DNA of 64,000 nucleotides from Persicaria tinctoria (taxonomy: Eukaryota > Streptophyta > Magnoliopsida > Caryophyllales > Polygonaceae). Below the pieces are notes generated by a model that was not told where the DNA came from, did no database searches, and saw nothing but the letters and a program-made list of their open reading frames with translations. Shown here piece after piece: positions 1 to 64,000 of the stretch. Location: positions 67,606,038 to 67,670,037 of the forward strand of contig JBANSL010000007.1 in NCBI GenBank assembly GCA_037127255.1, in the 5' to 3' direction. The translations under genes and the position numbers were made by a program. The stretch's first letter is position 1. Every line of letters begins with the position of its first letter.

Positions 1-906
1 AAATGATGAAAATTACACATTTGTTCCACTTGAAATCAGGACCACGAAGCACAAAACTCCTCATTTTGCATTGCTTTAAACATGGGTAGACAAATTTAAA
101 TTTGTTGTTTTTGTTGGTAGTATCTTGTCGTCGTTCCCCAAATCCTTACACCTCAATCCTTTGTAATCTAATTCCTTGTCATTTTCCATGGAGAACGCTG
201 GGGCTAGCCACGAGGGAACTGATAGAAACAGGATCTGTTGTAATGATTATTGTGGATCCGAACCGAATCGAATTGAATCGAAAAGATGGAAGTAAAGGAA
301 GCATAGGCGATTTTGTATGCCATAGAAGCACTAAAATTAGAAACATGCATGAGACTCCATAAAATTGAGATGGAATCGGATAATATAATTAAATTAGTCT
401 ACTTAAACTCATGAGAGATGTCAAAAAATTCGCATTTTCACTGAGATATAAAGTTTCGATACTAATTTACTATGATTTAGTCATTTTGTCTAATAGGTAT
501 GATTCTCTTAATGTACTCTTTGCTTGATCAATAAAACTCTTGGTATGGTGCAATGTAATTCACTTTGAAACAAAAATTAATTTTTGTCTATGGTGTTATT
601 GTTTTTTCTATAATTATTAAGTAATTGATCTATGTTTTTGTTGATTTGAAACATCACACCGGGCAGCCAAAAAAAAAAAAACTTATGAGCAAATTAGTCC
701 AAGAATCCATAAAAATTTAGTGAGTATCCACACAAGTACGTATTCTAATGAGTTAAATGTCGAAAACAAAAACTATATACATACACTTCTAGTTTTTACT
801 ATGTTCACCCCTAACTATTGTAGGATTCTGGGGTGGCTTAACTATTTTGAATCACAATCCACCGCAACAAGATGCAATGGAGTATCGTTGACATTAATTA
901 AATATT
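1..906. other. AT-rich non-coding DNA
   Basis: I see no recognisable gene or element here. The open frames are short, lack family motifs and overlap in several frames. A short A-tract lies near 669-681. Confidence 0.5.
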
Positions 907-909
907 AAG

Positions 910-1289
910 GGCCCGTTTGTTTAGCAGAAGTAAAAAGAAAGGATTCATTGGAGGTGAAAAGAAAGTAAATAGAATAGGATAAATACTGAGTAATTTTGTT
1001 TGGTTGATTTTTAAAAAGGAATCATTTCATTTACAAATTACAAAAATATATAGAAAATTCACACAAATCACTGCATGCAACAAATTCACCAAATCAACCG
1101 AGCAAACCTTAATTCGTACAAAAATTCATCAAATTCAAGCACTAAGTTTCAGAATTTGTGAGATAGAATCATCATGAACAAGTCCTCGCAAGATCAGGGC
1201 AGCGGACGGAGAGAGAGAGAGAGAGAGAGAGTTGCAAGGACGGCGGAGGTCGAAGGGGGGAAGAGAGAGAGGGGGGCTGCGGACGTCGA

Positions 1290-1327
<38 letters not shown>

Positions 1328-1566
1328 CTTTAGAACGGGATTGGGTCAAAGAAGTTAGATACGGGGAGAGAAAGGCTTTAACCCTAAAAAAATGAGATCT
1401 AGAAAGAGGAGGAAAACCTGATTTTTTTAGGGGGTAATAAATGAGGTTAAATCTTTCACCCTCAGAAATTTAACATTCCTCTGTGGATGTTAAACAAACA
1501 TGCTGGAAACGGATTCAGTTTTTGTTTCCTTTCCTAGCCTAGTTTTTGGGTCAAACAAACAAGCCC
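910..1566. mobile_element. PIF/Harbinger (Tourist-like) MITE
   Basis: The element starts GGGCCCGTTTGTTT and ends AAACAAACAAGCCC, which are imperfect inverted ends. It is flanked on both sides by TAA (907-909 and 1567-1569), the 3-bp target duplication typical of PIF/Harbinger elements. It is 657 bp long with no transposase, so it is non-autonomous. Its middle is filled by GA microsatellite. Confidence 0.8.
1209..1325. repeat. (GA)n microsatellite tracts
   Basis: Two GA runs (about 1209-1230 and 1292-1325) separated by a GC-richer spacer sit inside the MITE. They give rise to an Arg/Glu-rich open frame that is not a gene. Confidence 0.85.
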
Positions 1567-1654
1567 TAAAAATTAATTGTGAGTAATTAATACTCACCAC
1601 GATAATATGCAATTGACAAGTTTTGCAGAATGAGAGTAAAGCTCCTCTTTGAAA

Positions 1655-1791
1655 GCGGCCAGTCCCTATAAAGCCTTCAATCATTGTAACAAAACACTCA
1701 TTCTGGAGAATGGAGTTTTTAGTTTATGCTCATTCACTCTCCCTTCTCTCTTGTCCAAACTTCTTCCTTTCTTGATTCTCTAGGATTAACA
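1655..1791 (+). repeat. 5' LTR remnant of Copia F
   Basis: It shares CCCTATAAAGCCTTCA, a CT-rich stretch and an ATTAACA/ATCAACA end with the 3' LTR at 5892-6012. About 40 bp of extra sequence sits in its middle. A primer-site-like TGGTAT follows at 1792. The left boundary is approximate. Confidence 0.6.
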
Positions 1792-4496
1792 TGGTATTGG
1801 ATGCAAATCGATCATATATAGATCTCTTATTTCCGCATAATTTTTTGCTCTCCTTCTCTAGATCTCATTCGCCATAGCGAACAAAGAAGATCGTTCGGCC
1901 GAACGAGATCATCGTCGTCATGATCTCATCATTGCAACTGATTTGCAGAACCTCTTGTTCATCAACCCTTCTGAAAACTTTGGGATGGTGCTTACAACAA
2001 TTCAACTCACCGGCGAAAGTTACAGATGCTAGAGAAAGGCGATCATGCACTAAAGCCCTCTCGGTCAATAACAAGTTGGGATTCATTGAAGGAACCTTGA
2101 TTGAATCGCCGAAAAATGCTTCAATGTGGAACCGCTGTAATGATATGGTATGTTCTTATATCTTGAATACAGTCTCGAAAGAAATCTATACCACAATTGA
2201 TGAATTTGATATGGCAAAACAGATGTGGCTTGATCTTGAGGAAAGTCTCGGACAACGTAATGGTCCTTTGATCTTTTCTCTCAAAAAGGAGATTCAAGAT
2301 TTTACTCAAGGTAGTGCTTCTGTGACTCATTATTTCACTCGCCTGAAAGGTCTTTAGCAGCAGCTCTCGGGCTTGGTTTCTCTGATTCATTGCAATTGTG
2401 ATTGTTGTGAATGCAATATCGAGGCTCAAGTTGAGGCACGTGACCGGGAAAAGAAATTAATACACTTTCTTTTGGGTTTGGGGGAGGAGTACTCATCCGC
2501 TTGCCGTCAATTGCTCCTTAGCACACCTCTTTCATATGCGAGCACAACCCATTCCCTGCTTCTACATGATTCTATCAGCTCCAAGATATTTTAGTCCAAG
2601 TCGGGGTTCATTGATTCAACTGCTTATGGCTCATGAAAGAAGCTATAATGGCTCAAATGGCTCCACAAAGGACAAATCTGAGAAGGAGAAATGCAACCAT
2701 TGCAATGGTCGGCAGATCGATGTTGGGAGATGTTTAGATATCTAGATTGGCATTACAAAAGCAAGTTTAAGGTGGTAAAACAAATAACTAATAACAAATC
2801 AATATTGAATTGGAGGAAGCCTGACGTGTTCGAGACGAAGGCACGCTTCGAAAACAAGCTTCTAATTTTAGAGGGTTATGGATTCATGATAGTCGGGCCA
2901 CAGACCATATTCACCTCCCTGATGGCACCACCAGGCGCATTTATCTTACTGGTGATCTCAAGCTTACATCCTCTCTCCATTTTTCGAAAACCTTCCATAT
3001 CTCTCATTTTAAATTCTACCTTATATCAATTAGCAAACCGATTCATGATAATGCTTGTATTGTTCTTTTCTTCTCGAACAAATGTATCATCCAGGACCCT
3101 CCAAAGAGGATGCTTATTGCAATTGGTGAAGAGTTGGGAGGACTTTACTACTTGGCTCCTCAAGGTAAGTATGGGAGAGGAATTCTGGATGAGCTAGATC
3201 AGCACTTGTCACACCTTGTCAATACTCCTCAGTGTGCCACTAATACTGTAATTCCTATGTTTTTTTTTCTTTCTGAGCACACCAGCCCCACAAATTTGTG
3301 GCACTAGGCTTGGTCATGCTCCGCATGAAAAATTATTGCACATGTTCTCCATTGTTGGATAGTTGAATAAAGATAAATCTTGTTTCTTGTGTTCTGAATG
3401 TCCACTGACTATGCATACAAAGTTTAGTTTTTCACACAATACATCTCATGCTGCAAAATCTTTTGCTTTATTACATTGTGACTTGTGGGGACCTTATGAA
3501 ACCCCTACATACATTGGCCATATATCATTTCTTCTTGACCATTGTGGATGACTATAGTCGGTTTATTTGGGCCTATCTTCTCAAATAGAAATCGGAGGCC
3601 ACTCCCTCTCTTATATCTTTTATTACCATGATTGAAAGCCAATTCAAAGCTTCTATTCAAACACTCAGATCTGATCAAGGCACTAAGTTCTTTAACACCA
3701 CACTTACATCGATTCTTCTTCTCAAAGGCATTATTCATGAGAGCTCTTGTATAACTACTTCTCAACAAAATGGTCATGTTGAAAGGAAACATAGGTACAT
3801 TTTGGAGACTCCGAGAGCCCTTAGATTTCAAGAATCTTTGCCAATCAAGCTTTGGGGTGATTGTGTGTTAACTGCCACCTATCTCATAAATCGCTTACCC
3901 ATTCCTTTGCTTCACAATAAATCACCCTTTTGATATTCTAAATGGTCATCCACCCACCTATGACAAACTTAAAGTCTTTGGATCTTTTTGTTATGTGGCT
4001 ACTTCTGCTACTAGCAGGAAAAATTATTGATGCAAAATCTGATCCTTACATCTTTGTTGATTTCCTTTCAGGATTTAAGGGGTATAAGGTCTACAATCTC
4101 AAGAGTAACAAATGTATTATAAGCAGAGATGTACATTTCATAGAGCATATCTTTCCTTATGCTCAACCATCGTCGGTTGATACATGCACCCACAGATACA
4201 TTCATACCCAACACCACTTCTTTTGACTTTCATTTTGATTATTACATTCCTTGCTCAAACACTTTGCCTCATTTTCAACCAGTAGACATTATCTCACATC
4301 CTACTATTAGTTTCAATCATCCACCTGAGTTTGAGGCTCTCTCGGGCTACTCTCCATCAACACTTGCCCCCCCCCCCCCCCCCTCTTTGATGACATTTCA
4401 TCCCTTGCCACATCATCTATTGTTTCTCCTACACTTGATGTTTGTCGCTCATCCAGAAATTTTGCTCCACCCAGATGGCTAAAGGACTATGTGATG

Positions 4497-4980
4497 TGAT
4501 CTAAGCTCATAGAATTTCCCTTCATTTTTCTATAAAAAAATGTCCCACATCGGTTGTAAACACTTAGTAGGAAAGAATTTTCTCATATATATTTTCTAAG
4601 GGTTGCCATTTTCCAGTAAAAGTTGAATTTTTTAGTGAAAAGTTGAACACATTTTCTTCCTCTGATTCTAGGTTAAGGATCGTGATTTTGGTGAGATGTT
4701 AAAAACAAAAACCGTTGGTGATATGACGAGGGAGACGCCCTAGTGAGAGACGAAGGTGTCGAAAGGTCGAGATCCTCGAAGTGCGATTCTGAGAGGATTG
4801 AGATCGAGTGTGAGAAGTTCAAGGGTGAGAGGCCTGCGAATTTTGCCATATATATCTGGTTACTAGTAGAATGTTTTTCCCTTCAAATAATGGAGGAACC
4901 TCGTCGCCGATCCTGCTAGCTCGGAGAGTTCCCGAGCACATCACTATATGTGTGCATCTTCTTGCTCCGATCCAACTACA
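4497..4980. mobile_element. Probable solo LTR inserted in Copia F
   Basis: The Copia frame is interrupted between the WLKDYV motif and the start of RT by 484 bp of unrelated sequence. The block starts TG and ends CA, and is flanked by TGATG and GGATG, a 4/5 match for a 5-bp target duplication. It contains TGTCCCACATCGG, a word often seen in plant LTRs. I cannot assign a family, and the boundaries rest on the imperfect duplication. Confidence 0.4.
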
Positions 4981-5261
4981 GGATGTAGGTCTCTCTATCC
5001 CATCTTCTTCTTTCTATCATACTCTATGTGTTAACCATCATACCTAGCCTTCATTCATAATGTGGCCTCCCTCTCTGAACCCACATCCGTTAAAGATGCA
5101 CTCAACAAATAGGAGTGGATTAAGACTATGTAGGTGGAGCTCCAGACGCTTGAAGCAAATCACACTTGAACCTTGGTTCTAAAGTCTGAAGCTCAGTCCC
5201 CTGTCAGTTGCAAGTGGCTCTTCAAAATGAAACTCATAGTAGATGGCTTTGTTGACGGATA

Positions 5262-5712
5262 GACTTGATTTATGTTGGATTGTCACCAATTATCAGCATG
5301 TCATCCACATATACTAGAAGAGCAGTATATGAGGATCTTGTTGCTTTGAAGAATAGAGAATAATCAGCCATGGATTGAACATATCCAACAACTTTAAGCA
5401 CTTGAGAGATTCTGGCAAACCATTGCATTGATGCCTATTTTAAGCCATAGAGACACATGTCTAGCTTGCATACCCTACCATTAGCTTTGTTGTCCTCATT
5501 CATACAGTCCCCCATGACGGCAATAAAGCTGCTTAAGGAAAGAATAGGCTGAAGGTAAATCCATATACACAGTTTCCTCGAATTCACCATGCAGGAATGC
5601 ATTTGTTATATCCATCTAAGACACAGACCATCCTCTAGTCATAGCAAGAGCAAGCAGAGTGCGAACTGTGATCATCTTAGCCACATGTGCAAAGATTTCC
5701 CTATAGTTAGTG
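5262..5712 (-). pseudogene. Antisense Copia reverse transcriptase fragment
   Basis: Read on the minus strand, the block gives a Copia RT in correct order: an FAHVAKMITVRTLLALA stretch near 5700-5650, NAFLHG at 5606-5589, and ALLVYVDDMLI with the catalytic YVDD near 5313-5302. It has several stops. It sits exactly where the sense RT core should be and is followed by the sense RNase H tail. It is therefore either an internal inversion of element F or a second Copia fragment inserted backwards. About 20 residues are missing between the sense RT start and the inverted segment. Confidence 0.8.
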
Positions 5713-5891
5713 CCTTTTAGTTATGAGATTCGTGATAAAGTGCTCAAGCAAGAAATTATTCTCGGCTATATTCCCACCAAAGAACAACCAGCTGATATCT
5801 TCACTAAAGTTGTATCTCATGAACAATGTAACAAAGTTCTTAGCAAGTTAGGGGTTGTTAATCAATTCAAAACCACTAACTTGAGGGGGAC

Positions 5892-6012
5892 TGTTAATAT
5901 ATTGCTTAAGTGTTAGTTAGGAAGGTTGTTAGTTCCCCTATAAAGCCTTCATTTACTCTCTCTTCTCTCTTGTTCACTCTTCTTCTCCTTCCTTGGTTCT
6001 CTATGATCAACA
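5892..6012 (+). repeat. 3' LTR of Copia F
   Basis: It begins TGTTAATATATTGC directly after the purine tract TTGAGGGGGAC and ends ATCAACA. It is 121 bp and matches the CT-rich half of the 5' remnant. Confidence 0.75.
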
Positions 6013-8152
6013 CATCTCCTACTTTCAACTCTAAGAAATCTCCAAGGCCTCCCCTCTGACAAACTCTCAACTCTATCTCCTACTCTCCCTCATCCCCTCC
6101 CTACCATTACCAGTCTATCGCCCTCCGCTAAGGCCACCTGTGACATCCCCACCCCTTAGGCAGCCTTCCTCAAGCTCACCTTCAACTTCTTTCAAGACCC
6201 CATCGCCGAGTTCCTCACATCCTCCTCTCATAACTAGCTCCCCGTCAATATCCTCCCTCACCTCCAGCCTCAGCATCCCAATGCTCTTCCTCACCATCTA
6301 CATTGCATTCGTTGGCCCCCACCAATGCAACACCCAATTGTTCAACAAAAAAAATCAACAATTGTCTTTCGCATCTCATTACGGCAGGTGCTTACTAAGT
6401 ACAATATTACACACAATTATTTTTTAAAAACTTAATTAATGTCAATGATAATCCATCGCACCTTGTTACGGTGGGTTGTATTTAAACTTAATTAGCCACC
6501 ATAGAATAATTTAGTGGCTAGTGGCGGACATAGTAAAAAATAAATGTGTATATATCAACCTAAATCAATTGCGTCTATCAGCTAAACTTCTCCTCCTTCC
6601 ACGTCTTCTCCTTCTCCCTTATATCAACGAACTTCCCATCCTTGGTCTCTCTCTTAAATCATCCTCGCGTCGATTTCTCAAGCATATCTCATGTAAATGA
6701 ATGTCCTCCATCCTCCCCTAACTTCCTTCCAATTTCTCTCCCTACTTCTCTTGACATCGAAATCTCAATTCGAAAGATGGAAAGAAGTAGTGGGAAACAC
6801 TATGACGGCAGAGACACATCATGTTTTGCCTACATTGTTCTTGCTTTGATTTTAAACGGAGGAGACTTCGTCGATCCAGGAACAAAGATGACACATTTGA
6901 TCCGTCGATGACGACAAGACAATCAGATCAACATTGCCAGCACTCGCTTCACCGGATCGCCTTCGATAGTGTTAATCCAAACAAGAGAATTCATCAATGC
7001 CAATCTCTGAGGATTGAGCCAATTCGGCTAGAATAGTGTGGCAGTCCATGGTGAGATCCGAAACTATTCTTATGAAGACGACAACGAAAAGAAAATACAA
7101 ATTTGGCTTCAAAATGGCTAATGACAAGATAAGGAAATGACTATTACCACGATAATATTTAAAAAAAATTATACAAGTCCTTCCCATTTTTCTTAGTATT
7201 TGTAGTTTGGTTCGGACTATTGTGTCTATCAAGAAGTGTCTTTGTCTTATCGAACAAAATCTTCGATCGCAATTGACAATCAACCATCACCATCACTACC
7301 ACCATGACCTTCTCTTGAATTCGATCCCAGCCAGCCAAAATACTTTTTTCTATCTCTCTCAAACTTGTGGTTCCATTGTTGGATAAATTGCCTCGGAAAA
7401 CAAAAAACAAGAGTTTCCAATTTCCACGATGGGTGTTTTGCACTAATATACCAAAAAAATACCAACTTTGCAAAAATGTCAATGGGGTGTGTAAAAATTG
7501 CAAGGGAGTGTCAAAATGTTACTTTTGCAAATTTTCCTCACCAGGTAGCAGGCCAGTTAGCCAAAAAAAAAAACAAAAAGATTTGTGGAAGAGAGGGCAA
7601 ATGGGAAGGTGACAAGTGGTAAAACTTAAGTTTTAATTGTTTTAAACTAATTTTCATCCATTTTTATTTGTTAAAATAAAAAAATAAATTTATTTTTGAA
7701 CTTAATTTAATTTTATCTATCTATAGACACCCGCTTTATATATGTTTATGAAAAAAAGTATTTTGAACTAAAGTTGGGTGTATATCGTATCTTGATCTAA
7801 ATTTGGAATATGTCATGGATAACCATTTGGATGGCAAAGATAACAATTTAGCTGGCACGAAAATTCACATGACTGGCAAGATAAACCAGAAAATCTGGCC
7901 AGAATCGACAATCGTTGCTCCGGAGATGAAATGTAAAGTACGTTGTCGATGTGGACATGGAGGAGGGGACAATGCTCATAGAGGAGAGCATGTCGTTTGG
8001 GTCCGTTAGGAGCAAGATAATGTAGACAAGCAGGTACCCGTCTCGATGATAGTTCCTTCTCCAGATGCGTGGGAGGACATAAGCAAGCGTGTGATGGTAA
8101 GGTGAAGAAATCGATGTCTAGTGGGATAACTCTTCTTTTGCGCAGTCGAACG
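6013..8152. other. Non-coding region, no recognised gene
   Basis: This is 2.1 kb with scattered short open frames on both strands, none with a recognised domain. 6140-6300 is Ser/Pro-rich low complexity when translated. I see no clear transposon ends. Confidence 0.4.
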
Positions 8153-8995
8153 TAGTATTTTGTTAGTTTGCTTCTAACTCACTGACACTTTGGGGTTATG
8201 GTGGTTTTGAATGTACATAACTGATCCTAGAAACAAACCTACATTACTCTCAAATGACACCATCCAGTGTAATATTAATGGTTTCAATCACAACATACTT
8301 CAATACATAGAAAGAAATTTACAACGGTGTATAAGGATAACCCATTGCGATGTATGCTTACTAGCCAGTAAATACTATTATCTAGTTAGTGATAATGATG
8401 TCTTAGCCAATGTAGAAGTAACCCCTGCTGGATCTGTCAAGATGATAAAATCAAACACAAGTCCTCTAAAAGGTGAAAACGATTGAACAATTAAGACCTA
8501 AACCAAACACTACGGAGTACTAAAGTTCTTAACCAATACAATCATGTCGGATGCGAAGCCCGAATATTCGTGATCTAGTATTTTGTTAGTTTGCTTGTAA
8601 CTCACTGACACTTTGGGGGTTTGGTGGTTTTGACTATACATAACTGGCCGTTTAGTTCGCCGACGGTGCAAAAGGAAAATATATGCGATTTTTTGTTTAC
8701 TAGCCAGTATATGATTTTCCCTAGCCAATAGAATCAAAGCTTATGCCGATAAAAGAATAACCCCTCACATATTTTATCTATCTCAGAAACTTCACAACCT
8801 AAGAATATCGACCATTTAACCCAAATGAAATGCATTATAACGCAACATTCACAACAACCATCCATAATAAATATAAAAAAGTGTTCATAACATAACTTAT
8901 CAGTCATCAAATACAACTCATCCAAAAGGTGGAAACGATTAAATGTTTAACAAGTAAACCAAACACTACGAAGTACTAAAGTTCCCTAAAAAAGC
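8153..8995. repeat. Degenerate tandem duplication, unit ~420-455 bp
   Basis: TAGTATTTTGTTAGTTTGC plus about 55 more similar bases occurs at 8153 and again at 8576. A second shared block containing AACCAAACACTACG and GAGTACTAAAGTTC or a close variant ends each unit (near 8500-8533 and 8955-8985). The offset grows from 423 to about 456 bp through small insertions. The copies have diverged considerably, so the event is not recent. No coding potential is evident. Confidence 0.7.
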
Positions 8996-9155
8996 TTTGA
9001 ATGACGTCTTTGTGATTCCCCTCCTCAAAGTCCCGATTCCTTCCAGCACATTTGAGATCGATGACGAGGCAATAATCCTTGCCAATATATGCATATGTGT
9101 AGCCAGTCAAAATAATGTGTCTACCAAAACATATAACATTACACAAATGAAAAAA

Positions 9156-9264
9156 CTACACAAATCCATGCCCCATGTTGCCATGTCCATGGCTACCTCC
9201 GGCCAAATGGTGAGCTCCCATGGCTGCTACAGCACCCAGGGCTCCCCCGGCAAGCAACTATCAA
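9156..9264 (-). pseudogene. C-terminal fragment of a glycine-rich A3-like protein
   Basis: On the minus strand a frame ending in TAG at 9156-9158 encodes GAHHLAGGSHGHGNMGHGF preceded by an Ala/Gly hydrophobic stretch. This resembles the C-terminal tail of plant glycine-rich protein A3-like proteins (Ala-rich segment, then GAHH and HGH repeats). Only about 35 residues remain. The assignment rests on composition and motif style, not on a long match. Confidence 0.4.
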
Positions 9265-9434
9265 GGATCTGGGGTTCGGAGGAAAGCATCTAATGTCTTC
9301 CCTTAATGCATACAAGTGAAGTACTTGTCAATAAGTTCTCTTCTGTTCTCTACTTAGTTTCCTTTACCATACCTCCTGGAGTTTTAAAAACAGCCAACAC
9401 TCAAAACACAATCCGAATCAACCTAACCTTCAAT

Positions 9435-9779
9435 TCAGAAAAAAAATTCACTGAAGGCTCTCATCCCCACACTACAACTCCAAACATCAATCTTCAATTT
9501 GCAATCTGTCAAGTAGAAAATCAAAATCAAGTCATAATCCACAACTACTGAAGAAAATAAAAAGTGCAGGATAGATAAATTCACCACATCGCTAGCGAGG
9601 AGCATGAGATTCCGCTCAACCAAGTCATCGACGGCGGACTTCCAGTTGGGGGCGAGCTCCGAATCGGTCGAATCAGGAACCGATTCAGATAGAAGCCTAT
9701 GCAAGACCACTTTATCCACAATCGGCTTGAACTTCTCCACCAGTTCCGAGGGTTTCCCGAAGGGGCACTTCGCATCCAA
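9435..9779 (-). CDS. Unrecognised minus-strand exon candidate
   Basis: An ATG at 9779 opens a frame starting MDAKCPFGKPSELVEKF. For about 65 residues it has protein-like composition (alternating charged and hydrophobic residues, no low complexity). It then runs into AT-rich, intron-like sequence near 9590, where GT-containing words could serve as a donor. I do not recognise the family. Upstream on this strand, GC-rich sequence that could be a leader is cut by Gypsy element A at 10147 and resumes at 20843. The retrotransposon would thus have landed just 5' of this gene. Confidence 0.35.
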   Translation of the reverse strand: MDAKCPFGKPSELVEKFKPIVDKVVLHRLLSESVPDSTDSELAPNWKSAVDDLVERNLMLLASDVVNLSILHFLFSSVVVDYDLILIFYLTDCKLKIDVWSCSVGMRAFSEFFF

Positions 9780-10356
9780 AACCTTCTCGCTGAGAACTCC
9801 TCAGAGGAGTTTAGGTTTCAAAGCGAGAAACATACTTCGAACCCAAATCACCCCCTCAAACCAGAGCAAATCCAAGGAAGAGAGGTGACAGGGAACAGCT
9901 CGGCAATCAGAGCCCGAGCCCACACCGCAACCCCATCGAACCCAACTACCTGAACACCCAAGGTTGAAGAGAACCCCACCCACTCAAATCTAAACTAGGA
10001 CCCCCGACACTTCAGATCCACCTAGGGAGGTCATCGGCAATCGACGGCCGCGATTCGGTCAAGCCAGGGGGACCCATATGCTTCCCGAGTCAATCTCCAC
10101 GAGCTCACGACCCCGGACCACCCTCAATGCCACAGCCCACCAACCGATGATGTCCACTAAAATATCCATGTTGAAATGCACATTTTAGCTCCATATTCTA
10201 TACACTTTGCATATTTCGGGATAGGAATATGTTGAATTTATGTAATATATGCTTATTTGCAAGAAATAGAGGTCTACATAAGTTTTTGTTTAATATTACA
10301 AAATTTGGAGCCATCCCGGGACAAAACCAAGAAGCAAAGACGGAGGCTGAACTTTA

Positions 10357-10662
10357 CTCGATATCGACAACTTCTACTCGATATCGACAAAAAATGTGCG
10401 CACAAGCCTGGTCGAGGAGGAGCTGATCGAGGAACTGAAGACGAAGTCAACCCGACTCCAGAATCTTACTCGACATCGAGTAAGTTACTCGATATCGACA
10501 AAGGCCCAAAGTCATACCTAGAGTCGAGGAGACAAACCTGATCGAGAAGCCGAAGACAAAGCCGCATGTCTAAGCCAGGTCGGGGAGCAGTTACTCGAGC
10601 AAGCCAGCCAAAGTCGACGTCACATTTCCTCGATATCGAGTACTTTTACTCGATATCGAGTA
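10357..10662. repeat. TCGANNTCGA palindrome array, U3 of LTR A1
   Basis: Repeated TACTCGATATCGA(G/C) words. Neighbouring decamers are often separated by 10 nt, for example TCGATATCGA, then GTACTTTTAC, then TCGATATCGA near 10630-10660. The array lies about 240 bp upstream of the TATA position. Confidence 0.85.
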
Positions 10663-11492
10663 GAATCTTCCTGGGTCGCGTTACACGGTTTGGCTGTCCG
10701 ACGCGGTTTGGACTTTCTTGGGAGCGAAGGAGTCCGAGAACTATCAAGTATATCAAGATTTATCCATGGAGAGAGAATTTATCCACACAAGAAGATATTT
10801 AGCTTTTTTCCCTTTTAAGATAAATATTCCCTTTATTAAAATTTTATCTTTAGATATTAGATATACTTTCTTTCCTTGATTAGCAAGGATTATAAGCCTA
10901 TAACTAAGGCCTTAGGGGCTGATTTCTATTCATTCAATTCAAGACACAATTAGTTACATAGAGGTAGAGAGAGAAAGAGTGAGTGGCCGAGAAGAGTTAA
11001 GGAGCGAGAGCAAGTTGGCTTTGATCGGTTGTAAAGCTCTGTTTGGTTTAATGCAAGTAGTTTATTTTCCATCAATGATGTCTGAAATCGCAATGAAGCG
11101 CGAGTAGTCCACCTACTTCTAGGGTTGAGGTGAGCCCGACGATAGCCCAGCGTGTCTCAGGTAAATATTCGACTTTTATCATTTTTTGAGCATCTACTAC
11201 TTGTTATGTGTTTATTACCCATATAATAGAGGTCCTTGCTAACAACTTGGATTGTAAACATAAAATCGGTAGATACAATTAGGGTTTCTTTAAAGAGTTG
11301 TCTAATTGTTGGAAAAGGTGACAACTTGGTCCTTCGATGCGATTTACATGATTATCTGTTTTATTCCTGCCTTATGCATGCTTGGTTATTGTTGTTGCAA
11401 ACCCCAATCTTGGAAGTTGTCTTTCATACATAGTTTATTTCGAATCCCACAAGCATTGTTCTTTATTTTGTTTCGGTTACTTTCTGTTCTTC

Positions 11493-11715
11493 CTCGATAT
11501 CGACTAAATCTGGTCGATATCGAGTACTAATATTCGATCGACGAAGACTGTTGTAGCTTCTCCTGTGCAGGTACCCGAGATCGACAAGAGGCTTCCTTGA
11601 TATCGAGGAGTTTTTCTCGATATCGAGTAACCACCGAGATCTGCTGCTGCTTTGTTCGACTTGCCTGATCTTCTGTCGACTAACCCTAGTCGAGATCGAG
11701 CACTATGATCGACTT
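11493..11715. repeat. TCGANNTCGA array, downstream cluster of LTR A1
   Basis: This second cluster lies downstream of the TATA box, in the expected R/U5 part. It includes TCGATATCGA, a 10-nt gap and TCGATATCGA near 11494-11523, and further copies near 11600-11630. Confidence 0.8.
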
Positions 11716-11892
11716 CTGTTCGTGAGATTCATCCGCTGCCTAAAATCCGCTGACACGCTTCCTCCTGGATCGATCTTGACTTACCACTTCTATATCGGGA
11801 GGAAGTCTTGTAATTATTTACAAGGGACGGAATCTGGTTTGCTTTGCTTTATTTATATTTTATTTGCATTCTCGATTTCCTCCTACAACAAA

Positions 11893-11910
11893 TTGGCGCC
11901 GTTGTCAGGG
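11893..11910 (+). other. Primer-binding site, tRNA-Asp type
   Basis: TTGGCGCCGTTGTCAGGGA follows the LTR end after a two-base gap. It matches the complement of the plant tRNA-Asp 3' end with one change (GTC for GCC) relative to the better-preserved site in element C. Confidence 0.8.
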
Positions 11911-11973
11911 AAGCAATCATTCGCACCTTAGGTAGTTAAATCTCAGATTTGCTTTGAGTTACTTCGTAGGTGT

Positions 11974-13404
11974 ATGCGCCGTTTTGGTCAACCATTTGAG
12001 TTTGACGGCTTAGACGAACCGGAACGCCTTATACACGTCCACACTAAACTCAAAAGAGCCATGGCTGCCGCAGAAACACAAGAACAGCTGATTGAGAGGC
12101 TTCGGAGGGAACTAACCACCAAAGATACTGCTATCGCCACTGAGATAACAGCCAGGGAACAGCAAGATGAGCGTGCGAGGCAAGCAGAAGCTGAGCTTGC
12201 CCAATATCCTACCACTGCAGAGGATTACATGCACCCGACCCTCGTCGTGCCTGAATCGGCTATTCTAATCCCTGAGAATACTTTTGAAATTCGCACTCAA
12301 TTCCTTATAGAACTAAAAAATAATGCTTTTCAGGGAAGATTTAATGAATGCCCTCTTGAACATATTACCAATTTTTTCTGACATGTGTCGTATTTTTGCT
12401 GAAGGTACTACTTTGGAATATGTCAAGATGAACGCCTTTCGATGGTCTCTCGCCGGTTCTGTATTGAAGTGGCTAGAAGGACTGAAACCACGATCCCTCA
12501 CAACATGGGCTCAAGTAGAGCAGGAGTTTCCCAACAAATTCTTCCCTCCAGCAAAGACAGCACTCCTCCGCCAGAAGATTACAGCTTTCAAACAGTAGCC
12601 TGGGGAGCCGCTGGCAAAAGCATGGGAACGATACAAGGAGCTACTGCGATCTTGCCCTACTCATGGACAACCACCCTATGTCATTCAAGAGATCTTCTTC
12701 AATTCTCTTGACCAAGTCACTAAGGACAGGATCAATCAGTATACTCGATATGAGAATCTGACGATGCCACCAGCGGACGCATGGGGTGTACAAGATAAGC
12801 TCACTAACTACGATAACAAGTATGGGGCTTCAACAAACTATGATGAAGATGCCTATGCCAGGCCAGCCCCATCCATGCCCCTCTATGAGCCTTCGAAGGA
12901 GATTGACCCAGATGTCAGGGAGTAGTACTACAGAGACCAGAATCGCAAACTCCTCAAGAAAGTCAAGTATCTCTCTGTCAACCAGCCTTGCATCGAATGC
13001 GGATCACAGCGGCACACCACTACTGAGTGCCCACACACAGAGCAAGTCAGGACGGCAGAGACACACGAAGAGGTAGCTTACGCAGGGGGTCCCAATTACT
13101 ATATGGATGATCAAAGGTTCTATCAACCACAATGGAACCAAGGTGCTCCTAGGAACCTCCCGCCATACAGAGCTCCAGGACATCCAGAAAGGGACCAAAA
13201 GAAGGATGATTTACAGCTCATCCTTGATGGGATGCGCCGGAATCAAGGCACCATCAACAATCAGTTCCAGAACATCAATGCAAAATTTGAAGAGCTAGAT
13301 ATCTGGAAAAAGAGCATAGAGCCCAGATGGGTCAATTCGCGGCCCAAATTCCACGACCGACCGGGCAAATCCCTGGGCAAACAGAACCAAATCCTAAGGG
13401 GATG
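11974..13404 (+). pseudogene. gag: Gag of Gypsy A
   Basis: It opens with MRRFGQPFEFDGLDEPER and a coiled-coil-like Gln/Glu/Arg stretch (residues about 25-80). The Retrotrans_gag core (FRWSLAGSVLKWLEG) follows, then a zinc knuckle CX2CX4HX4C at about 12989-13030. Breaks are an extra T near 12371-12377 that shifts frame, a TAG at 12596-12598 and a TAG at about 12923. It is about 77 codons longer than its core domain requires and collinear with the intact gag of element C (46004-47335), so those breaks are decay. The gag frame overlaps the next frame in the -1 direction from about 13291. Confidence 0.9.
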
Positions 13405-13770
13405 ACCGGATACCTCGCAGCTATAAAGCTCAGGAGCGGGCACCAATTACACGAGCAAGAGGTCGGAAAGCACCAAGACAAAGCAGAGCAGCAACTCGAC
13501 AACGAGCAACATCAACTCGATGTCGACCAAACCTTGGTCGATATCGACAAGAACCAACTCGACACAGAGGGGAATCTAAGCTCGGACTCATCTGCATAGC
13601 CCAGCAACTCGAGATCCACAACTGTTGTCGATATCGAGCAACCCCTTGTCGATGTCGAGGAGAAGTTGGCCGATGTCGAGGACTCTGCAACACCGCTGAC
13701 ATCTGTTCTGGCTCCGAAGCAGAAAAAGACACTGTCTTTCCCTTCCAAAGTGCTAAAAGATCCCACTGCA
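13291..13770 (+). pseudogene. Gag-protease linker of Gypsy A, 5' part
   Basis: This frame is -1 relative to gag. It carries KLRSGHQL and then coding TCGANNTCGA modules read as LVDIDK/LDVDQ-type peptides, ending SVLAPKQKKT near 13735. It is broken by a TAG at about 13597 and then by the CACTA insertion at 13771. The frame resumes at 16255. Spacing of the modules here is mostly 21 nt, which preserves the reading frame. Confidence 0.75.
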
Positions 13771-16254
13771 CACTACTAGAAAACTTCAATTAGACATCTG
13801 TTGTCAACAGATGTCTTTCAAAAAAAATTCCGATCTCTTTGTGCGTGTAGTAAAGATCCAAACTTTACACATCGGTTTTAAGCAGATGTCTTTTCTTAAT
13901 TAGAACCCCTAAATTTTAGTTATAACATATTCACTTGTTGATGAACATCCCTGATTTGTCATTTGAAAACATGTGAAGATGTCCTCCTAAAGCAAAAAAA
14001 TGACATTTACATCTTTATTTATAAAATAACTAATGTCTTAAGACATAATAGACAACATCTTTCATTTTATTGATCACATTTATAATCATGTCCGATATAT
14101 AACTTATGATTTTATATTGTTTTAATTTAACCAACCACATGAAATATAAGCATAACTGATGTATTTACATATTATCAACATCACATTCAGAGCATTCATT
14201 CTCTGTGTATTAATTTCATGTTCATTATATGTGATATTATATTGGTCTAAAAAAATGCACTATTGTGGTTGTATACACAGAAGATGTCATTTTCCACATT
14301 TATATCAGTTTTTTCAAAATAAAATGATGTTTTTACTGCAATGACACATCGATTTATTTAGCAAATAACGATGTTACTTTGACAAATATATATCAGTTCT
14401 TATATCATTTTAATGTTCAAACAGGTGTTGCACATTGATTTAAATGAATGAACTGATGTGTATAACTATACTGACATTTGTTTCCATAGACTGATATGAT
14501 GTTAAAGGTATGAATGCACTATTATTTTCATATATAATCTGATATCTTTTATTTCGATACACAACACGCTTTTGTTGATAGACCAACACATCTTATTTGT
14601 TCTTCCAAATGATATGTCGTTTAATGAAAACATGTACATAAATACTAGCATCATATTATAACATTTATAAAATACACCGCCGCTATTCATAGCTACAAAA
14701 TTGGCTCACTTCCATCTTTTATGTTGTTCGGCTCAGCAGGACCTTGTGAGTCCTCATCTGATCCATTTGATGGCTCATTTCTAGTCTTCCTTTTTGCCAC
14801 TAGAGACCTTACCCAACCTTGCAATTCTTCAGAACCTTGCTCTTTTTCTTAGAACCCATTTTCCCAAAAAAATCTGCAATGGAAAAATGTAATAAATTTA
14901 AACATAGTTTAAGAATCACACCAAGATGGAGCATGTCACTCGGTTGGGCAGCACAACATAACAGAAAGATAAAAATATGAAATTGAAGAGAGTATTCACT
15001 ATCGACAATTTAAGAATCACAGCATGAAAACGAGATGAATTAACTCCTCATCTCTAAGAAATTGAAGATAATAAATATGTATGAAACCAATTCGTATTTT
15101 TTATCACTCCATTTCTATCCCTTAAAATTAAGCTACGGAGCCTAATTTCATATATTCATACCATCTAAAAATAATATTTTATATAGTTTTTCTTCCTATC
15201 CCTTAAAAATCAAATTAAGGAATAAACAATATTTTCATTCAGACTTCAATTCCTGCCACTTAAAACTCCCACCACTTCCAGAATTGTACTTCCAGAATTA
15301 AAAGAGATACTTCTTTATGGGTGATCGAATATCACACATCTCAATGTAGGTTCTCGTACTTTTGTTTGATTATAAGTACTCTTCGCTCCAACCCATTGCT
15401 GCCTCAACTGGTTCCAAAGTAGTAGACCTACAGCCATAAGAAGGTACAAGGGTAAGCACTTTGCTTCAGTTATGTTTGAAAACAGGGATATTGTATCCTA
15501 GATACAAGGCATCACATTAAAGATTATGGTAAATATTGAGCATTAATAATAACAGAAAAGGAACCATCGACCATCACAAAACAAAGGACCAGTGACAGCC
15601 CTGAGGTAATCCTCAATGGCAATAGAAGGAAGTCGGATTCAGAGGAAGGAAGTCGGTGGTGGAAGAATGATGAGCTGAGAAGGAGGGGAGCCGACGATTT
15701 AGGGTTCTTCGAATCCCATCCATCTTCGCAGCGGCCGGGTCATCGGGATGGGCTTCAGACAGTTGATGGTCGGAGGAAGAAGAGAGCATTAAATCAAGGA
15801 GGAGGGTCGCCGGAGTGAGCTAGAGGAAGCTCGGATCTGGAGAGAGTTGAAGATTTGGGGCTCGGGGTTGGAGAGAAGAGAGTTGGAACGAGGTTGAATG
15901 TGAGGGGAGAGAGAAATTAAAGAAGATAGAAATTTTAACAAGGTTAAAAAACTGAGTCTGAAATTTTTTAAGTGTTAGCACAGTTTTCTCCAATTTTTTT
16001 TGAAAGTGAGCCTTCCCTCCAAAGCCCGCTCCAATTTTTTTCCAAGACTTTTTAATTCCGCCCCTTTTTTCAAACCGCGCGTGTCTGGCTTTTTTCATAA
16101 CTAAGAATTTTACATCTATCCTTATATTTGACAATTGTGTAAACTATTTTACACATCACAAAAAAATTTACTGATGTAATAAAATGATTTCACATCTGTT
16201 GATTTTTTGACAGACTTAAATTACATGATGTCTACTTACAGTATTCTAGTAGTG
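13771..16254. mobile_element. Non-autonomous CACTA (En/Spm) transposon
   Basis: It starts CACTACTAGAAAA and ends TTCTAGTAGTG. A perfect 3-bp target duplication GCA lies at 13768-13770 and 16255-16257. It is 2,484 bp with no transposase. Subterminal palindromic words such as AGACATCTG and CAGATGTCT lie near both ends (13792-13820 and about 16190-16215). Removing it rejoins the gag-protease linker of element A in frame, so it inserted after A did. The interior is AT-rich with no recognisable gene. Confidence 0.93.
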
Positions 16255-17349
16255 GCAGGTAAGTTTAAACATTTTGTTAATATGCTTCGAGAACATAATG
16301 TCTCTATTCCTTTTACAGAAGCTCTGCAAGAGATGTCTGCGTATGTCAAATTCCTAAAGGAAATCCTGAGCAACAAGCGATCTATCTCAGAAATCGCCAG
16401 CGAATGCAAAGTGTTCCACTTTCCTGAAAAGAGACCTGACCCTGGTAAGTTTTTTGTTACTGTGGGATTTTGACAATATAAATATGAGTCCTTGTGTGAT
16501 ATAGGAGCAAGTGTGAGCATCATGCCCTTATCAATCTGGAGAAAGGTGAAGATAGGGTCTATAGAGCCTGTGGATGCCAAGCTATACATGGCAAACAATA
16601 CAGTGATCATCCCTACAGGTATGGTTGAGAATGTCCCTGTCCAGGTTGGTAAGTTCTTTATCCCCACTGATTTCCTTATTATAGACTGTCCTGAAGATCC
16701 TACTAGCCCTATTATTCTTGGTAGACCATTCTTAGCTACTGCAGATGCCAAGATTAGTGTCAAACAGCGATTGCTCACTTTCACAATAGGCGATGAGGTC
16801 TTAGATTTCTCTTTTGGCCCTGAAAAAGAGGAAATTTCATGGCTGGAGGTGAAGAGCATCAGCAACCACGGGATCAGAAAAACAACGAAGGAAGGCACCA
16901 GAACTCTACTCGACATCGGAAAAGACTCCTCGATGTCGACCAAGCTTTTACTGGATGTCGACCAGTCGTCGTCGACATCGACTTCCCCTACTGAGCACCA
17001 GACTTGCCAAGAGCCTAAGTATGGGGTCCCTGTACTCGATATCAACCAGTCTTGCTCGATGTCGACTAACCCTAAGCCCGAAGATTTTTGTTTTGGACCT
17101 GAAAAGGTAAGTTCAGGTATGAGTTCTACTCCTCCTCAGTCCGTTAAGAAATTTATAAATAATTTAAGGGGAGGTAAGGCCCCGTGGCGAGAAAATATGC
17201 GGAAACTAAGAGTTGGAAAGAGAAAGAAGGGAGAAAAGGAAGATTATGCAAGCAACCACCTATCAGCCGAGCTTGCATACTACAACCAGGACCTAGATGA
17301 TCCAGGAGAAGAGCCAAGCACAAGCGGGCCCCACATTAACGGTCCTTGA
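16255..17349 (+). pseudogene. Protease region of Gypsy A
   Basis: Retroviral-type aspartic protease (RVP) with the active-site motif CDIGASVSIMP (Asp codon at 16498-16500) and the C-terminal ILGRPFLAT motif. It has one in-frame TGA at about 16471-16473 just before the active site. The tail (about 16905-17070) is a Ser/Thr/Asp-rich stretch made of TCGA modules (LLDVDQ, SMST). It ends in a basic, low-complexity region with no RT domain. The frame equals that of the gag linker before the CACTA insertion. Confidence 0.88.
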
Positions 17350-19011
17350 GCACAAACGGAGAAGTCGGCCTAGCGACTCTAAAATCTAGAGCATGTATAT
17401 AAAACTTTTTGAATTTTGGGACTTTGGAACTTTTGATTTTGGTTTTTTATTTTGGTTTTTTAGTTTAGAATACTTCTTGTGGAAAGTCTTGTCTTTGTGT
17501 GCAATCTAAGACTTTTAGGTCGGCAAGCATAAAAGGATCGCGAAAGGTGGAATAAGAAGTCCCTGAAAAACAGTCGAAATCGACTAGGCCAGTCGAGAAC
17601 GACTAAGAGAAGCAGCCCACAGTTACTCGATATCGAGTAGGCCAACTCGCTATCGACCAAGTCAAAAGGTTCCTCGACTTCAGCATTCCACTAGACGATG
17701 ACAGATTACTCAATATCGAGTACAGTACTCGATATCGACAAATCCAGTTCCTCGACATGCCCTGTATTACCTTCCTCGACGTATTATTCGGTGAGTTCCT
17801 TCCTTTACTCTTGTTTTTATTTGATTTTATACAGTGGGGACACTGTATATTTTAAGTATGGGGTGGGGGAAGAGCTCATTATCAATATTATATGTTTTAT
17901 TCTTGTTTTTGGTTTTACATGGTGAATTTTGAGTAAATTTCAAAGCTTTATAAGACATCTCCCATTGCTTGTCAATTGTTCAAAGAAATAGTGTCATGGA
18001 AGCTTTAATTGAGCTCGATGATGCAAAATTGGATTCATTAGAGATATAGCATGAAATTGCCTAGTAAAGGGAAGTCACAATGAAGTGCATTATTTTTATA
18101 AAAACCATGAAATGAGGTAATTTTGAAGTTGCTTCTGACATGTTGCATGATAAGACGACAGATGACTTTATATTTCCATGTAATGCTCATATTGTTATAT
18201 TCCTTAGCCACACCTATGCTTATGCATCACAAAAGCCATATTATGCCTTATTTCAATTATTGTTCCACATGATCTAAATATTGCCATTCTTTACCTTATT
18301 TCCTATCCGGGGATTATGTTGAGAATGATGTTACATTATGGAGATTGTTATATGGTTGTTGTGTTGTTATCATTATTGGAGTTTAGTAGGAAATTGTTCG
18401 AAATATATGGAAAATTAAATGAGTGAAAGAAAATCCGGTCACCTCAGGAGATAAAGGTAGATCGACCCTGCCTACGTTGAGATAATAGTTCCGCGAGATG
18501 GGACACAATGTGAGGAGTCCAAAGCACTAAGTATCCGGGGCCATTCATGACACCCAGGTTTGCGACTCGCGAGAAGGCAGTGCCGAGGTTAGAGAGGTAA
18601 AAGCATTATTATTGGGAAAAGCATTTATGAAAGGTGATGAATCTTATGAAGAAGGGATGTGGTATGAAAGTTTGGAAATAATCCATTTCCCCGGATTATT
18701 AGCACCACATAGCCAAAAATTGCCCACCTTTAGCCTTTTACCAATCTACTTCTTATTGAGCTTAATTAAAGTCATCTTGATTATTAATGCTTTGTCACAT
18801 AAATTGTTTTTGCATTACCCTCCTTTTGTGAGTAGATGTTGCTTTTATTTGCACATGCATTGATTTGGGGCACAAGTACCATTTCGATGATGGTCATTGA
18901 TTACGGGGACATATAAGAATGAATCTATGATATTGAGAGTTTTAAATACTTCCCCTGAATGACCATCCAAGTTATTGCTTGGGGACAAGCAAGCTTAAGT
19001 ATGGGATGATT
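17350..19011 (+). other. 3' non-coding region of Gypsy A with duplicated purine tract
   Basis: It contains more TCGANNTCGA modules (about 17580-17750) and then an internal purine-rich tract, TTAAGTATGGGGTGGGGGAA, near 17851-17872. About 1.1 kb of sequence homologous to 49930-50900 of element C follows. The terminal purine tract TTAAGTATGGGATG lies at about 18994-19008, directly before the 3' LTR. No open frame is conserved between A and C here. Confidence 0.75.
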
Positions 19012-19874
19012 TGATGTCCACTAAAATAGCCATGTTGAAATGCACATTTTAGCTCCATATTCTATACACTTTGCATATTTCGGGATGGGAATATGTTGAA
19101 TTTATGTAATATATGCTTATTTGCAAGAAATAGAGGTCTACATAAGTTTTGGTTTAATATTACAGAATTTGGGGCCATCCTGGGACAAAACCAAGCAGCA
19201 AAGACGGGGGCTAAACTTTACTCGATATCGACAAAAAATGTGCGCACAAGCCTGGTCGAGGAGGAGGTGATCGAGGAACTGAAGACAAAGTCAACCCAAC
19301 TCCAGAACCTTACTCGATATCGAGTAAGTTACTCGATATCGACAAAGACCCAAAGTCATACCTGGAGTCGAGGAGACAAACCTGATCGAGAAGCTGAAGA
19401 CAAAGCCACACCGAGCAACATTTCCTCGATATCAAGGAAAGTAACTCGATATCGACAAGACCAGAAGCCCATGTCGAAGCCAGGTCGGGGAGCAGTTACT
19501 CGAGCAAGCCAGCCATCCGAAGTCGACGTCACATTTCCTTGATATCGAGTACTTTTACTCGATATCGAGTAGAATCTTCCTGGGCCGCGTTACACGGTTT
19601 GGCTGTCCGACGCGGTTTGGGCTTTCTTGGGAGCGAAGAAGTCCGATATCTATCAAGTATATCAAGATCTATCCATGGAGAGAGAATTTATCCACACATG
19701 AAGATATTTAGCTTTTTTTTCCCTTTTAAGATAAATATTCCCTTTATTAAAGTTTTATCTTTAGATATTAGATATACTTTCTTTCCTTGATTAGCAAGGA
19801 TTAGAAGCCTATAAATAAGGCCTTAGGGGCTGATTTCTATTCATTCAATGCAAGACACAATTAGTTACATAGAG

Positions 19875-19928
<54 letters not shown>

Positions 19929-20837
19929 AGTGGCCGAGAAGAGTTAAGGAGCGAGAGCAACTTGGCTCCGATCGGTTGTAAAGCTCTGTTTGGTTTAATG
20001 CAATTAGTTTATTTTCCGTCAATGATGTCTGAAATCGCAATGAAGCGCGAGTAGTCCACCTACTTCTAGGGTTGGGGTGAGCCCGACGATAGCCCTGCGT
20101 GTCTGAGGTAAAGATTCGACTTTTATCATGTTTTGAGCATCTACTACTTGTTATGTGTTTATTACCCATCTAATAGAGGTCCTTGCTAACAACTTGGATT
20201 GTAAACATAAAATCGGTAGATACAATTAGGGTTTCTTGAAAAAGTTGTCTAATTGTTGGAAAAGGCGAAAGCTTGGTCCTTCGATGCGATTTACATGATT
20301 ATCTGTTTTATTCCTGCCTTATGCATGTTTGGTTATTGTTGTTGCAAACCCCGATCTTGGAAGTTGTCTTTCATACATAGTTTATTTCGAATCCCACAAG
20401 CATTGTTCTTTATTTTGTTTCGGTTACTTTCTGTCCTTCCTCAATATCGACTAAATCTGGTCGATATCGAGTACTAATATTCGATCGACGAAGATCGTTG
20501 TAGCTTCTCTTGTGCAGGTACCTGAGATCGACAAAAGGCTTCCCCGATATCGAGGAGTTTTACTAGATATCGAGTAACCACCGAGAGCTGCTGCTGCTTT
20601 GTTCGAATTGCCTGATCTTCTGTCGACTAACCCTAGTCCAGATCGAGCACTGTGGTCGACTTCTGTTCGTGAGATTCATCCGTTGCCTAGGATCCGCTGA
20701 CACGCTTCCTCGTGGATCGATCATGACTTCCCACTGCTAGATCGGGAGGAAGTCTTGAAATTATTTGCAAGTGACGGAATCTGGTTTGCTTTGCTTTATT
20801 CATATTTTATTTGCATTCTCGATTTCCTCCTACAACA
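19012..20837 (+). repeat. 3' LTR of Gypsy A
   Basis: It is 1,826 bp. It has an intact TATAAATA at 19810-19817, TCGANNTCGA arrays at about 19221-19570 and 20440-20650, and a pure GA tract at about 19868-19926 that is almost absent from the 5' LTR. It ends TACAACA, followed by GCCGA. Confidence 0.92.
19868..19926. repeat. (GA)n microsatellite in LTR A2
   Basis: An uninterrupted GA run of nearly 60 bp. The matching place in the 5' LTR (about 10965-10985) has only a short GA run, so it expanded after insertion or contracted in the other copy. Confidence 0.9.
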
Positions 20838-20842
20838 GCCGA

Positions 20843-21989
20843 CCACCCACAGACCGAGAGGCAAGAGGCGCCCCAAAATCCAGATCTAAAGAGGAAGAGG
20901 ATACCAACCGGGGAAAGAAGATCAGATCTAGCCCACACACCACCCATTAACCGGTTTGCTGCCAGTGAGGAAGCCGGATCCGGCAACACGCCACCAGATC
21001 CAGGCCGATTCCGCCGAGAACACAACCTTCCTCCCCACAACGACAAACGACCAGGAGCGAAACCCAATTTGAAATGTGACCAAACTACAATGCTATTCGC
21101 AAAACCACTCAGGAATCCACCCAAAAAGATTATGTTTGTAATCAAACCCAATAATAGTTGAAGATCGGTTGGGGTCTCGGTGGCTGGCCGCCGGTGGCGG
21201 ATCGTGAGGAGGTTAGGGTGCCCATCCGATTTTCGAGTTTTTTTTTACTTGTTATTGTTGCAAAATTTTAGACATTTTTGACACATTTACAAATTTGGGC
21301 AGAAGAGGGTCAGATTTGCAAAAGGCATAAAATTTTGGTATATTAGATGGTCAGATCCAACCCCCCCCCCCCCCCCCCCCGACCCAGAGAAAGAACTGGG
21401 ATGTGGATACCTCATTGAATTTTTAGATGCATCTAACGGGTTTAGTGTGTTTTCAATATTCAAAGATGACTTAATTTAGTGGATGTTCAAAAAAATTATC
21501 ATTATTAAGTAAATATCTACTTTTTAAATATATTAAGACATTAAGTAAATGTCAATTTTTGATATTTTTACCCTTCCTTCCCCATCTCTAACACCGGATC
21601 CATAACCTTCACTCATTTCCCATTTGACCCTTTTTAGTTTTGATATTGACTGGTCAACATTGATAATTTCAGTCAATGTCTATATTTTGTGACAATTTTT
21701 CTAGGGACAGTTAATTATATATTTTTGGTGACTGCTTTTTCGGTGAGAATTGACTTTTTGGTGACATTTTTATTTTTTCTACTGACATTTGGAAGAATTT
21801 TTACCTTGTGACAATCGATTTTTTTTTCTAGTAACATACATTTTTTACGGTTGATTTTCTTCTGGTCCTAGTTGTCAGTATCACTTTTTCCCGATGACAA
21901 ATGATTTTTCATGCTAATAGATTATTTTCCTCGTGATAGTTGTTCATGGCAGTTGTTAGTGACGTGATTGATGACAATATATTGTCCCC
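20843..21989. other. Flank of Gypsy A with poly-C tract
   Basis: 20843-21230 is GC-rich and may be the displaced upstream part of the minus-strand gene remnant at 9435-10147. A minus-strand frame from 21151 starts MGLITNIIFLGGFLSGF but has no recognised family. A run of about 20 C lies at 21361-21380. The rest is AT-rich with degenerate TTTTGGTGAC-type words. Confidence 0.4.
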
Positions 21990-23379
21990 ACGATATCTAA
22001 TATCTAACATAATACTACCAAAACACTTTCAAAATGGGACACGTGGCGGTCATACATTTAAAGTTATAAATTTAAGATATATCCCCATTACTTCTCCAAA
22101 TGATTAAAAATATTCTCTTATTTACCTTTTTTTTTTGTATTTGTTTCCTTTTTTTCCTTTCCTACTTTTCTTTAATTATTTCTTTAAATTTCCATAATTA
22201 TTTTTTTTTTCCATTTTTTTTCCTATGCCGCCAGATTTTAGTATTTGTTTCTTTTTTTTCATGACTTTTCTTTAAATTTCAAATTTGATTCGGATATCTT
22301 CCGCCGGTTGGTGCGCTCAATCCGAATGTTTTTCATATTTCCCTTGCACAATCCGATTTTTTCATATACTGATTACATCATACTTGATGAGAAGATTATT
22401 TCAACTCATCCCTCCTAATGTATCGATTATGTATAAATTATATTTTGTTCCTTTACTTTGATCTATTAGTTTATTCAGTGATTTTTTCGCCTTGCAGGAA
22501 AATAAGATTCAACCTTCAATTAAAATATCCGATTCCGACACCATGGATGAAATGGAGGAAGGATCAACCTATGAGCTCTAGCAATTTGTTATCTATCCCA
22601 ACAGTTTGATGTGGAAGGATTGCAAGTATCCTATTCGCATCCTAATGTTAAAAAACACCTCCTACATAATCATTCAGCAACCCAATATTTCATCTTAACA
22701 TTTTTTTTCAACTTAGGATATCAAAATTGCAATTTTTTTTTCCAAATATCCTGGAAGATCACCTTTAGATTCATTTTTCCTTCAGTGTTTATCGAAATTC
22801 CGATAATATTTTATAGGTATTGTTTTTTTCTTCCATATTTTAGATTGTTTTTACCGATAATATTTTAGATTGTTTATCAGAATTCCGATAATTTTTTTGC
22901 AGAATGTGTTTTCATTCAGCAACCCAGTATCTTCATCCACTTCTGTTTATTTTTACAACTACGTATCTTAGTTCGTTAAATCAATTTATGTTTTCTTGAA
23001 ATTTGTCGTTTATATGTTGTTTGTAGCTATAGACCAGTATTTAGTAATGATTAATCCATATTAACACCCACCTAATTTGCATCTTCGTATCATCATACGA
23101 TTATTTAAGTGGGGTAATATTTTGTATTTTTGCATATATTTTTTTATGCAGATTCATTTTTCCTTTCGTGTTTATCGGATTTCTGACAATATTTTATACC
23201 TTTGTTTTTTCCATTTTTTCCGATTCGACTGTTATTTTTTATATATATAATTGTGCGATGAACCCAGAGCTTTGTCATTTTGAACATATAATCCTGTCGG
23301 TTAATTTGTTGATTATATCTAATATCTAATATAATACTAAAACACTTGCAAAATGGGACATGTGACGGCCATACATTTA

Positions 23380-23862
23380 GGCTTCGTTTGGTTACACTTT
23401 AACTTCCCGGCAAGTATAAATTCCCAGGAATTGGTTTACAATATATGTGTTTGGTATAAATTTTGAAAACTAAAAAACATAGAAATTAGAATTCACAGGA
23501 AATGGAATCCCCATGAAATGGGGGAATTCAACTTACCAGGCCATGAGGGGGACGGGTAAGATCTACTTCCCCCTTTTCTTCCCCCAATCTCTTATTATTT
23601 TTTATTTTTTATAAGGAAAATATCTAATTTGTCCACATAATGAAATGAATTTATTTATATAAAGGTTATAAAGGTAATTTAAAACCAATTGCTATCAAAT
23701 ATCTATGTTCAACCAAACAAAATGCAGCAATTGAGTTCCTAGGAATTTATTTTCAAACAAACACATTTTCACATTTCCCGGGAAGTAGAATTTATGGGAA
23801 TTGTATTTCCCAGGAATTAAGTTCCCGGTAATTGAAATTCCTACATTTAACCAAACGAACCG
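23380..23862. mobile_element. PIF/Harbinger (Tourist-like) MITE
   Basis: The ends are GGCTTCGTTTGGTTA and TTAACCAAACGAACCG, with TTA duplicated at 23377-23379 and 23863-23865. The unoccupied site CATACATTTAAAGTTAT is preserved in tandem copy 1 at about 22051-22067, which gives a direct before-and-after comparison. It is 483 bp with no transposase. Confidence 0.92.
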
Positions 23863-24307
23863 TTAAAGTTATAAATTTAAGATATATCCCCATTACTTCT
23901 CCAAATGTTGAAAAATCTTCTCTTACTTAGCTTTTTTTTTTAGTATTTGTTTCCTTTTTTTCCTTTCCTACCTTTCTTTGATTATTTTTTCAATTTTCCA
24001 TAAATATTTTCTTATTTCCAATTTTTATTTTCTATGCCGCCAGATTTTAGTTTTTGTTTCTTTTTTTTCACGACTTTTCTTTAATTTTCAAATTTGATTC
24101 TGATATCTTCCGCCGGTTTGTACGCTCAATCCGAATTTTTTTCAAATTTCCACTTCACAATCCGATTTTTTCATATACTGATTTCATCCTACTTGATGAG
24201 AAGATTTCTTCATCTCATTCCTCCCAGTGCAACGATTATGTATAAATTATATTTTGTTCATTTACTTTGATCTATTAGTTTGTTCAGTGACTTTTTCGCC
24301 TTGCAGG

Positions 24308-24490
24308 AAAATAAGATTCAACCTTCAATTAAAATATCCGATTCCGACACCATGGATGAAATGGAGGAAGGATCAACCTATGAGCCCCAGCAATTTGCTG
24401 TCTATCCCAACAGTTTTGAAGTGGAAGTATTGCAAGTGTCCTATCCGCATCTTAATATTCAAAAATACCTCCTACATAATCATTCAGCAG
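24308..24490 (+). pseudogene. Exon-like fragment of unknown origin
   Basis: After a TTGCAG acceptor-like site, the frame reads NKIQPSIKISDSDTMDEMEE and continues for about 65 residues. The same exon in copy 1 (about 22502-22680) has a stop and a frameshift. The protein-like composition suggests a captured exon, but I do not recognise the family. Confidence 0.4.
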
Positions 24491-25203
24491 CCCACTATTT
24501 CCTCTTAACATTTTTTTTACTTAGGATATCAAAATTGCAATTTTCTTTCCAGATATCCTGGAGGATCACCTTTAGATTCATTTTTCCTTCGGTGTTTATC
24601 GGATTTCCGATAATATTTTATAGCTATTGTTTTTTTTTCCTTATTTTAGATTGTTTTTACCGATAATAGTTTTGATTGTTTATCGGATTTCCGATCATTT
24701 TTTGCAGAATGTGTTTTCATATTTCTCATAAGATCATCTATAGATAACTTTTTTAAGGTTATTTCATATTTCAATATGTGCTTTCACCATATACTTATAA
24801 TTGATAGTATCTTCATCCACTTCTGTTTTGTTTTACAACTACGTATATATCTTAGTTTGTGTTAAATTAATTTATGTTTTCTTGAAATTTGCCGTTTATT
24901 TGGTAGTTTGTAGCTATTATAGACCAGTATATAGTAATGATTAATCCATATCAACTAACCCCTAATTTACATCTTCGTATCATTATACGATTATGTAAGT
25001 GGGGTAATATTTTGTTTTTTCGCATTTTTTTTATGCAGATTCATTTTTCCTTCCGTATTTATCGGATTTCTGACAATATTTTATACCTTTGTTTTTTCCA
25101 TATTTTCCGATTCGACTGTTATTTGTTTTTTATATAATTGTGCGACGAACCCATAGCTTTGTCATTTTGAACATATAATCATGTCGGTTAATTTGTTGAT
25201 TAT

Positions 25204-25910
25204 AAATGTTATAATGTCTAATTATTTATTAAAATTAATCATTTATAATTATTTGAAAATAAATAAATTTAACAAAAGGAGAAAATCAAGAGATTTCATA
25301 AATAATATTATAGCAGCCACGAAAGATACACGTGGTGGCCTCACATTGAAAGTGTCACGTGATAGCCATTCACTCAACATACCCCATATATATTTAAAAT
25401 ATTGAAGTTTTTATTACTTAAACTATTGAATTTGTTGACCAAATTCTCCAAATTTGCAAATTATTTTTTAATCCAAAATTCTTTAAAATCGGAAAATAAT
25501 AGGTCAATATATTTTTTAATAAATTTATCCATGAATTTTTAACCAATGATTTGAAACACATAACAACGAGATTTGTTTGAATTAATAAATTAATAATATT
25601 TAAACAATTTGTTTATTGATTTTTTTTGCCAAGATATTTGAGGATTCCATGATACTCGAATATTTAAAAATTGAAACTAACTAACATAAGTTGGAATGAT
25701 ACTGTATTAAATAAAATAAAATTTGTCTAATGATATTTAATTTATATTTTTATATCAATAATCAATAGACTATTAAAAAATCCTTTGAATTACTGGATAT
25801 GCAAAATCATGCATGATCCTAACATCCTTATCTTAATCAATATATTTGTTTAATCAATATATTGATTAAGATATTAACTTTTTTTTTATTCGTTTTTAAA
25901 AATAATACTA
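25204..25910. other. AT-rich non-coding DNA
   Basis: I see no gene. 25318-25375 has CACGTGGTGG- and GTCACGTG-like words resembling those at the start of the duplicated unit upstream. Confidence 0.4.
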
Positions 25911-26139
25911 CCTTCGTCTCAAAATAACTGTAGTTTTAGTTTTGGCACGTTCTTGAAGAATGATAAAAACTATATAAAATATCAATGATTTTACTAATTT
26001 ACAAAAATAATTTCATATTTAATACAATTATCTACAAAATTATTTTAAAAAATTATGCAAATAATTGATATTTTATAGAGTTTTTAGCTTCTTAAAAAAC
26101 GTGTTAAAAAGTCAAACAACATGTTTTGTGAGACGGAGA
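25911..26139. mobile_element. Stowaway-like (Tc1/mariner) MITE
   Basis: Almost the whole 229 bp folds back on itself. The left arm CCTTCGTCTCAAAATAA and the right arm, whose complement starts TCTCCGTCTCACAAAA, continue as inverted copies through ACTATATAAAATATCAAT and its partner. TA flanks both ends (25909-25910 and 26140-26141). It has no coding capacity. Confidence 0.8.
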
Positions 26140-26141
26140 TA

Positions 26142-26905
26142 TGACGATGCCATAGAAAATAGGCTATATAATAAACACGGGATATTACATCATAAATGGG
26201 TCACCCAATGCAAAAGGACGGTCGGTCCCATCATTAACGCATAACGAGCAAAATGCCCAACCAGACCCGGAGAACTAGGCTTAGCACTCCCTATATCTAT
26301 TAACCTTTATTTCCATTGCGAATCAAAGCCAGTATAGGAATAAGAGCTAACTCTCCCTTGTATCTCGATTGGCTTCCGAAGACCTAGCAAGCAACTCGCT
26401 GGCTCAAGCACCTCACCTCTAATGGCTCCACGTGTGTTGTCTATGCCCCTACGCATGTGGGCATGTGCTACACGTGTCCTATATAGAACCACGAGGTTGC
26501 TAGCCAGCTGCTCGCTTAGTCCCCCTATAAATAAGAAAAGCACAAGAGCTCTGATTACCTCTCGGACTTAAAACCCCCGGAGTTGAGTTCTGGAGATCCT
26601 CGGTCGGAGAAGAACGTTCCTAGAGATAACAACCTCGCCAAACTTCCTCCGCTAGACGACGATTGAACAGTAAAACATAAAGTCATCGCGAGTCAAACTC
26701 ATAACCCTCGTCGCTTGGACAAATAAGATCACAATCTGATCACCGCCCTATCAAGCTAAGGCTTGCAGGTATTCTAAAAGTATTATGTCGTCACAAGTGA
26801 GGTAATAAGTATAGGCGAAATCTCACGAACGCTTCAGTGCCGATATCATTAGGTATGCAATTTTTCCTACCATGTACTAACCAAAAGTGTCAGTAACCGA
26901 AATGG
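26142..26905. other. Non-coding, moderately GC-rich block
   Basis: I see no recognised gene or clear element ends. Words such as CCTATATAGAACC and CCCCTATAAATAAGAAAAG (about 26521-26540) could be promoter-like. A retrotransposon LTR remnant is possible, but no second copy is in the window. Confidence 0.35.
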
Positions 26906-26913
26906 TTTGTACC

Positions 26914-27948
26914 TAGGCAAATGGTACGAAATTTACCATACCAACCACAAACCACAAATTTTGGTAACCACACTTGTGGTAACCACCGTGGTGGTAACCA
27001 CGTAATTGTGGTATGGTAATAGTAATGGAGTATGAAATACCATGATTACCATGGTTACCGAGTATATATATAATTTTTTTTATTTTATTAGTTTTTACCC
27101 GTAAGGCTTTATGTTTTAACTTTTAACTTTTTATTTTGTGTTAATTAATTTAATTTGACCTATATATAAACAGATTCTTTACTGGAAATTAAAGCGGCAA
27201 CCCTAGCAGAGTAGCAGCCCTAGTGCTCTTCAGTCTTCGAAATCGTTCAAGTGGCAGCCCTAGTCTCTCTGTTGAGGCCGTTCGAGGATTCTGAGGCAGT
27301 TCAAGCCAAGGGTCGCCCTCACTTGCTCTCTCAAGTCTCAATAGCTCGTCGTAGTTCAATCGGAAGGAGCGGTGGCGCCGAAAGGATTGTACAAGGTAGA
27401 GGGTTATTTAGCCATAGGCCGGTTGGCACTCAGGGAACCGTTGTTGTTGCCGAAGGAGGGATTCTTTCACATGGGACGAGTGGTAAGTCTTTGAGTCTTT
27501 CGATTTGTTTCAATCTGAAATTGCTTGATGAACGATGTCGATTTGTTTGAATTTGTACGTTTCAAGTCTCAATTGCTCTTTCGATTTGTTTTTATTCAGG
27601 TGGACCTCCAAGTCAAACGAGCTCTTCTCCATCTATTCATTCCGAGCCCGTGTTGCATGGTGAACCTGTTGATATGTAGCCTTCACACACTAATGGTGCT
27701 CCCATAAATGTGCAACCCTCTCAAACATCCCCGGAGGTTGGGAAGAAACGAAAAGAGCCATCTATTTGAACTTTCATCAAGCGGTACCCATGGTAATATA
27801 CCGATGGTAACCATAAGTCGTGGTTACCACATATGTGGTAACCACGACTTGTGGTTGGTACGTGGTATAAAATTTTACGTACCACCAGTTGGTGGTTGGT
27901 ACGTGGTAATAACCATTTTTTGGTAGTTACCGTACCATGCCAACCCTA
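26914..27948. mobile_element. Non-autonomous hAT transposon
   Basis: A perfect 8-bp target duplication TTTGTACC lies at 26906-26913 and 27949-27956. The ends start TAGGCAAATGGTACG and finish CATGCCAACCCTA, which are imperfect inverted repeats of the hAT type (TAGGG...GGTACGG). Both subterminal zones are packed with GGTAACCAC/GTGGTTACC palindromic words. The middle holds a remnant open frame (27251-27550, then after a possible intron 27601-27770). Its end (KKRKEPS) resembles the region before the BED finger of plant hAT transposases; the catalytic part is missing. Confidence 0.88.
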
Positions 27949-27956
27949 TTTGTACC

Positions 27957-28290
27957 GAAATGGATCGATTATCGAACGTCGGTACCGTGGTAACCAATAG
28001 CACAAATTTCAATAATCATTTATGTTTTATAATCTGTGGTAACCGATGGTACCAATGGTACCGTCGGTGCCGATGGTAGGAATTAGGGACATTTAGGGAA
28101 TATTATATATATAAGCGGTACCACGATATATATTTGAGTTTCATTACCGTGTACCGTACCAATAGAGATCGGTACCCAGATTTCGTTTACCAATTTTTTT
28201 CGACTATCGACGACTTGGTACCAAAGTTCTGTTCATACGGATGGTAAACGATTGGTACGGTAATTTAATTACCACCGCCTAGCCCTAATA
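27957..28290. repeat. Second block of GGTACC/GGTAACC palindromes, possible outer hAT end
   Basis: Just outside the hAT element the same kind of words continue (GGTACCGTGGTAACC, GGTACCAATGGTACC). They end in ACCACCGCCTAGCCCTA at about 28287, which would be a hAT-type right end. A matching left end could be the TAGGTATGC near 26852. If so, the 26914-27948 element inserted into an older relative. No clear 8-bp duplication was found for this outer element. Confidence 0.4.
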
Positions 28291-28745
28291 TATATCTTTT
28301 CCTCCATTAATTTTATGGTATTGCCATTTACCAAGCTAAAAGGTTAGTTTTAAATGAATTTAATGATTTGTTGTTTATTGTATATATGTACACATAAAAG
28401 TATCAAACACAACTTTTTCCTTCTCAACCCAAACCGTACTCTCTTTCCAAAATATCTTCTCCGCCATTTTTGGTGTTGGTGTTATATAATTAAGGTCAGT
28501 ATAAGTTTAATGATTTCATTTTATTTATTGTTGTTATTGAATATATTTATTGTTATTGTATATATTTATCTATACTATCTATAAAAGAGTGAACTCCTCC
28601 AATGAACAGTAACTCACCGCTGTTAATTAACTCCGTCAAACTTAAAAATTTCATATACACACGGTGACTCTTTTTACCTTTTCTATGACGCTTCCCAGTT
28701 CGACCTCTTCTCTTCCATTCCCTAATCTGATCTGCTGCACCTTTC

Positions 28746-29150
28746 TTGTTGTCGCCGTCGCCTCCTGATTTTGCCACCTCCGAGTTCGTGGAATCCGTCG
28801 CCCCTATTTCTTTCAACCACCGCGGCACCGCCTACTCTCTACTCCCTCGATGTTGTTCTGTTTCCCATCTCTCTCCTGACATTCCGGGTTCCGTCAGCGT
28901 CATCCTTCTCCTCCTCCCAAGCCGTTGCCCCTCTCCTCTACAAACCCCAGCCCATTCCGTTTGGCTCTCTCACTTATTAAGACTCCAATATCCTCCATTA
29001 GTAGGTTTACATATTTTCTGGTGTTCTTCTATTCAATTTGTTGCAGTATTCATCCTTAATTCTCCTTTTCTTGCAGTATTCGATTTGGGTGTTTCGATTC
29101 ATCCTATGAATCGACGATGGCGGAGGTTAATTTGGGGTTGAGACTTGATT
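28746..29150 (+). other. GC-rich leader-like segment in the Helitron
   Basis: A C/T-rich stretch is open in two frames and followed by ATGGCGGAGG at about 29117. It may be a captured 5' leader and first exon of the cyclin-derived fragment, but no recognisable cyclin residues are present here. Confidence 0.3.
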
Positions 29151-29405
29151 CTTTCAAAGGTATTTACTATATTGTTCTTTGAATTGAACTAGGAAATCAA
29201 TTTGGGTTTGACTTAGGTTTATGATGTTGGAATTAGGGTTTCAATTTGGGGTTATGATTTGCCAATTAGGGTTATGAATTATGTTGAAATTTGGGTTTGA
29301 TTTGGAATTAGGTTTTCATTAATTGCTTGTTTGGATTGCTCATTCCTGTGTTTGGGTTGTGTGTTGATGTTTTGGGGTTTGTCTGTGAACTAAATTTGGC
29401 TTCAG

Positions 29406-29508
29406 GTTGAGGAGAGTAAGTATTTGTTTGAGACTATGACGCTTCTGAGGATGGATATTTTGGTACTGCCTACACTTAAATGGAAGATTAACCCTGTTAC
29501 ACCACAAG
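29406..29508 (+). pseudogene. D-type cyclin fragment, first block
   Basis: After a TTCAG acceptor the frame reads VEESKYLFETMTLLRMDILV and ends KWKINPVTP. This is the plant CYCD3-type cyclin-box segment (VE-S-Y-FE-KTI-RME-LVL-TLKWKM-PVTP). It is a captured exon piece, not a functional gene. Confidence 0.8.
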
Positions 29509-29663
29509 TAGAGGCTTGGATTAAAGCACCAGTTTTGTTGGGACTTTATCAGGAGATGTGAGATGGGGCGTTAGCTACCTTCTCTGGTAAGCTCAATCTA
29601 AAAAACACCAGTTATTGTTAGGGTATAAATGAACTTTCCGACGTGAGATTTTGCCTTAAGATT

Positions 29664-29867
29664 GCGATTTCTGGATGTGCTGATGTTAGATTCATGGCTT
29701 ATCTACCTTTAGTGGTGGTTGCTGTCTCAATATTGCATGTTATCAATAGAGTTGAGCCCTCCATCGAAGAGGAGTACCAATGCCAACTGTTCGGTATTCT
29801 TGGAGTTGACAAGGTGTGCAAAGTCGACCCACATTGTCTCGTAAATCTTTTTTGTCTGCGACATTGA
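29664..29867 (+). pseudogene. D-type cyclin fragment, C-terminal cyclin fold
   Basis: The frame includes YLPLVVVAVSILHVINRVEP and EEEYQCQLFGILGVDK. These match the C-terminal cyclin domain of CYCD3-like proteins (YLPSVLA-A-MLHVI-EP-EYQ-QL-GIL). About 90 residues between this block and the previous one are missing or unrecognisable, so the source gene was captured in part or has decayed. Confidence 0.75.
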
Positions 29868-30242
29868 GCTTTTTTTAGTAGGTGATTTGATAAAGCACAG
29901 GTTTTGATCAGAGTTTCTCAAGAGTTTCGTTTGTAGTTTCGTGTTCATATTATAGAAGTGATGGCTTAAATCCTTTTTTTTAATCCATTTTAGTGCTGAA
30001 TATAGGAATGTGATGAATTCTACTGTTTATCGAGAAATATTGATGAACCATTCTCTTTCTGATTCTTGTCAGTTTAGGCAAGTCAAAGGATTTTTTATCT
30101 TTAGGCATAATTGCTTAAATCCCATTTAATATGGGAAAAAGATATGTAGGTGATGGTTTTAGGAAACACCTTGATGTTTTTGTGCATTTACCCCTAATTC
30201 TTTCTTTGCTTTCATCCGATGAAACATATTGGATGCAATTTT

Positions 30243-30330
30243 GATCTTGGAGTTGAACTATGTCAGCTGTCATGGTGAGAATCAAGATCGGTAGATCTTG
30301 GAGTTGAACTATGTCAGCTGTCCTGGTTTT
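30243..30330. repeat. Short tandem duplication, unit 56 bp
   Basis: TCTTGGAGTTGAACTATGTC with AGCTGTC following occurs at about 30243 and again about 50-56 bp later. It is non-coding. Confidence 0.8.
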
Positions 30331-30450
30331 TCAGAAACCAGATCACCTTCTCAAACGCAATAGTCCGATCAACTCAGGCATATTTCATTCTTATACTATA
30401 TATATACTATATATGGAGCCAATTGAAAGATATCCAAAGGCCTTAAAATT

Positions 30451-30932
30451 CGTCGTCCTCTTTCTCCCAGGATGATCTTCGGGACTCCACCCCACCTCCT
30501 GCCGACGACTCCAAATCAGACAGCGCAACCGGTGGCAGGGACTCCTCCGATTGGGACGAGTTCGGTGACACTGACTCCAAATCCGTGGAGGAGCTTGACC
30601 TTGGGACATGGCGACCTGTACTGGAGATCGAATCGAACTCCAATTTCCAGTAGAAGACTCATGTCGAGGCTTTGTACTATTTGAGAGTGTCGAATATGGT
30701 GGAGTCTGTGAGCCCGGGTGATCCGAGGATGATGGCAGAAGTTGGTTTGCAGATCGAGGAAGCGGCAAGGGAAGGTTATCGGAACGCGAGATATGTGCTA
30801 GGGTTTTTCTATCGAATGAGGATTGGAAGGAAGAGGAATAAGGCAAAGGCTTTTCTTTATCATCGTTTCATGGCCGAAGGAGGGAATTTGTAGTCTAAAA
30901 TGGAGATGGCCCCCACCTACGCTAGGCAAGAG
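30451..30932 (+). pseudogene. HRD3/SEL1L-like first-exon fragment
   Basis: The acidic start SSDWDEFGDTDSK leads into LGTWRPV, YYLRVSNMVES, then a Sel1-like repeat (ARYVLGFFYRMRIGRKRNK and KAFLYHRFMAEGGN) and TYARQE at a GTATGC donor (30933). This order matches the N-terminal exon of plant HRD3A/SEL1L, the ER-associated degradation scaffold, where AKYALGFLY-RNKAKAFLYH-FAAEGGN is typical. TAG codons at about 30653 and 30892 inactivate it. The intron donor is retained, so capture was from genomic DNA rather than cDNA. Confidence 0.82.
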
Positions 30933-33230
30933 GTATGCAATTACTAATTTTTTTTCATCTGATCTTTGATTATGTTTTCAATTTCTGTCAAATTAAGAAC
31001 GTTTGCTGCTTAAGTTGGCATTAAGGTAAATGATTACTTATTCGTCATGTGTTATCTTTTTAGGATTAGTGCGGAGCTTTCCTCTTTGAGAAAGCGTATA
31101 CGGCTTGAAACCGCACAGTTTCAATTCAATTGTTATCCTTCATGTTTATTACCGCCTTGGTCTATATTCAAATTTTTTTAAGGAATTGGATGTTCTTTGT
31201 GGTTGCTCAGCTCTTAATTTTTGGTTGTTGTTGTTGTTGTTGTTGTTGGTTTCTATTGGAGTAGATTGAGTTTGCTGGCTCGATTTTGCAGCATGGAAAT
31301 TGGGTTTTCATATTACTGATTCCTATATTCTAACCTAAGGAATTCAAATTATTCAATTGACAAGATCCAGGAGTTTGAATAGGTGAATTGTTCTGTATAC
31401 ATGTATGCTTATTGGTGGAGCTAATTGACAAGATCCAGGAGTTTGTTTCAATGTTGTCATGGTGGATTATGGAGGTAAATTCAATTTTGCACATGGTCTT
31501 CCTCATGCTTACCCTTTTCCCTCCAGTCTTTTATATTATTTTATATCTAAATAATATAAGTTCTTAAACTTAACCCGCCGCTTGCACTCTAGCTGGTTCA
31601 AGGAATATCAGCCAAATAATGACTTAATTTATAAATTGCTGATAAAATGTTCCATTGTGTTTTGCGTTTAGTGTGATAAAATAATCAATAATGGATTTCT
31701 TATTGGTGAATGTGCTTTGTTATGAAAAGAAAGAGCTCCAAACATAAAAACTTTGTTTAGTGCACTCTTCTCAAAGATATATGAATCATCTGGGGTTATG
31801 ACTTATGACAGAGGGGGGAGGAGAAGAACCTGGAGGAGTCTAAGTGTTTCTTGATACTTACCCACATCTGACAGATTAGAGGTGATTGGGAGATGATTTG
31901 CCGTACTTAAAAAAGAAGATGAAAATATAGATTAGTACAGTACTTCCCAATCGATCGAGTCTTTGGTGGAGAATTCCCCATATATTCAACACAAATTTCA
32001 ACCGAGGAGAAATGCCCCTTATATAAAATTCTAATTGCAAATGTAGGATTCATGTTTTTTTTCTTAATACTAATAGAGCATGTTGCTTTTATTCGTATGA
32101 TTCAACATTGCATCCAGTCATGTACTTGTCGTCAAGATGTTTCCAATTTCTGATGTTTCCTATGCTGCTATGCCGGTTTTGAGGGTAGAGTAGAGATGGG
32201 AGTTGGAAGACGATGTCTTGGTTTGTCAATTATTTTTTATATTTTGTTCTACGTGGATGCATGAGTGATATAATATAATTCATTTGATCCTGGCTTTTAG
32301 TTTTGCCGTTCATTTTTGTGTAATTTATCATCTCCTGCCTGTTGCTTTTTTATACATAGTTTTTTTTTATATAGATTTTGTTACCTGAGATTTTAAGCTA
32401 CAGTTCTTAGCAGTCGAATTGGGCGCGCACACACACACATTTCTGCTGTAGAACTGGAGTTCAGTTTTAGTCTATACATTAATTTTGGTGCATTTCCTTT
32501 CATGTATCATTTCAGAGTTCAGTTTTAGTCTATCCATTATTTTTGGTGCATTTCCTTTCATGTAGCATTTAAATTGGAAGTTTTGCATGAAGCATGCCCT
32601 TGTGCTGTTTATCTAACAATGCGTGCTCTAAAAATACTACCCAGTGCTGCTCACCATGACCGTCATGTAAGAAGCCACATCAAATATGTACATATTCATC
32701 TGCACACTCAAGTCATGTTGTTGAGGCATCAACTCTGAAGAGGAGTCTAGATAATACCGAAAGCTTGCATCTTTTTTAGTTTATGGTTTAAGTGCATTGG
32801 TGTCTGTCGCATTGAGCACAGCTGGACTTTCTTTGTCAGATGAGGTATCATGGATCTGGTCACATTATCAGGCGCATTGCACTGAATTTTTTAAATAGAT
32901 GTTTCTTTCATACAAGTTACTATATGGTTGCTGCTTGTCTGGTGACCCTTCTATCAGCTTGAAGATAATAAGCACACAATTTAAGTGTTTGGCAGGTGAT
33001 TTAGATAGACTAAAGGTCTTATTTGATTTGTTTGGCTCAATTTGAGCAATTTGAGGTTTAGGGTTCTTTGTTATTGTATTGAACCTGAAAGCATTGATCC
33101 AAATACCTTAAAATTCGCTATTGTAATTCTTGCTATTGATTTTGTTTTACATTTGTAAACGAGCTCTATTGCGCTCCGAAATATGACTTGCGAGGCTTTT
33201 AATTGTATTATGTATAGAATGCGAATATGA
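30933..33230. other. Helitron interior, non-coding
   Basis: This is 2.3 kb without a recognised exon. It holds a (TTG)n run near 31225-31248, the repeated phrase ATTGACAAGATCCAGGAGTT (about 31355 and 31425), and a tandem duplication near 32457-32570 built on TTCAGTTTTAGTCTAT and TTTGGTGCATTTCC. It may be introns of captured genes. Confidence 0.5.
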
Positions 33231-33266
33231 TAAAACCGCGCACGAATGCGCGCGGTTCTTGCCTAG

Positions 33267-34330
33267 TATATATAAACATAGGATGTTTAGAGGAGAATTT
33301 GGGGATTGTGATTTTTGTAAAGATTTATATGTCATGGCAAGAAATTGTTGCACATTTTGGTACAGATTTGTGTATGACCCAAATGAATTTGTTTGAAATT
33401 TTGGCGGAGATTGAGATTTTTTATATATGTTAATTTGTTTGATATTTTTTTTAAAGATTTATACACGCATTTGCACTATTTTGCTTGTCGTTCGATCATG
33501 TTTTGTCCCATTATATTGGATTTTCATGTGAAGGTTTTTAATGATGGAGTCACTAGAGCCTATCAAATGACATGTTATTTTTTTCATTGGTTCTAGTTTT
33601 TCTCCCACCGAGTTTTTTTATGTGAGGTTTTTAATGAGACAATTTTATAATATAAGTGAATTTGATCCGAGTGTATTATAATATTATTTTATTGGTTACG
33701 AGTAAACCGTTAGAAATCTTGATTTTGTTTCTAAACTCATATATATTTAAAACCCTAATGAAAATATCAGTTCATTCTCTTTTTTTTTCTCTCTCTTTCT
33801 CGTTTGCTTTATCATATATATATATAAAATTCACTGCAAAAAATATAGTTATATGTTTTTTTTTAATGTATGTTTTTTCTCTCTCTTTCTCATTTTTAAT
33901 GTATGTTTTTTTTTACATGAAGACAATGGGTGTGTATGGGACACATTTTAACAACTTAAAAGCCGTTAAAATGGGGAGTTTATTTTTTTAACCATGTATA
34001 TGGAGGTAGTTTTTTTTGGAAAATTGTGTTGAAATTTGATGTTAAAAAAAAACTACTTATTGTAGCTTTTTACATATTTATATTGTTTATTTGGTTTGAA
34101 AGTACCATAATACCCCTAATAATAACCAAATAAACACCACTTTTTTTTTTACAAATAAACACTTTTTCATCCCATACAGAGTTTACATATTTTTCATAAA
34201 ATTTTAACTATTTTTACCAACAGTTTATAAATTTTATCTTGTTTATAATTTTAGTCGGTTTATTAACCCCATCCCATGCCAACCCAATATGAAATATTGC
34301 AGTTTTGTTTACCCGAAGATGATTAAATAA
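33267..34330. other. AT-rich non-coding flank
   Basis: No gene or element was recognised. Poly-T and CT microsatellite-like stretches lie near 33780-33920. Confidence 0.45.
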
Positions 34331-34343
34331 CGGGCCTCATATT

Positions 34344-34440
34344 TGCATGGCCAATTTTTCGCCATCGGCACGATGCCGGTGCCGAGCTCCCCACTCGGCA
34401 ATAGGTGTTGTCGGTGCCAGACTCCCAGGTCGGCAGAGGA
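34344..34440 (+). repeat. Left terminal inverted repeat of the MULE
   Basis: It pairs with 55610-55701 in inverted orientation. It is GC-rich and built from repeated GCCGAGCTCCC...CGGCA words that continue inward to about 34640. Confidence 0.8.
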
Positions 34441-34655
34441 TGAGAGGACTCTGCAGCTTTTGCAGGCACGCCTTGTCACCTCACTTGACGCCCCGTCACA
34501 TCCTGTCGCCCACTGACGCCGATGACGAGCTCCGAATCCGGCAGGGTCACATCATCGTCAGGCCTGCAAAGCTGCAGGGAATCTGCAGCTTTACGGTCAA
34601 TCCCTAGCGGTGCCGCTGCCGAGCTCCCGGATCGGCAATGGTGGCGGCGACTTAT

Positions 34656-34662
34656 TATAAAA
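34656..34662 (+). promoter_or_regulatory. TATA box of the PMD gene
   Basis: TATAAAA lies about 30 bp upstream of a run that ends in CACTTTGTGCACTATAC, and 122 bp before the ATG at 34784. It sits at the inner edge of the terminal-repeat zone, as expected for a MULE end-borne promoter. Confidence 0.55.
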
Positions 34663-34925
34663 GGAGGGAGCCCCGCCCTCACTTTGTGCACTATACACAC
34701 ACCACTCACCCACCTCTTACCCCGCAGATCTTCTAGGAAGCTTGTTGGAGCGTTCGGTAGCCCAGAATCCCTTCTAAAGAGAAATGCCGAAGTTCAGAGG
34801 CTTGTTAGAGCGGTTTAGGCAAAGTTCGCGATCCTCTTCACCTCTTACCCCGCCTCCCGATGAGCGTGAGCCTTCACCACAACCCCCGCCGAATGATCCT
34901 AGAGCGCAAGCCACGTGCCGCCGAG

Positions 34926-35607
34926 GTAAGTAGAGATTTTATGTTAATTTTATGTTATTATTGGTAAACATTTAAATGAAATAAAGATAAAATGTATGGT
35001 ATAGTCGAGAGTCGAGATTTAATGGATTTTTTTAATGAAATTATAAAAGGAAATTAGATAAGGAATTTGGATAAAATTAGATATGGAATTTAGATAAAAT
35101 TAGATATGGAATTTTTAATGAATGAAAATGAGATATAGAATTTTTATTTCATGAAAATAGATATGGAATTAATAATGCATGAAAATTAGATATAGATATA
35201 TTCATGCATGGAAATTAGATATGGAATTCTTAATGCATGAAAATTACATATTGAATATTTATTGAATGAAAATGTAGATAGGGAATTTGTAATGCAATTA
35301 TGAAAGTAGATAATGTAGATTTATGTGGAATGTATAAAAACTCATTATTTACAAGGAATTAGATAATGTAATTATGGACAAATATGAAATTAGATAATGT
35401 AGATTTATAGGCAATTATGAAATTAGATAATGTAGATTTATGTGGAATTTATGAATTAAAAAAAATAGATATGGAATTGATGGAAATTAGATACATATAT
35501 ATCACATAGTGGATAAAAAATATACATTTAAATGGAAATTGGTAAAGATATGGAATTTAGATATGGAATTTATGTTAATATAATGGATATGAAATTTTAT
35601 AATGTAG
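34926..35607 (+). repeat. PMD intron 1 made of a degenerate AT-rich minisatellite
   Basis: Many copies of words like AAATTAGATATGGAATTT and AATGCATGAAAATTAGATAT fill the intron. Units are about 20-45 bp and irregular. The ends GTAAGTAG and AATGTAG fit splice sites. Confidence 0.75.
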
Positions 35608-38210
35608 ATGATGAAGCGAGCCGTAACCCAGCGGGAACGGGTAAGGCCAACGGCCTCTCTGAGGAGAGGTGATAGGCCTGTAGAGCCTGCGAGAGCCAGC
35701 ACATCGGCAATAAGACAACTATCAATTGAGCGACCTCTGCAGGAGCCTGCTAGGGCAAGCACGTCGTTTCTTGGCCGTGGCGACGAGGATTTCTTGGAAG
35801 ATTACACCATCAACGAGGTCGACACTTCACAAGTGCTAGAGACCCCGTACGTACCAGAAATCCCGCAGACCCCCATTTACACGCCCGTCGACGAGGTCGA
35901 CACCGGCTTCATGCAGCATTCGAATGCGTGGGAACCAGAAATCCACCAGACCCTCCCCCCCCCCCCCCCCCCCACTCCCCTCTTTATACGACCGTGGAGG
36001 GATTTGGACAGTGGCCGAACTGGACGGGAATGACTCAGCAGCCCATCCGTGACGAGGGGGCATCCTCATCAAACCCAGCTGCTGGTATAGCGACACGAGC
36101 GACTAACACCTTCGGGGTCGCTGACACGTTTGAGGGTATTTCCAGTACAGACCCCGCGCATAACCCCAACTGTCGTCCTGGGATGAATGACGAGTTGAAT
36201 AGTAGGGATGTGGACGACAGCCGCCCCAAGTTTGTCGAGCCACTTCGACACTACAGGACTCACAGGTGTCGCTACCTATGGTTAAGTGAGGTGTGTGTTA
36301 ATGTATGAATGATTTGGTCACATTTACGGGTATATTATATGCAACTGTGGTATCCGGTGGTATCTGTGTAGCTGATAATCTTATTATATTTCTTGCAGGA
36401 GGTGGAGATGACAGTCAAGAGCATCAGGCGTGGAGACCGTTGGCAGACAGTGCGCAGATGGCCTTGTTTACCTACACAGTGGCACTTGTGGTATGTGGCG
36501 AGACATAGTGGGTTACATCAATTGAATGACACCAGAATGGATACAGTGGATCACTACCAAATCCGAGCCTTTCTCTACCGTTGGCATCCAGAGACCAACA
36601 ACTTCCATCTCCCATGGGGGGAGATGAAAATTACCTTGCACGATGTGCACAAGTTGTTTGGTATGGCAATCGACGGACGTAAAATGGCGTCAAACAGTAC
36701 AAACCAGCTACGACAGGAGTGGATAATAGAAAAATTAGGCTTTGGCGTCCACGACTTTGTACGAAGTGGGAATGCTTTTTACCATGGCAGGCCTAGATTT
36801 CCACATGGGGCAACTAGTTAACAACCCGCAGATACCCCATAGTGTCATCGCAAGCAGATATCTGTTGGAGGTTCTTGGCTGCTTGGTTCTAAACGACCGG
36901 ACCACGACATCCATATCCATAATTGCTTTGGATTTCGTGACTGATCACTGAATCACATCAGAGTATGCTTGGGGTGTAGGAGTCCTGGCTTATCTGTATC
37001 GGTAGCTGGGGATCTCGTCGAGACAGGGGATGGCTAACATGGGGGGGCCCTACTACTCTTCTGCAAGTATGTCTTGATCCCCATACATATGTTGTGTGTT
37101 ATTATTGAATATATCTCAATTTCTAACATGTTGTGTATTATTATTGAATATAACTCAATGTCTAACATACGTCGGGATATTTCAGTATTGGATATTCGCT
37201 CACTTTCCAATGTTCGCCCCCGGTGTCTGTGAGGACCCCGCGGACCATGGAGATGCACGCTGGGCAAAGCGGTACGCGAGTCGACCCACACTACCGATCA
37301 CCAATGAGAGGACTCTGAAGTTTATCAAACAATTAGAAACGATGCGGGCAGAGGGCGTCAAATTCATGCCCTACGGTCCCCTTGACTTTGATGGGTATTA
37401 CAAATTTTCTTGGTACAGACGCTTAATAGAATTTTCCTCTGTCTTGGAAGCCTACATGCCGGACAGAGTTATGCGACAATTCGGGTATGCGTAGACGATC
37501 CCCATAGAGCGAATCCTCCCACTTCGAGAAGAGAGACCCATACAGGTCAAGGGCCTGAAGCTGAACTGGCACCCAGTGGACGACCGTTGGGATGACCATT
37601 TAATTGTTCCAACTGCTTACATATCATTCAACCAACATAGAGTAGCGCTTGAGCCACATGCTGTTTCTGCGGATTACATGGGGTGGTACGGTGAGCACGG
37701 CCATCCATTTCTTTTCAAAAGCTCAAGCCACCAGGTTCCATTAGACATTGCTCCACCAGTTGCCGTTTACGATCACCGGGTACGTGTGAATAATATCAAT
37801 GGCCTTTCGTTATCTTTGGTTTGTGTTGTGAGCTAAATCTGGCATGTTTTACAGTAACTTTTATATCAATTTCTGCATACATCTCATGCATTCGGGCTAA
37901 GATAATACAGAATCTGTGTAAGTTATGTTTATTTGCAATATATGGAGGTCTACACAAATTTTTGTTATATTTCGCAGAAATCAGACGCACTTTGGAGCTT
38001 AAAGGAAACTCATGGAGAAGGTAAGAATGGTGCAGCTGGAGAAAATGCCATTTTTCACCATTCTTCGTTCTGAATCAAGCTTTGATGTCTTCATGAGAGT
38101 TGTAGCCCTCGGAAAGAGCTTTCCAACGCATGGTCATATGCATCAATCCAACGAACGAGGACTCGGGAAAGTGCGTTTCAAGAACAGAGCAGAAAGCTGA
38201 GAAAACTCTA

Positions 38211-38658
38211 CTCGAGATCGACTAGCATCTACTCGAGCAGACCTGGTCGAGCAGAGCTGGTCGAGGACACTGAGTCAGAGACAACCCGACTCCCGGAACC
38301 CTACTCGATCTCGAGTAGACTTGGTTGAGATCGACGAGCCATGTCCGGAGTCGACGAGCTGTGCCGAGCCGAGAAGCCGAGGACGAAGACGCAGACCACC
38401 TCTACTCGATCTCGAGGAGGCTTGGTCGAGATCGACGACGCCCTGGAGCCCAGATCCGAGCCTGTCGAGCAAATCTACCCGACCAAGCCAGCCAGACGAC
38501 GAAGCCTACTCGATACAGAGTAGGCCTACTCGAGATCGACTAGACCTCCGAGCCATGTCCGAGCCTTGTCGAGCACCAGTCACTCGAGACAGACGAGGCC
38601 TACTCGAGACAGACGAGGGCTACTCAAGATCGACAAGACCCTGGTCGAGATCGAGTAG
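38211..38658. repeat. TCGANNTCGA array, U3 of solo LTR B
   Basis: Decamers such as TCGATCTCGA and TCGAGATCGA are commonly 10 nt apart. At 38575-38660 several follow one another at about 20-bp steps. Centre dinucleotides are mostly TC, GA or CT rather than the TA of element A. Confidence 0.85.
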
Positions 38659-39546
38659 ACCTCCAGAAGCCAAGTTACTCGGTTTGACGAATCCTACTCG
38701 GTTTGGCTTTGCTTGGGCACGAAGATTGCCGATTCTATCCGAAACTATCAAGATACATCATGAAGGAGAAGATTTATCCATTGAAGACATTTTAGATATA
38801 ATTCCCTATTTTAGATTTAAATCCTTTATTGTTTTTATTTATCTTTTAAGTTTTAGATAAAGTTTTAGATATAGATAGATATCTTTTTTCCTAGAATAGC
38901 TAGGCAATGAAGGCTATAAATAAAGCCCATGGGGCTCAGTTTTATTCATTCAATTTCAGAGCAAGACAAGTAGTTCCACAGATACAGTTTAGGAGTTCTA
39001 AAGTTTTTAGGGTTTTGGCTTTCTGCGAAAGTTGATTGCCGGAATTGTAAAGGCTTTTGAATATAGTTAATGCAAGTTATTTCTTTTCATTCAATGTCTG
39101 CAATTGCGATGAGGCGTGAGTAGTCCACCCACTTCTGGGGCTGGGGTGAGCCCGACGGTGGCCATGTGAGGCGATGCGATAAAGGTCAGATCTTTTGTGC
39201 GATTCATCTTCTATCCCTATGAGCATGATTCGTTTGCGAGAGTTGAAGGTGATCCTTGTTTGTATTATTGAAGCGAAAGTGATCTTAATGCAACTTGGAT
39301 TAATTATGTGAAAAAGGGTTAGTAACAATTAGGGTTTATGCGAAAGCCTCTATTTGCCTATTTGTTAATGACGAAAGTTATTTGATGGAAAGCATGATCT
39401 TTTATGCCTTTATGTGTCGTTTTGCATGGTTATCGTTGTGGTGTTGATACCCTGGCCTTGGAAGTATTTTATTATATTGAAGTTAATTTCTGTCGAAAAT
39501 CTGCATTTGTCTTTAATTCTGCAATTTACAAGTTTTCTGCATTGTT

Positions 39547-39702
39547 ACTCGATACAGAGGAGATCTTGTCGATCTCGAGGAGGACCTTTGTCGAGGTCGA
39601 GTACGTTCTTGCCTGTCGAGTTGATTGCCTTTGTTTTCTGTTTTCTGTTTTCATTACTGTTCTTGTCGACCTAGAGGACAGTTACTCGACTTCGAAGTAG
39701 CT
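39547..39702. repeat. TCGANNTCGA array, downstream cluster of solo LTR B
   Basis: The second cluster lies after the TATA box and leader, with TCGATCTCGA, TCGAGGTCGA and relatives. Its position matches the second cluster in LTR A. Confidence 0.75.
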
Positions 39703-40440
39703 TCTGTGTCCTCGAGTTGCTTTCTGCTTTACTTTTGTTTCTGCTTTGTTTCTGTTTTGCTTTGCTTCCTGTCTTTAGTTTGTTCTTTGCTTTTGTTTTT
39801 ATTGCCCTTGCCGGGTTTATTTCTGTTTCTGCGTTTTTGTCTTTCTGCTGCTGTTGTGAGAATTTACAGCTACCTGAGAATTGCTGACGTGCCTCCTCGT
39901 GGATTCGATCCTGATTTTCTCTTACTACAACGGGAGGAAGTCTTGTATTTATTTGCTGAGACAGGGAAGTCAGTCTGAACTTTATTTTATATTCATTTCA
40001 ATACTCGATTTACTCCTGCAACAACAGTTTGTTTAATACAATGTTAGTTATCACCATCCTATTGTTTGAAATGCAGCGTATGGGGTTTCTGCTTCATCGT
40101 CTGGATGTTGTGCTTGCTCGGGGTGATGCTTGGGTTACCACAGATGAGATTCGGGAGTACGTTGAAGAAGCGCGGGGTGGAGAGGTGCCTTTGGTGCATA
40201 CTCAGGTTCGGGCATCTCAGTTTTTCCAATTTATGCCAAACCCCTGATGAGTGGCATAGAGCTGTCAGATTCCTTGAGCGTAGTTGTTGTATCTGTATTG
40301 TCTTTCTTGGTACTTGTATTTGTATTGTCGTTGCAAACATATGTTCTTGTGATTCATGTACTCTGTTTTGGTATGGACATTGCAACTTAAGATAACCTTG
40401 TACGACATGAGGATTGCTGCATCTTTAATATTGTATGAGA

Positions 40441-43218
40441 TTACAAATTGCATAGCTGCATCAATTCAAATACATTAAGTACGATCTGAGAAAAAATATC
40501 ATAACAACTACTGGGCCGCCCTTTCAACTGACGGTAGTTCATGTATTGTTGAATGTGCTCGTTGTATGGCGTATCCCATCCATTTACACTCGGGTGATGG
40601 AAATGAGACCATTCAGGTACATTAGGAGGAAGTGGTGACCCTTGCTTCAGCCACACTGGGCTCCAATAGACTCTTGCAAGCCAGGCAACTGTAATAACCT
40701 TAGTTGGTGGAGTTGTGTACAAGGTTGCTACAACAAGTGGGATCTTTGGTGCCTCCATCCAGTTTTGATGACGATATAAACAAGGAGCAGGTTCTTGCAG
40801 ATCAACATTCTCGATGAGATCGTCAATGGAGTGTAATAGGGTTGCTGGTTGGTACAACCACCGATTCCCTCGAAGCTCTTGAACGACCTCTCTTCTGACT
40901 CGCATGTACTGGTCTTCTCCATACCCAAGAACAGCCGCTAAGGCACGATAACCGCAATGACTATCAGCAGAAACCGGGCTACTTCTATCAACAAAGTTGA
41001 GCATGAAGTCATGGATGTGAGTAGTCAATAATACCGAAGGATCTACCTCTCGAGCTGTCTGCAGACCTCTACCTCTTGATCGGCCTCTACCACGCGCCCG
41101 AGCGGCACCCTCTCGTCTCCCGTGCTCAAAGCCAGATGGGTCACGCTGCAATGATCGTCTCCCTATGGGACGACCTTTTTGATGGATCCCCGTTGGCTCT
41201 CTCATGGTAGACAACCCAAGGTTGTTCATGTTGAAGTATGCCTCGCCCATTAAATTCTGCTGATCAGGCGTGAGGTTGTTGCCATTAATATCCCTTCGTA
41301 GGCTGACAAATTCCTCACTGTTTGGAGTTGCGTCTTCGTTGCTCCCACTGGATTCTTCGGGAGGAATTATTGGATCCCACATTACTTGCTTCCAGAAGGG
41401 ATGAATTTGCGAGGGCCTAATAGGTTGTCGGTTTGCAATCGCCTCTAAGAACTCATGTACACATGGAACACCGTAAGCGTCCCTCCAATAGCGATCCCTG
41501 CAAACACCATCATGACTAGCCAGAAGTGCCTTCGCCTTGTTGTAGTTGGCCAGCAGAAGATCGAAGCACTCATCAGTTACCAGCATTAATAGCATAGCGG
41601 GGCGAATATTGGTTCACTCATGACACACCGTTTGATTGTCAACCGTGACTTCTCAAGGAACCCACTGAGTTGGTCTACCTGTTCATTGACCAAGTTGTCA
41701 ATGCATTATGTTACGTCAACGAACCCACCAACAGCCGTCCCTAGCATGGACTTTAATTTTGCATGTGCTGACTCGACACTATATCATAAAAAATATATTA
41801 GTTTGACTTATATAGGATACTTAAATATTATAATAATTACAACTATATACAATTCAATGTCACTTACTTATTCTTAGTTCGCAGCCCAAGATGTAGGAAC
41901 TTATCAACCCATGCACGAACTATCGCCTCCTTGAATTCTATGAGCCAGGTGTCGTCAATGTACTTCATAAGACCCCATCGTGCCTCCCATTTCGACTTCA
42001 TCACTTGTAGACGCACTTCATAACTTTCTTCAGTATTTGACTCAAATAAGGTCTTGCATTCATTGTAGAAGGCAGTTCGCTTCTTGGTAGATTTCGTGAT
42101 CCTACCCTTCATTTCAATGTTGCACATAATATGATAAGTGCACAACATATGCTTTACCGTGGGTAACTCCTCCCGAAGAGCCTTGATAAGACCCAACTCT
42201 TTGTCTATAAAAATTACTTCTAGGAGTCGTTGACCGCACAAATGGCGTAGTCGCCGTAGTGCCCAACTATAGTGATCTGCGCTCTCGCCTGCCATGAATA
42301 CGAACACAATTGCAAATGTTTGCTTCGTGCTAGTAATCCCAACGATCTCTAGCAACGACATTTCGTACCTACCACATGAACATTAATTAGTCAAACAAAT
42401 TGCTACAACGTATGACAGATATAAAAGTAGTCGACATTAATGTGATTCCTATTACTCGTTCGTTTTGTAGGTCGAGTCCATCACAATAACATAAGGAAAC
42501 AACATATGAAGATGTCGTGAGTTCGGATCGGACAAAACACATCAGTAACCTCGTCTACTCTTACTTTAGAGGAATTCCGTGTGGCGATAAAGTATCCCTT
42601 TTGTTTGAGTTTGTGAAGCGCTTGAGGTAGGTCCCTCCGTCCTTCTGCAACAGTTCTTCACAACTGGCCTCGTGCATTGTAGACTTGACGAATGTCCGTC
42701 ACGCATTCATGATCATCATACTTCATCCCGCGCAACATATCCCCCGGTTTTATCCCAGTCACTGTATCACGGCGAACCTGCCGATGTTGATCTGGAGTTA
42801 ATCTACCGACATAGGGATGTCCTAACATCACATCGTTTAATTAGCTTGTGGTTATGCACACTGCATATAACCTTCATGGTCCAATTGTCAGCATCATTTT
42901 GACGACCCTCCAGCTAAAACAAGCATCTGATCTTTGTCGTTCTCCCTCGCCTACTCACTGCGAGAGGAAAATCCATGTCGACATCTGGAATATCTCTACC
43001 CCCTCCGTACTTATCACACACTAGACGAAAGGTACCCAATCCACTCATTTGGTTCTTCCATGACCGAGTGATCACAAGTACAATGTTCTTAATCTTCCCT
43101 ACGTATCTAGCCCATGCATGCCTTCATCTTTACTTGATCAGCCCAATAACCATGCATCGACTGTAAACATCAAACCATATTCTGTACCCACATCTAGAGG
43201 TTGGTTTTGTTCCTGCAT
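40441..43218 (-). pseudogene. FAR1-type MULE transposase with C-terminal OTU domain
   Basis: Main body of the minus-strand gene; exon 1 lies across the Copia D insertion (see 43548-55475). Exon 2 (43212-41868) has a FAR1-like N-terminal region (CSVHNHKLIKR, then GHPYVGRLTPDQ) and LFPYVIVMDSTYKTNE. The MULE transposase core follows, with LLEIVGITSTKQTFAIVFVF, FIDKELGLIKALREE and HMLCTYHI. An 89-bp intron (41867-41779) precedes VESAHAKLKSML and a zinc-finger-like stretch with GVPCVHEFL. An Arg/Gly-rich linker leads into an OTU protease-like domain, SADSHCGYRALAAVLGYG, with Asp and Cys of the OTU motif. There are stops near 42900 and 41713 and frame changes near 43150 and 41600. The OTU part (41595-40441, 384 codons) is itself unbroken. 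Confidence 0.88.
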
Positions 43219-43547
43219 AATGCCACTTATGTACTAAGAACTTTTTCGCACACAATCTCACTATATGAAATTTTACAAAATATTATCAAAAATGCTATAT
43301 TATATGATGGTTTCGTTTTACAAAACTATGTTATATTATGTTTCGATTCAAACAACATATCCATTCAAACTTAATTATATAAAGGTTCCCTCTATATAAA
43401 CGTTCCGCTATAATATGATTCTATTCAAACATAATTATATAAAGATTCCCTCTATATAAACGTTCCGCTAAAATATGATTCTATTCAAAATAATTATATA
43501 AAGGTTCCGATATATATAAACGATTTGCTGTAACAATATTAACTTAC

Positions 43548-43621
43548 CTCGAGATTCTTCACGAGCTCCTACGGATTGCTATAGCTAAAAATGTCGAACG
43601 GTAAACCGCCTCCGCCATCTT
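43548..43621 (-). pseudogene. MULE transposase exon 1, 3' part
   Basis: Exon 1 begins at an ATG at 55475 (complement strand) and runs to 55455. It is then interrupted by Copia D and continues from 43621 to a GTAAGT donor at 43547. Allowing for the 5-bp target duplication, the frame continues through a Gly-rich stretch and joins exon 2 at 43212 in phase. One TAG codon lies in this part. Confidence 0.7.
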
Positions 43622-43760
43622 TGATAGATTACATAGGTCTTAATATTGTATAGTGGGCTAAAAGTCCATTAAGGCCCAATACCTTTGTAACCTATATATA
43701 TGTTATATCAATGAATGGAAACCCTAAGGAGGACATTACAATCAATCTCATGATCTCACA
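43622..43760 (+). repeat. 5' LTR of Copia D
   Basis: It starts TGATAGATTACATAGG and ends ATGATCTCACA. Only about two or three differences from the 3' LTR are visible, which points to a fairly young insertion. Confidence 0.95.
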
Positions 43761-43775
43761 TGGTATCACAGCCTA
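43761..43775 (+). other. Primer-binding site of Copia D
   Basis: TGGTATCACAGCCTA directly follows the LTR. It resembles the TGGTATCAGAGC site complementary to initiator tRNA-Met used by many plant Copia elements. Confidence 0.75.
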
Positions 43776-43873
43776 AGATCCAAAGACCAAATTTTTCTTT
43801 CTCTCCTTGTTCTAAACCCTAGCCACCCCCTCCCCTTGTGCCGCCACCCTCCCCCCCCCCCCCCCTCGGCCAC

Positions 43874-45920
43874 TGTTGTGAGCGAAATCTGCCATGTTTT
43901 ACAGTAACTTTTATATCGATTTCTGTATACATTGCATTTATTTGGGTTTAAATAGTACAGAATCTATGTAGTTTATGCTTATTTGTCAAATTATGGAATC
44001 TACACCAGTTTCTGTTTAAATCGCAGAAATCGAGGCATTTACAGCAATTCTACAGAAGGTCGGAAAAGCTCGGAAAAACACTACAAAAGTCCAGGGTCAA
44101 AGCAGCGGAACAAGTCTGAGAGGCAAGGCTACTCGACATCGAGTAAGCCTACTCGACATAGACCACCATGTCCGAGCACCAGCTTGGTCGACAAGGCATG
44201 GTCGAGAGAGCGAGACAACCCGAGCTCCGGACACTACTCGACCTCGATAAGCCCTCGTCGAGGTCGACGAAGCCCAGACGCCCACGTCCGGAGTCGACGA
44301 GGAGAAGCTGTCCGAGGACGAAGCCGAGGACGACCAGGAGACTCGCTGCAGCGGAAGTGACCACTCGCTGCCGCGGACCAAGCCACTCGCTACCAGCGGA
44401 AGAGCCAGCTCGCGGAAGCGGAAGCAGACACCCAACTCGACCTCGAGGAGCACTTGTCGAGGTCGACGAAGACCTTGAGACATGTCCGAGCATGTCCGAG
44501 CCAGTCGAGCACACCCACCCGAGGAGGCTAGTCGACAGAGCCACCCTTGTCGAGGTCGACGAGGCCAACTCGAGATCGACAAGAGTCCAGTGAGCCAACT
44601 CCGAGCCACATCGAGCAGAGTCAAGCCGAGCCGAGAAGTCGTACTCGAGGACGAGTAGACCTACTCGAGGTCGAGTAAGGCAGTGTCCAGAATCTTCTCG
44701 ACTAGCCCTGTCCGAGTAGAGTTGACGTTGCTTGGTCGCGAAGGCGGAAAATTCTATCCCGATCTATCGAGTTCTATCCAAGGAGACAAGATCTATCAAC
44801 ATCATGAAGACCTACCATAATTAGTTTTATCTTTTCTTTATTGATTTATTTCCTAAAAACAATTTATTTATCTTTTAAGCTTTTAGATATAGATTTAGAT
44901 AGAGATAGATATCTTCTTTCCTAGAATAGCTAGGGAATGAAGCCTATAAATAAAGCCCATGGGGTTCAGTTTTATTTATTCAATTTCAGATCAAGACAAG
45001 TAGTTCCACAGAGAAGTTTAGGGGTTCTAAGGTTTTTAGGGTTTTGGCTTTCTGCGAAAGTTGATTGCCAGGATTGTAAAGGCTTTGAATTTAGTTTTAA
45101 TGCAAGTTTCTTTTCATCAATCAATGTCTATTATTGCGATGAGGCGTGAGTAGTCCACCCACTTCTGGGGCTGGGGTGAGCCCGACGGTGGCCATGTGAG
45201 GCGATGCGATAAAGGTCAGATCTTTTGTGCGATTCATCTTCTATCCCTATGAGCATGATTCTTTTGCGAGAGTTGAAGGTGATCCTTGCTTGTGTTATTG
45301 AAGCGAAAGTGATCTTAATGCAACTTGGATTAATTATGTGAAAAAGGGTTAGTAACAATTAAGGTTTATGCGAGAGCCTCTATTTGCCTATTTGTTAATG
45401 ACGAAAGTTATTTGATGGAAAGCATGATCTTTTATGCCTTTATGTATTGTTTTGCATGGTTATCGTTGTGGTGTTGAAACCCCGACCTTGGAAGTCTTTT
45501 AATATATTTGAAGTTAGTTTCTGTCAAAATCTGAGTTTTGGTTCGAATTCTGCAATTTAAAGTTTCTGTCTTTACTTTCTTTGTCGAGATCGACCAGTCT
45601 TTGCCTTTGCTTTTCGTTTCTGCTTGCTTCTGTTTGGCTTTGCTTTACTTTTTGTCTTTAGTTTCTGTCTTTGCTTTTGTTTTAGTTGCCCTTGCCGGGT
45701 TTATTTGTTTCTTTCTGTTTCTGCGATTCTCTCTGTTCTGCCCTGCTTCTATGAGAATCTACAGCTACCTAAGAACTGCTGACGTGCTTCCTCGTGGATT
45801 CGATCCTGATTTTCTCTTACTACAACGGGAGGAAGTCTTGTATTTATTTGCTGAGACAGGGAAGTCAGTCTGAACTATATTTCATATCTATTTCATACTC
45901 GATTTACTCCTGCAACAACA
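43874..45920 (+). repeat. 5' LTR of Gypsy C
   Basis: It starts TGTTGTGAGC and ends TGCAACAACA. It has TATAAATA at 44945-44952 and a TCGA array at 44131-44680. A TC-rich, Phe-coding-like stretch lies near 45590-45740. Confidence 0.95.
44131..44680. repeat. TCGANNTCGA array, U3 of LTR C1
   Basis: It includes TCGACCTCGA, 10 nt and TCGAGGTCGA (twice), TCGAGGTCGA, 10 nt and TCGAGATCGA, and TCGACATCGA, 10 nt and TCGACATAGA. The GC-rich array keeps long frames open on both strands; these are not genes. Confidence 0.88.
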
Positions 45921-45922
45921 AA

Positions 45923-45941
45923 TTGGCGTCGTTGCCGGGGA
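45923..45941 (+). other. Primer-binding site of Gypsy C
   Basis: TTGGCGTCGTTGCCGGGGA lies two bases after the LTR end and complements the plant tRNA-Asp 3' end with a single change. Athila/Tat Gypsy elements use this site. Confidence 0.85.
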
Positions 45942-46003
45942 AGCAAACAATCGCGCCTTAGGTAGTCAGTTCTCACTGTTTCTTTGAGTTAGTTTGCAGG
46001 TGT

Positions 46004-47335
46004 ATGCGTCGTTCTGGTCAAACACCTGAGTTTGACAGCTTAGACGAACCGGAGCGCTACCTACACATCCACTCCAAACTCAAAAGGATCATGGCGGCCG
46101 CTGAAACACAGGAACAGTTGATCGCTAGGCTTAACAGGGAATTGGCCACAAAGGATGCTGTTATCGCCACTGAGAGAACAGCAAGGGAACAAGCAGCTGA
46201 GCGCGCGAGGCAAGCGGAAACTGAGCTTGCCCAATATCCAACCACTGCTGAGGATTATATGCATCCGACTCTCATCGTGCCTGAATCGGCGATTCTTATC
46301 CCTGAAAACTCTTGTGAAATTCGCACTCAATTTCTTATAGAGCTTAAAAATAATGCCTTTTATGGCAGATTTAATGAGTGTCCTCTTGAACATATTACTA
46401 ATTTTCATGATATGTGCCGTACTCTTGCAGAAGGTACAACATTGGAATATGTCAAGATGAAAGCTTTTCGCTGGTCGCTCACTGGGCCTGCACTGAAATG
46501 GCTGGAAGGGCTGAAAGCAAGATCACTCACAACCTGGGCCCAAGTAGAGCAAGAGTTTCTGAACAAATTCTTCCCACCCGCCAAAAAAGCACATCTCCGC
46601 CAGAAAATCACCGCCTTTAAACAGCAGAAAGGGGAACCACTGGCAAAGGCATGGGAGCGCTACAAGGAACTTCTGCGATCTTGCCCTACTCATGGACAAC
46701 CACCCTACATCATTCAGGAGATCTTCTTCAACTCTCTTGATCAAGTCACTAAGGACAGAATCAACAATTATACTCGCTACAAGTATCTGACGATGCCGCC
46801 AAGTGACGCATGGGGTGTGCTAGAGAAGCTCACCAACTACGACAACAAGTATGGGTCTACTGTAACCTATGAAGAGAACCCATACGCCAGGCCAGCACTA
46901 TCCATGCCCCTATATGAGCCATCTAAAGAGATTGATCCTGATGTTAGGGAGCAATACTACAGAGACCAGAATAAGAAGCTCCTCAAGCAAGTCAAATATC
47001 TCTCTGTTAACCAGCCTTGCATAGAATGCGGATCGCAAAGGCACACCACTCCTGAGTGCCCACACACAGAGCAAGTCAGGATGGCAAAGCATCATGAGGA
47101 TGTAGCTTACGCAGGAGGGCCTAATCGCTATATGGGGGATCAAAGGCCTTATCAACAGCAATGGAACCAAGGTCCCCCTAGGAATCCTCCACCTTACAGA
47201 GCTCCAGGACATCTAGAAAGGGATCAAAAGAAGGATGATCTGCAGCTGATCCTTGAGGAGATGCGACGAAATCAGGGCACCATCAATAACCAGTTCCAGA
47301 ACATCACCACCAAATTTGGAGAACTGGACATCTAG
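46004..47335 (+). CDS. gag: Gag protein of Gypsy C
   Basis: An uninterrupted 443-codon frame starts MRRSGQTPEFDSLDEPERYL. Residues about 25-85 are an Ala/Glu/Arg coiled-coil-like stretch. The Retrotrans_gag core spans about 130-260 (FRWSLTGPALKWLEGLKARS, then RQKITAFKQQKGEPLAKAWE). A zinc knuckle CX2CX4HX4C (CIECGSQRHTTPEC) sits at about 340-352. It would form the virus-like particle and bind element RNA. The start is the ATG 64 bp after the primer site, shared with element A. The TAG end falls where A has a Trp codon in ELDIW, so it may be a recent truncation or the natural end before a frameshift. The next frame is -1. Confidence 0.93.
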   Translation: MRRSGQTPEFDSLDEPERYLHIHSKLKRIMAAAETQEQLIARLNRELATKDAVIATERTAREQAAERARQAETELAQYPTTAEDYMHPTLIVPESAILIPENSCEIRTQFLIELKNNAFYGRFNECPLEHITNFHDMCRTLAEGTTLEYVKMKAFRWSLTGPALKWLEGLKARSLTTWAQVEQEFLNKFFPPAKKAHLRQKITAFKQQKGEPLAKAWERYKELLRSCPTHGQPPYIIQEIFFNSLDQVTKDRINNYTRYKYLTMPPSDAWGVLEKLTNYDNKYGSTVTYEENPYARPALSMPLYEPSKEIDPDVREQYYRDQNKKLLKQVKYLSVNQPCIECGSQRHTTPECPHTEQVRMAKHHEDVAYAGGPNRYMGDQRPYQQQWNQGPPRNPPPYRAPGHLERDQKKDDLQLILEEMRRNQGTINNQFQNITTKFGELDI

Positions 47336-47349
47336 AAAAGGGGAATTGA

Positions 47350-49371
47350 GACTCAAATAGGAAGATTTCTGCGCAGATCCCACGACAGTCTCGCAAGCTC
47401 CCTGGGCAAACAGAACCAAATCCTAAGGGAAAGACTGGACACATCGCTGTTGTAAAACTCAGAAGCGGCCATCAATTACAGGAGCCAGAAGTCGGGAAAC
47501 AACAGAACGACAAGCATCTGGTCGACCTCGACAAGACCCTAGTCGACCTCGAGGAGAAAATTCCAGAATCTTCGTCTGCACCACACAGCAACTCGACTGG
47601 GCCCAATCTGGTCGATATCGACAAAGGACTTGTCGATGTCGAGGAGCCCTTGGTCGAGAAATCTGCAGCAACTCCAACGTCTGTTCTGGCTCCGAATCAG
47701 AAAAAGAAGCTGCCTTTCCCCACCAAATCTCTAAAGGACCCAGCGGAGAAAAAGTTTCAGCGCTTCATCAAGATGCTTCAGAAGCTGAACGTCACCATCC
47801 CCTTCACAGAAGCTCTCAATGAAATGCCGTCCTACGTCAAATTCCTAAAGGAGATTCTGAGCAAAAAGCGATCAATGGCTGAAATTACAGAGGAGTGCAG
47901 CCAGTTGGACATACTGGAAAAGAGGCCGGATCCAGGTAAGTTTGCTCTAACTATTGGATTTGGTCCATACAAAATTAATGCCCTATGTGATCTTGGAGCT
48001 AGTGTTAGTATTATGCCTTTGACGATTTGGTCCAAGATTAAGATAGGTGCCCTGGAGCCTGTGGATGCTAGACTTTACATGGCCAACAACACGGTGGTCA
48101 TTCCAACAGGCATGGTGGAAAATGTCCCAGTACAAGTAGGTAAATTCTTCGTCCCTGCTGATTTCTTAATTATTGATATGCAAGAAGATCCTGCTTGTCC
48201 AATTATTCTAGGGAGACCATTCTTGGCGACGGTGGATGCCAACATAAGCGTAAGGAAAGGAGTGCTCACCTTCAACATCAGCGATGAAGTAATTGAGTAT
48301 TCCTTCAACAAAACTGAAAGGCATACGGGTCCGATGGAAGAGGTCAAATCTATCTCAGCTGGCTACATCACCTGCGTGGAACCCAAGGTCAGGAATATGA
48401 CCCCCGAGGAGCTAGAAAAGAGGGACATGGAGGCCCAGGTGGAGGAGATCATGGCAATCCTCAAGGAGAACACAAGGACTAAGTATGGGGTCAAGATCGA
48501 CCAAATCCTAGTCGATCTCGACCAAACCAAGGAGACTCCACCAGAGCCAGCTTCGTCGAGCAGCAAACCGGAGGAGCCACCCTACTCGATCTCGAGTAGG
48601 CTCGTCGAGGTCGACCAAAACTCGGGGAGCCCAGAGCCTGCTTCCTCGACACTGAGAACACCAGATCCAGGAGCCTCGTCGAGGTCGACCACCCTTGTCG
48701 AGATCGACAAGCCCGTTGCTGACTCGGCTTCATGTCCCTCGACACAGACTCCACCAGACGGACAACCTTCGTCGATCTCGACTAGTCTACTCGAGGTCGA
48801 CCACGAGTCGGCACCACCAGACCCTGTGTTCTCGAGGAGCGACCTACCAGGAGCAGAACCTTTGTCGATCTCGACCACCTTACTCGAGGTCGACAAGACC
48901 AAATCTTCCTCGACGCCATCTTCCTCGACGATGCAGCCACCAGTGCCAGAACCCTACTCGATGTCGAGTAGTCTTGTCGAGGTCGACCAGCCCCTGTCTT
49001 CACCAGCTCCTGCTTCCTCGACCAGGACACCACCAGAGCCTGCAGTCTCGTCAATCTCGAGGAGCCCTAGTCGAGATCGACCAAACACCGTGGTCCCCGA
49101 TTCCGTCTTTGCGAAGGTGAGCCAAGGTATGGATCTTTCTTCTCCTATTTCCATTAAAGATTTATCTATACATGGGAGAGGTCTGCCTTGGTGTGTGCGA
49201 TTGTGCAGGATTTCCAATGATGAGCCTAAGGAGTATGAAGTTGGAGACAAGCTCTATGTCTCCAAATCAAAGAATCATTGGTTTCCCAACAAATTCAACA
49301 AGAAGCGGATGGGACCATTCGTGGTGAACAAGATCCATTCTGGAGGATTACAGCTGATGGACAAGAATTGA
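47350..49371 (+). CDS. Protease-linker-integrase tail frame of Gypsy C
   Basis: Open from just after a TGA at 47347-47349 with no early ATG; the first 100 codons are TCGA-module peptide (LVDLDKTLVDLEE). Aspartic protease: CDLGASVSIMP (Asp at about 47989) and ILGRPFLAT near 48220. From 48497 to 49085 a linker of about six or seven repeats of 24-28 residues follows, each with SIS-x-x-LVEVD and a Ser/Pro-rich spacer. The last 50 residues (YEVGDKLYVSKSKNHWFPNK, then MGPFVVNKI) resemble the C-terminal tail of Gypsy integrases. RT, RNase H and the integrase core are absent, as if deleted between protease and integrase tail. Translation probably depends on fusion to gag by -1 frameshift; this is inferred. 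Confidence 0.88.
   Translation, partial: DSNRKISAQIPRQSRKLPGQTEPNPKGKTGHIAVVKLRSGHQLQEPEVGKQQNDKHLVDLDKTLVDLEEKIPESSSAPHSNSTGPNLVDIDKGLVDVEEPLVEKSAATPTSVLAPNQKKKLPFPTKSLKDPAEKKFQRFIKMLQKLNVTIPFTEALNEMPSYVKFLKEILSKKRSMAEITEECSQLDILEKRPDPGKFALTIGFGPYKINALCDLGASVSIMPLTIWSKIKIGALEPVDARLYMANNTVVIPTGMVENVPVQVGKFFVPADFLIIDMQEDPACPIILGRPFLATVDANISVRKGVLTFNISDEVIEYSFNKTERHTGPMEEVKSISAGYITCVEPKVRNMTPEELEKRDMEAQVEEIMAILKENTRTKYGVKIDQILVDLDQTKETPPEPASSSSKPEEPPYSISSRLVEVDQNSGSPEPASSTLRTPDPGASSRSTTLVEIDKPVADSASCPSTQTPPDGQPSSISTSLLEVDHESAPPDPVFSRSDLPGAEPLSISTTLLEVDKTKSSSTPSSSTMQPPVPEPYSMSSSLVEVDQPLSSPAPASSTRTPPEPAVSSISRSPSRDRPNTVVPDSVFAKVSQGMDLSSPISIKDLSIHGRGLPWCVRLCRISNDEPKEYEVGDKLYVSKSKNHWFPNKFNKKRMGPFVVNKIHSGGLQLMDKN
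48497..49085 (+). repeat. Coding TCGANNTCGA array in Gypsy C
   Basis: Paired decamers are separated mostly by 9 nt, for example TCGATCTCGA, CTAGTCTAC, TCGAGGTCGA near 48773-48801. The pairs themselves recur every 75-100 bp. The first decamer of each pair reads SIS, the second VEVD or VEID. Confidence 0.88.
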
Positions 49372-50916
49372 GTCTTATTTGAGGCCCAAGCTACATGGGC
49401 CCTACAGATGCCACCTTAAGCATTAATGGAGAAAGTCGGTCTAGTGACTATAAAATCTAGAGCATGTACATAGACTCTTTTTAGAACATTTGAGACATTG
49501 TCTTTGCTTGTTTTTGGTTTTGAACATTTTTTGTTTTTTTTTATTTCTATTATGGGTATATGTCTTCTACTTTTTCAGGTCAATGGATAGAACCAAGCTA
49601 CAATTAGGAGGTGCTCCATTCGAAATTTTGCGGCTCTGCACTCATGTCTTGTGAGTTTCTTTCTTTACCCTTTACATTGTTTTTATACAGTGAGGACACT
49701 GTAATATTTAAGTATGGGGTGGGGGAAGGGCTTAATTTATGCATATTTGCCATATTTGACATTATGTGTGCATTATTTCTTTGAATTGCTACATGGCTAA
49801 GTTTGGAATGCATTATTTATTTATGTGTTTATATGCATGTTTTCCAAAAGTTTGAAAAAAATTACCCCGACCCCCATTGAAATTTTTCGAATAATGTCAT
49901 GGAAGCTTATATTGAACTCGATGATGCAAAATTGGATTCATTAGAGATAAAGCATGAAATTGCCTAGTAAAGGGAAGTCACAATGAAGTGCATTATTTGA
50001 TGAAAACCATGAAAGGAGGTAAAATTTGAAGTTGCTTTTGACATGTTGCATGATAAGATGATGGAGGACTTTATATTTCCATATAATGCTCATATTGTTA
50101 AATCCTAAGCCTTACCCATGCTTATGCATCACAAAAAGCCATAATATGCCTTATTTTAAATATTGCTCCACATGATCTAAATATTTGCCATTCTTTACCT
50201 TATCCGGGGATTATGTTGAGAATGATGTTACATTATGGAGATGTTATATGGTTGTTGTGTTGAGATTATCATTATTGGAGTTTGGAAGGAAATTGTTTGA
50301 AATATATGGAAAATTTAATGAGTGAAAGAAAATCCAATCACCTCAGGAGATAAAGGTAGATTGACCCTGCTCTCTGAGATAATAGTTTGGAGAGATGGGA
50401 CACATTGTGAGGAGTCCGACGCACTAAGTATCCGGGGCCATTCATGACACCCATGTTTGCGACTCGCGAGAAGGCAGTGCTGAGGTCAAAGAGGTAAAAG
50501 CATTATTATTGAGAAAAGCAATATGAAGGGTGATGAATCTTATGAAAAAGAATGTGGTATGAAATTCAATTTGGAAATACTCCATTTCCCCGGATCGAAA
50601 GCACCACATTGCCAGAAATTGCCCACCTTTAGCCTTTTACCAATCTACTCCTTCATGAGCTTAAATTAAAGTCTTCTTGATTATCAATGCTTTGTCACAT
50701 AAAAATTGTTTTTGCATAACCCTCCTTTTGTGAGTAGATGTTGCTTTTATATATTTGCACATGCATGAATCTGTGACACTAGTACCTTTTCGAGGATGGT
50801 AATTGATTGCAGGGACATATGAGAATGAATCTAATATGTTGAGAGTTTTGATTTCTTCCCCTGAGTGACAAGTAAAAGTATTGCTTGGGGACAAGCAAGT
50901 TTAAGTATGGGGTGTT
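49372..50916 (+). other. 3' non-coding region of Gypsy C
   Basis: Homologous to 17350-19011 of element A, including an internal purine tract TTAAGTATGGGGTGGGGGAA at about 49708-49729. The terminal tract TTAAGTATGGGGTG at about 50901-50914 directly precedes the 3' LTR. There is no conserved open frame. Confidence 0.8.
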
Positions 50917-52963
50917 TGTTGTGAGCGGAATCTGCCATGTTTTACAGTAACTTTTATATCGATTTCTATATACATTGCATTTATTTGGGTTTAAATAGTA
51001 CAGAATCTATGTAGTTTATGCTTATTTGTCAAATTATGGAATCTACACCAGTTTCTGTTTAAATCGCAGAAATCGAGGCATTTACAGCAATTCTACAGAA
51101 GGTCGGAAAAGCTCGGAAAAACACTACAGAAGTCCAGGGTCAAAGCAGCGGAACAATTCTGAGAGGCAAGGCTACTCGACATCGAGTAAGCCTACTCGAC
51201 ATAGACCACCATGTCCGAGCACCAGCTTGGTCGACAAGGCATGGTCGAGAGAGCCAGACAACCCGAGCTCCGGACCCTACTCCACCTCGACAAGCCCTCG
51301 TCGAGGTCGACGAAGCCCAGACGCCCACGTCCGGAGTCGACGAGGAGAAGTTGTCCGAGGACGAAGCCGAGGACGACCAGGAGACTCGCTGCAGCGGAAG
51401 TGACCACTCGCTGCCGCGGACCAAGCCACTCGCTGCCAGCGGAAGAGCCAGCTCGCGGAAGCGGAAGCAGACACCCAACTCGACCTCGAGGAGCACTTGT
51501 CGAGGTCGACGAAGACCTTGAGACATGTCTGAGCATGTCCGAGCCAGTCGAGCACACCCACCCGATGAGGCTAGTCGACAGAGCCACCCTTGTCGAGGTC
51601 GACGAGGCCAACTCGAGATCGAAAAGAGTCCAGTGAGCCAACTCCGAGCAACATCGAGCAGAGTCAAGCCGATCCGAAAAGCCGTACTCGAGGACGAGTA
51701 GACCTACTCGAGGTCGAGTAAGGCAGTGTCCAGAATCTTCTCGACTAGCCCTGTCCGAGTAGAGTTGACGTTGCTTGGTCGCGAAGGCGGAAAATTCTAT
51801 CCCGATCTATCGAGTTCTATCCAAGGAGACAAGATCTATCAACATCATGAAGACCTACCATAATTAGTTTTATCTTTTCTTTATTGATTTATTTCCTAAA
51901 AATAATTTATTTATCTTTTAAGCTTTTAGATATAGATTTAGATAGAGATAGATATCTTCTTTCCTAGAATAGCTAGGGAATGAAGCCTATAAATAAAGCC
52001 CATGGGGCTCAGTTTTATTCATTCAATTTCAGAGCAAGACAAGTAGGTCCACAGAGAAGTTTAGGGGTTCTAAGGTTTTTAGGGTTTTGGCTTTCTGCGA
52101 AAGTTGATTGCCAGGATTGTAAAGGCTTTGAATTTAGTTTTAATGCAAGTTTCTTTTCATCAATCAATGTCTATTATTGCGATGAGGCGTGAGTAGTCCA
52201 CCCACTTCTGGGGCTGGGGTGAGCCCGACGGTGGCCATGTGAGGCGATGCGATAAAGGTCAGATCTTTTGTGCGATTCATCTTCTATCCCTATGAGCATG
52301 ATTCTTTTGCGAGAGTTGAAGGTGATCCTTGTTTGTGTTATTGAAGCGAAAGTGATCTTAATGCAACTTGGATTAATTATGTGAAAAAGGGTTAGTAACA
52401 ATTAGGGTTTATGCGAGAGCCTCTATTTGCCTATTTGTTAATGACGAAAGTTATTTGATGGAAAGCATGATCTTTTATGCCTTTATGTATTGTTTTGCAT
52501 GGTTATCGTTGTGGTGTTGAAACCCTGGCCTTGGAAGTCTTTTAATATATTTGAAGTTAATTTCTGTCAAAATCTGAGTTTTGGTTCGAATTCTGCAATT
52601 TAAAGTTTCTGTCTTTACTTTCTTTGTCGAGATCGACCAGTCTTTGCCTTTGCTTTTCGTTTCTGCTTGCTTCTGTTTGGCTTTGCTTTACTTTCTGTCT
52701 TTAGTTTCTGTCTTTGCTTTTGTTTTAGTTGCCCTTGCCGGGTTTATTTGTTTCTTTCTGTTTCTGCGATTCTGTCTGTTCTGCCCTGCTTCTGTGAGAA
52801 TCTACAGCTACCTAAGAACTGCTGACGTGCTTCCTCGTGGATTCGATCCTGATTTTCTCTTACTACAACGGGAGGAAGTCTTGTATTTATTTGCTGAGAC
52901 AGGGAAGTCAGTCTGAACTATATTTCATATCTATTTCATACTCGATTTACTCCTGCAACAACA
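50917..52963 (+). repeat. 3' LTR of Gypsy C
   Basis: It is 2,047 bp and collinear base for base with the 5' LTR. It has TATAAATA at 51988-51995 and a TCGA array at about 51174-51723. Differences visible by eye include GCGAAATC versus GCGGAATC near the start. Confidence 0.95.
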
Positions 52964-53000
52964 GCCACCACCCTCTCGCCACCACCCTCTCGCCGGCGCC

Positions 53001-53018
53001 CCCCCCCCCCCCCCCCAA
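53001..53018. repeat. Poly-C tract in Copia D leader
   Basis: A run of about 16-18 C lies just right of the Gypsy C insertion; a second run of about 13-15 C lies at 43850-43864 just left of it. Confidence 0.85.
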
Positions 53019-53071
53019 CGCCGCCCTCTTCTCTCTCTCCACGCCACCCTTAGCCCTCTCTTCTCGTCCCA

Positions 53072-55318
53072 ATGGCTAACCCACCACCTCCCAACCCTAT
53101 TAAGCCGCCCTTCCACTCCGCCCTAACCATCTCCAACATCAAGAATTGCATCCCCATCATCCTTGATCATGAGTCTGGTACATACACCATGTGGTCGCAC
53201 CTCTTCACGACCCATGTTAAGGCTCACAAAGTCCGATCATCGCGGTTATATTTGCCTCGATATCAAGACTCACAGGATCATTCTCTCTCGTCATGTCACC
53301 TTTGATGAGTCGCGATTTCCCTTCGCATCTCCCACACCCCATGTGTCGTCGACAGCGTCTGATTCACCATTCCCTCACTTCATTCTTCCCCAGAGCTCTC
53401 CCGGTGCTCCTGCGTCTCCCCCTCCCCCACCTCCCTCGCCACCCCCCACCACAAGACCACACACCCGCAACGTCTCCGGAGTCTTCCGACCCCGTCAGAT
53501 CGTCTCCATGACCACCGCCCATCACCCCGCTATCCACCGTCCATCACATCGCCAAACACCCTCGTCTCCCCTACGTGCGGCGCCCGCCGCAACCCCAAAT
53601 GCGGCACACGCCGCATGTTTACCCTCCTTGGCGGCGCCCGCCGCACACCCTGCGGCGCCCGCCGCAACCCACTTTGCTGCACCTGCCGCTTCGTACCCCC
53701 CCTGGCGGCGCCCGCCGCACCTGCACCCGCCGCCCCCGTCCTTCCCGGCTCCTAGACCTCCCTTTCCCCCATCCCCACCTCCCACAAAACAGCCCTCCTC
53801 GACCCGAATTGGCAGGCGGCTATGCTCGACGAATACAGGGCCCTTACAAAGAATGGTACTTGGGTTCTTGTCCCGCGCCCTCCAGCGGCGAACGTCGTTC
53901 GCTGAATGTGGCTCTTCCGTCACAAGTTCCGCTCTGATGGGACGTTGGAGTGCTATAAAGCACGTCTTGTCGTCAACGGTCGATCCCAGCAGGTAGGTAT
54001 CGATTGTGATGAGACCTTCAGCCCCGTAGTGAAGCCTGCCACTATCCGGGTGGTATTGAGTTTAGTTCTGTCGCGCAAATGGGCCATTCATCAGCTGGAT
54101 GTTAAGAACGCTTTTCTGCATGGTCACCTGAATGAGACAGTCTACATGTTTCAGCCGCCGGGATTTACTGATGTCGATCGTCCTAAGCACGTCTGTCTCC
54201 TGAAGCGCTCTCTGTATGGTCTGAAACAGGCTCCACGAGCTTGGTTCCAGCGCTTTGCTTCTCATTTGCTCCGCTTGGGTTTCATTGGCAGCCGCTCGGA
54301 TTCGTCCCTGTTCATCTATCGCAGAGGCTCCGACATGGCATTTCTGCTGCTATATGTTGACGACATCATTCTCACCGTCTCTTCTGATGCTCTTCGGACG
54401 TCGATTATTTCACGGCTAAGTGCTGAATTCGCTATGTCAGATTTGGGCCAGTTGTCTTACTTCTTGGGGGTTGCTGTTCAGCGGCATGCGTCTGGGCTTT
54501 TTCTCTCACAGAGTAAGTATGCTGTTGAAATTGTTGCTCGGGCTAACATGAGTAACTGCAATCCGGTCGCCACCCCTGTCGATACATCCAACAAGCTCAG
54601 CGCTCACTCTGGTCCTTTGGTTGATGATCCGACATTATACAGGAGCCTTGCTGGTGCTCTTCAGTATCTCACCTTCACCAGACCTGATATCAGTTACGCC
54701 GTTCAGCAGATCTGCTTGTTTATGCAGGCACCCAGGGAACCCCACTTTCATGCCTTAAAGCGGATCATTCGGTACATCAGCGGCACACTCGAGCTCGGCA
54801 CCACGATCACTCCTTCCTCTAAGCTTGACCTTGTTGCATACACTGATGCGGATTGGGGTGGTTGTCCTGACACGCGTCACTCCACGTCTGGTTACTGTGT
54901 CTTCCTCAATGACACCCTTGTGTCGTGGTCGGCCAAGCGTCAGTCAGTCGTGTCTCGCTCCAGTGCTGAAGCCGAATACAGGGGCGTTGCCAACGTTGTC
55001 TCTTAGTGCTCTTGGCTCCGCAATCTCCTGCTTGAGCTCTGTTGCCCTCTTATGAAGGCCACTCTGGTCTACACTGATAACATTTCGGCAGTCTATCTGG
55101 CTAGCAACCCGGTCCAACATCAACGCACGAAGCACATTGAGCTTGATCTCCACTTCGTCAGGGACAAGGTTGCCATAGGACATGTTCGCGTTCTCCATGT
55201 CCCGTCCTCATATCAGTACGCTGATATTTTCACCAAGGGTTTACCTAGACAGTTGTTCATTGATTTTCGCTCCAGTCTCACTGTACGACCCCCTCCAGTT
55301 TCGACTGCGGGGGTTTGA
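53072..55318 (+). pseudogene. Copia D gag-RT-RNase H polyprotein
   Basis: It starts MANPPPPNPIKPPFH with about 50 gag residues, then jumps (about 53225-53245) to the post-integrase linker (GYICLDIKTHRIILSRHVTF). A Pro/Ala-rich linker follows (53370-53800), then RT: CYKARLVVNGRSQQVG, NAFLHGHLNETVYM and LLYVDDIIL at about 54350. RNase H has YTDADWGG, SSAEAEYRG and ADIFTKGLP. Breaks are the frame change at the deletion joint, a TGA at about 53903-53905 and a TAG at 55004-55006. The final TGA is made of the first three bases of the 3' LTR. RT and RNase H motifs are otherwise intact, so it was active fairly recently. Confidence 0.93.
53574..53715. repeat. GC-rich palindromic repeats (GCGGCGCCCGCCGC) in Copia D linker
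   Basis: Five or six near-copies of a 14-16 bp inverted repeat, GCGGCGCCCGCCGC, are spaced about 18-40 bp apart. Translated they give AAPAA repeats between the integrase tail and RT. They could form strong hairpins in DNA or RNA. Confidence 0.8.
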
Positions 55319-55454
55319 TAGATTACATAGGTCTTAATATTGTATAGTGGGCTAAAAGCCCATTAAGGTCCAATACCTTTGTAACCTATATATATGTTAT
55401 ATCAATGAATGGAAACCCTAAGGAGGACATTACAATCAATCTCATGATCTCACA
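55316..55454 (+). repeat. 3' LTR of Copia D
   Basis: 139 bp, nearly identical to 43622-43760. It is preceded by the purine-rich ACTGCGGGGGTT and followed by ATCTT, the target duplication. Confidence 0.95.
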
Positions 55455-55475
55455 ATCTTCTTCCGATAACGCCAT
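55455..55475 (-). pseudogene. MULE transposase exon 1, 5' part with start codon
   Basis: The ATG (complement of 55475-55473) begins MALSEE and is cut by Copia D after about seven codons. The exon continues at 43621. A TATA box lies about 70 bp upstream at 55541-55548. Confidence 0.6.
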
Positions 55476-55540
55476 TTCCTCCGATGTTAGAATATGGATT
55501 TTGAATCGAAAACATTGTAGTTGAACCGGGGCATCGCTTC

Positions 55541-55548
55541 TTTATATA
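55541..55548 (-). promoter_or_regulatory. TATA box of the MULE transposase
   Basis: On the minus strand CTATATAAAG lies between the right inverted end and the ATG at 55475, the usual arrangement for a MULE promoter. Confidence 0.55.
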
Positions 55549-55609
55549 GACTTTCGAACTTACCTCAGGCATTGGATGCCGATTTGGGAGCTCGACACCT
55601 TCATGGAAT

Positions 55610-55701
55610 CTGCCGACCTGGGAGTCCGGCACCTGCATCCGAGGCTGCCGACTTGGGAGCTCGCCACCGGCACCGTGCCGATGGCGATATACCGCCGTGC
55701 A
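55610..55701 (-). repeat. Right terminal inverted repeat of the MULE
   Basis: The complement of 34344-34440 with small gaps; it shares CGCCATCGGCACG and GACTCCCAGGTCGGCAG. The same GAGCTCCCAA(A/G)TCGGCA word is repeated once more inward. Confidence 0.8.
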
Positions 55702-55751
55702 GATAATAAAAAGGTTAAATAAAGATGGTATATATTGTATTGATTTTTAAA

Positions 55752-56500
55752 CACTACGCCAGATGGCCTTTCGGGCGACGGACCGAAGTCGTCGCCTGAA
55801 AGGTGTTTTTCGCCCTCTGACGACTCAGGCGACGAACTTTCGTCGCCTGAGTTGCGGTCGGGTGACTTTCATCCTTCCACCATTCAGTCGACGACCATCT
55901 GTATGTTCGTCGGCGGAGTTACCTCAGGCGACGGAAAAAGTGTTCGTCGACTGATGATGTTGTCAGAGGCCAAGGGCCATCCAGGCCCGCCCATTAAGAC
56001 TCAGGCGACGAGTTTAGTGTCATAAGTTCGTCGCCTGAGTCGGTCCATAGGGCTATGAAAGAATTCAGGCGACGGACTTTTTTCTTTATGTGTCGTCGCC
56101 TAGATAGTTTCAGGAGACGGAAATAGAATTATTTTGTCTCCTGAGAGGCCCATAGGGCTATGAAAGCATTCAAGCGACGGAATTTGTTCTTTTTGTGTCG
56201 TCGCCTAGATAGTTTCAGGAGACGGACATATAATTACTTTGTCTCCTGAGCGGTCCATAGGGCTATGAAAGCATTCAGGCGACGGACTTTTTTCTTTATG
56301 TGTCGTCGCCTAGATAGTTTCAGGAGACGGCAATAGATTTATTTTGTCTCCTGAGTGTAGTCTAAGGATGCATTCTCAGTTGTATGTCCGTAGCTGGAGT
56401 GTTCAGGAGACGAACTTTTATATAATTCCGTCGCCTGAATAGGTTTAATTTTTATTTTTTTTTAGTATAAGTTCGTCGCCTGAATTATTTTGATTTTAAA
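55752..56500. repeat. Subterminal repeats of CACTA E
   Basis: Many copies of TCAGGCGACG and its complement CGTCGCCTGA, in both orientations, plus the variant TCAGGAGACG. Three larger units of 105 bp begin at GGCTATGAAAG (56051, 56156, 56261). In En/Spm, such subterminal motifs bind the TNPA protein; that role here is inferred. Confidence 0.9.
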
Positions 56501-56857
56501 AAAAATAAAATTTGATAGGGCAGGTGCCCCCTGTTCGAATGTACCTTATAGCACATGTTGTGCTCCTGTCCTAAACTCTATAAACAACAACACACACAAC
56601 ACAAACAACATACTCAACAACATACAAGCACAAGCAATTAATTCCATCACATTAAAAACATTGTAATCCACCCTAAACCTTGTCCAACATACCAAAAGTA
56701 TGTGACAAATATCCATCTTGAGCAACTTCACAAAAAACTTCACAAAAAGTATACACAAATACTACAAATTCCATCCAACACAAGTTCTCTAAATGTTTCT
56801 CCAGAAAACCAAAGCCAAGTTTAGTTACAGGGATATGAGGAGGGCGTCCTTACCTTG

Positions 56858-59800
56858 CTATTTCGGCTGGGGGGAGGGCTGACTGTCTATTGGATGACAA
56901 GCGGAGTTGGTGGAGGGCTGAGGAGAAGCTGTGGCTGAAGGGACAACCTGAGGACACACTACGGAGGTGACGGATGGTTGTGAGTTGGCCTGACCACTTA
57001 GCATGCCCATCATGAGCCTCTCGATGCTGGCCATACGCTCCTCCACCTGCTCATTCTTGGTCTCGGTTAGGGTGGTTTTCTCACGCAGCCTTTCAATTTC
57101 AGCCTTCGCCTCCTCCAGCTCCTTGTCCCTCTCTGCAGCCCTTGCTGCCCATGGACCCCCTCTTTTCTTTACAGGCCGCTCTCCAGCTGCACCCATTCCT
57201 TTTAAAAAAAGATTGAAAACATAATAAGTAAAATCAGTGGGATTGAACACATAATAAGAGCTGTAAGTAGAAAAAGATTGAAAACATAAGTAAAATATTG
57301 TTATGAACTATAAGTAAAATCACTAATTTCTGATTGTAAGTAAGAATGAGCAGCTGGAGAATAAGAAAGTCATAAATAAAATCTTGTTATGAAAACAAGA
57401 GTGAAATCTTGATATGAATTATAACAAGATTGAAATTGTAAGTAAAATCAGTAATGGAAATTGTAAGTAAGGATTGAACACATAAATAAAATCTTGTTAT
57501 GAAAACAAGATTGAAAACATAAGTAAAATGTTGTAATGGAAATTGTAAAATCAGAAATTCAAACATAAGTAAAATCTTGATATGAATTATAACAAGTAAA
57601 ATATTTTTATGAACTTCTGAAAATTGTAAAACAATAATAAAATAAGTGGGATTGAACTATACCTCGAACTTCTGTTCCTTTTCTTTCCCCGAAACAATCC
57701 AAGATGATCTGTGTTTGTTCTTCGACAGAGAGGGGTGGTATTTGGTTTGGGTCTTCTCCTCCTTCTCCAACAGTGCAGACTTCATCAAGACGACGTTTCA
57801 ATTTGGCCTACAAACACAGAAATTTTTAAGTAAAATGAATATATATATATAAGTAAAACACATAAAGGAATGCATATATTGATTGGAAACCAGTAAAAGG
57901 AATATATAAGTAAAAGGAATATATATAAGTAAAACAAGTAAAACACAGAAAGAAATGCATTTTTGAACAGGATTTATAAGAAATGCAATAATATATAAGT
58001 AAAACCTAAGTACTTAGGAAACAACCTAGCAAGCAAACTAAAAAAATCTAATAGTAGATAAGCAAGCAAAAATTAGCATCAGTCAAGCAAGCAAACAAAT
58101 CTCATAGTAGATAAGCAAGAAAAAAAAATTCATAGCAAATAGATGAAAAGCAACAATAGATAAGTATTTTTTAAGCAACATAATAGATGTGAAGATAGGC
58201 AACAACCAAGCAAGCAAACAAAAATGACAGAAACGGAGGAAGATGAGAGGCAACAGAAGATAGGTAACAGTCATGTGTGGTTTTAAGCAACATAAAAAGA
58301 AGATAGGCAACAGAAGATAGGCAACAGTCATGTCTCGCTCGACAGAAGATAGGCAATAGTAGATATGGATGTGTAGATGTATTTTTTAAGCAACATAAAA
58401 AGAAGATAGGCAACAGCCACACATGACAGAAGATAGGCAACAGTCAAGCAACAGTTAAAACCTAAGTAAAACCTAAGTAAAACCTAAGTACTTAGGAAAA
58501 ATGACAGAAATGGAGGAAGATGAGAGGCAACAGAAGATAGGCAACAATCATGTGTGGTTTTAAGCAACATAAAAAGAAGATAGGCAACAGTCATGTCTCG
58601 CTCGACAAAATAGTAGATATGGATGTGTAGATGTATTTTTTAAGCAACATAAAAAGAAGATAGGCAACAGCCACACATGACAGAAGATAGGCAACAGTCA
58701 AACAACAGTTAAAACCTAAGTAAAACCTAAGTAAAACCTAAGTACTAAGGAAAAATGACAGAAAAAAAAGGTCATACCAGTCCATCTTGCGCACCCGGAC
58801 ACCCCTCGTAGGCTTCTATGGTTGTCTTAAGCCATGCCGCCGGATGTTTTTCTTTAACGATGAGCTCTTCTGCTCGGAAGCTCAGGGGCTTGGACCCATT
58901 GTGATGATTGAGGGGGTTCGGGTTCTTGGTCCTGTTTTGCTTGTTTCGCTCACACAGGGCCTGTAAAAAGATAGTCAATCAGAAATCACAAGTGATAAAC
59001 AATAAGATAAACGGCGAATAAAAAAACAAGTTAGGGAATTAATGAGAAATTACCATTCTCGCTTCGTCTGTGAAGTCACTCACCAAGAACCGCCACTGCT
59101 CAGGGCGAGCGACAAACTCAAGTGGTATGTCCTCGCCCCCCCACTCCAGGAAGTGTTGATGACAGTCATACTTCCAGGCCCCATATGCTTTTCCGCTCTT
59201 CTTCTCCACGTATGAGTCAACTACAGGTTCAATCTCATAGTACATCTACACATCCATATCAGAAAAAAAGACATAAGTATAGGAGATAAGCAAAAGTAGA
59301 TAAGCACAACCAAGCAAGGAAACAAAAAAAAAGCAACAGTCAAGCAACAGTTAAGCAAGAAAAAAAATAGATGTGAAGCACAAATCAAGAAAGCATAAGT
59401 AATAAGAAACTATAAATAAACATAAGTAATAAGCAACATAATAGATGTGAAGAAACTATAAAGAAACTATAAGTAATAAGCAACATAATAGATGTGAAGC
59501 ACAAAACCAAAGAAACATAAGAAACTATAAAGAAACATAAGTAATAAATGTGAAGCATAATTATAAAGAAACATAGGTAAACACAGATCACACTATACAG
59601 AGATCACACTATACACAGATCACACTATACAGAGACTATACACAGATCACACTATAGTTGATTTAGGATACACAGAAACTATACACAGAAACTATAAAGA
59701 TGTGAACCATAATTATAAAGCAACTATAAAAAAATTCATAGCAAATAGATGAAAAGCAACTATAAAGAAACATAAGTAATAAGAAACTATAAAGAAATAC

Positions 59801-62394
59801 ATGTGAAGCAAAAATAAGCATCAGATAAGCATTTTGTGAAGGAAAAAGCAACTATACAGAAACATAAGTAATAAGAAACTATAAAGAAATAGATGTGAAG
59901 CAAAAATAAGCATCAGATAAGCATTTTGTGAAGGAAAAAATAGATGTGAAGCACAAATCAAGAAGGCATAAGTAATAAGAAACTATAAAGAAACATAAGT
60001 AATAAGAAACTATAAAGACATAGATGTTCTTATGATTTTTAGGCAAAAATAAGCATCATAAACTATAAAGAAACTATACACATAAACTATAAAGAAATGC
60101 ACAGAAAGCATGTCATAAGCATCAGAAACTATAAAGAAACTATACACAGAAACTATAAAGAAACTATAAAGAAATACATGTGAAGCAAAAATAAGCATCA
60201 GATAAGCATTTTGTGAAGGAAAAAGCAACTATAAAGAAACATAAGTAATAAGAAACTATAAAGACATAGATGTTCTTATGATTTTTAGGCAAAAATAAGC
60301 ATCAGAAACTATAAAGAAACTATACACAGAAACTATTAAGAAATACACAGAAAGCATGTGATAAGCATCAGAAACTATAAAGAACCTATACATAGAAACT
60401 ATTAAGAAACTATAAAGAAATACATGTGAAGCAAAAATAAGCATCAGATAAGCATTTTGTGAAGGAAAAAGCAACTATAAAGAAACATAAGTAATAAGAA
60501 ACTATAAAGACATAGATGTGAAACAAAAATAAGCACACCCAATCAAGAAAGCAAACACAGATCACACTATAAAGATATAAGTAATAAGTACTTAAATAAA
60601 AGATAATAAAAAAAATAAACTACCTCCAAGTAATCTCTTACGGGGGACCGTTGCTCATCTGTTAGTTTGCTCCATGTTGATGCAAGCATCGGCACTTTGT
60701 CCCTGATAGCACACCCAATGTCTCGGACAAAGGTGTCATGCAGTTGCTTGAGGCCAGGCCCCTTGTGGAAGCAGGTCCACTCAATCTTCAGCTTCTTCCC
60801 TGCTGCGGCCTTGAGGAGTGCTGTTTTGTGACTCTTGATGGTTCGATATTTACCTAAAAATCATTACAACATATCAGATAACAAAACCATCATCAACATA
60901 AGTAACATTAATAAGCAACAAAAAAAAAACACAACTTTATAAGAATCCTAACAAGTATATATTTTGCCAAACAGACCCTTAGTGAGAGAGAGAGACAACA
61001 CTGAAGGTACACACATATCTATATCATTCTAATATATACATAAAATAAAACAAATAAATGTGTGTTTTTTTCTTTTAAGTACAGAAAGGGGGGGGAGAGT
61101 GAATTGCTGAGTTATAAGCTATGGATTTAAGTTCTACAACTATGAAAGAAACCAGAGGCCACCCAGAAAAGCACCAAACTTTAAATGTTGACTTGTGTTG
61201 TCATCTTCTCTATGAAACCCAATCATCTTCTCTATGAAACCCAATTAAGCAACAGTTGAGATAAGTAACATTAATAAGCAACAAAAAAAAACACAATCAT
61301 CATCAACATAAGTAACATTAATAAGCAAACAATTAAGTCCACAAATAAGGCCAACCAAACAATTAAGTACACAATCATCATCAACATAAGTAACATTAAC
61401 AAGCATCAACATAAGTAACATTAACAGTTAAGATAAGTTTCTGGAATTGCACCAGCCAGCGAGACTCTAAATTAAAGAGAAGTACTGGAAAAATAAGGCC
61501 AATCAAACAATTAAGTCCACAAATATCAAGCCAAAGGAAAAAGAAAGCATAGTTTCTGTCTTGATCCTATTTCACACAAGACTGTAGAGACACAAAGTCT
61601 CAGTCGAAGGCTAAGTCCACAAATATCAAGCCAAAGGGAAAAAAAAAACATGAATCACTGCAGCCAGTTAAAACAAAAGAACATTGAACATACTTCCTGT
61701 TCAATTTCACACAAATCAAATTGAAACCCTAAATCCTAAATCAGATTGAAACCCTAAATCCTATATCCTAAATCCTAAATCAGATTAAAACCCTAAATCC
61801 TTATACAAATTGAAACCCTAAATCCTATGAGATTGAAACCCTAAATCCTAAATCAGTATACAAATTGAAACCCTAAATCCTTGTACAATTTTAAAGAATC
61901 TGACAGAGGGAGAGAGAGAGATGCTCACCACGACATCGGATGGAGCGAGGGGCCTCGCCTGATGACGAAGCTACTGGGGTGGCGCCGAAAATGGTTGTGG
62001 ATGGCGCAGGGTTGCCATTGGTGAGAGATAGGAGAGGAGGTGGCACCGGGGTTGTTGCAGAGGGAGTGGGAGAGGGAGTAGGAGTCCCTGAGGCAGGAGG
62101 AGGAGTCGGGGCCGGGTTTTGAGAGGGAGTGGGAGTGGGAGTCGGGGCCGGGTTTGGAGAGGAAGTGGGAGTGGGAGTCGGGGCTGGATTTGGAGTGGGA
62201 GTGGGAGTGGGAGTCGGGGCCGGAGTGGACGAGGGGGCCGGTAATTGCAGCGGTGGAGGAATCGGGGCCAGAGGCGCTGAAGCAGCCGAGTTCGATGGCG
62301 AGGGGACCGGTAATTGCAGCGGTGGAGGAATTGGGGCCGGAGTGGACGAGGTTTGTTTCTTTTTCCCCTTCACAGGGCGGGCTTTAGGAGGCAT
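56858..62394 (-). CDS. TNP1-like Ptta/En/Spm transposase gene, six exons
   Basis: Exons (complement): 62394-61929, 60853-60624, 59245-59054, 58960-58778, 57807-57663, 57198-56858. All introns are GT...AG and all joins keep frame, giving 518 codons plus stop. Exon 1 encodes a basic start (MPPKARPVKGKKKQ) and a long Pro/Thr/Ser-rich tail. Exons 2-4 are the plant transposase domain (Ptta/En/Spm, PF03004 style): KLTDEQRSPVRDYLE, AWKYDCHQHFLEWGG, PEQWRFLVSDF and CERNKQNRTKNPNPLNHHNG. Exon 5 is acidic and exon 6 a coiled coil (ERDKELEEAKAEIERLREK). By analogy with TNPA it would bind the subterminal repeats. No stop or frameshift was found, unlike most genes in this window. Confidence 0.88.
58222..58750. 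repeat. Intronic tandem duplication in the TNP1-like gene
   Basis: Two units (about 58222-58498 and 58499-58750) start with AAATGACAGAAA(C/T)GGAGG, contain several AGATAGGCAACAG words and end in AAACCTAAGTAAAACC. The second is shorter by a loss near its middle. Confidence 0.85.
59385..60600. repeat. Intronic minisatellite in the TNP1-like gene
   Basis: Short words such as AGAAACTATAAAGAAACATA and AGTAATA fill the intron. A larger unit with CATCAGATAAGCATTTTGTG recurs at about 59819, 59907, 60195 and 60441. Minus-strand translations give repeated FFIVS-like peptides that are not genes. Confidence 0.85.
61725..61885. repeat. Telo-box-like AAACCCTAAATCC array
   Basis: At least six GAAACCCTAAATCC copies alternate with AAATCAGATT-type spacers. 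This is upstream of exon 2 and inside intron 1 of the TNP1-like gene. It is not a true telomere repeat because the spacing is irregular. Confidence 0.85.
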
Positions 62395-62599
62395 GGCGGA
62401 GGAGAGGTGGAGGAGGGACGAGAGGAGCGGCGGAGGAGAGGCGGAAGAGAGGTGGAGGAGGGACGAGAGGAGCGGCGGAGGAGAGGCGGAGGAGGGACAG
62501 AGGCAAGTTGGAGAGGGAGGAGGCGGAGGAGAGACAGAGAGAGAGAGTGAGAGCGAGGAGTGAAAATGATTTGGGGCTAAGGTTAGGGAGGAGTCCGAG

Positions 62600-63290
62600 T
62601 TACTAAAATCCTACATGTTCAGGCGACGGAGATATAAAAAAATATTGTCGCCTGAAAATTTGGCGGAAATTCAAATTTTCGTTAAAATATAGGGAGGAAA
62701 TTCAATTGGGGAGACGAAATAGTAATAAGTTCGTCTCCTGAATTATTTCAGGAGACGAGAAATTAAATTGTCCGTCGACTGAACATTTGGCGGAAATTCA
62801 AATTTTGGTGAAAATAAATGTGGGAAATGAAATTTTATTCAAGCCAAAATGGGTCAAAAATTCACTTTTCCATTGGGGAGACGAACTAGTAATAAGTTCG
62901 TCTCCTGAATCATTTCAGGAGACGAGAAATTAACTTGTCCGTCGACTGAACATTTGGCGGAAATTCAAATTTTGTTGAAAAAAAAGGTGGGAAATGAAAT
63001 TCTATTAGAGCCAAAATGGGTCAAAAATTCACTTTTCCATTGGGGAGACGAACTAGTAATAAGTTCGTCTCCTGAATCATTTCAGGAGATGAGAAATTAA
63101 CTTGTTCGTCGACTAAACATTTGGCGGAAATTCAAATTTTGGTGAAAAAAAAAGGTGGGAAATAAAATTTTATTAGAGCCAAAATGGGTCCAAAATTCAC
63201 TTTTCCATTGGGGAGACGAACTACAAATAAGTTCGTCTGCTGAATACTCTCAGGCGACGGAAATTTAATTTGTCTGTCGCCTGAAAAAAT
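62600..63290. repeat. Internal repeats of CACTA E between its two genes
   Basis: TTTGGCGGAAATTCAAATTTT recurs near 62660, 62788, 62955 and 63122 (last spacing 167 bp). Each copy is joined to inverted pairs of TTCAGGAGACGA and TTCGTCTCCTGAA or the TCAGGCGACGG form. These are the same motifs as the subterminal repeats at the left end, but here they lie between the TNP1-like promoter and the TNP2 3' end. Confidence 0.88.
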
Positions 63291-63480
63291 ACAATTTTTT
63301 TTAAAAAGAGCACTTGGCATGTGTTATTGCCCTGTTTACCATAACTTAATGACAAATTGTACCAAACAAAATAGTCTTAGAAGCCATGATACCAACCATG
63401 TCATACACATACGAAAATAACCGCCATGTCTCACAAAAACAACGATTACAATATATGATTTATGGAATTCGAAGACATTA

Positions 63481-64000
63481 TCAACCTTCGTCATCGTCAT
63501 TTTCCTCTTCGTCATCCTCTTGTTCATCTTCATCTTCATCATCGTCTTCATCTACATCTTCATCTTCATCATGTTCATCTTCATCTTCATCTTCATCTTC
63601 ATCTTCATCTTCATCATCATCATCGTCTTCTTCTTCCTCAATTTCAAGATCAATGGCGAGGTTCAAATTTTCGAAATAGATCACCGGGCCAATCTCCTGA
63701 TAAGCTTCTTCCACCTCATTGTTAAGATCATCTCCGCGAGTTGCTAGAGTTTGAGGATCATACACGTTTCTATGAGACATCACATTAACTACTTTCCAAG
63801 CATCACCCGCCTTTGGATCATCCACGTAAAACACTTGCCTCGCCGAGCGTGCAAGACAAAACGGGGAATCCTCATACCAACCGATGTTTGTGTCCACAGA
63901 GAGCAAACTCATATCTACCTTGGTGCTTCCACTATTTTCAGGATCGGTGTCAAACCACTTGCATTTAAACAACACAACTGGCATACAAGTAGCGTATATC
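63481..64000 (-). CDS. CACTA TNP2-type transposase, C-terminal part (DUF4216)
   Basis: Partial: the gene enters from beyond the right edge. The visible residues include VVLFKCKWFDTD, PFCLARSARQVFYVDD and WKVVNVMSHRNVYD. This is the DUF4216 domain found at the C-terminus of plant En/Spm transposases. The end is an Asp/Glu run of about 45 residues encoded by a GAT/GAA-type trinucleotide repeat (about 63500-63640). No break is seen in the visible part. Confidence 0.88.
   Translation of the reverse strand, partial: IYATCMPVVLFKCKWFDTDPENSGSTKVDMSLLSVDTNIGWYEDSPFCLARSARQVFYVDDPKAGDAWKVVNVMSHRNVYDPQTLATRGDDLNNEVEEAYQEIGPVIYFENLNLAIDLEIEEEEDDDDDEDEDEDEDEDEDEHDEDEDVDEDDDEDEDEQEDDEEENDDDEG
63500..63645. 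repeat. Coding trinucleotide repeat (poly-Asp/Glu)
   Basis: A long ATC/TTC (complement GAT/GAA) run encodes the acidic tail of the TNP2-type transposase. Plus-strand frames over it (poly-Ser, poly-His, poly-Phe) are shadows. Confidence 0.88.

Follow-up and report, generated by a model that had tools for sequence, protein, structure and literature searches.

The window analyzed here, a 64,000-nucleotide stretch of Persicaria tinctoria DNA, holds three related elements, A, B and C, which carry arrays of a 10-bp palindrome, TCGANNTCGA (Table 1). The LTRs of element A (10148-11890 and 19012-20837) matched each other at 91.6-94.6% in three blocks, its flanks (ACCGA/GCCGA) differed in one of five letters, and its gag and protease-like remnants were broken, the gag DNA being 83% identical to that of C. 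The initial annotation had treated B as an element like A and C; it is a solo LTR only. Pfam scans, one of which covered nine + strand ORFs out of 29 stop-to-stop ORFs listed, identified Retrotrans_gag, with aspartyl protease matches falling below the cut-off (the weak match in A had an E of 0.0021), and no pol match was found in the A or C ORFs scanned. Aspartyl protease domains are frequent among relatives of the C gag from other plants. Based on the gag domain (PF03732) and these protease-bearing relatives, and with no pol for placement, A and C are read as Gypsy-type. A primer site, TGGCG(C/T)CGTTG, was present in the elements, which we take to be that of tRNA-Asp, and the elements may be like Athila/Tat-type Gypsy elements. 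A search of IMG/VR by gag for related loci gave two pattern matches, none of which was confirmed.

Table 1. Elements, coding features and groups of exact palindrome sites; positions are those of the window and distances are of site centres from the LTR TATA box.
Feature	Position	Strand	Exact sites	Remarks
Element A, LTR retrotransposon read as Gypsy-type	10148..20837	+		From LTR self-match, flanks and gag likeness to C
A 5' LTR U3 array	10358..10659		6	-535 to -243
A 5' LTR downstream (R/U5) array	11494..11699		4	+601 to +797
A gag-PR spacer array	13517..13658		4	7/8 sites around
A post-protease ORF array	16930..17065		3	
A sites beyond ORF stop	17574..17738		3	
A 3' LTR copies	19222..20470		6	
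Element B, solo LTR	37824..40026	+		5-bp target duplication GTTTG
B U3 array	38212..38654		6	-697 to -264
B downstream array	39569..39695		3	+660 to +777
Element C	43874..52963	+		LTRs 43874-45920 and 50917-52963, 98.5% identical; TSD GCCAC
C 5' LTR U3 array	44133..44674		8	-806 to -274
C 5' LTR downstream site	45584..45593		1	+645
C gag	46004-47335			PF03732 Retrotrans_gag, E 3.7e-17
C open frame	47350-49371			Protease-like stretch and repeats
C gag-PR spacer	47522..47642		4	Two pairs at 21 bp
C post-protease coding array	48512..49080		12	Mostly 19-bp pairs
C 3' LTR copies	51176..52636		8	

Confinement of the palindrome and the wider dyad site

The window contained 68 exact copies of TCGANNTCGA, compared with a mean of 0.83 and a largest count of five in dinucleotide shuffles (n=100), and all 68 lay within the related elements A, B and C. 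None was found in the ~42 kb of the window outside the elements, which has 132 TCGA tetramers nonetheless. Leaving out 14 sites of the 3' LTRs as duplicates gave 54 non-duplicated sites (10 in the 5' LTR and 10 in the internal region of A, nine in B, nine in the 5' LTR and 16 in the internal region of C), whereas simulations under a 3rd-order Markov model that preserves TCGA frequency (500 per region) had means of 0.36-0.90 and at most five sites per region. The earlier observation that palindrome arrays are common to the three elements was thus confirmed, and is stronger than first described. Its placing of the arrays in the LTRs stood for 28 of the 54 sites; the other 26 are in the internal regions of A and C. 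The copy number is high, with 9-10 exact sites per LTR and 10-16 internally in these three copies of two related subfamilies from one window, although, since many sites are related by descent, such counts overstate the number of independent events.

At positions outside those used for selection, the 54 sites revealed an extended, dyad-symmetric site, YTNS-TCGA-BV-TCGA-SNAR. Its flanking letters were T-3 (50/54), S-1 (54/54), S+10 (52/54) and A+12 (52/54), and within the core gap B+4 and V+5 each occurred in 53/54, a degree of constraint like that of a binding site. The YTNS...SNAR form was exact in 46 of the 68 sites, and in each of the 11 site-holding compartments most sites fit the extended motif. 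The full CTAC...GTAG named in the initial annotation as the frequent extended form was not upheld (left CTAC in 11/54, right GTAG in 6/54), the general form being YTNS...SNAR. Such flanks were absent from the 132 isolated TCGA outside the elements, and isolated TCGA within the elements had a partial flank bias only (T-3 in 60/135). A matrix trained on A alone outscored its best hit outside the elements at 12 places in B and 39 in C (counting 3' LTR copies); likewise, the matrix trained on B did so at 43 places in A and 39 in C, and that trained on C at 35 in A and 12 in B.

Every site contains two CpGs, and CpG o/e in the arrays was 1.0-1.5 (GC and CpG o/e of the U3 arrays: A 0.487, 1.40; B 0.587, 1.13; C 0.613, 1.14). 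Among known binding sites, HSE, TCX (TTYGAA), AuxRE and IDD were set aside, since C and G are equal at -1 or the core flanks exclude A/T. A literature search for the motif letters returned, among the matches listed, none that concerns plant LTRs.

Phasing in the LTRs and constraint in the coding array

In the LTRs, 12 of 16 close pairs were exactly 20 bp apart; when sites with seven or more of the eight letters were counted in B and in the 5' LTRs of A and C, neighbour spacings of 19, 20, 21 and 22 bp occurred 1, 12, 1 and 2 times. The three pairs of the A U3 array are at 19-20 bp. In the internal regions of A and C the spacing was mostly 19 or 21 bp, not 20, so that the proposed ~20-bp, two-turn phase is exact in the LTRs and does not extend to the coding copies. 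The 10-nt linkers previously located in the LTRs were present at 10630/10650, 11494/11514, 38406/38426, 44238/44258 and 44437/44457. Pairs were also found at 19539/19559, 38305/38325 and 44645/44665, though with one mismatch in eight in one member each, and the pair near 38600 (38624/38645) has one 7/8 member and a spacing of 21 bp. A pair-pattern control comprised 207 prokaryotic and viral loci (from pair patterns that gave at least 120 stretches plus four in IMG/VR and 84 in GTDB contigs, with 80 listed from each of the two larger sets). In these loci, 181 of 198 close pairs had the 21-bp spacing expected from coding phase, each locus had at most two extended sites versus 46 in the window, and none was recognised as a plant relative. 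In some GC-rich bacterial loci, an 8-kb stretch contains as many as 12 bare TCGANNTCGA.

Clusters of sites recur about every 100 bp in the LTRs, with gaps more regular than under random placement (CV 0.27 vs 0.57, P 0.0004); for one cluster-gap count the 80-128 bp window was picked after the data had been seen. The U3 arrays begin 210 (A), 388 (B) and 259 (C) bp into the LTR and are 302, 443 and 542 bp long. As initially annotated, sites lie on both sides of the LTR TATA box, at distances that agree in all three elements, the nearest upstream sites being at -243 (A), -264 (B) and -274 (C) and the nearest downstream sites at +601, +660 and +645.

All 16 internal sites of C are in one open frame, in codon phases 0, 1 and 2 in 5, 10 and 1 cases. 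Three of the gag-PR spacer sites align with A sites 13538, 13628 and 13649, and none of the three post-stop sites of A has a counterpart kept at the matching place in C. In the post-protease array a unit is repeated every 93 bp (31 codons). The units were positioned by a BLAST self-match, and their own consensus defined which columns count as core; on this basis, conservation averaged 0.982 in the 16 core columns, compared with 0.679 in NN and 0.684 in the 73 other columns, an excess reached in 0 of 20,000 permutations. Among the five ungapped units, 16/16 core letters were invariant versus 20/77 others, and at third codon positions 4/4 versus 7/27. No homologue of this repeat region was found at E 0.001 among 7,994 candidates scored. 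Together, these data demonstrated the motif, its symmetry, location and phase, and a constraint on the DNA letters rather than on the protein.

Interpretation of the arrays

We consider it probable, judging from the sequence pattern, that the YTNSTCGABVTCGASNAR array represents putative sites for a dimeric, sequence-specific DNA-binding protein, multiplied as a cis-regulatory array; protein binding, the dimer and the function of the array are what we infer here. One subunit would occupy each half-site (YTNSTCGAB), each half being read independently, and neighbours 20 bp apart would place two dimers on the same helix face. Such pairs recur at intervals of ~100 bp upstream of TATA, and are present again ~0.6-0.8 kb past it and in the gag-PR and post-PR coding regions. 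The array would most likely drive or protect transcription of the element, by recruiting an activator or by excluding silencing marks, and the binder may be a host activator or an anti-silencing factor, host- or element-encoded. The sites would have spread by duplication and been kept by selection on DNA. Against this explanation, the letters of B sites were kept in C at 50/72 (0.69) versus 0.789 overall identity, and those of C LTR sites in A at 36/72 versus 0.590, gaps being counted as loss; in the A-C and B-C alignments, core letters exceeded the near flanks, although not always the identity of the overall stretch. Among the interpretations offered in the initial annotation, a phased protein-binding array is the best supported, with the phase exact in the LTRs only, and RNA kissing or dimerisation was not borne out.

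That the palindromes serve as structural RNA or a cruciform, through transcript hairpins, dimerisation (kissing loops, packaging) or the feeding of siRNAs from hairpins, is in our judgement unlikely. The array RNAs did fold better than shuffles (z -7.3, -5.6 and -5.1 for the U3 arrays of A, B and C, and -6.6 for the C coding array), but a motif-free stretch of the same LTR folded equally well (z -5.65); for gag, z was -1.07. The half-site flanks showed no covariation (2.39 matching letters versus 2.42 shuffled, p 0.61), a result that speaks against pairing in RNA or in a cruciform. An excess of symmetry was seen at a single flank position of the 12 (k=9; uncorrected p 0.012), yet complementary letters adjoining the core (30/54 versus 25.9 expected) gave a p of only 0.16, and C/C or G/G at -1/+10 in 22/54 sites would break a stem. 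NN letters were pairable, wobble allowed, in 13 of 18 neighbour pairs versus 6.9 expected (p 0.003), an excess seen only when these pairs were pooled and gone inside the elements (p 1.0 for A, 0.15 for B+C, 0.29 for B+C LTRs and 0.38 for the C ORF). Also favoring such a role, palindrome clusters of maize Sireviruses are small-RNA hotspots, according to excerpts of two reports (PMC5311732, PMC10760457).

A neutral minisatellite without function, in which RT slippage and template switching carried a short unit into LTR and internal regions alike, has in our view a small chance of being correct. Array turnover by tandem duplication between related copies was evident. The two A LTRs differ by array indels of 20 bp and 61 bp, so copy number alone could stem from slippage; the coding repeats of C are in 93-bp tandem, and stretches of 31-48 columns in the B LTR match the C coding array at 85-88%. 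B and C share only one long array match (72% over 210 columns), compared with 92.6-93.6% across TATA, R and U5. Neutrality, however, predicts even variation along the copies, and here the core and symmetric flanks are fixed while NN, linkers and non-core third positions vary; TATA-relative positions were also kept among A, B and C. Protein-level selection on a SIS-LLEVD type repeat, with the DNA motif a codon by-product, could account for the 12 of 54 sites that encode the regular 31-residue repeat in C. It was set aside as largely refuted and is improbable in the extreme, since the LTR copies would have to be ignored: 28/54 sites are in LTRs and three follow the A stop codon, three codon phases occur in one open frame, and core third positions are fixed.

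Relation to known systems

Repeated, partly symmetric activator boxes are present in the U3 of Tnt1 and other Copia elements; the present arrays are similar in kind and differ from these boxes, which are fewer and known from U3 only, in sequence. The initial annotation knew of no described LTR family with this signature, which held for the exact motif among the search matches listed, but not for palindromic LTR boxes as such, which were reported in Sireviruses in 2010. As described in excerpts of that paper (Bousios et al. 2010, PMC2829016), which also mentions Tnt1 box I, the Sirevirus RM boxes are palindromic and CpG-rich, number 8-32 copies per element, mostly start 200-400 bp into the LTR and run for 300-500 bp before TATA, have a CGG-CCG core in 12 of 13 families (Tnd-1: ACAATCGATTGT), and have internal-region copies in nine elements. 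The present sites resemble them as high-copy palindromic boxes at nearly the same LTR place upstream of TATA, the C array being slightly longer (542 bp). In contrast to those Ty1/Copia boxes, they are TCGA-NN-TCGA in 20-bp pairs alongside a Gypsy-type gag, and whereas internal RM copies are mostly before the env gene, here further copies are placed beyond the TATA box and within the gag-PR and post-PR coding stretches. Repeated palindromic LTR boxes are therefore already known; their occurrence in a Gypsy-type element is new, as are this motif, its pairing at 20 bp and its extension into coding sequence.

Similarly, the VANC target motifs of Arabidopsis VANDAL DNA transposons form fast-changing tandem repeats, in the excerpted account of Hosaka et al. 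(2017, PMC5735166), and are likewise short motifs multiplied within an element and varying between related copies. They differ in being non-palindromic (YAGTATTAY or AGTTGTMC) and in non-coding regions, and in that VANDAL encodes the binder; none of the ORFs scanned from A and C was a VANC-like gene for an anti-silencing binder that removes methylation, and there was no autonomous partner in the window. Retand resembles our elements as a Gypsy non-chromovirus, with some non-autonomous members and internal repeats between pol and the 3' LTR; its tandem repeats are family-specific and near the 3' LTR, and the excerpted text (PMC11963269) describes no LTR-wide palindromic motif.

More tentatively, and we think this rather unlikely, the array may be an element-wide platform for a sequence-specific anti-silencing or trans-mobilising factor of a Gypsy retrotransposon. 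It would be a common address tag that a hijacked host protein, or an autonomous partner, uses to recognise and maintain the activity of the partner itself and of pol-less relatives like A and C, and that overwrote coding sequence and so forced peptide repeats on the polyprotein. As to the putative binding-site array itself, our results carry the repeated-palindrome type of LTR control region beyond Copia Sireviruses into a Gypsy-type element, and sharpen its definition: the site is an 18-bp dyad whose halves are independent, and it is maintained within coding sequence as well. The 18-bp site is a probe for finding the candidate binder, and it opens the question of whether one activation or anti-silencing address serves both pol-less retrotransposons and their partners.

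The repeated site and the elements that carry it

The 64-kb window contains 68 copies of the palindrome TCGANNTCGA, whereas 100 dinucleotide shuffles gave a mean of 0.83 and a largest count of 5. All 68 copies lie within three related Gypsy-type elements (A, C and the solo LTR B), with none in the other 42 kb, which bore out the proposal of the initial annotation that the palindrome is common to all three. Counts per region were 9-16 versus simulated means of 0.36-0.90 (largest 5) in 500 simulations of a third-order Markov model, which preserves TCGA frequency. Sites were present in 11 of the 12 compartments compared (U3 and R/U5 of A, B and C; the gag-PR spacer and post-PR ORF of A and C; the after-stop stretch of A), the only compartment without them being the after-stop stretch of C.

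Motif statistics were calculated on 54 sites, leaving out the 14 of the two 3' LTRs, and sites were selected by the eight core letters (TCGA-NN-TCGA) alone, the flanks playing no part. Numbered around the core, T was found at -3 in 50/54 sites, A at +12 in 52/54, and C or G at -1 in all 54 and at +10 in 52; the NN letters were non-A at +4 and non-T at +5 in 53/54 each. Based on these constrained, dyad-symmetric flanks, the site was defined as the 18-bp YTNSTCGABVTCGASNAR, matched in full by 46 of the 68 sites versus none in 100 shuffles. Site-like flanks were absent from 132 isolated TCGA tetramers outside the elements, and the bias was partly shared by 135 inside them (T at -3 in 60; A two bases past the tetramer in 67). 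A matrix trained on one element scored sites of the other elements higher than anything in the outside sequence; that trained on A did so at 12 places in B and 39 in C (3' LTR copies included).

Features of the elements and their surroundings (window coordinates)
Feature	Position	Observations
A, LTRs	10148-11890 and 19012-20837	91.6-94.6% identity, three blocks
A, apparently nested CACTA-type DNA transposon	13771-16254	Separates gag-PR spacer from protease; termini CACTACTAG/CTAGTAGTG, GCA flanking each side
A, frame with weak aspartyl protease match	16474-17349	
A and C, stretches before 3' LTR	17791-19175 (A) and 49651-51079 (C)	~81% alike, almost gag level; longest ORF in C 77 residues
A and C, snoR71 (RF00097) matches	12563-12669 (-) and 46592-46698 (-)	40.1 and 42.4 bits (cut-off 40); both antisense within gag
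B, solo LTR	37824-40026	Target duplication GTTTG
ORF adjoining B	40441-41595 (-)	384 aa; no Pfam match at 1e-3
C, LTRs	43874-45920 and 50917-52963	30 mismatches/2047, gap-free; target duplication GCCAC
C, motif-free R/U5 stretch	45000-45560	~93% conserved B vs C; no Rfam match at gathering score
C, open frame	47350-49371	Stop to stop; protease-like stretch and long extension bearing repeats
Copia-type ORF downstream of C	53163-55006	RVT_2 in 53906-55006
Tandem 167-bp units	62701-63285	80-94% alike

The gag encoded by C matched PF03732; that of A is fragmented, its DNA being 83% identical to the gag of C, and its pieces singly gave no Pfam match. Gag relatives with an organism assigned were plant proteins (Rhodiola, Linum, Chenopodium and Primulina); the closest gag relative, which is not among these, showed 90% identity over 55% of the query. 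A tested piece of the protease-like stretch of C matched Asp_protease_2 at E 3.7e-4, short of the curated cut-off, and no reverse transcriptase or integrase match was obtained among the scanned pieces of A and C, which covered part of the internal-region frames. The primer site was read as TGGCG(C/T)CGTTG, which would correspond to the tRNA-Asp primer site of Athila-type elements, and the TATA box of the A 5' LTR is imperfect (CTATAACT). C may have inserted in or beside a Copia element, and the snoR71 model may be picking up retrotransposon gag instead of a snoRNA. The ORF adjoining B has a DSHCGYRAL stretch that is similar to OTU-type proteases.

Spacing and turnover of the arrays

The initial annotation had described palindromes paired across 10-nt linkers, at a period of ~20 bp, in all three elements. 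Such pairs were present where it had placed them, some having one member with a core mismatch (7/8) and one lying at 21 bp. Among sites of at least 7/8, spacings of 19/20/21/22 bp numbered 1/12/1/2 in the LTRs, versus 6/3/7/1 in the coding stretch and spacer and 2/1/0/0 after the stop; the 20-bp period therefore belongs to the LTR copies and not to every copy. Coding phase yields 21 bp, not 20, as in 207 prokaryotic or viral loci carrying a pair (7/8/181/2), a pattern-selected control of non-plant DNA. With 7/8 sites included, 13 of 15 gaps between LTR clusters measured 80-128 bp, and in the four arrays with at least three clusters the gap CV was 0.27 versus 0.57 for random placement (P 0.0004), although the LTRs share ancestry and the draws are not independent.

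The two LTRs of A differ by one 20-bp and one 61-bp indel within the array. B and C are 92.6-93.6% identical from shortly upstream of the TATA box across most of R/U5, their sole long match within the array being 72% over 210 columns, and the B LTR contains segments that match the coding array of C (85-88% over 31-48 columns). These observations argue that units duplicate and are lost while the core is retained, and that they may be exchanged between the LTR and the internal part of the element.

Constraint on DNA, protein or RNA

In the seven 93-bp units of the C coding array, conservation was 0.982 in core columns versus 0.684 elsewhere. When only the five units without gaps were compared, invariance held for 16/16 core letters versus 20/77 others (4/4 versus 7/27 at third codon positions), and residues were swapped by codon (GTC/CTC, GTC/ATC) with the core letter unchanged. 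The 16 internal sites of C fell in open-frame phases 0/1/2 as 5/10/1, and the 12 of its coding array as 5/6/1. In A-C and B-C alignments, for which MAFFT anchors on motifs, the core was retained above near flanks in 7/7 comparisons having sites, including the gag-PR spacer (sites ascertained in C; 30/32 versus 30/56) and the LTR from A to C (57/80 versus 46/140). Retention was not above overall stretch identity for C LTR sites in A (36/72; 0.590) or B sites in C (50/72; 0.789), and the three after-stop sites of A were lost in C (core 13/24, flank 10/42).

An RNA-pairing role, also proposed initially, was not upheld, given that half-sites did not covary (2.39 observed versus 2.42, p 0.61), with C/C or G/G at -1/+10 in 22/54 sites, and that complementarity between neighboring NN letters was in excess only with elements pooled (13/18 by wobble versus 6.9 expected). 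Array RNA did fold strongly (z -5.1 to -7.3), but the motif-free R/U5 stretch of C folded comparably far beyond shuffles (z -5.65; gag, -1.07), so that folding had no discriminating power; this stretch is possibly a structured leader RNA. The overall pattern points to constraint on DNA rather than on protein or RNA.

Relation to known arrays and a possible role

Repeated palindromic LTR motifs are already known from Sireviruses. They are alike in palindromy, copy number, LTR position and, it appears, largely in CpG richness, whereas core and superfamily differ; according to the authors of that study, their regulatory role awaits experiment (PMC2829016). Among the titles and abstract openings listed by the literature searches, none described this motif or a Gypsy equivalent. 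In maize, the palindromes of Sireviruses are hotspots of small RNA (PMC5311732, PMC10760457), and VANC arrays illustrate how multiplying a short motif within a transposon can be of use in anti-silencing (PMC5735166, PMC10398659).

We infer that one dimeric protein would read the two half-sites, that two dimers bound 20 bp apart would share one helix face, and that clusters would flank the promoter on both sides and reach into the transcribed body. Such an arrangement would suit an enhancer, or a platform that wards off silencing. Given the downstream and coding copies, in our judgement a factor acting on chromatin across the element would be favored over a simple upstream activator.
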